Assembly (NCBI GenBank): GCA_032358255.1
Contig: JAULBX010008883.1
Span: 186,001-250,000, forward strand
DNA: 64,000 nucleotides
From: Heterotrichella gracilis
Taxonomy: Eukaryota; Sar; Xanthophyceae; Tribonematales; Xanthonemataceae
Direction of reading: 5' to 3'
Of this stretch, positions 1-64,000 are shown one piece after another. A program made the position numbers and the translations under genes. The notes under the pieces were generated by a model. The model was given only the letters and a program-made list of their open reading frames with translations, searched no databases and was not told the DNA's origin. Positions within the stretch are counted from its first letter, which is position 1, and every line of letters begins with the position of its first letter.

Positions 1-264
1 CGTATTGCAAAAATGTTGCCAACAGACACAATTACCAATTGGTTGCAACAGTCAGCATTAAGCAATCACCACTTTCTAAAGCTGCCGCCGCGGAGGCCCA
101 GCAAAACCAGCATGGAAATCACTGACAGTTTTAAACCACTTGTCCCAATCTCGTGGCAGTCATTTCCTGCAGGTGGTCCTGGAGCCCACAGCATGTGGTA
201 AGGGCTGCACAATCTTTGACAAACTTAGACCACGCCTTGTGGGCGTGAGATGTTTAACTTAGAT

Positions 265-3258
265 TCAGCCCAGTACAGCTGTGGAATTTGGGCCCGGCCC
301 GTAGAAATTGGTTGTGTACCCCCTCCTGTCCACCACCAGGCTTGGATCCACCGCTGTCTTGAGGAAGCCCTGCTGCCCATCGTATGTGTAGCTGCGGCAG
401 CCATTGGTGTTGTAGCAGCGGGTGGCAACAGCCTGGGGGGAGCCACCCACAGCGCAGTAGGGGGAGCCGGCGCAGGGGATGTCGTAGCCCTGGGAGCATG
501 GGGGGGGTGTAGCACAGTCAGTAAATGCTGTGAATACACATGCACTACAGTGGCACTTTGTGTATTGCTTGCCAAGTGGCAACGTAATACATGATATATT
601 TTTATTCCTAGCTTTGCCACACACTGTCAGGTACCCAATGCTATTTATTAATCAGCACTGCCAATGTGTCATTAATCAGAGCTATCACCATGCAACCATG
701 CAGACATCACATGTTCCCGCCGCATATTTACCGGCAAGTCTTTATCCACAAAGTAGACGCTAAACTTGGGCGCCCCCGTTGACACCATGAACTGCGCCTG
801 CCAGCCCGCACGTGGCACCACTGCTGGGTCATTTGATTTCCACAGCTGCTTCAGGTAGCCCTTGCCACTGCCGGGCAGCCAGGCAAAGCTGCGGCAACCA
901 GGCTGCGGGGGGAGAGTATTAATTTATGTACAAATATGTCAATCTCTGGAAATGTTATGGGTTACGACGATCAGGCAATGCCATTGCGTGCGGCACATTC
1001 TGGTTGCATGTTCCAGGCTGTACTTTCATGCGCTTCAGCAAATTGATTCAATAAGAGCATCAATGATGAGCCTTGGAAGCTATTCAGGACGTGCTACTGG
1101 AGATGACTTGCCCTGTGAACCACATGAAGCATTTCACTCACATGACTTGCCCTGTGATGGAGCACTAGTTAGATATTTCACTCGCCAGAGGGCACGGAGA
1201 GTGGACCCAAACCATGGTGTTGACATGCAAACACCAATAGCTGGCATTAGATCCTACTTGCTTGCATATGACACATCAAATGCTGTACGTGGCTGCACTG
1301 TGCAAACGCGCACACACGCGCACACACACATGGACTGGTGGCAGGGTAATGACAATCGTATTCCAATAGGGTATGCATGCAGGTTACAGACATCTTTGTC
1401 AAATTGATTCAGTTGTAGGTTGGTACCCTACCGTCTTGATGCACGCAGCACGCAGGTCATCCGCTGTGGCTGCGTTGACCTGACACCCAAGTGCCCCGTC
1501 GCACCCAATGTCCTGCCCACCAATGTCTGAATCAGGGTTGATACCCCAGCAGTAGCCACCAGCGGGGCACTCGAGGGTGGGACCAGTGGGGGTGGGAGTG
1601 GGAGGTGGTGCCAATGGAGCGATTGGTGGTGGAGATCCTGCTGATGCAAACACAGTCTGTTTACTTAATGCCGTGCAAAAGGAATTCTTAAGTATTGATA
1701 TGCAAAACCTTTTGGATTGGCTTGACTGCGCTGGGCAGAGGCATGCAATGCAAGGCCAGCCATTATGGCACCTGCAAAGTGTATGCAATGGCAAGAGACC
1801 AGTGAGAACCACGTTTCCATTGCACGGCATTCAAGACTGGCAGGGAATGTCCTCCTTATGAGACTCAGCAGCATGAACCGAGGCTACCAACATCTCATGT
1901 ATCATTAAAATCCAATTCATCTACCTCACATATCTATATTCAAGTCCTTACAAATTAGTATTTGCCTTGCTTTTGATGATCCAATCAAGTCAGGGTTCCT
2001 TCTGCCACCAACCTGCTACCCCTGGCCCTGGTCCATAGAAGGATGCATTGTACCCCCTCCTATCCACCACCAGACTTGGGTCCACCGCTGTCTTCAGGAA
2101 GCCCTGCTGCCCATCGTATGTGTAGCTGCGGCAGCCATTGGTGTTGTAGCAGCGGGTGGCGACAGCTTGAGGAGAGCCGCCCACAGCGCAGTAGGGGGAG
2201 CCGGCGCAGGGGATATCGTAGCCCTGAACAAGAAGACATCAACTCATTGAGATAATAACCATGCACACGCATTGGGTGCATTTGCATGCTGACACCTGGT
2301 GGTGCGCATATATTGTTGGCTGATCAACCCTTCCTGCTTTTCTTATTGGCTACTATTATTGGATGTCTGTTGTGGATGACATACATGCTGCATGCTTAAG
2401 GTAAACTGCTGCCAATCTGGAACATGCCTGCATCTGTGGCTGGGAAATATACATATCATATAAAAACATATTTTACAGTGACCTGCACCACAATCTACAG
2501 TCTTAACTATCTTTGCTGGGCCATTGATGATAAAATTGTTGTGCCCATGAACTTTAATGTTGGTGACCAATGCAATGCATGGTGTTTTGCTCTCATAGAC
2601 TATTGCACGTGCATGTGTCTGCGCCTTGGGCATACATATGAAGTCATGCACAAAATAACCGTAACAGCATATTTCTACTTAAATGAAATTCACAATTTTC
2701 TCACCGGTATATCCTTGTCCACAAAATATGTGTCGAACCTCGGCTGCCCCGTTGACACCATGAACTGCGCCTGCCAGCCCGCACGTGGCACCACTGCTGG
2801 GTCATTTGATGTCCACAGCTGCTTCAGGTAGCCCTTGCCACTGCCGGCCAGCCACGCAAAGCTGCGGCAACCAGGCTGCAAGTGGAGGGGCCAATTAGCA
2901 ACCATCTAGATAGAATCATTGCGGCATGCCAAATCATTGTGAGTGACTGTTAACACATCAACTCAACGCGCGCATTGAGACATGTGCAAGTATGCGATCA
3001 CAGTCTTTATAAGAAACAAAACCATGCTAATATCATAATAATAATAGACTGTTATTCTTCGTCTCAGGTTCTAAATTGTAGCTTTAGCCATTGGGTTATG
3101 CCTCACCGTCCTGATGCATGCAGCCCGCAGCTCATCCGCTGTTGCCGCGTTGACCTCACATGCGCTGGCACCGTTGCACCCCACGTCCTGGCCACCGATG
3201 TCTGACCCAGCTGAAATGCCCCAGCAATAGCCGCCAGGTGGGCACTCAAGAGTGGGGC
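265..3258 (-). repeat. Tandem duplication of a three-exon unit within one gene
   Basis: Unit 1 covers exons at 3258-3107, 2875-2705 and 2223-2013; unit 2 covers 1637-1432, 902-732 and 489-265. The middle exons are both exactly 171 nt, and corresponding exons use the same intron phases. Exon sequence is strongly conserved at the DNA level (for example around 2050-2220 against 315-485), while the introns have diverged in length and sequence. The period is about 1.6-1.8 kb. Confidence 0.85.
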
Positions 3259-4339
3259 CTGGGGGAGTGGACATGCACAGCACTCACTACTCATGCGATT
3301 CAAAAGGAACAAATTGCACGCCCCAGGTGGCATGCATCCCCCAATAGGGGCAACCCGCAATGCAATTTTGTCGTCACAAACTGCTTTCCGGCGGATTGCA
3401 AAGGGCCACAGTCAACATCAGACATGGTATAGGTATGCAAACCCTTGGCAAGGGTGAACATGGTGCACGCTGAGGCGTGACCAGCCTGGACCTGAGACTA
3501 GGATCATCGTGAGCACGCAGGAAGGTGTATACAGTAAGGTGAGCTGATCCACCTATGATAGGGATAATCCCACATGCCTGGCCCTAATGTATGCAAGAAG
3601 CTAATGTCAACCTGAGGTTTTGAAAGCAACAGGTGCAATCCACATATTTTGCACCTCCACTAATTGCATCATCCACTCTGGATGGAATGGATGAAAACCC
3701 ATTTCCAAAAGCCGGAGCTCAGCCTGTGCGGCACCAGGCTAAGAACGGTTTCATGCCCAGGCGCTTTCATGCCAAGTGACCCCAGGAGCCTACCAGCAGC
3801 CTGCGTTATAACGTTTGTGCTAATTAGCGCTTGTGCTCATCTCAGATGACAGACTGTATCTTAGTCTAGGTAGGATGGGAAGTGCAAGTGCTGCACCACC
3901 ACTAGGCTAGTATGGGTGCTAGTGCTTAGTTGGCAATTCTGTGAACGTTCAGGAACGGCATTAGGTCCTGCATAAATCAGTCAACTGTCTGCCCATCAAG
4001 CCCGTCAACTTGAAGGTGCTTGTTCACCCAAAACTGTACTCATTGGCTACACAGACTATGATCTACTGTGTAACATAGTGTTCTCCTAGAGGTGCCAACT
4101 GGACTACGATTGATTGTGTGTCGCGGTACCAACAGCCTGGCAGCACCGCGTGGAAGTGCCGCGCCAACTGAACCGAACAAAGCAAGGTTCACAGTCTCGG
4201 AAGTTAATGGCCACTAGGTAGCGAGGCAGGACACGGCCTGGCACCCACCTTGAGCTGACGTCAGTTGAGCGCTAAGCGCCCACACGCAGGTTGCCACCAG
4301 GACGAACACTGAGCCATGCCAAGCTGCGCCAGCCATCAT
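265..4339 (-). CDS. Secreted Cys-rich repeat protein (PAN/apple-like modules), 7 exons
   Basis: Exons read 4339-4249, 3258-3107, 2875-2705, 2223-2013, 1637-1432, 902-732 and 489-265; all junction phases agree and give 408 aa. Exon 1 encodes a signal peptide (MM start, hydrophobic core FVLVATCVWAL, then small residues), so the product is probably secreted or in the cell wall. The rest is two copies of a three-exon unit. The first two exons of each unit together encode a roughly 100-aa module (GPTLECP..GGYCWG, then PGCRSFAW..GKGYLKQLW); the third encodes a shorter related module (GYDIPCAGSPYC, then CRSYTYDGQQGFLKT). The shared pattern of Cys pairs followed by GCRSxxx and G(F/Y)LK recalls PAN/apple-type adhesion domains, but the family is not certain. 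A Pro-rich linker (SPPPIAPLAPPPTPTPT) separates the units. Function is unknown; binding of carbohydrate or protein at the cell surface is inference. The double ATG at 4339 was chosen because it starts the signal peptide. Confidence 0.75.
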
Positions 4340-5563
4340 GCTTTTGCTCGTGGCAGCAGCCGGCTCCCGCAGGCTCTCTGACCTAGGCACCAAAAGGCTG
4401 TAAAAAGTGGAGGACCCCTGTTTCCAGTGATACTGACGCGTCGAGTGTGCGTACCTTGGGGACCTTGGGCTTAGCCTAGTGAGCCCTGCTGAGGTTGCGC
4501 TCAGCAACAAGTTCAAGAACCTTCAAGTGCCATACTAGCTGTGACAGTCGGACCTTCAAAGGCGGCCTTCAAAGGTCGCAAAACGCTGGTAGTTTGGTAG
4601 TTCCCGTGCATCCTGTGGTGGTGTATGTCCTGGTACCACATAATATGTGGGCCCGACCTGGGAGCTCGCCCCATTTGTGCTCACGGCCGTGGATTCTTCA
4701 ATTGCAACCTTCAGGCCAACCCTTTAGGGTTTCGGCTGACCCTGGAAATTCTCACCCATGGCCGCCATGGGGCCCATGCATCCGATACTAGTGGCATGTC
4801 ATCCACAAGGTTGCATATGGCATCAAGGCTCAGGGACACATTGTAATTGACAGATTGAACGCGTGGCTTACAATCAGTGAAGGGGGAAACGTACACGGAT
4901 AAGCCAATGGATCCCAGCTGTCGTTCCATGCAGTGTATACGACATATATGGCCCATGAGCACAATGTCATCACGAAAATGTTGGCAGCTAGTACTGGCGC
5001 ATGCATCATATGACCATTTGGCATGACAAAAACAGATACATGTCAAAGGCTCGAGCACCACCCACCATGTGGTAAGAGTAGATTGAACACTGCCATGTGA
5101 TATGTGGTGAGTTAAAGCATTGCTGGGATTGATATCGCCCTGCTGGTTCACCCCATGAAAAGGAGCATGGCAGTGCATTGGGCAAAAACGCGGGGCTAAA
5201 GGGCCCCTTCCAATCAATGCTGATTGCATGGTCTGCAATGCATACAAAAGCACCAATATTAATAACAGGGATTAGATGCATCTTGACCACCAATTCTCTT
5301 TGGTAAAAAACATTTGAAGGTAAAGCGTCATGTGTCAATCATTGAAAAGTCAACCTGCGGCCAACGACCGCTACCCACGCACAACTTACTACCCTCTGAA
5401 AAACCCTTGGACCTCCTCCACTGGATAGTGTACCACTGATACCACCAGCATCACTACGCACCCGCTTCCCAGCAGTCGCACGAACCACCCAAAAACGCCA
5501 ATAACAACCAATAACAGACTGTCCCACCTGTAGACAGCATCCCAGTGCCCCAGCTCAGACCCA
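4340..5563. other. Intergenic region
   Basis: Lies between the start of the Cys-rich repeat gene and the 3' end of the RAMA-MPN gene, so it should hold the promoter of the former and the 3' UTR of the latter. Open frames here (for example minus 4711-5256) lack coding character and splice context. I see no recognisable gene. Confidence 0.5.
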
Positions 5564-8500
5564 TCACGTGGTGGCCCCAGACAGGTCGGAAATGTCGTCC
5601 TCCCCTTGCGTGTGGTCATCATCGTCGTTGTCTGACCCAATCTGCCTGGGGACGCCGTTGTATCCCCGGGGCCGTGGAGGCTCGTCATCGGCGGTGGCGC
5701 CGCTGTCGTAGTTGGGCCCCGCACCCACATCTTCGTCCTCCTAATCATGATGCAAAGTAACAAACTTACTACAGGTACTGGCACCTAGCTGAGGCTTGTG
5801 AGGGTAGGGATGCATGGTACATGGCCATTAAAGTGAATGCATTTTGCCTGATTGTACTGAACCCATGCCATTGGCTGCATACATCCAACAGCCAGAGGAA
5901 AGACAGTCCACCGCCGATACATATGCAGATGGGTCCAGCTATCCACCCGCCCTTGCCCAATTCCAAACACGCGCATGGCGGTGCAGATGCCATGGCAAGC
6001 ATGCATGTGCAGTGCGTACCCCTTCACTTTGCGTGGCCCCCCCCTCCTCATCGCTCACTTCGCTCTCGTCCCCACCCACCACCGGCTTGGCGGGGGGCCC
6101 CAGCGACTTGCGGTCCATGGGCGCATACACGTTCCACGCCGCCATCACCAGCACGTCCACCTGCGGCCAAGGGGGCAGCGTTGCCACAGGAACAAAGGGG
6201 AGGAGGAGCAGAGACGCTTGTCAATCCGAAGGAGAGCATGCACAGCCTAGCCGTGCTGGCAATCACTTGAACAAAGATGTTGGGCGCGAAAACAGTGGAC
6301 CTGGGCTCGCCACCCCGCACCCTACAGTAATCCTAGCCAGGGCATGCCTGCACAGCCACCTCGCTACCGCCACCCGCCCCGCACCTTGTCACAGAACTGG
6401 CGCTTGAAGCTGTCGGGCCACTGCGCCGGCAGGTAGGCCGCCAGGCTGGCCTTGAGCTTGTCTATGCGCAGCGTGGTGTCGCGCCACACCTGGCGCATCT
6501 CGGCGCGGCTGGGGCGGCTGGCGTAGCGCTTGGCCAGGTCCTCAAAGGGCTTGCGGGGAAGGATGAGCAGGTCGCTGTCCTGGAAGGGGGCGGGCTCGGT
6601 CTGCGGGGGAGGGAGGGGTGGGGGTTGAGCGCGGTGGTTGGTAATTGCTGTGGATGTTATCTGGAGTTGCAACTTATCGGGGCAGAGGCGGATTAGGTGC
6701 CTGGATGCACTAAAACTTCGTAGATGTTTCATTGGCCAGCTCAACGGCCTGCTAAGCAGCAGAAGCAGCCGTCCTGGTTGAATATACTGGTGACCACTGG
6801 AATCCTTATGGCGCATCTGTTGCCCTATCCCACCCCACATCCTTTCGGTACATGAGTTTGGTGGAGGTGCTGGTTGATCATGTACATGGTCCACATATTA
6901 CCCCAACTGCTGACAGAAAATACATTTTTTGTGCCCTACGGGTTCTGATGAGTGCCATTCTTCCCCTTCCCCAGCCCGCACCTGCAGCTCCATCGCTGTG
7001 CACCCCGCCTGCGCAGGGTCCTGCCCCGGCGCCGGCAGCTGGCCCTGTGGGTGGTCCACGTAGAACCACAGCATGTCAGAGCGGGGCGAGGTGCTCCGGC
7101 GGTTGTAGGGCGACACGATGGCGGCCACATAGGGCTCGGTGTGCTGCGCGCGGTGCGCGTGCTGCTGCGTCACCTGCACATGGGGATGGAGGATGGTCGG
7201 TGCGCGTTCTGCTGATGCGCAGTGTATGCGTGAGGGCACATGTTGCAATGTAAAAGGGTAAAAAAATGTACATTTGATACCTGATCAGATGACGGAATAA
7301 AAGGAAATACTGTAATATTTAAACCACTAAAAAACAATAATAATTTGGAAATACATCAAATCAAATATATTGCTATTTACATTCATATGCTTTATAAAAG
7401 ATATGCCATGTGCAGGTGCGCACCTGGTTGAATATGTCAATGAGTGATGGATGCGCCTTAAACACCGGGTGCGAGTGGTACCAGCCCACGCAGCGCATGC
7501 CCGCCGCCTCAATCTGCTGCCGCACCCTGAACTCGTCCTCGGCGTCCATCTCAACGTTGATGTGCTCATCCGCTACGGACAGCTCAAGCACGGGGAACGC
7601 GGCCTGGACGCTGGGGGGGCAGGGGGGAAAGTGAGGAGGGGGAGCGTGTTGGGGAAGGTGCATGGCAGGAGGCAAAAATGGAAGGGAGGAGAATTGGGAA
7701 ACAAGGTTTGTGGGGCATTGGTGTGTGCAAAATCCAGGTTAAAAAAGGTGAGTGTCAACATGGCCATGGATAGCAACCCCATTGCTGCAATAATATGGAA
7801 CAGCCGTAGTTATTTATGTGCTCAGCATCACGTGCCAGTTCATCCCAAAGAGTTGTCTACACAGCTTGAAAGCGCATGCCCTATGTCACATCCGATGCGC
7901 CCCCCATCACTCACGTCATTAGCCTCTCATCCTCGTCATACTGGCCTCCCAGGATGCCAATGACCTCGCTCATGTGCAGGTGCGCATGGAAGTCCATGGT
8001 CAGCTCAACCACAGGGGAGACTGCAACCTGAAGGAGGGGAGGGACGGGGTGGGCAGGGGAGCAGGGGGTGCCTATCACGGCACAGCAATGGCGCAACAGT
8101 GTATGCTGCCTGCCCCGGTTGACACCGCCGGTGCAAACATGGTACACAAACAGCGCCAGGGCAGGGCTGCTTGGTGCAAGGCAGATAGAGACTGACTGCT
8201 AATCTAGCTGTACTGCTGGAACGCATGTACGTAAGTAGATAGTAAACTACCCCTAGTACGCCACCTGCACCGATGGGGACCAGTGTGCAATGCATGGGGC
8301 CCAGCACGCACTATAAGGGGGCAGCATGCAATCAGTGCCAACCAGCGTGCAATCAACAGGATCCCCTTCAACCTGCCAGCGTTTGCAGGCCTAGGTGCCA
8401 GAGGAGACCCTCAGAGTACACCCATGGTCAAGCCCCCAAGTCCTAAACCTACCTGAAACCATGCCTGTGGTTTGCAGGAGCCCTAGTCCTAGCCCTATGC

Positions 8501-11236
8501 TTTCTGAGAGCCGCCGCTGGCACTCATTTTTGTCCTAAATCGGAACTAAATTCACGACTAAACTCCCAAACGCACCTGGAAGGGCTGCGCGCCCTCCTCC
8601 CCGCTGCCTGGAACCCCTAGGTAGGGTTCACAGGTGACCATGGCGTGCTCGTCCTCTGCGCCCATGCCCATGCGCATCGTGCCCGCGGTCTGGACGCACA
8701 GCACATACTGGGGTGAGTGGCGGGCAGGGCAATGGCTCTGATGAGTGGCTAAAAAGGTGCGTGGTGTGTTCCCATGGGCAAAGTGACAAGATGCGGGATC
8801 CATGCGGCAGTTGCGGATTGACTAGTATAATGCAATTATTTACCCAATGATTAGCAGTAACACACTCTGTAAGACTAGTGCTCTGCGAGACAATGTCGTG
8901 CATGCGGGTGCATTTCCCTTTCTCTTGATAATTACATGAAAATTCGCAAGTAGCCCGCATCAACCTCTCGCTGAGGGCAGGATGGCAGCATGTCGCACGT
9001 GATAACCCCTAAACCCCCCTAGCATGCCCACAACATGCACGTGGGGCGTACATTTGCATGCATTTTCTGTGAAACATCACAGGTCCGTAGTACATGACAG
9101 TGTGGGGGGCACTTTTGAGCTTACCGAGCGCTTGGAGCGCCTGCGAGCCTGCTCCCCATCCCCAAGAGCGTGGCCATTGCTGCCAAGCTGGTCCTGGTCC
9201 AGGGGGGGACATGCGGTCAGTGGGGCATGGCTAGATGGGTGCACACAGCGACTTGAATATGATGAGCAATGACGAGCATTGGTTGAAGAGCGATGAGGGT
9301 GCTGCGGTATGAGTGCAATGACACAGCAGTGGGCGCCCAGGCGTGACCGCTTTGTCATTGCACCCCTGCCGCATCTCAATCATCGCTCATCACTCATCGC
9401 TCATCACTGCTCATCAACCCACCAAAAATTGCACCTCGTAAGCACAGACCAATGCCAATGGTGGCGGTGCGGCATGTGTGCATTCGCACACCCAGAATGC
9501 AATAAACCACATTGCATACCCACACGCCGCACATGTTTAGGGCCCCAACTCCCATTCCCCCACATGCCACCACGCCCTCCCAATGCTTTCGACCCCTCTC
9601 CCTTGGCGGCCAGCCCCCTATGCCTTCTGCTGTTGCCTGTGCTGGCCAGCTTGGCCTTGTTTGGTTTGCTTGGAGGGTTTGGCATATGCTATATGCGCCT
9701 CCCCCTCTTCCACCACACCATCCCCACATGCTGCACACACTCGCGCCCCCCAGACCCCAATCGCCCCAGCACCACCCCCGGTTGATGCTTTTCACGCCTT
9801 GCCTTAGAATTAGGGTTTAGGGCTCACCGATGCTTTCGACCCCTTGCCCTTGCCCCCGAGCCCGCTGAGCGAGCTGCCGCTGCCAGCGCTGGCCAGCTTG
9901 GCCTTTTTGGAGGGTGGTCCAGATGCGTCCCCGCCCTCCGCCGCGGGGTCTGACAGCTGCCCCGACGCGTACCGCTTGCGCGCCAGCTCCAGCTTGTAGT
10001 GCTCCAACACCCTGCGCAAGGGGTCAGGGTTCTTTAGGGTTCAGGGAGTAGGGGCGCCCCAAGATGCCAAGGGTTGGCTTGCTCAACGAACGTTAGCTGC
10101 AATGGACCCGCTGGTGCAGGGCTGGGCGGCGCAACGCTTGTGCAGACTGCTACTCTGGTTACAGTGCTGGGAAGCTTGCAACTACCTAATCAAAGCATTG
10201 TCAATACTCACTTGCCGGCAAAGCGCACGGTCTTCCAGCCGTCGTCCGCCTTCCGCTCCGGGTTGACCAGGCGCTTGAGGTAGATGGAGTACGCTGAGGG
10301 GGACTCAAAGGTCAGCCGCTGGTCACCGACTGCGCCAGGCAATGGTGGGCAGGGTCAGGCTGGGGTGCATGCCAGTGGTCCAACAGGCGGGCGTTACGTG
10401 TGAAAGTTCAGGTCAGGTTGACATTGCTAGGTGGAGAGTCGTTGTGACGTGTCAAGCAATTGTGTCTGGTAGACACTCGCCGGCTAGTCAAGGCTGCAGT
10501 TGTGTTGTGACGCCTGTGCTCTATAGATGTGCAAGTCCCCCATCTAATAGAGGGTGCACGCAGGTACACTGTGGGTGGTATAGGGCTGCAGCCACGTACT
10601 CATGCAGGTGATCTTGCCATCAGGCGTGAGAGTGCCATAGGTCATCTGCCCCTTGTACTCCACACTCAGCGCGTTCTCCCCTGGCGTGATGATACCCTCG
10701 TCAATCAGCAGCTTGAGGGTGATACCCCCGCCGGGCCGGGAGGGGCGGGGGGGTGGCTTGGGCCGCGGCGCAGCAGGCTTGGGTGCAGGCCGGGAGACCT
10801 CCTGTGCCATAGGGGGGTGCAGGTGGGTACAGAAGCATGCCATAGCTGCTGGCGATCACACACAGTTGCTTACATGCGTTCCAGCAGTACAGCCAGACTA
10901 GCTGTAGGCGACCACACTGTCTCAAACCCAAAGAAGGGCCAGCTGGCAACATAGTGGAGGTAAGCAGGAGCAGGGCCCTAGGTGGGTTTTGAGTGCCCAC
11001 CTTTTGTGCCAGTAGCCTGTAGTCATCTGGGCTGAGGCCACTGGCTGGCGCTGTTTGCCTTAGCCCATGGTGGCCATGGTCACCCATGTGTGCAGCTGCA
11101 GCCATCTGGTGGCTGTAGTATTGCGGGTGTGAGGGTGCTGGATAGCCAGCGTGGTGCCTTGTCTGCATCTGTGCGTAGCCTGCTCCAGGCCGGTTTGTGT
11201 CCTGTTCGTCCTCTGTCCCAGAGTCAGTCTCCCCAT
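5564..11236 (-). CDS. RAMA-domain JAMM/MPN+ deubiquitinase, MPND-like (5' end incomplete)
   Basis: Exons read 11236-11001, 10801-10600, 10329-10212, 10011-9828, 9193-9125, 8699/8689-8576, 8027-7915, 7610-7424, 7173-6982, 6600-6385, 6160-6020 and 5740-5564, all in phase, about 648 aa. Order of domains: low-complexity His/Gln-rich start; a RAMA domain (LKLLIDEGIITPGENALSV, later LTFESPSAYSIYLKRL); a basic KKAKLAS linker with a possible nuclear signal; the MPN domain with Glu in HMSEVIGILGG and a complete JAMM motif HSHPVFKAHPSLID (H-x-H-x7-S-x2-D); a helical region; and an acidic Asp-rich tail. RAMA plus MPN is the architecture of animal MPND, a relative of the histone H2A deubiquitinase MYSM1. 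The intact zinc ligands predict an active ubiquitin isopeptidase, probably nuclear. Exon 11236-11001 starts in phase 1, so at least one upstream exon is missing; a candidate lies near 11555-11650. Confidence 0.88.
8166..8240 (+). repeat. Dispersed short repeat, copy A (intron of MPND-like gene)
   Basis: Holds the core CTGTACTGCTGGAACGCATG preceded by a GCTGCTTGGTGC block. The same core occurs at 10852-10905, 27963-28062 and 51236-51318. The copy lies in the 8028-8575 intron, antisense to the gene. The size and scattered intronic positions suggest a SINE or MITE-like family; no target-site duplication could be defined. Confidence 0.6.
9261..9415. repeat. Imperfect inverted repeat (foldback), 63-nt arms
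   Basis: The arm at 9261-9323 (starts GATGAGCAATGACGAGCATT, ends GTGCAATGACA) matches the reverse complement of 9353-9415 at most positions, with a spacer of about 30 nt. It lies in the 9194-9827 intron of the MPND-like gene. A foldback MITE or a local inverted duplication are both possible. Confidence 0.65.
9581..9677 (-). repeat. Decayed copy of exon 10011-9828 (3' part) in the next intron
   Basis: The stretch from AATGCTTTCGACCCCT to GCTGGCCAGCTTGGCC resembles 9830-9905, the 3' end of the neighbouring exon, with indels. It lies about 150 nt beyond that exon's donor site and is not needed for a continuous reading frame, so it reads as a degenerate duplicate. Confidence 0.6.
10852..10905 (-). 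repeat. Dispersed short repeat, copy B (intron of MPND-like gene)
   Basis: The reverse complement carries AGTCTGGCTGTACTGCTGGA followed by ACGCATGTA, nearly identical to copy A. It lies in the 10802-11000 intron in the gene's sense orientation. This copy lacks the GCTGCTTGG block and is probably 5'-truncated. Confidence 0.6.
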
Positions 11237-12840
11237 CTAGGCACACCAATATTGGGATGGGTTAGTGGCGTGTGAAGAAGGAGCAGGACGTGTAATTTGG
11301 TTTGGCAGAACAAAGAACCAGACGCAACAGGCGGCTTCAGGAGCACGGTCCATGGTACAAGTGGTGTGCCCATGGATGTCTTGGGTGAAACCAATTTTTT
11401 TTAATAGCTACTGCATATCAATGCATAAAGGAAAGCAGCTCCGTGCCGCAAACTTTGAAAGTTCGCACACAGTCGTCCAGGTAACAACTGGTCTACACGC
11501 TGTGAACCCAATTTTGGGCTGGGGTAAACGTGGTGCCCCACCCACCTGGATCATGGCGTCCACGGTGAGACATCGCTCCAGCAGCTCACAGTGTGGTACT
11601 GCAAGCAACGCAAAACCGGTGATCGCAGTTCTGAACGGGGACCAGCTGTGCAACGCTGAAGAGCCCTGTTCCGCTAAAGAGCCCTGTTCCTGGCAGGTGC
11701 AACCTGAATCTGCAGTTATGAAGGGACAGTAAAGGTACCCTGTAGAGTTTTGACAAGGCTAGAAGTCCGCAACACGCCTATGGCACGCCTTAAGGGTAGC
11801 AGAGGTTGGGCGTTGAGTTGCCATGCGAAGGATTTTAGGCATGCAGCAGTACTGGCGGCAGCCTCACTCCCCGTGAAATAATTAGTGCTACCCTCTCAAG
11901 GCCTACACCCAGGGTCCATTCCGAAAAGGAATTCCTGGGTCGTTTGAGGTTTGGTCTTCAATAAGAGGTTCAGTGGTGAACGCTGGATGCAACATGGGGC
12001 ACCGTGCACCGCAGGGACAGCGGGTGCAATGCCATGCTCCCCACATGATGGTGCCATTCTCCATGCACCCTGGGGACGGGGGGGGGGCTAAACATAAAGT
12101 TGTACATTCTGGCATAGATTTACAGGGGAAAGAGTATAGCTTCCCATTCTCACATGAGGTCATTAGTAAAGCGACTTTTGAGGTGTATAGTATTGTAGAG
12201 TATTGTCTGAAGAACGGTAGTGGGCATATTGGGCGCACAAACAAAATGGTGTAGTCCTGTCAGGACCACCTCGGCTCACAAAACAGTCTTGGCAGCAAAA
12301 AGTCTGAAACAGTGTACACACAGTACGAAACAGCTAACCGTTGTCTACCACTTGGATAAAAAACACATGGTGACACAAAACCCCGTTAATTTAGGAGCCG
12401 TGACTTTTCACTCAAAAACAAAAAGGAGCAACACAGTGACTGTCACGCTCCCAACAGACAGAGATTCAGCATGAACCCTGTCAAGTCCTGAATAAGTTTT
12501 TCCCTCGAGCTACTTGAGCACTACTTGATCTACACTCTCGCCAGTTTGTTGTCTTGCAAAGTTCCTGGGCAGAAAGATCAGCCTCACTCTGCTGAACCAA
12601 CTCTCGGGCTGGCAAACGAGCTGCCGCTTGTCCACGCCATGAGAGTGCGCGCTTCTTAACACGCACATGGGATGACATGCTGCAGCTCCACTCCCCAAAA
12701 TGGGCTCGGAATGGGTGTCATGGGCTGCAATGCCTGCCATCACTCCGGGTTGCACACGTGACTTCTGATAACCCATCCAGCACGGTGGAGCCCTGCTGTC
12801 ACTGTAACCCTCGAAGTATTCATGATTTGACTACTTTGAC
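11237..12840. other. Intergenic region, may hold missing 5' exon of MPND-like gene
   Basis: The minus strand near 11555-11650 has an open stretch (LLERCLTVDAMIQ) followed by GTGGGT-type donors; using the donor one codon later gives phase 1, as the exon at 11236 requires. It is only a candidate first exon. The remainder to 12840 shows nothing recognisable. Confidence 0.35.
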
Positions 12841-13468
12841 TCAGGCAACACCATAGAGCTGGCCATATGATTCTGTATCCAACTCTCCGCTGGTGCGATC
12901 GTCTTCCAGCAACGGATCCGTCAGGCGAATTGTCAAGGCTGCAATGTCCTCGTAGACAGCCTTCAAGGCAAGGCTGTCCGTTTGAGGTACAGTGACATAC
13001 TGCTTTCGTAGTTTGTGGAGCTTCTCACTGCAAGCAAGAGCAAACTGGCCGTTAGTATTGACATTCAGGGGGCAAATGCGTTACTTCAGTTGCGGCCAAA
13101 CTTGGTGCTTGAAAGGCAAGCACACTCACCTTCGGCTTGGAGACGCTGGCATCCTTTTGATACTCCTGAGCTTGATCTTGACATCGTCTGCTAGCAGCTC
13201 ATAAAGCCTGTATAAACAAGCCAACTGAGTCAGGGTGATGGCACACGACCAAAGGGTACCTTGCAACATGCCAGCTCATCCTCCTTACCTGATGTCACTG
13301 TCCTGTTGCTCCGGTGCAAGACTGATTTGCTTCTTCTCCCCATCTGACACATAGTCGTCCAATGCTTTTGCCACGCCAAAGACTCCTGCAATCATCCCCC
13401 CGATAAATGCGCCAGCTCCTAATTTGAACAACATGCTTTTTCCCGGGTTTGTCTGAGGGGTGAAGGCT
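12841..13468 (-). CDS. Small one-TM protein, unrecognised (5' end incomplete)
   Basis: Three in-phase exons are clear: 13468-13289, 13207-13130 and 13027-12841, encoding 147 residues. The first holds a hydrophobic helix (KLGAGAFIGGMIAGVFGVAK), glycine-rich with GxxxG spacing, followed by an acidic and basic helix. The C-terminal part is charged (LYELLADDVKIKLRSIKR, then EKLHKLRKQYVTVP) and ends ESYGQLYGVA. I do not recognise the family. One TM segment plus a soluble helical tail would suit a small organelle-membrane protein, which is inference. The first exon needs a phase-2 donor upstream; a weak candidate exon lies at about 13930-13970 (reads VQKSSVKAKPK), but I could not connect it. Confidence 0.6.
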
Positions 13469-14730
13469 CTGCAAATGGCACAAAAGGGTACTGTAAATAA
13501 CTCGCCACCAGGGGTGTATGCATGTAGAGCTGCAGGAGCAAACAGGTGTGGCTGGCTCTCAAGGATTGATGTCAACACGTCAGGCATGCCTAGGCACCTC
13601 GATGGGTGGCACCTCCATAGCTACAGGTTGGTGCTCCGATAGTACACTGCAAGTGGGCGAGTCAGCAAACACGCAAGACTTCCAGGTCAGCACGTCCAAA
13701 CTGGTACAGTACATCCAGGTCCTGAAACGGAACCTTCGAGGCGCTGTGCTGATGCACAGTATCGGTTGACTCTAGGAACCGTTCGTGGCGGGCAATATTG
13801 CAATGGACAAGACAGTGCAACGGCTGTGCAGCGTGAATGGCAATAGGAAGGCCCAAGGTCAGCAGGTAACCAACCTAAAATGCATTTTAGGATGTGTCTC
13901 GGTCAGCAATCAACGGAGCATAGTCACTAACCTTTAGGTTTTGCCTTAACAGATGACTTTTGCACGATGGCTGCAAGTCCGAACAGCTAGATAGTGACGG
14001 GCGCTTATCAACTTGTGGACGGAAGGGTTTGCAAACCCTGCTTAGCTGTTGCTCAAGTCGGGGTGCTGTGCTGTGCTGTTGCAGCCCGTCAGCAGCGGTG
14101 GTGTCAAACCGTGCACAGAGTGTGGCGTTATAACACGAACACCCAAAGATATAATAACAACTTTAGAGTGATTTGGAGACAAGTTGGAACAGTGGTGGCG
14201 AGGCAAAAGCTCCCGTGCTTTGTGTCGGCCAAACAAACATTTTGACGGCCCGTCCAAATCCACGCCCAAATATCGAGGATTTTGTTCCCCGGGGCCATAT
14301 ATCGTACTCCCCCTTGACAGTGGGATCCAGTCAGACATGCTGCCTCGTTGCCGGGGCTGGGGCTGGGCTGGGGGCCAGAATTCCCTTCATTTCTCCGGGG
14401 CCCAAATATCCAGGGTGGGAAGATGCACATGCATGCATGCACAAGGTTGCAACAAACCAGCGCTAACAGTGCAGAGCTTGTCAGCGTTTGTATGATACCC
14501 GTCGTTATTCCTGCTGTGGTGCAGCAGATCAGTTATCAGCCTTGTCCTGAGGTCTACCACAAACCATACCTAGTTGCAGCAAACCTAGCTCTATTACTGC
14601 ACAACGCCCCTCAACGCCACTGCGCAACGACAACGTGCTGTGGATTGTGCAAACTGCCAGCCCACCTAGCACACTCGAAGAGTGACACAGTACATAAACA
14701 GCCCAAAAGTACTTGACAGCCAGGTCAGCA
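13469..14730. other. Intergenic / unresolved 5' region of small TM-protein gene
   Basis: Separates the divergent small TM-protein gene (-) and the CPBP protease gene (+), so promoters of both probably lie here. Several possible minus-strand mini-exons exist between 13560 and 13970, but none connects in phase. Confidence 0.4.
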
Positions 14731-17158
14731 ATGCATGCTGCATGCGCAACCTTAGGCGTTGACCAGCCAACGTCTGTGACCTGCTCGACACAGCGATATC
14801 CTCGTGTGGCACGTAACTGGGCACACCACTCTCGGGGCGCTAGGCTCCTTTCCCTGCCAGCTGATGACCAGGTGCGTCTATCCTCAACACCCACATTCAC
14901 TGCCATGTGTAACACAACCCCTGATTGACCACAAAGGGGGGTCCACCAACTCTCCCTGCTGGAGTTTGTGAGTGTCCGTGTTCAAGTATTTGTTTGGGAC
15001 TGCAGCAGCTTGCTGGTGGCAGCACTGAAACATAACACAGCCACCTTTGTCATGGTTGCAGCGACAACTTGCCAAGGACCTACCACCCCCCACCGCCACC
15101 ACCACCCATGCAAACAACGTAGAGACCACACAACATGGACTTGGTGCCAGTACCACTGGCCAAACCGATTGCAGTGCTACCGCTGACGGCGAAGTTCCTT
15201 ATGGTTTCGGAGCGCCATGGGATGTGCCATGGGATGACTGGTGCGGCCTGCTCTCACCACAGCACATACTCCCCAGCAACAGCACGATGTCTGATTTGTT
15301 TGACGCTGTGTGCTGTCTTGGGTGCAGGGTTACGGCCAAGGTGGCGAGTCAGCTGCTGGCAGTGACTATCCCACTCAGCTTTGGAGGTAGGATCGTAGCT
15401 GGCAATAAATTTCCTGCTTGCCACTAAATGGATCAGGTGTGCACAGGTTTTGCTGACAGTGATGAGTTGAAAACGGTCGACATGGCCTTTGACATGTCAA
15501 GGCAGCCGTGGCATGGCATATACAATTTTTGCCATGACAGAGGCATAGGCAATTTTCGCCACCTGGCTGTATAAAGAAAGTAGGGGACGCACAAAGGCGG
15601 AGTTCAGGGACTATATTATCAGCCCTGTCTTGCATCCCCCTAGTCAGTTCTGCCCATTATCTTGTTTCCTGTCGACTGCGCAGTGGCTTTTGTGACCGGA
15701 TCAGTACGAGGAGTGCCTGTGGAGGAGCTTAGCAGTTGGGACAAGGTGAGCAGCACAGGATCATGGTGTGAAACATCACGCATTGGGTTTTGACAATGCA
15801 TAGACCATGGTTGGGATCCCTCTCTACCTCGGACTTGCCTACAGTCCTTTTAAATTGCGACGAGTTAATACACTGTGTTGTTCTGTACGTTGACTGCATG
15901 CTGAAATTCCCTTTTTATTGTTTGGCAGCAGTGGCTGGGGTTATCTTATTGGCTGGTATTCATTGTAGGCGGCCACCCTGGTGGTGGCAGAGATACTGAA
16001 GCTGGCAGGAGTGCTCTATGTGCTGAGAAGGGGACTGAAACCCCACCTCTCCCCACATTGGTACGCATTGTTAGTGGTAGTCTGCATGAAATTACTGTTA
16101 GATTACAACGCATTCCTATGTGCGGTTTCAGCTAGTTGAGCTTGATCTATGGCAAGGCTACACACCTGCAGGCCCATGATTGTCATCTCGCCTACTTACA
16201 CCCTGTTAACCAATGTTTACATGTTTCATATACTGTTTGGTGCAGGTTCCATGCATCTGTTGACCCTCGCAGCATCGGTGTTGGAGTGGCGGCTGCAGCG
16301 GCTGCATTGGCTGCCAATGTGGGCATTGTTTTTGTGGCGGCGGCAGGCACTGCACAATCTGCAGGTACTGTGCAGCCACTTGCTGCTACTGTAATGCATA
16401 TTTGTGAAGTAATGGGGCATCTTTTGCTGCAGCTGCCGGCATATGCACAAATCATTTTATACAGCAAGACTCAAGAGATTCTGGTGTTGCTGATGCAATT
16501 TACTAAGGTTTGTTCCTTAGTAGAGTGTAGAGTCTGCTTTCTTAATGCGCATGTTACCCATGTCCTGCAGCGGAGTTCCAATCAATCCTGGCTGGTCCAG
16601 CAGCAACCCCAGGGCTGCTGGCAGTGACAGCAGTTGCCTCCTGTCTATTGGCACCCATTGGAGAAGAAGTGATGTTTCGGGGCTTCCTCATGTCGTCACT
16701 CATGCGAGGCGGGAAGCCAGTCAGTGCGGTGAGCAGCAAATCCTTCAAGTTGCAAGGGCGTGTGCACATGCCAAGGAATTTCATTACCGGTGTATGTCAC
16801 TGTATTGCCTTGCCAAGTTTGAGCCTATGGGAGCTTCACCTTTGCTTGGATACGTCAGAGGGGTAACAATTGTTTCTGCAGACAGGCACGACCCCAGTGC
16901 AGGAGTCCTGACCTTACTGGAAATGATCTCCTCATGCACAGCCAACTGATCAAGCTCTATCACCTCCTGTAGGTGCTGATCAGTTCTGCAGCATTTGCCA
17001 CCTGTCACCTGGCATTCAGCGACTGGCTGCCATTGGCTGTTCTCGGCATCAGCCTGGGCACAGCCCGCCTGGCTTGTCCGCACAGCCTGACAGCACCCAT
17101 CACAGGCCATGTGGTGTACAACAGCGTGCTACTACTGGCACTGGTACTGGCATCATGA
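14731..17158 (+). CDS. CPBP-family intramembrane protease (CAAX protease/Rce1-like), probably plastid
   Basis: Exons: 14731-14871, 15062-15240, 15328-15386, 15684-15745, 15969-16060, 16246-16364, 16571-16728 and 16973-17158; all phases match, 331 aa. Exon 1 is rich in Ser/Thr/Arg/Ala without acidic clusters, like a chloroplast transit peptide. Hydrophobic helices follow. The catalytic signature of the CPBP (ABI/type II CAAX) family is complete: GEEVMFRG near residues 248-255 (EExxxR), FATCH near 278-282 (FxxxH) and HVVYN near 317-322 (HxxxN). Family members are glutamate-dependent intramembrane endopeptidases; plant homologues often act in plastid membranes. The substrate is unknown. The ATG at 14731 opens the transit-like exon and is the only in-frame start in it. 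Confidence 0.88.
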
Positions 17159-19349
17159 GCTTATTTCTGCAAGATCACGGCACTTGTGGAGCATGCGGCA
17201 TAGGTCAGTGCATGCACCAATTGGACCAAGCTCAGACTCCATGTGGAGCCCCTATGCTGCCGCCAACCCACCAGATGGGCAACAGGTAAGCTCATAGAGA
17301 CTGGCAGTAGCAATCCACAGTATGTTTTGCACAAACACCCACAGCAAGCAATGCATGGCACAGTACGTAACAAATTGAGTATTGCTTGCAGCAGCCCAAC
17401 AAACTGCTCAAGGCCTATGCATGGCTTCATGCGATTGAGCATCATACAGGTCAACAGGATTTAATCTGAATTTTGGTGACAGCTGGGATGCCATGCGCAG
17501 GCAGGGGGGCCCCTTCAGGGTTCACATGCAGCATTGGTACAATATATTTGGAGGCTCGGCGCTTTCATGAGTGGGTCTCCTTGGGGAGCAGCAGGATGCC
17601 CTTAGGTAGTGGACAGTCATTCTACCAGCAGCATAGCTGACAAAGGCTCCTGGAGCATGTGCTACCATGAAGGCTGTGGAGCGTCATATGCAGTGCAATT
17701 TATGGGTGGTCTGGGAGCAGCACCAGCGTGCTCCTGAGCAGCGTTGTATCGGGAGCACAACTCATGGACAATTAATTGCAAACATGTTTCTAAGCAGGAG
17801 CCTTGTGTAGGATTTAACTTTCACGCTTGGTGGCTAAATCTGTATGTGCAGCCATTGTAAAAGAAGCAGCGCACCATCCCTGAATTCAGTCCTAGGGCTG
17901 CAGCCTTCATGGGCAACGGTTGCATGTGTACCCTTGCCAGGGTTCCACTTGTGAGGGCACCTGCATGGTAGAGTGGCACTTCCCGCGTCAGAACGTCAAG
18001 AAACTTTGTAATAAGATGCAAGCAGCAGTGAAGGCTGGCGACCTCTCAACTTGCTCGCCGGCAGGTTGCTGTTTCAGGGTACCGTAGTTGCACCCGTGAC
18101 CTAGCGTCGTGAAGAACAGGTGGGAGGTTGGGACCTTGCGGGACGCCGTCGCTTGTCTCAGCCAGCCAGTGGACGAGCAAAGCTCATTGAGCTCATTTGA
18201 CAAAGATTGCTGCTCCTTGCTTTGAAGGTGACCTGTTGAAATACCCACGACCCATGTCTTTGAATAATGAGCCACTTCCAGTACCACAGGTTGAATATCC
18301 GAGACTCCCCCCTTATTGAAGATATGTCGTGCTGGTAAGGGTGTTGCACTAGTCTAGACATTAGGTGACTGGGTCTATCAACCTGGCTTCCGACGAAAGA
18401 CAGTGTTACAGTTCGATGCATTCATGCTGCAAATGGCAAGCAGGGGTATCACTTGCAGGTCTGAAATGGTTACCAACCCTTTTTTTGGTGTCTAGGCGAA
18501 ACATCCTGTGCCACAAAGTTTCACCTGGACGGTCATGTGTGGGCGATTTTCTTCTCCTTGTTGCCACCCTGCCTCCAAAGACTAGATCTACCATGGTTTA
18601 GTGTCAGTGAGCTATGGCCTCAAGCTCTTGCGCACAACTTCATAGCCCAGGATATGGTTAATTCGTTGACTTGGATTCTCAGCTCCCTGGGAGGTTGTGG
18701 TGCCCAGCTCCCATGCATTCTTTATGCCCAACCACCCATTGCCTAATGACCTGCGCAGAATACTTTGCCTATCTGATGTGAACTGAACTGAGGTGTGTTT
18801 GTGGGACAGGTTAGGCTGCACTTGATCACCACATCAAGCAGTACTGCAGCATATGTGGCAGATCTCCAATATAATTTCGAAGGCTAAAGCATTGCCGTGG
18901 CGCCAGCTGTGAATCGAGTGGACATGATGATTTTGCCACTGGTATGTAGCCACATGCCAGTGTGAGCCTGTTAGCAACGAGCATGTGCATGTGTGCATCC
19001 TGTTGTGGAATGGTGTACCTAGCCTAAATAGGTAGACAGTCATTCAGCTCATTGCGGTCAAGGGCACCAGGCCATTTCTTGTTGTTCACAAAGCATGGGT
19101 GCATTGTGTGGCAATGGATCAGCCGCATCTCTCCCACATTATATGCTGAAGAAAGTAGCCTGCTGCAACTATAAACCCTACACCCTAAACCCTAAACAAG
19201 GGTGCCTCGTTGGTGCACAGTCCAGCACAATGTCCAGTCCTATACCCATGAAATAAAACCAATGGTGCCAGATGTCGAACTCAATGCTACGTATGTATAT
19301 GAGCTTCAAGTCCTGACCCACCTTTCTTTCCCATGTGCAGACTGACCTT
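17159..19349. other. Intergenic region with a short telomere-like run
   Basis: No coding exon is supported over about 2.2 kb. A CCCTAAA-type run (CCCTACACCCTAAACCCTAAA) lies at about 19176-19197. The pyrimidine tract and AG at 19340, just before the ATG of the armadillo gene, may end a 5' UTR intron. Confidence 0.5.
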
Positions 19350-21779
19350 ATGACAGTGTGGGCAGGCAACAACCTGCCTCGTGAGCAGCCCCACAGCCCC
19401 CCTCCTGAGCACCGCAATGAAGCTACTTCAACCCAACTTCTGGCACTGCAAAAACTCCACACATGGGTAGCGCGCGAGCCCTCCATCATCCCTCAATTGG
19501 TTCAGTCCCAGGTCCTACCCCAACTGGTGGCACTGCTGGAAAGGGTGCCAAACACATGTGATGATGTGGCAAGGAGTATGGCTCAGGAGGCTCTTTGCGT
19601 GCTGCAACTGGTTGCGGCAGCGGGCTACCAAGATGCGCTAGCAGCAGCGCGGATGGTGCGCCCTCTCCTGGCCCTAATTAAATCCCCGGAGCGCCACAGC
19701 ATGCAAGGAATCTCACTCCAAGCCGCAGCAGTCGCCACCCTGCGCACATTTGCACAGGGCACGCAGAGCCACCGCTGCATGGTTGTGCATGAAGGTGGCA
19801 TTGAGAGGCTGGGAGGTGTGCTGCGTGCAGCCTTGAGGTCCAGCCAGTGCTGTTTCCCGGCTCCCAAGTCTACTCAGCAGCTATCACAGTTGTACTGCCT
19901 GCAAGTGGAGTCAGCGGAGGTCTTGCGGGAGCTGTGCAGTGTGCAGGTAAATGTACCAATAAGCAAATCACTTGCATTTACCTTTTTATACCTGTACGAT
20001 AAGGTTTTATTCCTGTACGATACATGTATGTGCATTACAAGTGCGGTGGCAAAATAAACAAGCTAATAGATGATTTCATAAAGAACTAATCCGCCTCCAC
20101 CCCCTCTGCAGCATGTGTACCTTCCTCGGGAGGTGCTGAAACTCCTATCAGCCCTAGCTCAGCCAGCCTTGATGGAGAGGATGGCACTGCAGGAAGCTCC
20201 CTCAACCACGGGGTGTCACACGCTTTGTTCCCAAGGCCAGCTTGACGTGGCAGCAGCAGCGCTGGATGTGTTGGCAGCATATGCACAGCAAGGCAGCGCT
20301 GGGCGGGAGGACATCGTGGCTGTGCTGGGCGTCCGCTGCTTTCAAGTGCTGTCTGGCATCCCACACGCTGGCTGCAACAATGCTGTAGCAAGGCTCCTGA
20401 GCTGCATTGAGCGCCGCACCAGTGCCCCTGCAGGCCTCCAGGAGGGGCCGGATGTGCAATTTGTGGCTGGCACCCGGCTGCCAGGCATGGTGCGGGCACT
20501 GTCAGTTGACAGCTCTAGTTCCCAGCAGGCGGCAGCCAATGCACTCCGCTTGCTGGCATCCAAAGACGCCACCCGCAAGGACGAGCTGGTTGCGGCCGGA
20601 GCGGTTTCCCCCTTGGTAGCGCTGGTGCGCAAGTCGCGGGACGGGGTCATTATAGCAGCACTGGAGGCGCTGTGCAGCATCACAGGGGGGGGAAACCCAT
20701 CTGCCAGGGAGAGGCGCAGGGCGGTCATGCACGCAGGTGGCCCCGCTGCCCTAGTTAGGGTCCTAAATGCAGGCCAGCCAACTTGCCGCGCAGCTGCAGT
20801 TCATGTCTTTAAGAATCTTGCCTTTGATGACGATTGCCGGGACCATGTTGTGGTGGCAAATGCTGTGCCAGCACTAGCAGCACTACTTTGCAGCACGCAT
20901 GGGCAGTGCAGGGAGGCTGCGGCAAGTGCCTTGTGCAACATTGCAGCCAGCAGCCAGTACGGCCCCGCAGCTGACCACCGATGCAGCGCTATTGACAGCA
21001 TCACTCTGGCCGCAGTGACCCAGGCGCTTGCTGATGATGCCAGCTCATCAATGTGTCGCCAGGCGCTTGCGCAGGCGCTGTGCAACCTGGCAAGGTCGAG
21101 CTCTGCTTCCAGGGGCCGCATGGCAGGGGTTGTGGAGCCCTTGGTGAAGCTGCTGGGGAGTGAGCATGAAGGCTGTCAGGAGGCTGCTGTAAGGGCATTA
21201 AAGGGCATCACTGATGGTGACAATGGACACAAGCACAGGAGTTCCACAGCAGGGGTTGCTGCTGCAGGAGGTGCATCCAAGCTGCAGAAATTATTGCGGG
21301 AGGTGTTTGATGATGGGTGTGCAGTGCAGACATGGAGTATGCGATCGTCTAGTTCAGGGATAAGCATGGAGCGTGTGGCAACCGAGGTGGGTGCTGGCGC
21401 AGTGGAGCCGCTGGTTCCTATGGTGGGTAGTGGGCATGATGGATGTCGGGAGGCAGCTGCGGGGGTGCTACAAAACATTCTGAAGGCTAGTAATGTGGAG
21501 TGGGCAGCCGCCGTGGTGAATGCTGGTGGCTTGGAATGTTTGGGAATTGCCCTAATGGAGGGTAGCCATGTGCGCACGCAGCTGGAGACGGCGATGGCAC
21601 TGTACCATGCTATCAAGAACTACCCAGGTGCACGATCCAAAGTGCTTGCTCAGTGTACCGTCATTGACAGGTTGAAGTTGTTGGTGCAGTTGAGTGTCGA
21701 GGGGTGCAGATCGCCTGAGTCATGCCTGCAGCAGTTTGCAGTAAGTGTCCTGGTTGTATTGGGGTTAAAGCTTGGCTGA
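19350..21779 (+). CDS. Armadillo-repeat protein
   Basis: Exon 1 19350-19946 (199 aa) and exon 2 from 20112 are joined in phase 0. The protein is a series of roughly 42-residue armadillo repeats, with typical signatures such as ANALRLLASKDATRKDELV, GAVSPLVALVR, GPAALVRVLNAG and AVPALAALL, and recurrent GCREAAA-type starts. No F-box, U-box or kinase domain is visible. ARM solenoids bind partner proteins; the partner here is unknown. Two 3' ends are possible: read-through to the TGA at 21777-21779 (754 aa), or use of the strong donor GTAAGT at 21741 joined to 21909-21971 (about 762 aa). The ATG at 19350 directly follows a likely acceptor at 19340. Repeat number is about 12-14 by eye. Confidence 0.85.
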
Positions 21780-22681
21780 CGATGAATCTGACAGTGCCCA
21801 GAATATTAGGGTATTCATACATGCCTTGGCAGTAATGTCACCCAGGCATCGAGGTGGTGTGCACGCGTGTTGTGAAAGGCTGTACAGTGTTACGACTTGC
21901 AATTGCAGCCTCCAAGTTGGCAAGGGGCAGTGGAATGTAATCTGAGGTACATCACTGATGTAAGTAAGTAAGTAAGTAAGTATCTGCTTTCCAGCTTTGA
22001 AGCCAGGTTAGCATGTCTGGGTATGCCTCACCCCAGTCCTAGAGCCAAGGCTTAACTGACACTGTTTCCAGTGTGGCAGATGGTGGCCAACCAGTCGCGC
22101 CGCTTACCGCACTTTCGTGCTCCCCATTTTATCCCGTCGCAATACATCACTGATGTATTGCAGTGCAGATGCAGCCTATGGCAATGGGCTTTGTAATTCA
22201 ATTTGAGGCACATTACTGCCTATCCCTTAGCTTGCGGGACTGTGAATTCACATGCATTGGGTAAATTGGTCATTCCATTCTCCAGTTGATTGCAACCTGA
22301 AAATAGAAGAACCATCAGCGTGACAAATTCTGCTCCAACTTTCAAGCCATGGCGTGCATAGTAAGAAAATAACTGTGTAATGGATGAAGGATGTCAGCAA
22401 CCCAGATCAGCCAGAAGGGATCCTGGCACCCTATAGGGTACTCCCTCGTTATTTTAGAGCAAGGGGGATGGTTGGCCACTGAAGCGCAACCTGGTATACG
22501 TCGTACCATTCAAAACAAATAGGCTACCTCAAAGATTAGTGACTGTCAGCTATTTGTTGAGCAAACAACCTTTGACAACCGAAGCTACTGCAGACGCTCA
22601 AGCAGTTGCGTTTGACACATAATCTGTGCTGTCGATAGTTTGTAGCAGTGGTCTTGTACGGTACAAGCCTTCAGTGTAGCC
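21780..22681. other. Intergenic region
   Basis: Holds the alternative last exon of the armadillo gene (21909-21971) and, near its right end, the promoter of the LysM gene. Nothing else is recognised. Confidence 0.5.
21961..21980 (+). repeat. (TAAG)n microsatellite
   Basis: Five perfect TAAG units. They would encode the end of the alternative last exon of the armadillo gene and supply its stop codon. Confidence 0.9.
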
Positions 22682-23598
22682 ATGGTTGCCAGGACCATGT
22701 CACCTTACCGCTTGGCCGCCTTTCTGGCTTTGGTCATGTCGATGTGTCTGGTAGGGGGCGCCTTGTTGATGGCAGCTGCTACCCAAAGTAAGTGGGTCTC
22801 ACTAAACATGTCATGCATCAGCACAGAACTGCCATAGCACACCTCTCCTTGACATACAGAACAAGCTGCACTCTCCAGCAAGGCAAGTGACACTGTGCAG
22901 CTATACTTAAAAGGTGTCAAGCCACCATCTGCTTATTGCCTTGAAATTCAAGTTGAAGCCACTAAAAATTGGTACCTTGGTAGTCCAACAGTTGGACTAC
23001 CAGTTACTGGGTGTTCAACTGTTTCAGGGTGAATTACAAAGTTACAAGGAGTGTCATTAGTTTGCATGCTAATTGGCTCAGCAATCAGCAATCAGCAAAC
23101 ACAACCAGGATACCGGATAACCATGCTGTTCGACTCAATCACAATGTACCAGACTGACAGTGTTGACAGTACACTAGTGCAGTTGAGGCCCTCACAGATT
23201 AATTAACGGCTCGTTGGAAAAACGGGTATCATTGCATGTCACGTTACTGCAATGAAATGTCATGCCATGTCAAATGGAAGTTTGTTTTGCCGTCAATTTG
23301 GCAGTGTGAAAATATATGGTAATTTCAGACACTTTGCCAAAACTGCTTCATATATTTAACTTCTCATGTACTACAATGGCGCACATGGATAACTTTTGAA
23401 TGTGTATGCGCAGGCGGTGCATTTCAGTCCCAGTCAGCACAAAGACCGCCACGCCTGTTGGTCCAAGGTCCCACGTGCCGATACCCCGTCAAGGCCAGTA
23501 AGGACTCGCTGCCCAAAATTGCTCAACAGCCTGGCACCTCCCTCACCACCCTTCAGGCCCTCGATCCGGATGCGGATTCTAGCACCCTCGTGCCATGA
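22682..23598 (+). CDS. Small secreted LysM protein
   Basis: Exon 1 22682-22787 encodes a signal peptide (YRLAAFLALVMSMCLVGGAL, cut near ATQ-S). It splices in phase 1 to 23414-23598, giving 96 aa. Residues from about 55 form one LysM module: CRYPVKASKDSLPKIAQQPG, then TSLTTLQALDPDADSSTL, matching the Y-x-V-x-x-x-D-(T/S)-L-x-x-IA pattern of the family. LysM modules bind N-acetylglucosamine polymers (chitin, peptidoglycan), so the product is probably secreted or wall-bound. A LysM usually ends with a few more residues (often G-x-x-L-C-x-P), and such a stretch (NYNTLCKPGDQ) lies downstream at 24075, so the TGA at 23596 may not be the true end in all transcripts. Confidence 0.75.
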
Positions 23599-24074
23599 GC
23601 GTCGGACGAGTCCCTCTACAAATTATGCAATGATATCGATGCGCATTTGCTGTCTCAAATCCATGGTGCGTTGCTGTAAATTAAGCATCAGCTTGACCAT
23701 CTTGGTAAATCTTGGCGCATGGTGTGAAGCACTGGCAGCAGCATTCTGCTGTTAGGCACAAGAGTGAGGTGACAAATTTAATGCCTGCAAAGGATAGTAT
23801 GAACCCGCTACTGCTGAGCAATTTGGTGTCATGTAGGATGCACATTGTTTGATCTATGGAAGGTATGCAGTGCCATAGTCTCCGTCTGCCAAAGCTTTCA
23901 CCATGCTGTACACGTATTGATTGACGCAGCTTGCACATTCATGCAGCCGATGGCCAGCAAGAGTGCAGGAGCATGCGCCATCCATGACTGTGATACGATC
24001 ATCCTGCAGTTGTACCACTGTGCAATTTATTAGATGCTCTAACATGTAAAATGCATTTCTGAGCATGGTTGCAG
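23599..24074. other. Intron or spacer between LysM gene and downstream candidate exon
   Basis: No supported exon. If the exon at 24075 belongs to the LysM gene, a phase-changing exon would have to lie in this stretch; I could not find one. Confidence 0.35.
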
Positions 24075-24343
24075 GCCTGTTGAATTATAATACATTGTGC
24101 AAACCAGGTGACCAACCAGATGAGCAAAAGAGTCTTGGCAGCGTAATTGACAATGCAATCAGCGCTGTGGGCAACACAGCCAGCAGGGTAATTGACGCCT
24201 TCAAACCAACCAGGCCCCCTCCGCCCACTGCTCCATTTCCGCCCCCATCGCTGGCGCCGATGCAGGCCCCTGCCCTTGCCCCCGCACCTGTCCCTTCAGT
24301 TGCGATTAAATCGGATGCGCCACTTTTCCGCCGTTTTGGTTGA
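24075..24343 (+). CDS. Candidate 3' exon, Pro/Ala-rich tail, possibly of the LysM gene
   Basis: Follows an acceptor (GGTTGCAG) and reads open to the TGA at 24341. It begins LLNYNTLCKPGDQPDEQKS, continues with an amphipathic helix (VIDNAISAVGNTASRVIDAF) and a Pro/Ala-rich tail (PAPVPSV region), and ends PLFRRFG. The opening NTLCKPG resembles the closing segment of a LysM module. Entry phase is 1, whereas the preceding LysM exon offers only a phase-0 donor, so the link is unproven. It could instead be a separate small gene starting at the ATG at 24065. Confidence 0.4.
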
Positions 24344-25761
24344 TCGCAAAGCTGCTCAGTGAAAAAACATGGCATCCTTCGACAGCCAAGACATGGATGA
24401 TATCTTAACAGAAAAGAACAACAACACCTACTGGAGAAATCAGCAAGACAAGGCATCTTCCACAAGCCTCACGAGGAAGCAGATCGCTAGTGTACATGAC
24501 TATGCTAGTGTACATAGGTTCTTCAAGTTTTCAGGTATAGCAGACGCAATGTTTGGGGAATCAACTTCTAAAGATGATCAAGAACAACTCCCTTTCTAGC
24601 TTCTGCGGTTCTGGGACACCCATTACAACTTTCATACAAAATAGAATAGAAAATGTGCATTCGTGGGTGGACTTGCAGTTTTCCATCCTTTTGGCACAAA
24701 CGTAATGACACAGTACAGTATCTGCGGATATTTAGGATTATCGTGACGCCATCAAGTAATTTCTTAGGCGGGTTGAACTTTCCCATTTGTTGTAAAATCA
24801 CATGCGTCAGACTCTTGAGTCCAGGGGCGTGGTCTGATGCCAATGCAAAAAGGCGGCACCTTTATTATGATACAAAAATATTCTGAAACAACAAACCGTT
24901 GTAATACTGTATGAAGTAACCCTTACGTGGAGAAGTCTTTGGTGGCAAATCGCCCCTGGCAGTCCTATTCCAAAGGCACGATTGACTGTTATATGGTGGC
25001 GAGCATGTGCATCTATCCTTACCTAGGCAGAGCCACTGTTTAAGCAACTGCTTATTACGTAGACACCATTGCCTGGCGGGTATCTGTCCACAGGGGTCTG
25101 GATACCAGTTCCACAACTGCATTTATTTCCCATCTTACAAACAAACAAACAAACAAACAAAAGGCGTTCCAAGCCGTCATCGGCTTATTGCCCTGTGTGC
25201 CCCTGAAGGGCACACATTTGGGACTCAAAGTCCACAATCTCATGAAAAGTATAGTGAGTAAATAAGTCTCGCATACTGGAGACATCAGACATCAGAAATT
25301 CCCATCTTACATACTGAATAGATGCCACCATGGGGGAGTAGGGCTTGCAAAGGAACGGGCACGTCATATCCTGGGATCATAGTTGGATCATGATCTGGGC
25401 ACTGATCTAGATGAGGGCACTGTGAAATTAGTCTGCGGCGCACAAGCAAAGGGATATCAACCCAACCTTGGCAAGAGTGACCCTAGTACTGTAACTTGTT
25501 CTTGATCGTCTAGTTACTTACCGGTGCCGGCCTCGCGGCGCCTTGTCTGCCCAGCTGCTTGCATAGTGGTGCCATTTCTCTAGCCAGGGTGAAGACGTGT
25601 ATGCATGCACCAAGGTCTTGATCACGCAGACCTACGCCCCGTCGGAAGCACGTACTACCTCCTGTCCGACTGCTGGTTTATTCTGCTCTTTTGGTTGCTG
25701 AAGGCTATGGCTGTGTGAGTCATAGTTGCACAAGTGGGATCTCTAAAGCATATTTTGCACC
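24344..25761. other. Intergenic region
   Basis: A short open frame at 24369-24599 has a good AAAAACATGG start context but no recognisable similarity or splice partners. Nothing else is seen. Confidence 0.45.
25138..25161 (+). repeat. (CAAA)n microsatellite
   Basis: About six units of ACAA, uninterrupted. Confidence 0.9.
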
Positions 25762-28700
25762 ATGAGCCTCGCAGGCTCGAGGCAGCGGACGATAACGGTT
25801 GAGTTTGTGAGTCTTGGTGGCCGTGTGAGCGTTCAATCACAGCCTGACAGCAGCAGGCGTACACCCAGACGGAGCATAAAGGGCAAAGATTGCCTTTCTG
25901 GGTCAACCGAGTCGGTCCGCCAAACCCAGCACAACGCTCTGCTGCAACCGCCAAGGGCAACAGAGGGGCTGCTGCGAGCTTGCCCCGAAACTGAGTCGTA
26001 CTCTTCATCAGCCAACGCAGCTGACGTTCTCACTTGCGGGTCTCCACGCGAGCGTGCCACATCAGTCGCTACCTTGGAGGTGGACGCCCACTGCAACTTT
26101 GGGGTGACAACGCCTATCAGCGTTGGAACTGTTGCAGGAGTTCGCCAAGGAGCGCAGGCAGCAGGTAATGACAGACTACTACCGTCATCTGTCACAGGTT
26201 GAAGGAAGTACTTTAGACCCTGCTCACGCCACGTGTTTGTGCTTTCCTGGGGAAAAGGACAACCTGATCGCCTAGTTTGCATCGCCAGCACTAAACAATC
26301 TGTTGGGATATTGGCATAACAAGGTGCAAGACCTCTTCTTGCAAGCTAAGAGCGTACATGTTTGTGCATTGTCGCATCATTTGCGCATTAGAGTATCAAA
26401 GCTTCAGGATTGCTTCCGGCCTGCTGCTTCCCAAGTACAGTGCAATGACATAAAATCAGTGCATGCTGTGCCCTTTAGGAGAGTGTGCCATTTTGAATTC
26501 AGCATCTGGCCCTCAACACCTCTGCTGCTGTGCAGATCCCCCGAGCGCTTCCCACCAGCACGTACAGGGAGGCGAACCAGTGGGCAGCCGCCTTGCAGAG
26601 GCTGGTGCCACAACTGTGTCAATTGAATTGGTAAGCAGGCACAATTTGCAACAAGCGAAGTGATGGCTAGTCCACAGGACTAGAATGGTGTCTTATGGCG
26701 TCCCAAACGTTGCACCTTATTCTGGGTGTCCCACCAATCCAGTTGCGCCCAGATATACTGCACATCATGCAGCAGATCTTGCACTTGAGGTTTTCAACTA
26801 CATACTAGGACTTCTACTGAATCATTACCCTTGACATACTGGGTCGACTTGCCCACTTTGTTACCCACCAGCTCCTGGAATTTACTGCAGGCGCCTGAGC
26901 CGCGGACCAGGGGGCGCAGGAAAGGCACACCTGCCTGGAACAAGGGCCTCTCGGTACCCCTCGACACGCGGCGAAAGATGAGCCTGGCCATGAAGGCACG
27001 GTGGCAGAATCCGGCGCTGAGGGCCACCGTCAGCGAGAAACTCAAGGCACGTGATCTCAAAGAGCGGTCCTTGTGCATATTGGCTGCTGCTGTGTTTCCT
27101 TCCATTATCTTTTTCTCTCTCTATTGGGTGGTGGGAGATGGATAGGGCAATCAGCACACATGGCACTGCTGGCATGCAACTCGACTGGTTGTTGTCAGGG
27201 AGTTGCCCGTGACTGTTAGGCCCATGTTAGCAATGATCTGAACCGAATACAGCAAGCGGCGGCACTGTTGCTCAGCTGCCGCACCACTCTGCAGGGCAAG
27301 GAGCCCTGGAACAAGAACCAGAGCATGAGCGCTGAGACCCGCCAGAAGATGAGCCTGGCCAAGCTGAGCAAGAGTCCCTCGCGAAGCACGCGGCTCAAGA
27401 TGAGCAAGGCACACAGCGGGAGGATACCCTCGGAGGTGCGCTGCTTGCACGTGACAGCACATGTGCAGGGGTGCTGTTGCTGCTGTAAGCAAGCGCGATG
27501 CTGCTGTTCCTGTAACCACAGGGTTTTTTGTGTTGCTATCCAACTAGCGGGGTTTTTGTGTCGCTATCTGACTGTCTTGAGCAACCTGACACCTATGTGT
27601 TTGCCGCACCCGTAACCCCATGCCAGCGTGCACCACCTTGTGGCACTACAGTGGCTTATCCCAGCGTGGTACGCAGGCCACCAACGCGCGTGTGTCGGCC
27701 TCACTCACCGGCCTATCAAAGTCGCCTGAGCACCGCCAGAACATCGCGGTGGGGCAGCGCAAGCGCCACGCAGCCGCGCGCGTCCTGCGGGCGGTGGAGG
27801 AGCGGTATCGGGAGGCAGCGCCTGCAGTGGGTGAGGAGCCTGGCACCATGGGACATGTGCATGACGTTGTGCTGCAGCAAGCGCTTTGTCATTTGAGGAA
27901 AAGAAGCGAATGCAGCTGCTGCATCTAGCAAAATACCGTTCATATATGGAATCGTACCATCTGTCACATGCATCCTGGGGGTATAACCAGACTAGCAGTA
28001 CGGCCAGACTGGTCAGCCCTGCACGTTGGGCACCAAGCAGCTCCATCCTGACTCCACATTGGGCCATGCAAAAGCTGTATAATTAATGCCCCCCCTGCTG
28101 ACCCGCGTGCCCTGCATGTCCAGCTGCCGCCACCGGCGACGCCCCGCCCGTCCCCGCGCCCACGGTCTACATGCAGTATGGCATGCACCTGTCGCTGTCC
28201 TCCAGCGGCGGCCCTCGGCGCACCCGCACCCAGGTGGTGAATATGTACAAGGGCCAGCTGCGTGAGTACCGCGTGCTCAAGGAGGAGCTTGAGCCGTGGA
28301 CGCGCGCATGGGAGGCGCAGCATGGGCGCAAGCCCAGGCTGGTGGATGTGGAGCGGACAGGTGGATGGTGGTGTTTGTGTTTATGTGGGTGGGGTGTGTA
28401 GGGCGGCGCGGACAGATTGCTTGTGGTGGTTGGGTGGTGATGGGGGATGGAGCACTGCACTGCGGCGTATTGGAAGAGTACTGCAGTATTTGGGAGGGCC
28501 TCATATGGCATGGGTTTGCTTTTGCTCACTTTGCTCACTACGCGCACTTTGCTCACTACGTCTGTATGTGCAGGCGTGGAATGGCTGGTTGCCAAGTTCA
28601 AGCAGTACCTCATCCTGCGCGAGCGGGTGGTGTCTGATGCCGCCTCGATGCGCACCAAGATCGGCTCAGCCATGTCTGATGACGCATATGGTATGAGCAG

Positions 28701-29636
28701 CAGCCGTACTGCATGCGTTCTGACAACCACGTGGGAAAATCCTGCGGATTTGCCATCAATCATGCGGGGTTCAGAGTTGGCATCCTGAAACAAGCTGAGA
28801 CTGCGGTTCCCATATTGAGTTGGCTCAAGCTCATTGACACTTTGCGCCAATGGGGCAGGCATGTGCTCTGTGCATAACTGATAGCTGTGGGTGCTGAATG
28901 CTGTCGCGTATGCTTGCAACCCTCCTTTCCTTACTTGCAATTCCACAACCCTTACCGTATCATTTATTACTATATTTAAATGTCTGTATTTGCAGGATTC
29001 ATATAACTAACTCACATTTCGCCACTTGCAGGGCCTCGGGACGACTTGTTCTCGGGGAGCGCAAATTCGATGGCAGGCGAACCCAAACCCAAGGCTGGCT
29101 CACCGCCCCCCAAGCCAAACGCAGCCTCGCGCTTCTCCGCAGCCCTGGAGTACAAACGCAAGAAGGAGGCGGGCGCGGCTGCTGCGCTTCCCGCTGGGGC
29201 AACCAGCGCCATTGTGCCTTACCCTCCACTGGAGAGCACAGCTGGCATCACCACAGCAGCCAATGGCACAGCAGCTAATGGCGCAGCAGCCAATGGCACA
29301 ACAGCTGATGGCGCAGCAGCCAACGGCACAGCAGCTAATGGCGCAGCAGCCAATGGAGCGGCAGCCAGTGACATTGTTGTGGAGGACGTGCCTGAGCCGC
29401 TGCTGGACGCCAACGCAAGCGCAGCCCGGCTGAGGGCCATGGCCAACAGCATGGGTGCAGCGGCTGCGGCGCAGGCTGCGCTGACAGCTGGCAGCCAGCA
29501 GGGGAAGCGCGTGACCATGGCCAGCGGAAGGGCGCTTCCTGTGCCGCCACCTGGCGCCTCGCAGCGCGTCAAGTCGGCCATGCTGAGGGCACTGGAGTAC
29601 AAGCAGGCCAAGGAAGAGCGCAGCAAGGGGCTGTGA
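25762..29636 (+). CDS. NUMOD3-motif protein (plant-type, non-nuclease)
   Basis: Exons: 25762-26164, 26536-26630, 26891-27046, 27295-27435, 27677-27830, 28124-28360, 28574-28690 and 29032-29636; 635 aa, all phases consistent. Residues 167-317 carry three successive NUMOD3-like helix motifs: GTPAWNKGLSVPLDTRRKMS, then EPWNKNQSMSAETRQKMSLA, then LSKSPEHRQNIAVGQRKR. In phage and intron homing endonucleases such modules bind DNA; land plants have nuclear-encoded proteins with arrays of them and no nuclease domain. A helical region (YKGQLREYRVLKEELEPW) follows, then a low-complexity tail with an Ala-Asn-Gly repeat. The function of the plant family is poorly defined; nucleic-acid binding is inferred from the motif. 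The intron after 27046 appears to use a GC donor (AAG|GCACGT), because only that keeps frame with the next exon. Confidence 0.78.
27963..28062 (-). repeat. Dispersed short repeat, copy C (intron of NUMOD3 gene)
   Basis: The reverse complement reads GGAGCTGCTTGGTGCCCAAC, then CAGTCTGGCCGTACTGCTAG, and matches copies A and D over about 95 nt. It lies in the 27831-28123 intron, antisense to the gene. Confidence 0.6.
29258..29372 (+). repeat. In-frame 15-bp coding minisatellite (Ala-Ala-Asn-Gly-x)
   Basis: About seven to eight units of roughly GCAGCCAATGGCACA, encoding (A-A-N-G-T/A)n in the last exon of the NUMOD3 gene. The unit length keeps frame, so copy number can vary without disrupting the protein. 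Confidence 0.85.
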
Positions 29637-31088
29637 ACGCAACGGAGTGGATCGCCTACGGGAATGCCACAAGTAGATGTACGTATGGAATAAAAGCACA
29701 ATACGGGGGCTTCAGGGTGGTTATTATCATGCACACTGCCACGAGAAGAAGATTTCATATATGTTTTGGCTTGGTATTTTTTATGTGGGAGCAGCAATAG
29801 GGTGGGATTAGGCAGGGAATGGAGCCGTTGTGTGTGTTGGAACAGCTGCAGCTGTGGGGTTGTGCGTGTGCATTGCGGCAGTTGCCAACGCCATGGCGCA
29901 TGTCCCTCCTGCATGCGTGTAGTGGTTAGCTGAGATGAACACTCTGAATCATGAGAATTCATTCATTCCAACATTTTTGTACATTGAGGAGAAACCCGCC
30001 TATGCTATGTTACGAGTTCAGTTGTCGCAGCACACGTTGGCTCATATTGTTCAAATGTGAACATACAATTTTTTTCTGGTCCTGGATTGTCCTTGAAATC
30101 CTTTGTCTAGACAGATCTGGGAGCCAAGCTCCTGCTTTACTGCTACTTTCGAGTGTCGGTTTTGAGTGGAACAGTTGGATGCGTTCATGTTGACTTATCA
30201 CCGCAAAACGTTGTTGTTGTGCCTGCTTCTGGCAAAAGTTGGCACAGGTCTCGGCTTTTTTGCTGATGTGTTCACCATGTTTCAGTGAGTGTTCCTCTCT
30301 AGACTGGGCTTGAAGGTGGAATGCGGACACACACTACATATCCTAGGCTAGGGTCTTTGACATAAGCTGCTTTTTCCTAAACTAGGCACTGGCACATTGT
30401 GGGCTGCCCCACCCAGTGTACCTAAGCTGCCCAGTTGGGCTTTGATCTGCAACGGATGGACTGTATTAGAATCACAGCAGCAAAACGCACAACAAGGCGC
30501 TGCAGAAAACGTCGCACTACCGCATAACCACTGTTTGAAGCACGGTGGACAGTTTGTAATTGATGCACAACAGGACGCAGTCTGTCTGCAGCCAAGTAAC
30601 CGCAGTCTGTGGCAGCCACAACCGACACCGATGTGAGTCAGGTGCTACAGCGGCTAACTCTGATCAGCAAGGCCGCTCGGAGCCTTGGAGTTCACACACG
30701 TGCCAAGGTTGCTGCACGCATGGCCTGGCCAGCTTCAAGGCACTGATGGCATCGTCACCCCCAGGTAAACCTTGCAATGTCTGTGCTTTGCAAGGGATGC
30801 AGCTTCTGCTGAGAAATGTTGTGGTGCACCAATGACCTATGAAGTTTCAGGGGTGGTGGTTTTTAGGGTTTCCACTGGGGTTTTCCCCATCGCCCGTCAC
30901 CCCCGATCTGACGCACCCCCGAGCGCCCCGCCACCCGAAGCGTATCGCTCACAAACATTTTAAAGGTTGCAGGTAGCTGTCGTCCCTTACAACACACCTT
31001 AATAAACTACTGGTGCTGAACTTGACTACTTGCAGTGAGCGACACTCGCGAAGACTGGCTGCCCACGTCGTTGCTTGTCGATGCAACG
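29637..31088. other. Intergenic region
   Basis: Holds the 3' UTR of the NUMOD3 gene (an AATAAA lies at about 29689) and the GH9 promoter. No gene is recognised. Confidence 0.5.
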
Positions 31089-34000
31089 ATGGCTTCGAGG
31101 GTTGCGCCTCGGGGGTTCCTGGCTTGCCTCTTAATGATCGCCAGCGCAGCTGCACTAGCTGCAGGTACGGTATTATGTGTGACAAACCCTGGTGTGTTAT
31201 AGAGCCGTGAATTAGTGCCAGGAACCCTCGACTAGGACGTTCTGGCTGACAGGCGCACTGAATAGGGTGTGCGAAACAGTGCATGCATGCTCTTAGGCTA
31301 CACAGCTGGCACTTCCCAGGATGTTGCCTTGACCCACGTTTCAGGCCTCTTTCGCCAACCACGATTGGAACTTTAGTTTGTTGTGAACCCTATCTGGGTC
31401 TACGCACTGCCTTTATTGAGGAGACCATTGATTTTGGAGGTGGCATTGAACCAGTCGGGACGGAATGTCGCATGCCGTACCGGGTTAGACATACGCTCTC
31501 TACTACACCAGTACGCAAAAAAGCTGTCCGAAAGATACAAAGAGTTTCTCACTGTGACGCAGTGCATTAGTTTTGCGTGAAAGTGCTGGCTGGATATCCA
31601 CCTCCTATGCATGCATACAGTACTCGTGTGCCTTGCTGCAGCAACCTAGGTTTGTTCAGCTTTGTCATCCCACACTCTTGTTATTTTGGTATTTATTTGT
31701 CTGGTTGGAAGGCAATCACCGCATATATCTACACTAGTCACTATTTATGCGGCGTCAACCCAGATCAACGGCCCCTTGGCCTTACACCTAGATAATGTGG
31801 CGCACTAGCCCAGGCTGGTCCCCTAGGCTGCAGTGGCATTGTACTGCACCCGGTTCCCAGAAAATGCATTGCACAACATTTAATTTTGGCTTGTGTTACC
31901 TAAGCCCCAGAACTAACTGTGGAGTGGACTTGCAACAAGGCGGATCGTGGGGGCGACCCAGGCATTGCAAGCGCTTGTGCTGCAGGCTCGCCACTGGTGC
32001 CTTGCGCAGGAGTGCACATGTGCCTGCTCTGTGTACTTACAAATCATTTTCCTGCAGGGCGGCAACTGCTCCAAGACGATGCCTACATCTCCCTTGATGC
32101 AGCGCAAGACGACTCAGGCACCGCTGTGCAGCCACCCACCACTGTCAACGCCCAATGGGCCCCCAGCAGCAACACCACCAGTGGTGCGCCTGCACCCGGA
32201 CCCAGCAGCGAGGATGACGCAGAATTCTTTGTTAAATACCTGGATGAGCATCTCACCTCGGAATCTAGGGATGCAGCGGACAGCGAGGCTGAATTGGTGA
32301 CGGTGATGGCGGAGTTTCTGCAGGACTCTTTGGTGCTTGACCCGGCTGCCGAGGCTGAGCAACCACTGTACAAGGCCTACAGCAGCGCAGAGGAGAGCAC
32401 GACTGTGTCTACCATGTCTATTGACCAAAGTAGGTGATGCAGGGTACTTAACAGGGTACAGGCATGCATGGAAGGGCACATGGCTCGTGTAATCACTAAG
32501 GGACTCATTGAGATGAACATCAGCAAGGCGTTGTGCTGTCTCTTGCCCTGGAGCCGATGCGTGGATAACCAGTAGTGCACCTTGATGCTCTTGTTGCACC
32601 TTGCAACCAGCAATGCATACGTGGCCATTTGCCAGCCACTGTGCACAACCAGGGCTGCCACTGCACTGTCGTTGCATGTCACTGACCCTCACCAACCGCT
32701 TTGCAAGAGCATGCCCTTCGCGACCACGGTGTACCAATAATATTGCACATTTAATTTTCATTTTGAATTAGCTTTCATATTTTGCTGACCCAGGTTCCCT
32801 GGACATGTACAAGAAGGCTCTGTCCCTCAACTTCTTCTTCTATGCGGCCCAGCGCTCAGGCAGGCTGCCCAGCAACAACCCAGTGGGCTGGCGGGGGGCG
32901 TCAATGCTGGGGGACAAGGCGCCAAACGGGCTGACGCTGCAGGGGGGTTACTTTGATGCAGGAGGTGCGCGTGCAGCAAACGGGCCTAGCCTATCAATGC
33001 AGCAAATTTATTCTTTCATTTTAAACTTCCAATTAAGCCCTGATCCCTGAGGGCAGTAAAATTCATAGCCCTGGGAACAGCAAAATTTTTGCAGCGTTCA
33101 TTTGGCATTAAGGAAGCGTTGCAGCTCATCTGACACACTGCCCTGTTCCCTCCCCTGCAGACACCCTCAAGTGCACCTTCCCCCTTGCCCTCACCCTCAC
33201 CCAGCTCACATGGAGCATGCTTGAGAACATGCAAGGGTACCGCGAGTCGGGCACAGGCGGGGAGGCGGTGGCCGCCATCCGGTGGGGTATGCGCTGGCTC
33301 ATGCAGGCGCACTACCAGGACAATGGGCTGGTGGTGCAGGTAAGGGGGGTAAGGGAGAGAGGGGGGGTGATGGTGTGAGGTTACTGCGCTGCTGGTGCAG
33401 GCAAGGCTTAGGGGGTGGGGGGCGATTTAATGGTGTGAGGTCAATGCGCTAGTGGTGCAAGTAAGGGGGGGAAGGGCTGTTGTGGGGTCAAGACTGCTGG
33501 TGTGGCGGGGTGGATACTGAGAGGATGTGTAGGGTTTTGGGGGTGACTGGTATTGGGTGGGCTTCTGGCAGCCACATTCTTATGCCAGATGGCTGCTTGT
33601 CACCATACAGTGAGATGCACGGGTGACGCTGGCCACCTAGTTTGTCCTTCACCCCCACACTCCAGCCCTCCGCATATCTCCCTCACTCCTTTCCACTGGT
33701 GCCACCAGGTGGGTGATGTGAACACAGACCACGCATACTGGGGCAGGCCAGAGGAGGAAAACGTGCAGCGCCCCGTGTTCGCAATCACTGCTGACAAGCC
33801 TGGGTCGGATGTCGCTGCGGGTGCGGCAGCAGCCCTTGCGGCTTGCGCGCAGCTGTTCCAGACTGCAGATCCAACCTTTGCCGGGCGCTGCCTGTGGCAC
33901 TCTGTCAGGCTGTACAAGTAAGGGGATGGAAACCTTTGAGCAAACCCCAGCTGTGCAAGTAAGGGGATAGAAAATCCTGAGCAAACCCTGTACAAGTGTG

Positions 34001-36163
34001 GGGATTTTAGAAAACCCTGATAAGCCCAGTGTTGTTGGTCAAATGTGTCAAGGTAATAAGATAATAATAGGACTATTATCATCTTATTACCCTTTAATGT
34101 GTATGCTGCTCCCTGATTCCTCCCCTTGCCCTCCCCAGGTTTGCCACCACCTACCAGGGCATCATGTAAATCTCCCCTCGCCCTTTATACTCCCCTTTTC
34201 AAACCTCATTTCATCCTGTTTCTCCCCTTGCCCTCCCCAGGTTTGCCACCACCTACCAGGGCATCTGGTCCGCCACCATGGACCCAGGCAAGGTGGTCTA
34301 CACATCATCTAACTTTAATGATGACCTGGGCTGGGCGGCCGCCTGGCTGTTTCGCCTCACGCGCAACCAGCAGTACCTGAAGGATGCGCTGCGCTACACA
34401 AGCTTGGCCACCACAGGTGGGTGGGTGGGTGGTGGTGTGGTGGTGGTGGGGGGGGGGGTGTGGGGGCTGGAATGCGGGTGTGTATCAGCTACGCGCATTG
34501 CATTTGAGTAGGGGACAGCCATGTAAGTGGTCCACGTGGGATGTGGCTTGTGAGCCAGATTCACAACCTGAACTGAATTTTGTAATGTGGTACCTTCTTG
34601 CATATCCCCCTGCACATCCCTCCTTGCATGACCCCCTTGCTTGGCCCCCTTGTATGACCCCCAACAGACTACAACGGCTTCAACTATGACAACACCTGGT
34701 GGGGCGCCAATGTGCTGCTGGCGGGGATGCTGCGCGACTCCCGGGGCAACCCCCACCGGGCAGCGCTGAGCAGCTTCTTCACAAACTGGATGGATGGCAT
34801 GCATGGGGTGGTGTACACACCAAAGGTGACGAGGGGAGGAATCGTGCATATACCAATTTAATTTGTAGTCCTACTGCAGTTCCCCGATAGGGCAATGAAA
34901 GGCGGTGCTTGTGTATTGACAATGGCATTTGGCCATGTAATGTAAGCATGAGTGCATGCATGCACTTGACTGTGTTTGCAGATCCAGGCATGTGCAGCAG
35001 TCATCCGCCTGCTTTACAAGCGTAGCATACCACCAACAGGAGTGACTCACATGCTGGTGCAGGGTCTGGCATGGATTGGCGACTGGGGCGCCAACCGCAA
35101 TGCCGCCAATGCAGCCTTCCTGGCTGTGATCCATGCAAAGACGCTCAAAGGGGATAAGAAGAGCCAGATGCTGTGCTGGGCGCAGTCACAGGTATGGTGG
35201 AAGGGCCTAGTTGCTGGCCAGTATGGAAGGAGTTTTTAGTTGCTTCCAGCATAGGCTTGCTCCATTCACATCCATTTGATGTTTGATGTAGCAGACCCAG
35301 TTCCATCACTCCCTACTCACCTGTCACCCTGTCGTGCTGCGGGATTCTTCTTGCTTAACCAGCACAAACATGGTTCAAGGGGGTGTTCTGTACCATTCCC
35401 GCACTTTGTTTGATTTCATCCATATATTGTTCCAGGTCAACTACATGCTCGGCCTGGTCCCCGGGGGTCATAGCTACGTGGTGGGGATTGGCAGCGGCTC
35501 CCCCCAGCAGCCGCACCACCGCGCCTCATCCTGCCCCGCCCGCCCAGCCAAGTGCGACTGGTCCGTGTTTGCCAGCAGTGCGCCAAACCCCAACGTGCTG
35601 TACGGCGCCCTAGTGAGTGGGCCGGGCAACCAGGACCAGTGGGAGGATGTGCGCAGCCAGTACCAGCAGAATGAGCCTGCGCTGGACTACAATGCGGGCT
35701 ACGCAGGTTGGTGTGGGTGGCAGCTTTGTTTTCTTTCATTATCATTATTTTTCGCGGCGCAAAAGTTACAAGGGCACCCGGGGCAAGGCACAGGCAAGTA
35801 GCAGCTTTGTAAAAGTAGAGGTTGATGTCTCAATAGTTACACTAAATATAATATTCCTTGTGGGTGCATAACTGTATCCTGTCTTTATTGCAACCCTCCA
35901 GCTCACCAGGGTTTACATCTGGCACTCATAAACCCTAGACTTGGGCTGCACCTGGTTACCCTCTGCCCTTACTGACCCTAAACCCTACACCCTGAACCTT
36001 GCCATATCTGGATTACCACCTGCACTCACCCAGCCATTTACCTCCTCCCGCAGGCGTCCTAGCTGGCATGATCCACAACCGCGACTCCCTGGACAGCTGT
36101 CCAGCTGTCATGGACCGCATTGTGCGCAGGAGGAGGTCAAAGCAGGGCAGGCGCCTGGCCTAG
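31089..36163 (+). CDS. Secreted glycoside hydrolase family 9 endoglucanase (cellulase)
   Basis: Exons: 31089-31164, 32058-32429, 32794-32964, 33161-33339, 33709-33917, 34241-34416, 34668-34825, 34982-35191, 35436-35706 and 36054-36163; 643 aa with every phase matching. Exon 1 is a signal peptide (GFLACLLMIASAAALAA). Residues 26-149 are an acidic linker with no recognised domain. The GH9 catalytic domain follows: ALSLNFFFYAAQRSGRLPSN, the nucleophile/base Asp in GGYFDAGD (split across exons 3/4), VGDVNTDHAYWGRPEE, PGSDVAAGAAAALA, the HHR motif in PQQPHHRASSCP, and the general-acid Glu in NEPALDYNAGYAG near residue 597. GH9 enzymes hydrolyse beta-1,4-glucan; in a green alga the role could be wall remodelling or scavenging of external cellulose. 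No CBM is seen. The C-terminus is short and basic (RRRRSK). Confidence 0.93.
33323..33466 (+). repeat. Echo copies of the donor junction after exon 33161-33339
   Basis: The junction TGGTGCAGGTAAGG at about 33331-33344 recurs downstream as GCTGGTGCAGGCAAGG (about 33397) and AGTGGTGCAAGTAAGG (about 33452), each preceded by a GGTGTGAGGT(T/C) block. These are decayed tandem copies inside the intron. Confidence 0.6.
33905..34003 (+). repeat. Three tandem echoes of the donor junction after exon 33709-33917
   Basis: GCTGTACAAGTAAGGGGATG at the true donor is repeated as GCTGTGCAAGTAAGGGGATA (about 33950) and CTGTACAAGTGTGGGGAT (about 33988), each followed by GAGCAAACCC-like spacer. Unit about 40 nt. 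Confidence 0.75.
34119..34265 (+). repeat. Duplicated 3' splice site plus exon start (GH9 gene)
   Basis: The stretch from CCCCTTGCCCTCCCCAGGTT through TACCAGGGCATC occurs at about 34121-34162 and again at about 34223-34264. Only the second copy continues into the coding exon; splicing to the first would add about nine codons and then reach a stop. Confidence 0.85.
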
Positions 36164-37982
36164 AGACACCATTTGTGCTCAATGGAAACCACAACGGGTA
36201 GAGAAAGGGGGTACGGTACTGGTTGTGGGCAGTGAGGAACAAGGAGCAGGCGAGAAGATTACTAAGCATGTGGCAAGATGGCAGGAGAGCACCTGAGCTG
36301 ACCTGAGTAAATGAATCATACAATTGCTATAAGGCAGCGTGATGTTGACAGCCATGGGTAGGGGGGAGGGGGGAAGCAGCCTGGGGATGGGCAGGGATGG
36401 ATCAGCACTGCTGATGGTCACATTACAACAGGCTGGCTGCGTGGTGGCTTGTGGCATCAATAGCCAGGCGGGCAGTAGGCCCATTGTGTCCGAACACCAT
36501 TGATTCTTCCGCGTATACTTTTTTCAGCAGCTGAAGGACCATTAACTTAATAACTTGGGCGCAATTGTTGCCTGGATGAGCTGTGGGCTTTTTTTGTTTG
36601 TTTTACCATCCATCAGACTGCCTTACTCGCCCCAAACCACTACTGTCGCATCAATACCAACAACGAGGTATGATAGATTGGGCTAGTTTTCAAGATGCCC
36701 ATCATGCGTAACATGCCGTTGTCTCCCCCACACTACGGTTTCAGCACCTAATTACCCACGTTGTGGGGCGCTGCAAAGCATTGTGCATGTGCAACTGCGC
36801 TAGCAAACCTCCTCCCATTAGCTGAAATGCATTTTACAATTGATACATCTTGCCAACGCATGTTATTAATCAGACGTACGTATTCAGCTAACTGGCTTTT
36901 AATTGAGCAAGTTGCGTGATAATTGTTTGCGCCCAACAAGCGTAGTTTTTGTTCAGCATGATATTATGAAAATTTCATTTAATGACGATTTACACCTAGG
37001 TCCTAGGCTAGGACCAGGTATAGCTTCCGCAGCCCGCCTAAGCCCACATTGATGAGCCCTTATCCGTACGTTTCGTTTGCACAACTGCTGCACCCGGTCA
37101 TCGGCATTGATTACAGTTCAGTCACCACAATTCTGAATCATTGGCAAGGTAAGAAATACAAAAACGCCCTCAATGACAGCCATTTTTTTGCAAGTGGAAT
37201 TGCCCTCCACAAGGGGGGCAATTGCCATCAACACCAGCTTTTTGCACCAGCTTTTTGCACACGCATCATTCAATGCTTTTGCTTTTGAACAAATCCTTCT
37301 AAGTTCTTTCAACAGCCCAACATCATACCTCCAATATTTTGTAAACCAACCCAAGTTTTTCAACATGCGTATGTCAAATCTACCTATCATTTATTGTACA
37401 CAGCGGGTTCCCCAGAAAAAATGGGCCGCTGGAACATGGGTATGGGGAAAATTGCCAGCTTGTAAAATACATGACACCATACACCAAGTGGGGTCTGCTA
37501 ACATGGCCCACTTGTTTGATAAAGGTACATATACAGCTTCCATCCGCTGTAGATTGGCGGTCCCAATATAGTCATGTGTCGTCCCAGTACACATCGTACA
37601 ACTCGCAATCCTATAATCATCGCCATTAACAAATGTACACCATCACAGGATGCAAGTACAGCGCACCCAATACGCAGTCATCCCGCCAAACAATGTTCCA
37701 TCTCAAAAAGAGTTGCTCTCAGATATCAGTCTGCCTGCCAAACCACGCCTCCATCCCAAAGGATGCTCTCAAATTTACACTGCAAACTCAAAGCAGTTCA
37801 CCCTAAACATGTTGTTGCAACAAATCCTAATCCATATCAATCATACTGCAATACCCATCGCTTCAACCAATCGTACTCCAATCACCAATGCTGCTGCATC
37901 AGCCACTCCTGCAGCGCTCCACTCCAAGCCCCAGCCCCCCCATCACTTTTTGTACTCGTAATTGCTCCCTCCCTCCAGATGT
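36164..37982. other. Intergenic region between convergent GH9 and HAD genes
   Basis: Contains both 3' UTRs. The stretch 37570-37980 is strikingly poor in G on the + strand (A/C/T-rich). No exon is supported. Confidence 0.5.
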
Positions 37983-39909
37983 TCAGCCATACGCATGCAG
38001 GGCCATGCGCGCCCTGCTCCCGAGGATCACGCCCCTGGGCTCCAGCACAAACTGCTGAATGGCCTGCGCAACCCCATCCTCACTATTAGCCCCCACCACA
38101 TAGTCTGCCGCCGCGCGCGCCCCCGGTCCCGCGTTTCCCATTGCCACCGCCACCCCCGCCATCTCCAGCATCTCCACGTCGTTCTCGCCATCCCCAAGGG
38201 CCATGATTGAGGATGCGGGGATGCGCAGGTAGTTGAGCAGCCAGGCCAGGCCGGCGCCCTTGGAGGCAGACAGGGGGAGGACCTGTGCAGGCAAGGAGGG
38301 GATAGGTCAGCCACTGCAAGTGGCATGTTTCTTCTGTGGGGTCAAAAGCTAAAAGTACAAGTATCTGCTTTCTCCAGACGATTTAGATGAACTTGGGTGT
38401 AGAAATGAAACATGTTAATAAAGGGGCATTATTGTTGCCACCAGTGTCCATTCCTGGGCCTGCCCTGCATGGCTACTGTACGCACTTCGATGATCAAACC
38501 AACCCTGCCTGCCCCAGGCCGGCTAACAGGGATGCACCAGCCCGCACCCCCTCCCCTCGCCCCTCACCTCCAGCATCCCCTTGAGCGCGGTGGTGAAGCT
38601 CACCCTGCCCTTGAACCGCTCCTCGGCCAGGGGCCGGATCTGCTCGATGCGCTCCTGGCCCTCCATCAGGATCAGCTTCTGCACCCGGACGCTGCCCACA
38701 ACCCCCTCCAGGGGCCCCACCGCCTCGGGGGGGGGCTCCTTGTAGAACAGCAGGCGGTCGGTGTGACGGTTGATGGCGTTGCACAGGATGCGGTCGCCGC
38801 TGTAGGCGGTGAGGGTCAGGCCTGTGGGGGAGAGGGATAGGGTTAAGAGGTGCAGGAGGGAGAGGGTGGGATTTCCAGGGTACAGGTTTAACTGGCAGTT
38901 GGGCGACACGAGCTTGCAAGGCATGCATGGAGGTGAGGGAAGGGAAGCAGACATTGGAGGCGTATGTGGTGGTGAGGACAAGTGATAATAAATATGGTGT
39001 TTGGCATGAAGGGTTTGTAGGGTTTTGCCCCCACCGTGCTCCTGTGCAAACTCGATCACTTCCAATACCAGTGCGTCCTCCAGGCTGCGGCTGTACAGCA
39101 CCTCCCCGTTGCACCCGCACACCATCAGCCCCTGGAGAAACACACCGGGCAGGCCGGCGCCCAGGCGGGGCAGCACCTCGCGCGCCCAGGGACCGTAGGC
39201 CTTGCCAGTGGCCACGATGGCCTGTGGGGGATAGCAAAACCCTAGGTTAGGGCATAAATGGGCATGGGGTGCATTGGCCTCCAATGCACCCCTTGGTGGG
39301 GTTGCGAGTGCTTGGGCAGAGTCATAGTCTACAGAGTTGCCACATCCCTTGGGAGATGTGGGTCTCGGAACCACGAAGAAACACGCACGGAAGCAATGCA
39401 CAGTGGCGGAGATGGCCTGGCCATGCACAGATGCAGCTCATCACCCACCGGCACGCCCAACGCAGCTGCGGTCTTCACAGCCCGTTCCACCCGGTTAGTC
39501 AGCTCCTGTTGCGGGTTGAGGAGGGTGCCGTCCACGTCGGTGGCGATGAGGCGGACCGGGGTGGCGAGGGCATGGGTGGGAGGCGCCAGGCGAGCGGGCC
39601 GACACCGCTGTTGAGTTTGCTGCGTGATCTGCACCACAACCGGTCGCAATCAGAGGGCTTTGTGGAGCGTATGGGTTGCAGGTGAAGCGCTGCGTGCGCT
39701 GGCGTTCGTTCCGGAGACTGTGGGTTGTGATGGCGAGATATGGATGCACGAGATGGATATTTCTGCAACAGTACCGCAAAGTCGGGAACCACCAAGGTGG
39801 TGAAGGTCCTACAGCTGATATGATAGGGAATCAACCGACTCCAACCGTTCAAGAGCCGTACCTTATTGGTGAATGCGTGTCGAGCGGTAGACAAGGGGTG
39901 GCTTGCCAT
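37983..39909 (-). CDS. HAD-superfamily phosphatase, Cof/type IIB-like
   Basis: Exons read 39909-39862, 39628-39449, 39221-39035, 38821-38568 and 38282-37983; 322 aa, phases consistent. All four HAD motifs are visible: motif I LIATDVDGTLLNP (nucleophile and acid/base Asp near residues 47 and 49), motif II in the AIVATGKAYG segment (Thr in VATG), motif III Lys in SASKGAGLAWLL (near 231), and motif IV MALGDGENDVEML (near 251-260). The cap between motifs II and III is of the C2B kind. Cof-type enzymes dephosphorylate sugar phosphates, nucleotides or vitamin B6 phosphate; the substrate is not predictable here. The first 16 residues (MASHPLSTARHAFTNK) resemble an organelle targeting peptide, and the junction to exon 2 is in phase. 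Confidence 0.88.
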
Positions 39910-40831
39910 GCTGTTCAACACTGTCTTCTAGAAGCCAAGGGGTCTGGGTGCGCCACGAAACAGGGCAGGTGTCGGCGAGCAAAGAGTACCCACTACAAAA
40001 GGGCGTCAAAACAGGAGCTGGCAGTTGCAACGCTATTCCTTGAGAGGGAGTTCCGTCTTTTAAACCTCAGATCACCCTGTCGGAAACCACCCTGTCGGCA
40101 CCACCCATGTGTGTGTATCTCTGTATCCGGGTACTAGCAGCAGGGAAACGCACCACAACACAGCCACAAGAGGGACAGGTACCAGATGATGGCGCAGAAG
40201 GAACAATTTGTGGTGAGTGTGCACCTCAATCAAGCGTTTTATGTCGGAGGTTGCCTGGCCCTGCAAAAAGCTGATACTGCTGACTCGGACTTTTGGGCAG
40301 TATCAGATACGCAAAGTGCACTTCCAATTGCTGACCTGATTTTGGGTCGCTGCAACTTGTAGTGCAAGGACTTGCAACTGACAGGCCCAGCTGGTTATGA
40401 GTGTTCGCTTGGCCAAACTAGCTGTTTCTTTACGTTGTTGTGTCTCAATGGTGGTCACCATGGTGGTCATGCCATATGCTGCTGGGGAGGCAATGGCATG
40501 TGGTGCACCAAGCCACATGCGGTCAATACGATGCCCAGTGTGTCGTTTGCACCATTCTTGAGGAGAGATGGCAACGCACTTTTGCAACACACGTGAATGG
40601 CTTGTGTGCACACAGTGTCGCCGCAACTCCCAGGATGCATCAGTGGGGCGGTGATCTTAATGTTGATGCTATTATATTCCCCTCCAGAAATCACCCCCCG
40701 CTGGCATCTGCATGATATTTGCCATCCCCTATGTCCCAAAATTGTCACACGTGGTGCCCAACGGCTCCGGCTGTACACCCTCACACCCCCCTTTGCAATC
40801 CCCCCCCTCCGGTCCCCCTTCTATCTTCTAT
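39910..40831. other. Intergenic region
   Basis: Upstream of the HAD gene and downstream of the unrecognised minus gene. A plus open frame across 39676-40137 overlaps the HAD first exon and shows no coding features. Nothing recognised. Confidence 0.45.
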
Positions 40832-43642
40832 CTATGTCCCCCTTGGGTACAGCACCCCTTCCTCCACCCCCACCGCCGTCATGCTGCTGTGCCGCCCGGG
40901 CTGCACCAGGAACGAGTGCGCAAGCCGTGCACGCGCCACGTGGCGGGAAAGCGCAGCACCACCCACTGGGGCCGGGCATGGGTCCCCCCCGGGCTGCTGC
41001 TGCGGCGGCTGTGGTGGCGGTGGCATGGGTGGCGGTATGAGGGGGCGCGCCAGGTTGGCCTCCAGGTGTATGCGCAGCAGCTGAAGCTGAAGCTGGTGAC
41101 CCGCCCTACGGGGGGGAACTGAAGGGTGTGGAACAAGCAGCTGGTGTGCATATCGGGGATGACCATTATTTTTTCATTGCTGGAAGTGCAACAGGGCTGC
41201 CAATGAACAACGCATTGCATACAACTTGAAGCCACCGAATAATTTGGGCCATCTTCGACTTGCAGCAACCCAAACACATTTTGATTTCAAACTAAGCGGG
41301 ACACACCAGCCAAGCTGTCCATAGGTCATGCATGCCATGTCCTAAAGCCGATTCCCTCCCCTGCCCCACTCACGTCTCCAGCGCCAGCAGCTCCTTGTGG
41401 TCCCTGTAACCCACGCGCAGCACCCCCCCTGGCGCCAGGTGTCGCGGCCACAGCAGGTCGGCCAGGGAGGCGGTGGGGCGGGTGTAAGCGGGGAGGGAGT
41501 CATAGATGTAGGGGGGTAGCCACACGCCAGGCTACAGGACAGTTGGGTTTGGCAATGTTTGCGGATGCACGAGGAGGTATACTGCATGTGCCCAAATGTA
41601 TTGGCGCAAAGATGGATGTCACCCTGGCAGGGCGATAATTATCTAATATTGGGCATGAAATACTCTGTTGGTTGCTATTTACTAAACAAGCATCTCTTTG
41701 ACCAATGTTACTGCCATTTTTGCCATTCAAGCTGTAATTACATGACAATTTCATCGCTGACTCATGCCTGTGACATGCCACGGGATCCATAGGATCGTGG
41801 TGCTGGGAAAGCTCCGCCATCCCAGCGTGCATGTTGGTAATCACGCATGCTGGATACGTACCACTTCTGGTGGAGCGCTTGCCTCCTGTGCCTCTATGCC
41901 CGCACGGCAAGGGCCAACGTGCTGGGGGCCAGAAGGCTGGGCTTGCCTGCCATGTGGATTCAGGTCCTGTTGGGCGCTGTCTGCCGCATTCAGCATGGCC
42001 TCCAATAGGCCATCTCGCAGCAGAACGGCTTCTTCAGACATGCCCTCACCTGCACGCCATGCATGCAACACCACTTGAAGGAAATCGTCATAAATTTAAT
42101 CAATTTTGAATGCTAAAAATCAATAGTAAAGACTGTGTTATGGTAAATGCAGCAGACTTGCCTTCTTGACCTGCCACACTAAGCGCGGCATGCTCTGCCT
42201 GGATGTCCTCCCACAGCGCAGCCAGGTGCGTGCCATGTGGCGCCCCGCCAGCAGCCTCCTGCTCCAGTGCATGCACTAAAAAGCGCTCAGCCTCCACCAG
42301 GGCAATGGCCCGGACCAGCCTGGGGGCGCACAGTCAAGAAAAGCAGAAAGTGTGAGGAAACATGGGCAGGCCATCGGGGTGAATCCAAATAGTGGCACGG
42401 TACATGCATTAATACAGATCATTGATTTGATATACAAAAACTATGGAAAAACAAAGGGCAAATAAAAAGGTGAAATTTAACACGATGCGTTATTAGTGTC
42501 CCTCGCATATATCTGGGGTCATGCATTATTACCTGTTGGAAAGTGGCGGCGCTTGTTGGCGCAACCGCTGCCCAGCATCACTCACACGCTGCATGAAATG
42601 GAGCTCAGCATCCTCCACCACCCCCCTCCCCTGCTGCAGGTACTCCTCGATACTGTTTGCCCCCTTGACCTCCCCTCCTCCATCACGTGTACCCTCCCCT
42701 GTGCGCACTCCAGCATAGGCGTTGGGCACAGATCCATTGGCCAAGTGGCTTTGGAACTGCTGCATGCATTTCCGAAGCTCCAGTGGGAGCTCAAGGGGAA
42801 CATCCTCATATGCAGATGCTGGAGGAGGTCGTGAAGCGTATCCAGGACTGAACGGTTGAGTTCCACCTGAGGGTGCGGTATGTTGGCGAGCAGTGGATAC
42901 CTGGCGTGGATGCTGGACTGACTGTGTTGACTGTGTGCCTAATAGTGGAACCTTGGCTGTGGCGTGGCCTGCATTCTTCCTGCTTGGCTGGTTGCCAGCC
43001 TCCTGGGATGTGAGAGGATTGCTTGGCTGCGGTCCTTGGCTTGCGCTTCTGGTTGATCCAGTAGCTGTCGTGGGGGGTCGGACGGCTCTGGGTGGCTTTG
43101 GCTGAGGCCGTGCCAGTGCAGCACTTTCGCGCACTTGCTTTGCAGCCGCCAGGGCTTTCAGCAGGGGGTCATCGGGGACTGAAAGCAGGGGCGATGTTGA
43201 CACCCGCTATTCAATCAGAATTCCAATTTCTTTACACCAATTGCATTCGTTCCTTGAGAGTGTTTAATGTTTGCTGCTGAGGGCCAACAAGCAGCACTCT
43301 TATGTGCCAAGATTTTGCAACAGCCTTACCAGTGCTTGCAAGAAGGCTCTTTTTCTTGCCCGCATCTGCACTGGCGTCAGGAGTAGGTTGGGGCGCAGGC
43401 TCTGCAAGGGCTTGCTTACGTGCGTCTCGGCGGGTTTTGAGGGCCTTTACTTGGTGGGACAGGCGCTGCAGCGATGCCTCCTCTATGCCAAGCTGCGCGG
43501 ACACCCTTTTGTACACCTGGGCAATAGGTCTGGTTACAACCCTTGACAGGAATATTGCAATGGGTTTGTAAACCCATCTTGCTCCATACTTGAAAATGCA
43601 GCAGGCAAAAAGGCCACCACCATTGATATATTGACGAGGCAT
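40832..43642 (-). CDS. Unrecognised 578-aa protein (5' end may extend)
   Basis: Exons read 43642-43330, 43178-42533, 42319-42162, 42049-41862, 41531-41374 and 41105-40832, all in phase. The N-terminus has a hydrophobic, aromatic stretch (GGGLFACCIFKYGARWVYKP), then a basic helical segment (LQRLSHQVKALKTRRDARKQ). The middle is Ser/Pro/Gln-rich and probably disordered, followed by helices (LVRAIALVEAERFLVHALEQ) and a conserved-looking block (PPYIYDSLPAYTRPTASLAD, then HLAPGGVLRVGYRDHKELLA). The C-terminus has a Pro/Gln-rich loop and ends EEGVLYPRGT. I do not recognise the family. The intron after 42162 has a classic GC donor (GAAG|GCAAGT). The ATG at 43642 is the first in the open frame, but an exon further upstream is possible because that frame extends to an AG-rich boundary near 43665. 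Confidence 0.65.
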
Positions 43643-45277
43643 ACTAGTTAAAAGCGTCTTTGCGAAACTTGACACTGGTTCCGTTTAAGAGCTAAAGACA
43701 CAACAGGGCAGTATGCACCCAGTTAGTCCAAAGGTGTCAGGACCCATCTGACCTTCGATAGGTCCACGATCAGATGACGCAGACTGTCGCTAAGCTCTTG
43801 TGGGTCTTCCATAAACGACAGGGACTACTGGTTAGCACCTTTATCTCCTCTACCCCTGTCAAGGATGCCATACGTGGTCGAGAAACAAACGCATGCATGC
43901 ATGCAGTGCGGCGAACAGTCACTGCCTCAGTCACATGCAGATGCCGTGGACTCAGCAAGTGCCAATGCGATATGGGCACGCTCTTTGGACCAGTGTGTTT
44001 TTGAAGGTTAGCATGCACATCAGCGTTCTGACAGTTGCTGGAAAAATGGGGGAAGCCTTATCACTATGCCTGCACAGTTTCCTCCCCGCCTGCCTGCGTG
44101 GTTTCGGGTGTCACGACACACTCGTTTGCATGCACCTCTCGACACCGTCACGGAGGCAACAAGCAAAGCCCTGTTATAGCCAAGATGGCTTCCACCGCAA
44201 GGGTTATGGCCAAGCCATATGCGTGGGAGCACCTTTGGACTGCCTGTACACACCGTTTACACCGCACGGCAGTTGACATTTGGTGATATTGATAGCAATA
44301 CCAGACCACTCAGAGTCCAAAAGGGTGTGTAGCCCTTGTACACACTTTGGAGAGTCGGTCCCTTCGGTCCAGTGGGTGGTTGTTGATAAACTGCAGAGGA
44401 GTATAGCAAGACATCAATTATGGGGGCCAGGTTGAGTCGAAGCAGAGAGTCAAGAAGGAGCTCAATACAAGGTAGGCGGATTTGTGCGCAAAGGGCTTTC
44501 CCTGCCTCCAACAGAGCAGTGTCAAAACGTGCGGGCTGCTGTTGATCTCGGGTTGTTTGTTTCCCATTGCTGGTAGCTATAGCGCCTTAGGTGGGGTAGC
44601 TATAGCGCTATGTGGCCATGTGGCGAGGGGCGAGGCCACAAGGACACCTACAGCGCAAGCGTGTATGGGTTTTGGAGGCTGAAATCTTATCCTCCAGGGT
44701 CTTAACTTGTTCTCCATGATCTTAAGTTGTCCTGCCCCAACAAGCTCGCCTCGGTTTTCAAACCTCTCGCCATCTGCATAGCGACTCTCGGAAGATTTGC
44801 CTCGAATGGATCAAATCCACACAGTTTCGTTAAGTGCCCACTTGCCAAGCTGTAAAGCCGATCCTTGGCCGCCTATCGCCAGACGTGAAGCGTTGCATGA
44901 ACACTGAAGCACAGAATCATGAAGCGTTGCATCTCAATATAGCTTCCATCCTGGGGTAGTGTGTACCAGGACCAGCGCTTTTACGCCGTTCATGAATATG
45001 CACGCACAGTACCTAATTTCCTTAAGGCTGGATACGAATATACTTTTAAGCTATACCGTATAGTATGCTTCTTCATTGTGTGTTTGCAGACATGCATGTG
45101 CTTTGGGTATGCCAACCATGATGTCATGTGGCACTAGAGTCATGACCTCCCATGCAGACTCTCTGGTGCTGAACAAACACCCACAACGGGGTTGCACTTT
45201 AGATGGTCTTTCCCAATATATGCCCTATTCGCTTGCTGCTTACACGAACCCCTGCTAGACACACCACCTTTTGCCAG
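43643..45277. other. Intergenic region with candidate upstream minus-strand exons
   Basis: Two minus-strand stretches look coding: about 43835-43763 (SLSFMEDPQELSDSLRHLIV, then DLSK and a GTCAGA donor) and 44511-44257 (IELLLDSLLRLNLAPIIDVL, then TPFWTLSGLVLLSIS). They could be 5' exons of the 40832-43642 gene, but phases could not be joined, so they are left out of it. Confidence 0.35.
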
Positions 45278-46950
45278 GCGGCCTACCATTGCCGACAGAG
45301 TACAACATACCACCACTGGCCAAAGCTTTTGCCACTGACGTTGGCAGCACCCCACCCAAACCCAACCCATCTATATTACTGCATCCGCACACGCCATCCC
45401 CCTCCCACACCCCACCCACCCCAACCCCCGCAGGCCGCAGCCCGGTCCCCACCACCCCCCACCCACCCCCCACAACGCATGAAACCATCTCCTCCGATGA
45501 GCTCCTGGCCTTCCAGCTGGAGGCCCTGCGCCGCACCCTAGAGGGTCGCCCCTCCCCTTTTGACCACCACCACCAGGAGGGGCGGCGCAGGGGGAGCGAG
45601 ATACGCAGGGATGCGGCGGAGGAGGGGATGCGCCACCGCCGCTTCGCCATCGACCTCTTGGCGATAGAGGGCAGGCCGGTGCGTATGCATGATTTAGTAA
45701 ACTGCATGTTCAGGCATGCCATGCACGCCAGTACTCGTGTGCGCATCGTTGGTGCTTGGCTTGTGATGGCACTGATGGCACTCCTCTTGACATTATGGCT
45801 AATCATCCACGTTGCCTGCTTGCATGCAGACTTCTCGCCAGCCGCCAATGTGAGCAGAAATGATGTTTCTTCCCGTTTCCATGCCGCCTCTCAGCCTGAC
45901 CTATTAGGACATCAAAAAATGTGGACCCCTACTTGTCCTCGCACGATCATAGACCATGGTGCTCATCCCTAGAACTAAGCAGACCAAATGCTAGGGACCT
46001 ACTTATACTCGTAATTGCATCCCTCCTCCCCCCTTGCAGCACAACAACATCCATCTCCACAAGTCATTGACTAGCTATGCCAAAACTGTCTTGAACGAAC
46101 CCCACCGTGCCGTTCCTGCAGCACAACGACATCCTGCTGTACCGCACCCAGACCGTGGTGTCATGGGAGCGCCTGCACAGCGTGCTCATGGACCTGCCGG
46201 GCTTCAACGACTACGAGGCGTGGCTGGCGCTGGACGAGGGCAACGTGAAGCGGGGGGTCAAGCCAAGCACGCTCACAAAGCTGCAGGCGGTGCGTGGCGC
46301 ACCCAGAACCGTGTCATGTTACCCTAGGAGGGAGGTGATGAGCGGTGCAGGGCTTTCAACTCGGCACTTTGCGCTGCCCGTTTGTGGAGGGTGCACGGTT
46401 ATATTCGTTTAGTTTTCTTTTAATCTTCTATGTTTTAAGGAGAGCACTCATATTTGTAAAGATTTCTGCATTCCCTGCCGTGTTTATACACACAATATGT
46501 GCAGCTAATACCAATATAATGCATCATCCCTTGATATACGATGGCCTGGATCTACTCTCTGGAAAGCCTCCTGACCTCTGGCCGAGCAACCTGACCCCTG
46601 AATACTACTTTTTAGATGTGTTATTTCGTAGCATGTGCTCAAGCTGACATGAGGCATTTTCTTATCAGCTTCTGTCCCACTCACAGGCCTCCTCGCCCTG
46701 CACCAGCACGGACGAGTGCCACATCTGCCTGGAGAGCCCGCCACCTGGCAGGCCCCTGCTGCAGCTGCCCTGCTGCCACAGCTACTGCGCAGGCTGCATA
46801 GGCACCTGGCTGGCGGACCACGACACCTGCCCCGTGTGCAGGTTCAGGTTCCCGGAGGCTGACACCCAGCTGGTGCATGGGCCGGGGTGCGAGTGCCCGG
46901 GTTCGGGTGTGATAGCCAGGTGGCGGACGAGGGTGCCTGACGCGGGGTAG
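45278..46950 (+). CDS. RING-HC zinc-finger protein, putative E3 ubiquitin ligase (5' end incomplete)
   Basis: Exons: about 45278-45678 (or 45434-45678 if a Pro-rich part is intron), 46122-46289 and 46687-46950. The first holds a Pro/His-rich stretch, then helices (SSDELLAFQLEALRRTLEGR, MRHRRFAIDLLAIEGRP). The second encodes HNDILLYRTQTVVSWERLHS and PGFNDYEAWLALDEGN. The last is a C-terminal RING: CHICLES, LPCCHSYCAGCIGTWL, then CPVCRFRF, giving eight zinc ligands in C3HC4 order. RING proteins of this kind usually recruit E2 enzymes for substrate ubiquitination; the target is unknown. The stop is TAG at 46948-46950. No start codon was identified, since the first exon is entered in phase 1, so an upstream exon is missing. 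Confidence 0.78.
46036..46138 (+). repeat. Echo of the RING-gene exon acceptor
   Basis: TTGCAGCACAACAACATCC (about 46035-46053) matches the true junction CTGCAGCACAACGACATCC (about 46116-46134). The upstream copy lies in the intron about 80 nt before the exon. Confidence 0.55.
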
Positions 46951-47024
46951 GCGGCCACAACGGTGGGGTTGTTTCTTAGGGGGGATGTGGGGGTTGTTTT
47001 CCTGTGTTAAGGGCTGCGCACCGG

Positions 47025-47145
47025 AGGTTGCCATGGCTGGCGGGCCACGACACCTGCCTTGTGTGCTTGGAGGGCCTCGGGGACCAGGGTAAGTGCCCAA
47101 CGCATGGTGGGCGGGCAAGGGGTGCCGGATGCGGGGTAGGCAGGC
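47025..47145 (+). pseudogene. Truncated tandem copy of the RING exon 3' part
   Basis: The stretch matching TGGCTGGCGGxCCACGACAC and the following CTGC..TGTGTGC, then GGTGCCGGATGCGGGGTAGG, repeats 46800-46845 and 46931-46952 in the same order with the part between shortened. It encodes only a remnant (WLAGHDTCLVC) and cannot form a RING. It is a degenerate 3' duplicate of the adjacent host gene. Confidence 0.7.
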
Positions 47146-48558
47146 TTGCGGGTACTAACCCTGCTAAGGGTTTTGTTGGGGGGGGGGGGGAGATACTTTC
47201 TCCATGATGGGGGATGTCAATGTATATAGAGAGAGAGGGCTCGTTTGTTTCCGGGGTTTTGTTAGGGTTGTTGTACACGTAGCGCTTTGTTCCTTCCGTT
47301 GGTTTCTGCCGTAATGGCTCTAGATTTTTCGCGTAGGCGTTGGTTGATTAGACAGGGTGAGAATGCGCACTGCATAATTGCAGGGCCATCAATTACTCAC
47401 CCAGCAGGCTGCGTGCCACTAGAATTTGCAAGGTGCACGCCATCCATTTTCACAGAGGGGTGTAGGGGCAATGCCATACTGCCGGCTAGCTGTTTTCATG
47501 GCGGAGTGGGCATCACCGGCCAAGTTTGCACATCTGGTTGATGCCTGTTCAGAATGCCGCACTGCATTGCATTCCACTGATAGTCGAGCTGCTGACCCAT
47601 TCATATATGCGCTTGCTATTGGCAAATTGAATGGCATTCCAGTCTGCTTGCAACCATAGTGGCACAGATATGTACCAACACATATGCATGTATCATAATT
47701 GCCCCAGGGGTGTAGCCGGTGTTTACCACCACAAACAGTCCCGCAAGATGGCAGTAATTTTCAATACTGCCATTCTATGCTGTTGCCATCAGGTGTGATC
47801 GGTGATTGCTTGCAACTATCACTGGCAAGCCGCATTGACAATCATTATGTGCACATGTACCAAGCCCACGCTTACAGCAGGGCAGCACCTTTTGTAAAGC
47901 TATTGTACACATGATCGCATGTCACACATTGTTGCACCTCGTTGGTTCTAACTTAAGCTAAAGCAGCTCGCAAGTGCCAAGTGGCACCCCAAGGCTTTGG
48001 TGATTCAGCTTCAGATTCTGAAGCGTCAAAATTGACACCGGGGTCCCCGAGGATGGACGCTATCATGGTCACATTTACACTGGCAATCAAACTGTCATGC
48101 GCTAGCACCTGTTGCCATCTGGTCACATACCAGGGGAATATCTTAGTATCATGGTCCTTCCCCAGTGTGGGGCACAGTACCCTCGTAAGGGTTTCATAGG
48201 TTGTTGCCATGTGGCCCTCCTCGTCTTATATGTATTTTCCCTCCCCTGCCTCATATGCAGGGGGGTGCCAATTTGCTGGCCGTCGCCAGTTGCTCTTGTG
48301 CTATGCCGTTGGCCATGCACAGTGCTTTTGTTTACTCCTGTCTGACACGTTGTCCTCAGGGTTACCTTGGTTCCAGTCCTTCTCACAAGTGTAGGCTCAA
48401 TAGGCCAATTGTGTAGTACATTCTATCCCATCGGCCCTGTGCAGTTTGCCAGCCCCGAGCATTTTACCCGGGTCCAGCCCTTGAGTGGCTGTGTTCCCTG
48501 TCCCTTTCACATCAGTTGCCTGTTAGGCCGGGTGTGTCATATATTTTACTAGTCAGTC

Positions 48559-48820
48559 CCCTCGCGTGTGCGAGGGCAGCTGATTGCTCCACTGGCCCTA
48601 CCAATCTAGGTAAGATTGTTTAGCTAGCCCGGTGGCATCCTACCCACAAGACCCCTTCGTAAAAGCCGTTGGGATCTTAGACACTACCTGCTTGTCCAAT
48701 TAGGAACGCAGTCAAGCAAACCTTATTGTAATACCTTTGGAATAGTAAGTTAAATCTTGTATACCCTTTGGGGAAGCAGCATTAGCCCTCCTGACCATTC
48801 CCGGCGCTGCCGGTGAATGG
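48559..48820. other. Non-coding stretch with two strong hairpins
   Basis: CCCTCGC-GTGT-GCGAGGG at 48559-48576 is a perfect 7-bp stem with a GTGT loop. CCATTCcCGGC-GCT-GCCGgtGAATGG at 48795-48820 forms a 10-bp stem with one bulge. No known RNA family was recognised by eye. Confidence 0.3.
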
Positions 48821-49314
48821 TACCTCGTGCATTAAGGCACAAATCATTAATATGGGTATACAATTTTACACCTCACAGGTACTGGCGCATGCACACGCCA
48901 TATCGCACGACAAAACAATTCAATAGACATGATCACAGCTGCCTAGCCCTGCCCATGAGCACCTGTCAAACAGAATGCGCAACGTGATTGTGCATGTCCT
49001 GGTGTGACGCCTTCTTGCCAATCGGATTTGTGCATCCTATAAAGACCTGCATAGCAGCCAACCTAACAAATTTCAGTCATGAATATACGTAAATACCTTG
49101 ACGATAGCTCAAGTTGAACATTGCCAACCATCATGCATGAAGAGGATACCACAATCAAGCAGTTGAAACGCCTTGAACGCAACACACAGTGTGGGTAAAC
49201 ACATCCACATAATTTGCGTCATGGTCTTGCAAAGGGCCCCAGGAACCCAAGATTTGCCCAAAGAAAACGTCACCAGTCGCCATCATCACTCCAAACCCAT
49301 TAACACCCACGCCA

Positions 49315-49396
49315 TGCTGGGCCATGCCATATGCTGGGCCATGCCATTTGCTGGGCCATGCCATATGCTGGGCCATGCCATATGCTGGGCCAGGCC
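49315..49396 (+). repeat. 17-bp minisatellite, about 5 copies
   Basis: Unit ATGCTGGGCCATGCCAT, tandem and nearly perfect (one unit begins TTG; the last is truncated and diverged). It lies in the 3' flank of the ArsM gene. Confidence 0.9.
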
Positions 49397-49518
49397 ACCC
49401 CATGCCCGGCTGTGTAGCAAGCATGGTCGCTGCGTGGCCACCATGATGCACGCCTACACGTCTCTCCATCCCCGCACTCCACCATGACCATCCCAGGGAT
49501 CAGCAGCAGATCTGGGGA

Positions 49519-51595
49519 TCAGCAGCAGCTCCCCGCAGGCGCCGACACCAGCCCCTCCGACCCTGTCCCAAACTCACCGCCCCCCGAGCACGCCCACCCG
49601 GCAAACAGCCCATAGTGCGTGCCCCTGTCCCCACCCACATTGAAGTGCTTGGACAGCCAGCTCACACCATTCTCCCCAACCATGGCCGCGGTGTTGCCGC
49701 ACACCTCCATGGGCTTGCCGGTCTCAAAGCGGTGCGACTGGTCCAGCTCGTAGGCGTGCGGGGAGCCCTCGATGGTGCCCTGCGCAGGCGCCACGTGGCA
49801 CGGCGTCATGGGCAGGCAGGTGACAGCAACTCCCTCTTGAGGGCACGGCATGTGACAGCTGCCAGGAGGTGGAACCTGAGCTTATGTGTCCTCATTGCAT
49901 CCCCCGTAGTAAATCAAATCTGCCAACCAATCCGCTCACCCATGGCAATCTCGAGCCCCCATCCCTCGAACCTCCCTCCCCTTTGCCCCACCCCCCACCT
50001 GGTACACCGCCATCTGGCCATAGTCCTCGCACTTGCTCTCCAGCAGGCCCGGCAGCTTGAACAGGCGGTAGGTCACCGAGTAGAACCTGGCCTCGCCCAC
50101 CAGCTCCTCCAGCTCCTGGTTGTTGATGGTGATGGGGGCGCTGGTCACCACCCGAGGGTCGGCAAATCCCACCGCTGCTGCGATGCGCTTAAAGTCCTCG
50201 AGGTACAGGGAGCCAGAGATGCACTCGCCCCACAGCACCTGAGAAAGGGGTTTTGGTAGGGTGCGGAAGTGGTGGCAGTGCGGCTCACCCAATGTGCATA
50301 GCAACGTCCAGGATATCCCAGGGAAGGATTTTGATCTTGGGTAGCTCATGCTGCACCATATTTATTAACATGCCGGGTACTCTGGGTTACGGTTTGGGGT
50401 AGGCTTTTTGCATAGGTCCAATGGCACCCACCTTGTTGGTTTTGAGGTGCTCCGGCAGGCGGCGCGAGCAGTACACATCCGAGAAATACATCTCCCCCCC
50501 TGGCGCCAGCACCCGGTACGCCTCCCTGAGCACCCGCGGCTTGTCGGGGCTCAGGTTGATCACACAGTTGCTGATCACGATGTCCACCGATTCATCCGCG
50601 ATCCCGGCCTGATCCAGGTACTCGATGGTGCCCTTCACGAAGCGCATGTTGGGCTTGGAGAAGCCCAGGCGGGCACAGTAGGGGCCCACGTGCTTGCGCG
50701 CCACCTGCGCGAGGGTTTTGGGGTGGGCACGCAAACCCTAGGATAGGGTTCATTGAAGGTGCACTGCTCGAGGTAATTGTACGTGGATGCGAGCTCTTGC
50801 CAAGGCCTTCACGCAATTCTGGTGTTTGCGTATCCATCTGGATATAACCATATGCATAGCTGTGGACCCTAAATTGGTGCAGTTGCGAAAGCATTCATGC
50901 TCATCCCAAGGCTGTCACACTTGAAGAGACTGATGCAACAGCGGCTAAATGGGCACATCCCCATTTGCTGATGTGTTAGGTGCACTGGCACTGCCCCCAT
51001 GGGCCTTCACCCCCACCTGTAGTTGCTCTTCCGTCATATCCACCCCTGTCACGCTCCCCTCCTCGCCCACCAGCGCAGCAGCCACATAGCAGTCCCGCCC
51101 GCTGCCGCTGCCCAGGTCCAACACCCTTAAACCCTTGATGCCCAGCGGCAGCGGGGCTCCACAGCCGTAGAACTTTGACACCACCTCATCCGGAACCTGC
51201 ACCAGGCAGAGCAAGATCAACGAAACGCATGAAGGGTGCCAGGACCGAGCTGCTTGGCGCCGCATGTGCAAGGCTGACTGTTAGCCTGGCTGTACTGCTG
51301 GGATGCATGTACCTAACCTGTGCCAAGATCCACATGTAGAAACCCTGCTCAAGTGCACGTAATCCACCTGTGCCAGGAGCTGCTGGATGCGCCTGGGTGG
51401 CCGCACGCAGGCCACACATGCGTTGGTTTTTAGGTCCTTGGACTGGCTCAGGACCTTGCCGTAGTAGTCTTGGACCTCTTCGTAGGTGGAAGGGGTGCCG
51501 TTGGCTGTGCCATTGGCTGTGCCATTGGCCTTGGGTGGTGCGGGGGCACAGGCACCAGAGGTGGTACCACAGCAGCTCTGGGATGTGGCTGCCAT
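49519..51595 (-). CDS. arsM: Arsenite methyltransferase (ArsM/AS3MT)
   Basis: Exons read 51595-51368, 51196-51017, 50704-50432, 50238-49999 and 49779-49519, every junction in phase 0; 393 aa. It transfers methyl groups from S-adenosylmethionine to As(III), yielding methylated arsenicals. The SAM-binding motif is LDLGSGSGRDCYVAA (about residues 102-116), followed by GVDMTEEQL. The three conserved arsenic-binding cysteines of algal ArsM are present: in KTNACVAC (C60/C63), SNCVINLSPDK (about C183) and WGECISGSLY (about C233). YYGKVL, FYGCGAP and LAPGGEMYFSDVY are also typical. The N-terminus carries extra cysteines (SQSCCGTTSGAC) and a short NGTANGTANGT repeat; the C-terminus ends with a Cys pair. 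The length is normal for the family. It probably acts in the cytosol, as no targeting peptide is evident. Confidence 0.95.
51236..51318 (+). repeat. Dispersed short repeat, copy D (ArsM intron 1)
   Basis: Reads GAGCTGCTTGGCGCC, then AGCCTGGCTGTACTGCTGGG and ATGCATGTA. It matches copies A-C and is antisense to arsM in the 51197-51367 intron. Confidence 0.6.
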
Positions 51596-52859
51596 GGGAG
51601 TGCTAGCCAGTGGGTACAACAGGCTTGTGGATTATCTGGCTACTTGATCAGAACTTGGGCGGTTCTGCACAGAGCAGTGGAGATTTTGGAGGTGAGCGCA
51701 GCTGACTGGCTAGTTAGGGCAAGTTTTTGGATGGATTACAGGTGCAGCTCCGGCGGGCGACGAGAGGAAGCTACAGAAAACTAAGACAGGCCCCGGAAGG
51801 TGGTCCTATTTTTCTACCCGGCTGTGGAACACGTCCTCGTATGCTCAAGGCATTCAAGGCCTTGCAGAGGATCAAACCAACACACTCGATTTACGAGTCA
51901 ATCGTCCCTGCCGTCCTCATCCACGGCACAGTTATGGCGGTACAACCTGGAAAAGCCACGCTCGGGGCGTGTGGTAAGTGTTGGCTAAGCTAGTTGCATA
52001 TGCATGCATGCTGGCCGCACCTTCTCGCTAGTTCGCAACACTGGCAATGGAGGAGCTGAGTAATAGAGGGGTGAAATATGGTTAGTGCGTTTGTTGTTCA
52101 ACCCCGCAGGTGTGTTTACTCGCACCCTGTATTTGTGCAGAGCCTGAGGCCGTATATGATTTACTTCTGCCAAAGTTCTCCAGCACCACTGGCAGCTGTA
52201 GGTCAGGGTTTGATAGGGTTTGCCCTTACATGCATATGGGCAACAGACCTATCTGCATTTGCAAGTGTGGACCGTTGAAAGCCGTGTCCAAGGAACGCTG
52301 ATCCCTGCTGAATGATTCATACTTCAACCAATGTGTTTCGCCGCTTCAAAGTGGGTGGTTCGCAAGGCTGGCATATCGTAGTTGTTGCCCACACCCTAGG
52401 CTGTAGGCTAGAGTCTCTGTGACTTCTTCTTTCAGTGGGCTGGGCTCAGTGGTCACACGTCAATACAGTAGTTACAGTGGGCTGTGGGATCTGGACTGAC
52501 CATTAGGAATGCTGCGACACCCCCTGTTCAAGTGGCAGAAAGGTGACAAGGGCGCAGCGCATCCACGAAACACGTTGCACACCTGCCACTGGCGGGCTGA
52601 AGAGGTATAAGCAGGCCAGGTGAGGCCCCAACCATTGCTCCCCTTACAGGGCAGTAAGGGGGATTCTGTGGGCTGGTGACATATCCCATGTGACAATTGG
52701 GTGACACGGTCCTCGTCTGTGGCGGGAGAAGACAAGGCGATCATGTCAAAACATCTATGCGTAGCCACGACATGAACCACAGGTTCAGTCCCAAACCACG
52801 CGCAGTTGAGATCCCAGGCAGGCAGGGGCGCAGCCGGCGGCTTGTTGCGGTGCGGGCGG
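51596..52859. other. Intergenic region
   Basis: Holds the ArsM promoter and the 3' UTR of the U2AF-like gene. No exon is recognised on either strand. Confidence 0.5.
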
Positions 52860-55800
52860 TTACGGGCCCGGCGGGGGCACAATGGTGAGGAAGTGGTCTG
52901 CCGTGATGTGCGCCACGCTGACTATGCTGCCGGCAAACATGCGGCCGTGGATGGCGGTCAGCGCCTTGGCCGCACTGGCGCTGTCCAGGTACTGGATGAA
53001 GGCCTGCGGGGGGGGTGGATGGAGGTGGGTGTGGGCACATGGTGGTTTAGGGTATTGGCTCAGGATTTAGGGTTTAAGGACCATGGGACGACGTCATATG
53101 ATGTGCAAATACACAAATCAGGAGAGGCAAACACACAGAGGTACGGGCGCGTGTGGGCACATGGGAGGCATCACACAAACCACTAGAGGAGAGGCAAACA
53201 CACTCCATTTGGTGCGCTTCACATTCAAGGGGCGTGGAACACATTCTCTTGATTGCAGATGAAGGACACAATCGCAACCCAGAAGACGACATGGTGACCG
53301 CATGGAACAGCGGCCCTTCACCGGCGGACACAGGCCGCCAGGCACAGCATGAGCACTAGCGTGCGGGTGGGACAATGGGCACCCACCGCATCGGCCCAGT
53401 GCAATCAAAGGCAGTGAGGACTGCGCCTGGAACCACCCTGCATGCCGCCTCAACCACCCTGCAGCTGCAACTTGAGGAGCCCCAGTCCTACACCCTAACC
53501 AGGCCTGCGCCACAGCTGCGCCTGGCTCACCCAGCCCTGGTTTAGGGTTTTGGGTTTGGGATTGGCTCACCTTGCTGCAGCTTAGGGTTTAGGGTTTGCG
53601 ATTGGCCCCCCTTGGCCTTGTGCTCAGAATTAGGGTTGGCTGTAGGGTTGGCTTACCTTGCCGTAGTTCTCCTTTCCAAACAGCTCCGGCACGGTGGTTG
53701 GGTCTGCTGGTCGGGGGATGAGTATGCGCAGCACCGTGCCGTACTTGTTGCACTCCTCCATCAGGTCCTCGATGGCCTGCAGGCAGGGTTTAGGGATTAG
53801 GGTTAGGGAAGTTGTTGCATTCCTCCATAAGGTCCACGTTGGCCTGCGTTTAGGGTTTAGGGATTAGGGTTTAAAGAACTAGGTGCATTCCTCCATGAGG
53901 CCCTCCATGGCCTTCGTTTAGGGTTTAGGGTATTTGTTGTACTCCTCCTCGAGTCCTTGATGGCCTGGGCAGGGCGGGAGGGAGGGCTGAGCGCAGGTTC
54001 GAAATCGTTTGCTAGAGTTGCTCATGCACATGTGTCAATACCCACAAGGTATCAGGGCAGAAAAGAGGGCTAAGCACAGGTGCTACCTCCAGCATTATAA
54101 CCACTCTGCATAATTGGGTACCATAGCCACACAAGGGACTGGATGAATCCAATTCGCTCCCCATGGCATAGAAATGATGTAGGAGGTGCCAGAGGCAGAT
54201 TTTCCCCCTTAACCCTGCGGGGCAACCAACCAAAACCCTAAACCCCAAAACTTGAACCCCACATGGGTCCTTCCCCACCCACCTCCCGGTACTCCCCGTC
54301 ATCCAGCAGCGCCGCAGGCGTGATGACCCCCTCCAGGCGGATGAAGGGGGTGGGCGTCAGGGTCAAGCCGTCGGGGGTGACGGCCTTGGCAACCACACCG
54401 CACCCATCCTCGCCATGGTCAACCTGAGGAGGAAGGAGGAGGTGGGGGGGTCAGGATGGGGGGTACAGTATTCTTAAAGAGTAAATTTTATTTTTATTTT
54501 TATACATAATTTTTATCAATGGGGGATACAGTATTCTTAAAGAGTAAATTTTATTTTCAGGATGGGGGGTACCCATAATGGCACGGTGGTTGGGGTCGTG
54601 GCAACTACCTGCCTCCCCGTGGCTGCACAATGGAAAAACGCGGCACCCCCGTCGCCCCTCACGTGGAACAGCAGTAGCATTTGCAATGCCTGCTGTGTCG
54701 CTGGGCATCCATGCAACTAACCAACTTTCCCTGGGCACCAGCCCCCACTGCACACCCCCCCGCCGCGCCTCACCTGGAACAGCAGCAGCGCCTGCGAGGC
54801 CTGCTGCGCCGCCGCGTGCGCCTTGAGCGGGTCCACATACCCACTGGGGCGACCCACGCTGATGGCCTGGCCAAGGAGCTGAACCTGCAACAAGAAAAAG
54901 AAATCCCTTTCGATATGTAGATTGAAAGGAGATTATGGTTTTATTTGGGTACTTAAATCACCAAATATATTCAAGGGTGAGTGAGTAACCCTCGCGTGCC
55001 GAGACAAAGAGAAAGTCAGCAGAAGCAGTACGCACAGCGGCCTTGCATGAGGAACGGCACCAATAATAATATAAGAAAACCCACCAGTAAAAAAGGGAAA
55101 AAATTGCAAGTGCAACCAGTTGGACATTTGTAATCATAGTGACTCACCTGGCCGCTGAGCGTGAGCGACGCGCTGGCCATGTCGGGCGTGCGCAGCTCTA
55201 CAAACGCGTAGCGCCCCTCCGAATGCATGGACACATTGACCACTGGGTCCACCCCGGGGGCCACCTTCTCGGGGAATGCCGCAATCATGGTGGAGTTGAA
55301 CAGCTGGCGCAGGGCGTCCTCCGTCACCAGGCCAGCCACCAGGTTGCCCACATACACCTGAGGGTAGAGGATTGGAGATAACATTCAGAAGAGATTTGTG
55401 GCTGATAATTTGATGCGTTTCTGTGGTGGTTGTGATGAGGAGGCGGGGGGATGGCGCCGGGTGGTGGGGGTGGCGGGGTGGGGGGGAATAGTGGCATGGG
55501 CTGGCAGGGCAAGGTTGTGGGTGGAGGGGCAACAGGATGCCAGGGGTGGGGATCAAACGGAGGCGTTGCAGTGTGGCAGGTGCGCATCCCTAGACTGGCT
55601 GCAGACACACAGTAAAGAAGGCGCAAGCTTGCATTAATTTAGGGTTCATTTAGGGTTCGCTTAGGGTGCCGCATGTGCGTGCGCTATGCGAGGGTGCGTG
55701 AGTGAGGGAGAGGCGGGGTTCCGGCCCCTGCCACCACCTACCCGCCGTACCTCCCGCTGCGTCTTGCTGGCCGCGGCCACAGCGGAAGCTGCCTGCTGCT

Positions 55801-57870
55801 GGAGCACGATCTGGCGGGCTTTCAGCTGCTGCTCCTGCATCTGGCGGGCAACTGCGGGGGGGGGGCAGGACAGGGGGTTTAGGGTTGGGCATGGGTAGTG
55901 AGATAATTGATAGGATTATTTGCTATCTTATTACCCTTGGGTTGGGGAAGGGCAGGGAGGCTACCATACAAATTGACCAGGAACAATATCTATAATTGCA
56001 ATTTATAAGATAATATATTAGGTACATGATGTCAATGATCGTGCAGGTGGACACCATTGTGTGAAGAGATCATCCACGAAGGAGTACAGCAGGTCCATGG
56101 GCACATGTGATATAGCACTAGAAGGAAGGCTTGCATGAAGGGACCTTTACTGCCTCATGCAGGTATGGACCGGAATGACAAGTCAGTGCATGCGCCACCA
56201 CCAGCGGGCAGAAAGGTGGCAGCAGGGGTGCGGTGCGTACTGTCTGCTGGGTCGATTGGCTTGGCGTCCACGCGCATGGCTGCATAGGGGTCCATGTAGG
56301 TGGCGCCGTAGCCAACTGCAAGGGGGATTCAGGAGGGTTAATGAGCGCTAGAAGGGGGGTCATATGCGAGAAGAACAGCAGAGCGCGTAGCACAGGGATG
56401 GCTTGTTGAGTGCGCAGCGTTTTGCAGCAAGTGTGCAGGCATTCAGTGCTTGCGTGGCCCATCACTCATGTTATATATGAGCCCGACCAAATGCATGACA
56501 GTAACACAGACTGACTGGGTGAACGACAGTGACAAAGGCAGCCGGTGTGCAGTCTGCCCCATGGCCGCGCACCTCCCACTTTGGCCACCTCCGTCCTCTT
56601 CCTGGGCACATACCCCCCGATGTTGGAGTCGTCGCTGCTGGGGGAGCGGCGGCGGGATGAGCGGTGGCGCGTGCGGCTGCGGGACCTGTGGGGGGGAGGC
56701 GAAATGGTCAAAAAGCAGGAAGGAAATGCTGCGCACACTGTGCGACACACATGCTGCCAATTACTGCAGACCCCAGCACAATGCGGGGCACGTGCAAAGC
56801 AATCAATGCCCACTCCATAGTGGCAGCGTCATGCCCATAAGCACGCAGCAAACGCCCATGTCCAGTCCTTGCAGTGGCAAAAGGGTGGCCTCAGGCAACA
56901 GCTGTGCACCCTAAGGTACGGTGTGGTGCGCTGCGCGCTGCACGCCCCACCTGCTGCGCCGCCTGCTCTTGCTGCGCGAGCGCTTCCGCCGGTCCTTGGA
57001 GCGGGAGCGCCGCCGGTCACGGGACCGAGACCGGGACCGCCGCCTGCTGCGGCTGGGGGTCCGCCGCCGGTCCTTATCCCCGCGACGCCTGTCCCTATCC
57101 CTATCCCGGTCCCTATCCCTATCCCGGTCTCGGTCCCGGTCCTTGCCCCTATCGCGCTCCCTGTCGCGGGTGCGGTCCCGCTCCCTGTCCTTCTCCCTGC
57201 CCCTGTCAAGGTCCTTGCCCCTGTCCCGGTCCTTATCCTTGTCCCGCCCCCTGTCCCTGTCCCTGTCTCCTCTGTCCCTGCTCTTGTCGTTATCGCGCTC
57301 CCTCTCCCTCTCGCTGTCCTTACCCCTGTCCCTGTCCCGGTCCCTGTCCCGGTCCCTATCCCTGGACTTCTTCTCCACAGGTGGCGCCTGCTCCTCCCCC
57401 TTGGCCTCAGGTGTGCCCTCCGCCATCCCGTTTTCCCCCTTGGCGTCTACAGCCTGTGGCTGAGCTGCTGCTGCATCGGCTGCACTAGCGTCTGCTGCCC
57501 CGTTCCCCTCCTGGGCTTCCACTGGTTGTGTCTCATCAGCTGCAACATCAGCTGCACTATCTCCTGCAGCCCCATTCTCCTCCTTTTCCAAAGCTTGGGG
57601 CTCATCAGCTGCCGCATCTGCTGGTGGGGCATCAGCTGGGGTGGACTCCGGTGCAGGAGTGGCATCGCCCTCAGGACCCACGCCAGCATCCAGCTCTGTT
57701 GCCCCAGTCAAGGGGATGAAGTCATCGGTGCGAGGGGTGAGGGCGTCAGAGGCCTTGATTTGGGTGGCCGGTGTTGATGCTGGCAGAGGTTGTGCTGTCT
57801 CAGGCTCTAGTGCATCTTCCTCTTGTGGTGGCGGGTCAGGACCAGGCACATCCCCCACTTCGTCCGCCAT
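52860..57870 (-). CDS. U2AF large-subunit-like splicing factor (RS domain, one RRM, UHM)
   Basis: Exons read 57870-56951, 56685-56573, 56315-56241, 55851-55751, 55357-55148, 54884-54774, 54423-54283, 53776-53657 and 53003-52860; 644 aa, all in phase. Residues 1-167 are acidic and Ala/Pro-rich. Residues 168-310 are a long Arg-Asp/Arg-Ser tract (KDRDRDRDRDRD, then RSRSRDRRRSRSKDRRK). An RRM follows from 404 (VYVGNLVAGLVTEDALRQLF, RYAFVELRTPDMASA), then GRPSGYVDP. The C-terminal UHM covers about 535-640 (LEGVITPAALLDDGEYRE, MEECNKYGTVLRILIPRP, IHGRMFAGSIVSV). U2AF65 recognises the polypyrimidine tract at 3' splice sites, and its UHM binds SF1. A second RRM, normal in U2AF65, is not found between about 485 and 535. 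The product is nuclear. It could be a U2AF65 paralogue rather than the canonical subunit. Confidence 0.85.
53747..53970 (-). repeat. Four tandem echoes of the exon-8 acceptor interleaved with TTTAGGG
   Basis: The + strand motif of the true junction (CACTCCTCCATCAGGTCCTC, then GATGGCCTGC) at 53750-53780 recurs in diverged form at about 53814-53848, 53884-53916 and 53938-53968. Copies are separated by runs such as TTTAGGGTTTAGGGATTAGG. Spacing is 50-70 nt. Confidence 0.85.
54466..54560 (+). repeat. AT-rich tandem duplicate in U2AF-like intron
   Basis: ACAGTATTCTTAAAGAGTAA followed by ATTTTATTTT occurs at about 54468-54500 and again at about 54529-54558. It lies inside the intron between exons 6 and 7. 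Confidence 0.8.
54644..54708 (-). repeat. Decayed copy of exon 6 3' end and donor (U2AF-like gene)
   Basis: CGCCCCTCACGTGGAACAGC, AGTAGCATTTGCAATGCCTG and CTGTGTCGCT run parallel to CGCGCCTCACCTGGAACAGC and what follows at 54764-54820 (the true exon end). It lies about 110 nt into the intron. Confidence 0.7.
55632..55670 (+). repeat. Telomere-like repeat run in U2AF-like intron
   Basis: Three TTAGGGT blocks (TTTAGGGTTCATTTAGGGTT, then CGCTTAGGGTG) with short spacers, in the intron between exons 4 and 5. Confidence 0.8.
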
Positions 57871-58733
57871 TGATCGACAGACGAATACACAACCCAATTC
57901 CCAATTCTAATCAAGCATCAAAACCTGTTGCGATGAGCGGAATGATGCGGGGTGGAGTTTGATGCGCCGCTACATCGATGGGACAATTGCATGCATTTAT
58001 GGTTGATCCCAGTGGTCCTGCTGCCTGATACAGTTATAATCGACCGCTTGCTTCAACTCCTTTGTTGTAAGAGGAAGTCAACCGTCAATCATTGGTTTGA
58101 GGCTTGTTTGCTTGTTTTCCAGAAGTTTTGCTTGGTGAACGATAATAGTATAGGGATCACGAGGATAAGAATTGGGCATCGATCGACCTGCCAACTGAAG
58201 ATGCCTGAAGATCAAGTACAGCGAGGGTCTTTCACTGCAGGATATATATTGCAGGTACTTTCCGTGTACGGTATTGTGCTCCGTACACGGTTGTTCTAGC
58301 CTTAATTGCCTGCCACCTCTGGGGGTGGACGTAGTGTCACGCCTTTCAACGCCTCTTAACAAACACTTTCAGCCAACTAGGTTGCTCCCAAACTCAAATA
58401 CCACGGCCAGGTATTTTTGCGTTACATCTTGTTGTGTTGTCCATATGCATGCATATGGTGGGTGTCGATCGCTTCCTATGACTACACTGTCCACCCTTCT
58501 GCAGCACCCACCCACCCACGTGTCGTATTCCTGGATTCCGCCAGTGTCATGCTTGTCTCCTCACCTAAAGGCACACCTTCACTTATTGCTGAAAGCTTAA
58601 GGCACACCTCCAACCTCCCCACAGGGTTGGGCTCCCACCCAAAACGGGTTGCGTGAAGGGCACCCAGCGCATCTTGTCAAGGGGGCGTAAACACACCTTC
58701 CACATCTCACTGTGACTGGCCCCTTTGGACACC
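57871..58733. promoter_or_regulatory. Divergent promoter region, U2AF-like (-) and NUP133 (+)
   Basis: The two start codons face away from each other across 863 nt. No TATA box or known element could be assigned by eye. CATATGCATGCATATG at about 58442-58457 is a perfect palindrome. Confidence 0.45.
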
Positions 58734-61700
58734 ATGGCCAGCCTGCCGGCTGATGTAGCGGCCACCCTCCAGCACCACTCGCACATCCAGTCAGGCATCT
58801 CCTCCGGCCACTGCTGGCTCCTCAACAAAGCCACGCTGCTGGTCTGGAAAGCCGGGGAAACCTCCTGCGCCAGCCATCAACTCCCCTATGAGGAGGGAGG
58901 CCTGTACTTTGCTGCAGCCCTGCCCCACACAGCTGGCCTGGCAGTCGCGCTATGCTCCCAACAAGGGAACCTGACCCTCTGGAAAGCCTTTGAGGACCCC
59001 AGTTCGGAGCAGTTTTCAGCCCGGGTGGGGGGCAATGTGTGCGCCATGGCGGCGCAGGTGTCGGAGCAAGAAGGGGCTAGCAGGCTGGCTGTGGTGGTGG
59101 CCACATCTGCTGGCGAGCTGCACCGAGTGGGTCTAGAGCTGGGCCTTGAAGCAGCGGTAAATATCCAGCAGGGCAAGCTGGTGGCACCCGAGCAGCCAGG
59201 TGAGGCATTTTGCACTAAGTGCTCTTTGAAACCCTTTGCATCCATGAAATTTTTATCATGGCACGTGGAAAGAGCTTCCGCACACTGGATGCGGTTGGCC
59301 ACGTTATGCCGCCCCATCAGCAATCAAACTCAGAAAGTACTGGGTCAGCGTAGACCACACTGCTTGGTGCGTGTCACAGATCTTGCCATATAGGATTTAG
59401 GATTTAGTCAGTCACCATGCCTTCCCTGTACCACAGCCCTTACACCCCACACAGCCACCTGCGTCACCTGACCCATGCTGCACCTGCCTCTACCCAGGTG
59501 GCTTGTTTGGGCGGCGCACAGCCCCCACCCCTTCCCCCCTCCCCGCCACCTCGCTGGCCCTGGTGCCTGTGGGGGGGGCGCTGCAGCTGCTGGTGCTGGC
59601 GGGGCACACACTGGACTGCTGGAAGGTGGGTGATGGTGGTGGTGGTGGTGGTGGCGGCGGCGGCGGTGGTGGGGTTGCATGTAGTGGGAATGTGGATGCG
59701 ATCGACGCCAGAAGGGGCGTGTGCAATATTGTGGAGGCAAATGTCGCACGAGGAGAGCTGCAGGCGCACAGAAAATGGAATTGCCCTGCAATTACTTCAA
59801 TTAATGATTCTGTTCACATCAGTGAGACCCATTCACACCCTCAGCAAGGCTTGAAAAGTGAACACACGTGTCTGAAATTTGCACCCGCTTTTTGCATTGC
59901 AGATCGAGCCCTGGTCAGACCCTGGGACCAGCTTCCAGTGGTCCTTTGCCCTGGACCACCACCTGCACCCCACCACAGCCAGTGCCCCCACCCTCCAGCA
60001 CCTCACCACTGCCCCCACCAGCGACGCACCCACCACCGCCGCCGTGCTGGCTGTGGGTGCGGATGGTGGTGCCCAGGTGGTGGTGGTGCAGGCGGGGGTG
60101 GATGCCGCACCCACCGGGGTGAAAGCATATGGGATCAAACAAGGTGGGCACAGACAATCCCTAGTTAATCCACGATGTCACGATTGTAGGCCCATGCAAT
60201 CTCCTGCTTAAAATCGTGAACATAGGCCATCATAACCCTTGTCGGTCGGCCTGCAACCTACCGCTACCCCACCCCATACAACTCTCCACCATCCCACACC
60301 ATCGCTGACCACCGCCCTACCCCCTGCAGAGCTGGAGCACGGCCGCGGCTACCAGGTGTGCATCACCGCAAGGGGGGATAATGCCCTGGTGTGGCGCTAC
60401 GGGGGGCCCGCGGTCTCGCACTGCCTGACCACAGGCGCACACCAAACCCTACTCCAGGGTCCGGACTGCCTGGCTGCCGCCAGCACCGCCAGCTTCTGGG
60501 TGGTGCTGGGGCGGGTGCAGGGGGTGCGATTTACTGAGGTGGAGGAGGGGGGGCCTTCTCCCAGCAAGCGGCCACGGGTGGAGGGTATGGGAGGTGTGCA
60601 TGTGGTGGGGAGAGGGACGGGAAGGGAGGGGGTGGGGGGGGGGGGGGGCAGTAGTGGTGGGGGTTATTGGGAGGGGTTAGCCCCATGACTAGCTTTGGAC
60701 ATTAACAAGATCACCGGACCTCTCCCCCAAGGGCAGGCTCCATGATTGCATCAATGTAGCGCGCATGCGCCCCAGAAATTTGCATGATTTACAAATTTAT
60801 GTCCCTACAGGTTCATATCCATGTTTGTATCACGTGATATTTGAGTTCATGTTCCTACCGCTATTGCATGCACTTGCAGCCAACCCGCCAACCCTCCAAC
60901 CCTCTGCCCCTCAAATCCACCCCCTGATCTCTCTTCTCACCCCCATCCCCCACCCCCCACCACAGCCCCCGCCCCCCTCAGCGCTGACCAGGAGGCTCAC
61001 GCGCTGCGCCTGCTGGAGGGGGCATGCAGCGCTGGCAGGGCGCAGCCCACCCTGGCGGCTGAGCTGGCGGAGTTAGGGGCGTTCCAGGTACGCTTGCTAG
61101 CTGTGGGTGTGGGAACTTTATATATCTACATCATGGGGCCCCATTACTACCACACATGAAGCTCGAATACCCAGCCTGGCACTCAAGAGCACACAAGGGA
61201 GCAGCGTCTGTGCACACTGCACCACGTCTACACAGCGGGAACACACGAACGTCACATAATTTATTGCATGACCTGCTCCTTATGCATAACCTCATGCTGA
61301 TCCACTCACCCCTTTCTCCCCGCATCCCCAAACCCTAAACCCTAAATTGTTTAACCCACATCCCCAGGTTGCCGGGAGCGCCAACGTGGTAGCCCAGTAC
61401 AGCGCTCGGGTGGCAGACACACTGGCCAAGCGGTGGGGGGGGGCAGGGGGCGGCGACGGTGGGGCGGTGGGGGATGCGCTGCGTGACAAGCTCAACAGCC
61501 ATGGGGTGCTGCTGCAGTGCCTGGAGGAGGGGGGTGTGCTGGCCAGGTGGGTGGTGGTGTTAATGGGCATCAGTACCCCATGCTGACCTGTGCTCCCGAT
61601 ACAGACCCTTGTACCCCACACTCCCTACTCTCCCCATCCCACCCCACACACACCACGCCCTGCCTATATGCACCCCTTCCCTTATCACCCCTTTCACATC

Positions 61701-64000
61701 CTCCCCTGCACCATGCATCCTGCCACCCCACATCTTTGCCTTTTCCAAGGTTTGTCCCAACACCTTAACCACCCTCTGCCCCCACAGGCTGGACCCCCTG
61801 ACCATGCGTGTGGTGTTTGAGATGGGGGAGAAGCTGGCTGCTGTGGGGAGCATCAGGGAGCGGGAAAATGCGGCGCTGCAGGGGGGCGGGACGGGCCGGG
61901 AGGGGGCTGTGGGGGGTGCCGCGGCTGTGCTGCGGGAGGTCATTGTGGGGGCGGGGAGGCAGTGCATGCCACAGGTGGGTGGGTGGGTTGTTGGGTCCTC
62001 TCATTGCCATGTGCCAATCTCACCCTTGATGGCAGCGCAAAGCTGTTCTCACATATGCATGTGCGTGTGTGTTCTGATCCCGCCCTCTGATGCCCACACT
62101 TGAGGATCACGTTTTTCCTTGTGTCACATTTTTGGGTTTCCCCTTCCCCAGGTGCCCTCTGCAATTGAGCAGCGGTCAGAATGGGAGGTGTTCTACTCGA
62201 CCCCCACCGCCAGCGCCCCCGCCTTTTTCTCAGCGGCAGCAGCCTACCCCCGGGAGCACCTCACGCCCACCCCGGGGACCGCAAAACGCAATTTGAATGC
62301 CCTTTCAGAGCTGGTGGCAGTGGTGGGGGGTGCCCTGGATGCGGCGGCTGCCCAGCGAGGGGTGCAGCAGGGGTGCTACCCCAGTGCGGCCAATGTGGCG
62401 GCGCATGGGGTGGCGGGTGGGGGGTGGGGGGCGGGGAGGGAGGTGCGGGGAGCGCTGGGGGCGCTGCTTGATGCAGCCTTCAGGTGGGTGTGCTCTGAAA
62501 GCATGAAGGGGTTTGCTAGGATAATGATTTTAAAATCCAACGTAATTCCAGCATAGCGGGGTTGCTTTTTGGGGACACTTGACTATAAATTGAGTTGGAA
62601 GTCTCAGGCTTCTGTTGTTTCTGCTGCATAGAATGGCCGTTGCTGGGGTTGCCTCTACACTTTTGCAATTGTATATTTGCTTAGTTTACGTTCATTCTTT
62701 GACCCCTATATCCTATACCGGTGCAGCCTGCTCCCCCGCCTCCAGCAAGAGGCTCCCGGCTCCACCTGGGATTGCGTCCAGCTGGCACTGGGATTGGCAG
62801 AAAGGGCACTGAATGCCGCAGCTGCCGCGCTGGCTGCAGCACACAGCTCTGATGTAGTGGTGCTAGGGGGGGCATATGTGCGGCTGAGGGGGGTAGCCCT
62901 GGGGGCCCTGCTGGAGGAGGGGGTGCGGCTGGTGGAGGTGGGGGATGCGCGGGCCGAGGTGAGGGAGAGGTGGGAGGGGGGTTTGCGTGCAGGCTGGATG
63001 GGTGTGGTGGTGCTGGGTTGTTGCAATGCATATGTGCTCGTCGCGCACCAGTATCATTATTCTAGGTCTAATCAATACTCATCGCGCACCACTGTACACA
63101 TAAAATTGCTATGATCACACCGCCACCCTCCCATTTTGCACACCATGCCCCTGTCTCCCTCCATCCACCCACCTCCTGTTTCCCCTTCCCATTTTTCAGT
63201 CCCTGGTGGATGCCGTCGAGTCCCTGGCCGAGGCGCACCGGGCTTACCCCCAGCTGTTTAGGGTTTGCGAGCTGCGCGCTGACCCCGAGCGCACCTACGC
63301 ACACATGGAGGGGCTGGGGCCATCGGGGCCCAGGGACAGGCTGCAGGTGTGGGGACAGAACCTCAAAAACTCTAGAAACCCCTCAATGAAACCCTGGATC
63401 CTGAGGTTGCAATTAGGCCTGGCTGCAGGGACAGGAATGGTTGAGCGAATCCCCACCTTCCCACATGCCCACTCAACCAAAACGCATGTCACAGACTGTA
63501 TGAATTTAAACTTACGGTCCCATTTATTTTTATTGTGTATAATGCACCTCTCCAGGCCCTCCTACCCGTTCACATTCCTCCCCCACACCCACCCCACACA
63601 GGAGCCCTCCTTCGCCGCGTATGTGTTCCAACAACTGGCCTCATCAGGCAGGGGGGGCGAGCTACTCTCCCTGCCACCCGTTTTCAACGCTGAGCTGGCG
63701 CGCTGGCTGGCGGCCCCCGCAGGGAATGGCGGTGCGGATGGTGCGGGTGTGCGGCTGAGGCTGCGGTGGCTGCACGCGCTGCGCATGCGCCAGTACGGGA
63801 CTGCGGGGGCTGTGCTGGAGGTGGTGGCGGAGGCTGAGCAGGTGGGCGGGAGGGGCTGTGGGGGGGGTGGCAGGGAGAGGGGAAGGGGGTGGGGGGGAAG
63901 GATTGCATCTCAGACGCTGGTAGGGGGTCGTGATAGGTGATGGCAGGTAGAATGTGCTCACCCGCAAAATTTGGGGGCTGTGATGGGTGATTGCGGAGAT
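58734..64000 (+). CDS. Nucleoporin NUP133-like (partial, runs off window)
   Basis: Exons: 58734-59199, 59498-59625, 59903-60143, 60330-60584, 60966-61087, 61368-61546, 61788-61974, 62152-62483, 62727-62958, 63200-63346 and 63602-63841, all in phase, 843 codons to the edge. The first 300 or so residues have beta-propeller character (GHCWLLNKATLLVWKAGETS, GNLTLWKAFEDP, LLVLAGHTLDCWK, DNALVWRYGGPAVSH), with GGLFGRRT as in the Nup133/Nup155-type propeller. A basic KRPRVEG loop follows, then an alpha-helical stack (DQEAHALRLLEGACSAG, LRDKLNSHGVLLQCLEE, SEWEVFYSTP, PSFAAYVFQQL). The VFQQL, then LRLRWLHALRMRQYGTAGAV order fits the Nup133 C-terminal domain, part of the Y-complex of the nuclear pore scaffold. 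A longer name such as Nup155 is less likely because of the WLHAL region. The ATG at 58734 is in ACCATGG context. Confidence 0.8.
59630..59674 (+). repeat. (GGT/GGC)n microsatellite in NUP133 intron
   Basis: A GGT/GGC trinucleotide run begins a few bases after the donor at 59626. Confidence 0.85.
61329..61347 (-). repeat. Telomere-like repeat run in NUP133 intron
   Basis: AAACCCTAAACCCTAAAT, about two and a half units of CCCTAAA, just before the acceptor at 61367. Confidence 0.85.

What the first reader, a model, noticed from the sequence alone, without database searches (positions are those of the whole stretch)
33323..54820. Recurrent 'echo' duplications of exon-intron junctions
At least seven places carry decayed local copies of a neighbouring splice junction with 20-100 nt of exon: GH9 (three), MPND-like, U2AF-like (two) and RING. 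Both donors and acceptors are affected, and copies sit 40-250 nt from the source. Chance similarity cannot explain matches that include the splice site and flanking exon each time. This suggests a repair or replication process that repeatedly duplicates short segments at these boundaries, and a route to new exons or alternative splice sites.
Basis: partly seen in the sequence, partly recalled or inferred. Interest (0 to 1): 0.78.

Follow-up and report, generated by a model that had tools for sequence, protein, structure and literature searches.

The report
Decayed tandem duplications spanning splice sites
Several introns in this algal-looking DNA really do hold worn copies of their own exon edges, but they look like ordinary scars of broken-DNA repair, some patched with telomere repeats, rather than a process aimed at splice sites.

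Summary
The echoes are real and not chance. Of 92 exon edges, 8 match their own intron at score 26 or more (0.44 expected from cross-intron controls); 40 tiles of the window hold a local direct copy against 0-2 in ten shuffles. Five of the seven named cases are splice-junction copies in the stated range. The MPND case is real but lies near 9.6-9.9 kb, outside it. The RING case is an exon piece copied behind the stop codon.

They are local direct duplications (18 direct, 2 inverted clusters); five arrays are tandem with units of about 40-111 nt. Boundary targeting is not shown: junction tiles carry copies as often as intron tiles (13/231 and 47/785), and a position-blind simulation gives 31-37% junction events against 8 of 14 observed (P 0.035-0.10).

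Unreported before: interstitial telomere repeats (CCCTAAA)n are frequent in the introns and sit in three echo arrays. At the MPND donor one lies between 20-nt direct copies, and the older echo resembles the empty site. Best reading: end joining of staggered breaks, sometimes with telomeric filler, then decay. Both are known kinds; only their combination at splice sites is fresh.

The parts
33317..33476 (+). GH9 donor array: 61-nt unit (23 nt exon + 38 nt intron) at 33317, echoes at 33378 and 33438
   Evidence: functional donor 33340
33909..34006 (+). GH9 donor array: about 41-nt unit (9 nt exon + 32 nt intron), copies at 33909, 33950, 33988
   Evidence: functional donor 33918
34112..34265 (+). 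GH9 acceptor duplication: about 50-nt copies (34112-34163, 34215-34265) separated by about 50-55 nt without convincing match; upstream copy could form a 27-nt exon 34139-34165
   Evidence: functional acceptor 34240 agrees with the gap-free alignment to a solved GH9 enzyme
9424..9917 (-). MPND-like donor duplication: functional 9827-9910, echo 9580-9664, spacing 247
9784..9848 (-). (CCCTAAA)2 between two 20-nt direct copies (9829-9848, 9784-9803) at the MPND-like donor
   Evidence: (p 0.012, one of 20 tracts tested)
54591..54812 (-). U2AF2-like donor: 111-nt tandem unit (39 nt exon + 72 nt intron), functional donor 54773, echo donor 54662
53711..53979 (-). U2AF2-like acceptor array: functional exon start 53776 and three upstream copies (53843, 53911, 53964), each followed by telomere repeats
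   Evidence: functional site agrees with the gap-free alignment to human U2AF65 across the junction
53523..53660 (-). U2AF2-like donor array: 40-nt unit with telomere repeats; functional donor 53656, echo donors 53570 and 53530
   Evidence: the donor test itself scores only 21
46035..46134 (+). RING-gene acceptor: 18-nt copy (46035-46052) of the functional exon start (46117-46134)
   Evidence: score 31; 1 of 2070 cross comparisons reaches 30
46807..47141 (+). RING last-exon pieces (46807-46839, 46922-46952) copied behind the stop codon (47034-47066, 47110-47141); not a splice junction
51295..51378 (-). weak ArsM-like donor copy, overlapping a dispersed repeat
   Evidence: (score 21)
54451..54572 (-). 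intron-interior duplication (39 nt, 97%, spacing 63) in U2AF2-like intron 54424-54773: same type of event away from a junction
61326..61347 (+). telomere repeat tract 20 nt upstream of an acceptor, without a flanking duplication

Best explanation
The echoes are short direct duplications left by error-prone repair of staggered double-strand breaks: both overhangs are filled in and the ends are joined, giving a tandem copy of the stretch between the two nicks. Events fall anywhere. Inside exons most are removed by selection. Where the unit spans a splice junction, the copy attached to the exon body stays functional and the other decays inside the intron, so it reads as an echo. In some events telomere repeats were added as filler at the break, giving copy - (CCCTAAA)n - copy, and later rounds duplicated exon edge and telomere tract together (U2AF2-like acceptor and donor arrays). 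Shown here: the copies, their direct orientation, adjacency in five arrays, telomere tracts between copies, and no clear excess over intron interiors. Inferred: breaks, fill-in, end joining, telomerase and selection as agents.
For: 18 direct against 2 inverted clusters within 300 nt, coding repeats included. Adjacent units at the two GH9 donors, the two other U2AF2-like arrays and the U2AF2-like 111-nt pair, whose unit ends also match. Junction and intron tiles equal, 13/231 and 47/785; interior events of the same type (54451-54572, 53119-53203). Telomere tracts in introns: 12 C-rich-sense and 5 G-rich-sense loci against 0.38 and 0.12 in shuffles. The sequence behind the MPND echo aligns better to the functional copy if telomere tract and second 20-nt copy are skipped (score 40, P 0.0065) than if not (25, P 0.157), as an internal empty site would. 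Literature: tandem duplications by CST-Pol alpha fill-in and NHEJ (PMC8355091: abstract, introduction, discussion and passages read); telomere insertions at breaks, a minority with target duplications, attributed in the horse to staggered breaks (PMC2246262, PMC7215372: passages read).
Against: The GH9 acceptor pair is 96-98% identical over about 50 nt with about 50-55 unmatched nt between, so it is not a plain tandem duplication and needs filler. Junction events are somewhat more frequent than simulated (P down to 0.017 under one count). Of 20 telomere tracts 4 have flanking direct repeats at p<0.05, and only the MPND one lies outside the U2AF2-like arrays. Telomere tracts might have been there before the duplications. 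No relative, reads or RNA were available.
Confidence: 0.7

Rival explanations
1. A process that prefers exon-intron boundaries (breaks at R-loops or G-rich donor regions, or a splicing-coupled mechanism) makes the duplications there.
For: 8 of 14 events at junctions against 31-37% simulated, P 0.035-0.10, 0.017-0.14 by other counts; both duplicated GH9 donors begin GTAAGGGG.
Against: Equal tile density in junctions and introns; 10 of the 14 events sit in two genes, GH9 and the U2AF2-like gene (my count), so they are not independent; donors and acceptors are both hit.
Confidence: 0.12
2. Selection keeps the copies because extra splice sites serve regulation, for example poison splice sites in the U2AF2-like gene.
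For: Several echoes keep good sites: GH9 acceptor echo 16.9 and real site 17.1; U2AF2-like echo acceptors 15.3 and 11.1; use of any of the three U2AF2-like echo acceptors, read on without further splicing, gives an early stop; a GH9 echo could be a 27-nt in-frame exon.
Against: Other echoes are weak or dead (MPND -4.8, U2AF2-like 53912 at 2.9, GH9 GC donor 3.0); copies diverge by about 2-26%; no RNA data.
Confidence: 0.08
3. Replication slippage without a double-strand break made the tandem copies.
For: Tandem direct units of about 40-111 nt.
Against: Does not readily give telomere filler or the unmatched stretch at the GH9 acceptor; I did not test break-point microhomology.
Confidence: 0.1

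Closest known systems
Small tandem duplications from staggered double-strand breaks (CST-Pol alpha fill-in plus NHEJ; PMC8355091, which cites rice and plant-genome work that is not held here)
   Same: Short direct tandem units without apparent sequence specificity
   Different: Old, decayed copies in an unknown eukaryote; agents inferred; two spacings (111, 247 nt) exceed the <100 bp class
Interstitial telomeric sequences inserted at breaks (PMC2246262, PMC7215372; passages read)
   Same: Short telomere tracts in unique DNA, a minority flanked by direct target duplications
   Different: TTTAGGG type; frequent in introns and some next to splice sites; no ITS-less orthologue, only an internal empty-site-like copy
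[quoted passage not shown]
   Same: Tandem duplication involving splice-site sequence
   Different: Here the copy lies inside an existing intron near its source, not at the opposite end
Telo boxes of plant genes (PMC3022908, passages read)
   Same: Short AAACCCTA motifs in genes
   Different: Here tracts of about two to three repeats in introns, six of eight independent C-rich-sense ones near an acceptor

Membership tests
Small tandem duplication (break-repair class) | Direct, adjacent copies of a local segment | tested here: met
   18 direct versus 2 inverted clusters; adjacency seen for both GH9 donors and the three U2AF2-like arrays; not for the GH9 acceptor, which has filler, and not established for MPND, RING or ArsM
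Small tandem duplication (break-repair class) | Arises at staggered breaks through fill-in and NHEJ | not testable with these tools
   needs recent events with known ancestral state or repair mutants
Interstitial telomeric sequence inserted at a break | Telomere tract in otherwise unique DNA beyond chance | tested here: met
   19 overlapping matches against 0.4 expected; 17 intron loci against about 0.5
Interstitial telomeric sequence inserted at a break | Empty site in a relative | tested here: inconclusive
   no relative found in viral contigs by pattern scans that reach close relatives only; internal empty-site-like copy at MPND
Intron gain by tandem duplication | Copy of the donor-side exon end at the acceptor end of the same intron | tested here: not met
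   the four donor copies scoring 29 or more lie at intron offsets of about 32-248 (positions plus 8), not at the 3' end; only the first 400 nt or so of each intron were searched
Introner or transposon family | Many introns with the same full-length sequence | tested here: not met
   self-BLAST of the window at E<=1e-4: 16 matches, only an about 80-nt dispersed repeat shared between introns; this window only

The most novel reading that the evidence does not exclude
Telomere repeats laid down at breaks serve as ready-made splicing signals: the C-rich strand CCCTAAA in the transcript offers pyrimidines and CTAAA/CTAAC branch-point-like motifs, so a duplicated acceptor arrives with its own working 3' splice-site region and telomerase-type filler feeds splice-site evolution. 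In favour: 6 of 8 independent C-rich-sense tracts end within 60 nt of a real acceptor and 0 of 5 G-rich-sense tracts do (Fisher 0.021; grouping by hand and threshold chosen afterwards), and the functional U2AF2-like acceptor has such a tract directly upstream.
Probability: 0.15. Interest if true: 0.7.

Novelty: new member of a known kind. Interest (0 to 1): 0.36.

Why it matters
It shows how ordinary repair scars can look like boundary-directed duplication when only exon edges are compared. [quoted passage not shown] A genome with many such tracts in introns would be a good place to do so.

Tried and rejected
Tandem exon duplication giving alternative exons: rejected for the U2AF2-like acceptor copies, which run into stops or frameshifts, and for copies that are only fragments. 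Intron birth by proto-splice-site duplication: copies are at the wrong end. Introners: no shared full-length intron in the window. Filler from elsewhere in the window: the GH9 filler has no convincing source; the MPND filler matches only telomere tracts and short stretches. Relatives: no viral contig carries the GH9 DNA pattern, and peptide-pattern scans found none for the U2AF2-like or GH9 proteins; bacterial and archaeal genomes were scanned with an ArsM-like query only (not used). Part of the C-rich heptamer excess near acceptors is composition (7 introns against a shuffled mean of 1.72, maximum 6 in 1000; reversed control 3). By single heptamers the proximity signal is weaker: 8 of 23 C-rich and 2 of 12 G-rich clusters within 60 nt, where 18.4% of intron length lies. 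Counting choices: the 14 events are 8 at junctions and 6 interior (my sorting; several are short); they leave out the U2AF2-like donor array 53523-53660; with it, 8 or 9 of 15. The simulation used the 35 of 45 introns without hits and assumed units of 30-115 nt. The ArsM intron 49786-50000 is wrong: it is still and was dropped; no telomere tract lies in it. One search was set in the wrong register and is replaced. The gene models are my own, without RNA; MPND intron 8713-9827 has a doubtful acceptor and may hold an unmodelled exon; the gene at 58.9-63.9 kb has no Pfam match (I call it NUP-like from a guess) and rests on coding bias, as does the NUMOD3 gene apart from its motif.
Full report
Setting. 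The window is eukaryotic DNA for which no genome is held. Its telomere-like repeats are TTTAGGG; a green alga is likely, by inference only. Gene models come from a small gene finder and manual correction.

Observation. Local direct repeats were listed by two methods. Five of the seven cases named are splice-junction copies in the given range: three in GH9 and two in the U2AF2-like gene. The MPND-like copy is real but lies at 9.58-9.91 kb. The RING copy is an interior piece of the last exon copied behind the stop codon. I add a third U2AF2-like array at donor 53656, a small RING acceptor copy, a short MPND copy of an exon start without the splice site, and a weak ArsM-like one.

Chance. Each exon edge (40 nt exon, 8 nt intron) was aligned to its own intron and to all others. 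At score 26 or more, own hits were 4 of 46 donors and 4 of 46 acceptors, against 14 and 6 of 2070 cross comparisons; at 34 or more, 3 and 2 against 0 and 0. Mid-exon chunks gave 1 of 136, a GGT-rich one. Over the whole window 40 tiles had a direct local copy, against 0-2 in ten block shuffles, and 18 clusters were direct against 2 inverted; the clusters include coding repeats.

Which sites are functional. The GH9 protein read through 33339/33709 and 33917/34241 aligns without gaps there to a solved endoglucanase, and the U2AF2-like protein read through 54283/53776 aligns without a gap to human U2AF65. At these three junctions the functional site is therefore the copy attached to the exon body, and the others are echoes.

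Is the boundary special? The fair control is the intron interior. Tiles over junctions carry local copies as often as intron tiles: 13/231 and 47/785, P 1.0; intron tiles include the echoes themselves. Outside the models the rate is lower, 31/2388; exon tiles have 36/493, much of it coding repeats. In one search I count six interior events not tied to a junction. A simulation that drops duplications uniformly and lets everything but the functional exon copy decay yields 31-37% junction events among those detected; 8 of 14 observed gives P 0.035 to 0.10, and 0.017 to 0.14 with other ways of counting. A modest preference is not excluded; it is not shown. Ten of the 14 events lie in GH9 and the U2AF2-like gene, so these P values are too favourable.

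Anatomy. Five arrays are tandem: 61 nt (23 exon, 38 intron) three times and about 41 nt three times in GH9, and in the U2AF2-like gene 111 nt (39 exon, 72 intron) twice, where even the ends of the units agree, a 40-nt array and a 67-68-nt array. The GH9 acceptor is different: about 50 nt at 96-98% identity, then about 50-55 nt without convincing match, so a duplication with filler.

Telomere repeats. The window has 19 overlapping matches to two TTTAGGG units with up to two mismatches, 0.4 expected. In introns there are 12 loci with the C-rich strand in the transcript and 5 with the G-rich strand; shuffled introns give 0.38 and 0.12. Three echo arrays contain such tracts. In the U2AF2-like acceptor array three upstream copies of the first 34-36 exon nt are each followed by CCCTAAA tracts, and the 67-68 nt unit includes both. 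At the MPND-like donor the tract CCCTAAACCCTAA lies between two 20-nt copies; the older echo 247 nt away lacks it there, and the sequence behind it aligns to what follows the second 20-nt copy (score 40, P 0.0065) rather than to what follows the first (25, P 0.157). That is what a telomere insertion with target duplication predicts. Against it: of 20 tracts tested 4 have flanking repeats at p<0.05, three of them in the U2AF2-like arrays, and the MPND value alone (0.012) would not survive correction for 20 tests.

Mechanism. Small tandem duplications form at staggered breaks when overhangs are filled in, by CST-guided Pol alpha-primase in mammalian cells, and joined by NHEJ (PMC8355091; abstract, introduction, discussion and passages read). 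Telomere repeats are inserted at breaks during evolution; duplications of the target were 6 of 130 rodent and 4 of 25 primate loci (PMC2246262, passages), and in the horse direct duplications were attributed to staggered breaks (PMC7215372, passages). The anatomy here fits both. The agents are inferred.

Splicing. Several echoes keep strong sites (GH9 acceptor echo 16.9, real 17.1), others are weak or dead. The GH9 upstream acceptor copy is followed by a GT that would define a 27-nt in-frame exon. Use of any of the three U2AF2-like echo acceptors would lead to an early stop. C-rich-sense tracts end within 60 nt of a real acceptor in 6 of 8 independent loci, G-rich-sense ones in 0 of 5 (Fisher 0.021; grouped by hand, threshold chosen after seeing the data; at 40 nt 0.075, at 100 nt 0.10). 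With single heptamers the effect is weaker and partly compositional. CTAAC and CTGAC are more frequent than expected 14-48 nt upstream of acceptors (3 against 0.5, 7 against 2.1), though pyrimidine runs such as CCCCT are more enriched still, so a branch-point role is conceivable, no more.

Novelty. Both ingredients are known. I did not find the combination of telomere insertions with duplicated splice junctions in nine answered searches of the held library, seen mostly as listings, which says little about subscription papers. I rate it a new member of a known kind.

Noticed in passing
8155-8234, 51238-51316, 27994-28050 (inverted), 10871-10905 (inverted): A dispersed repeat of about 35-80 nt (75-91% identity) in the MPND-like and ArsM-like introns, the NUMOD3-gene region and near the start of the MPND-like gene; possibly a small transposon.
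   Followed up: partly
315-1595 versus 2049-3270: Segments 78-94% identical at spacing 1.7-2.0 kb with related reading frames on the minus strand: probably a tandem gene duplication.
   Followed up: no
19172-19198: Telomere-like tract of almost four repeats outside the gene models, upstream of the long open frame 20082-21776.
   Followed up: no
26885-29636: Gene with a NUMOD3 motif, usual in homing endonucleases and their regulators (recalled), here in a multi-exon eukaryotic model.
   Followed up: no
46039 and 46121: In the RING gene the echo acceptor scores much better (14.8) than the functional acceptor (6.3).
   Followed up: partly
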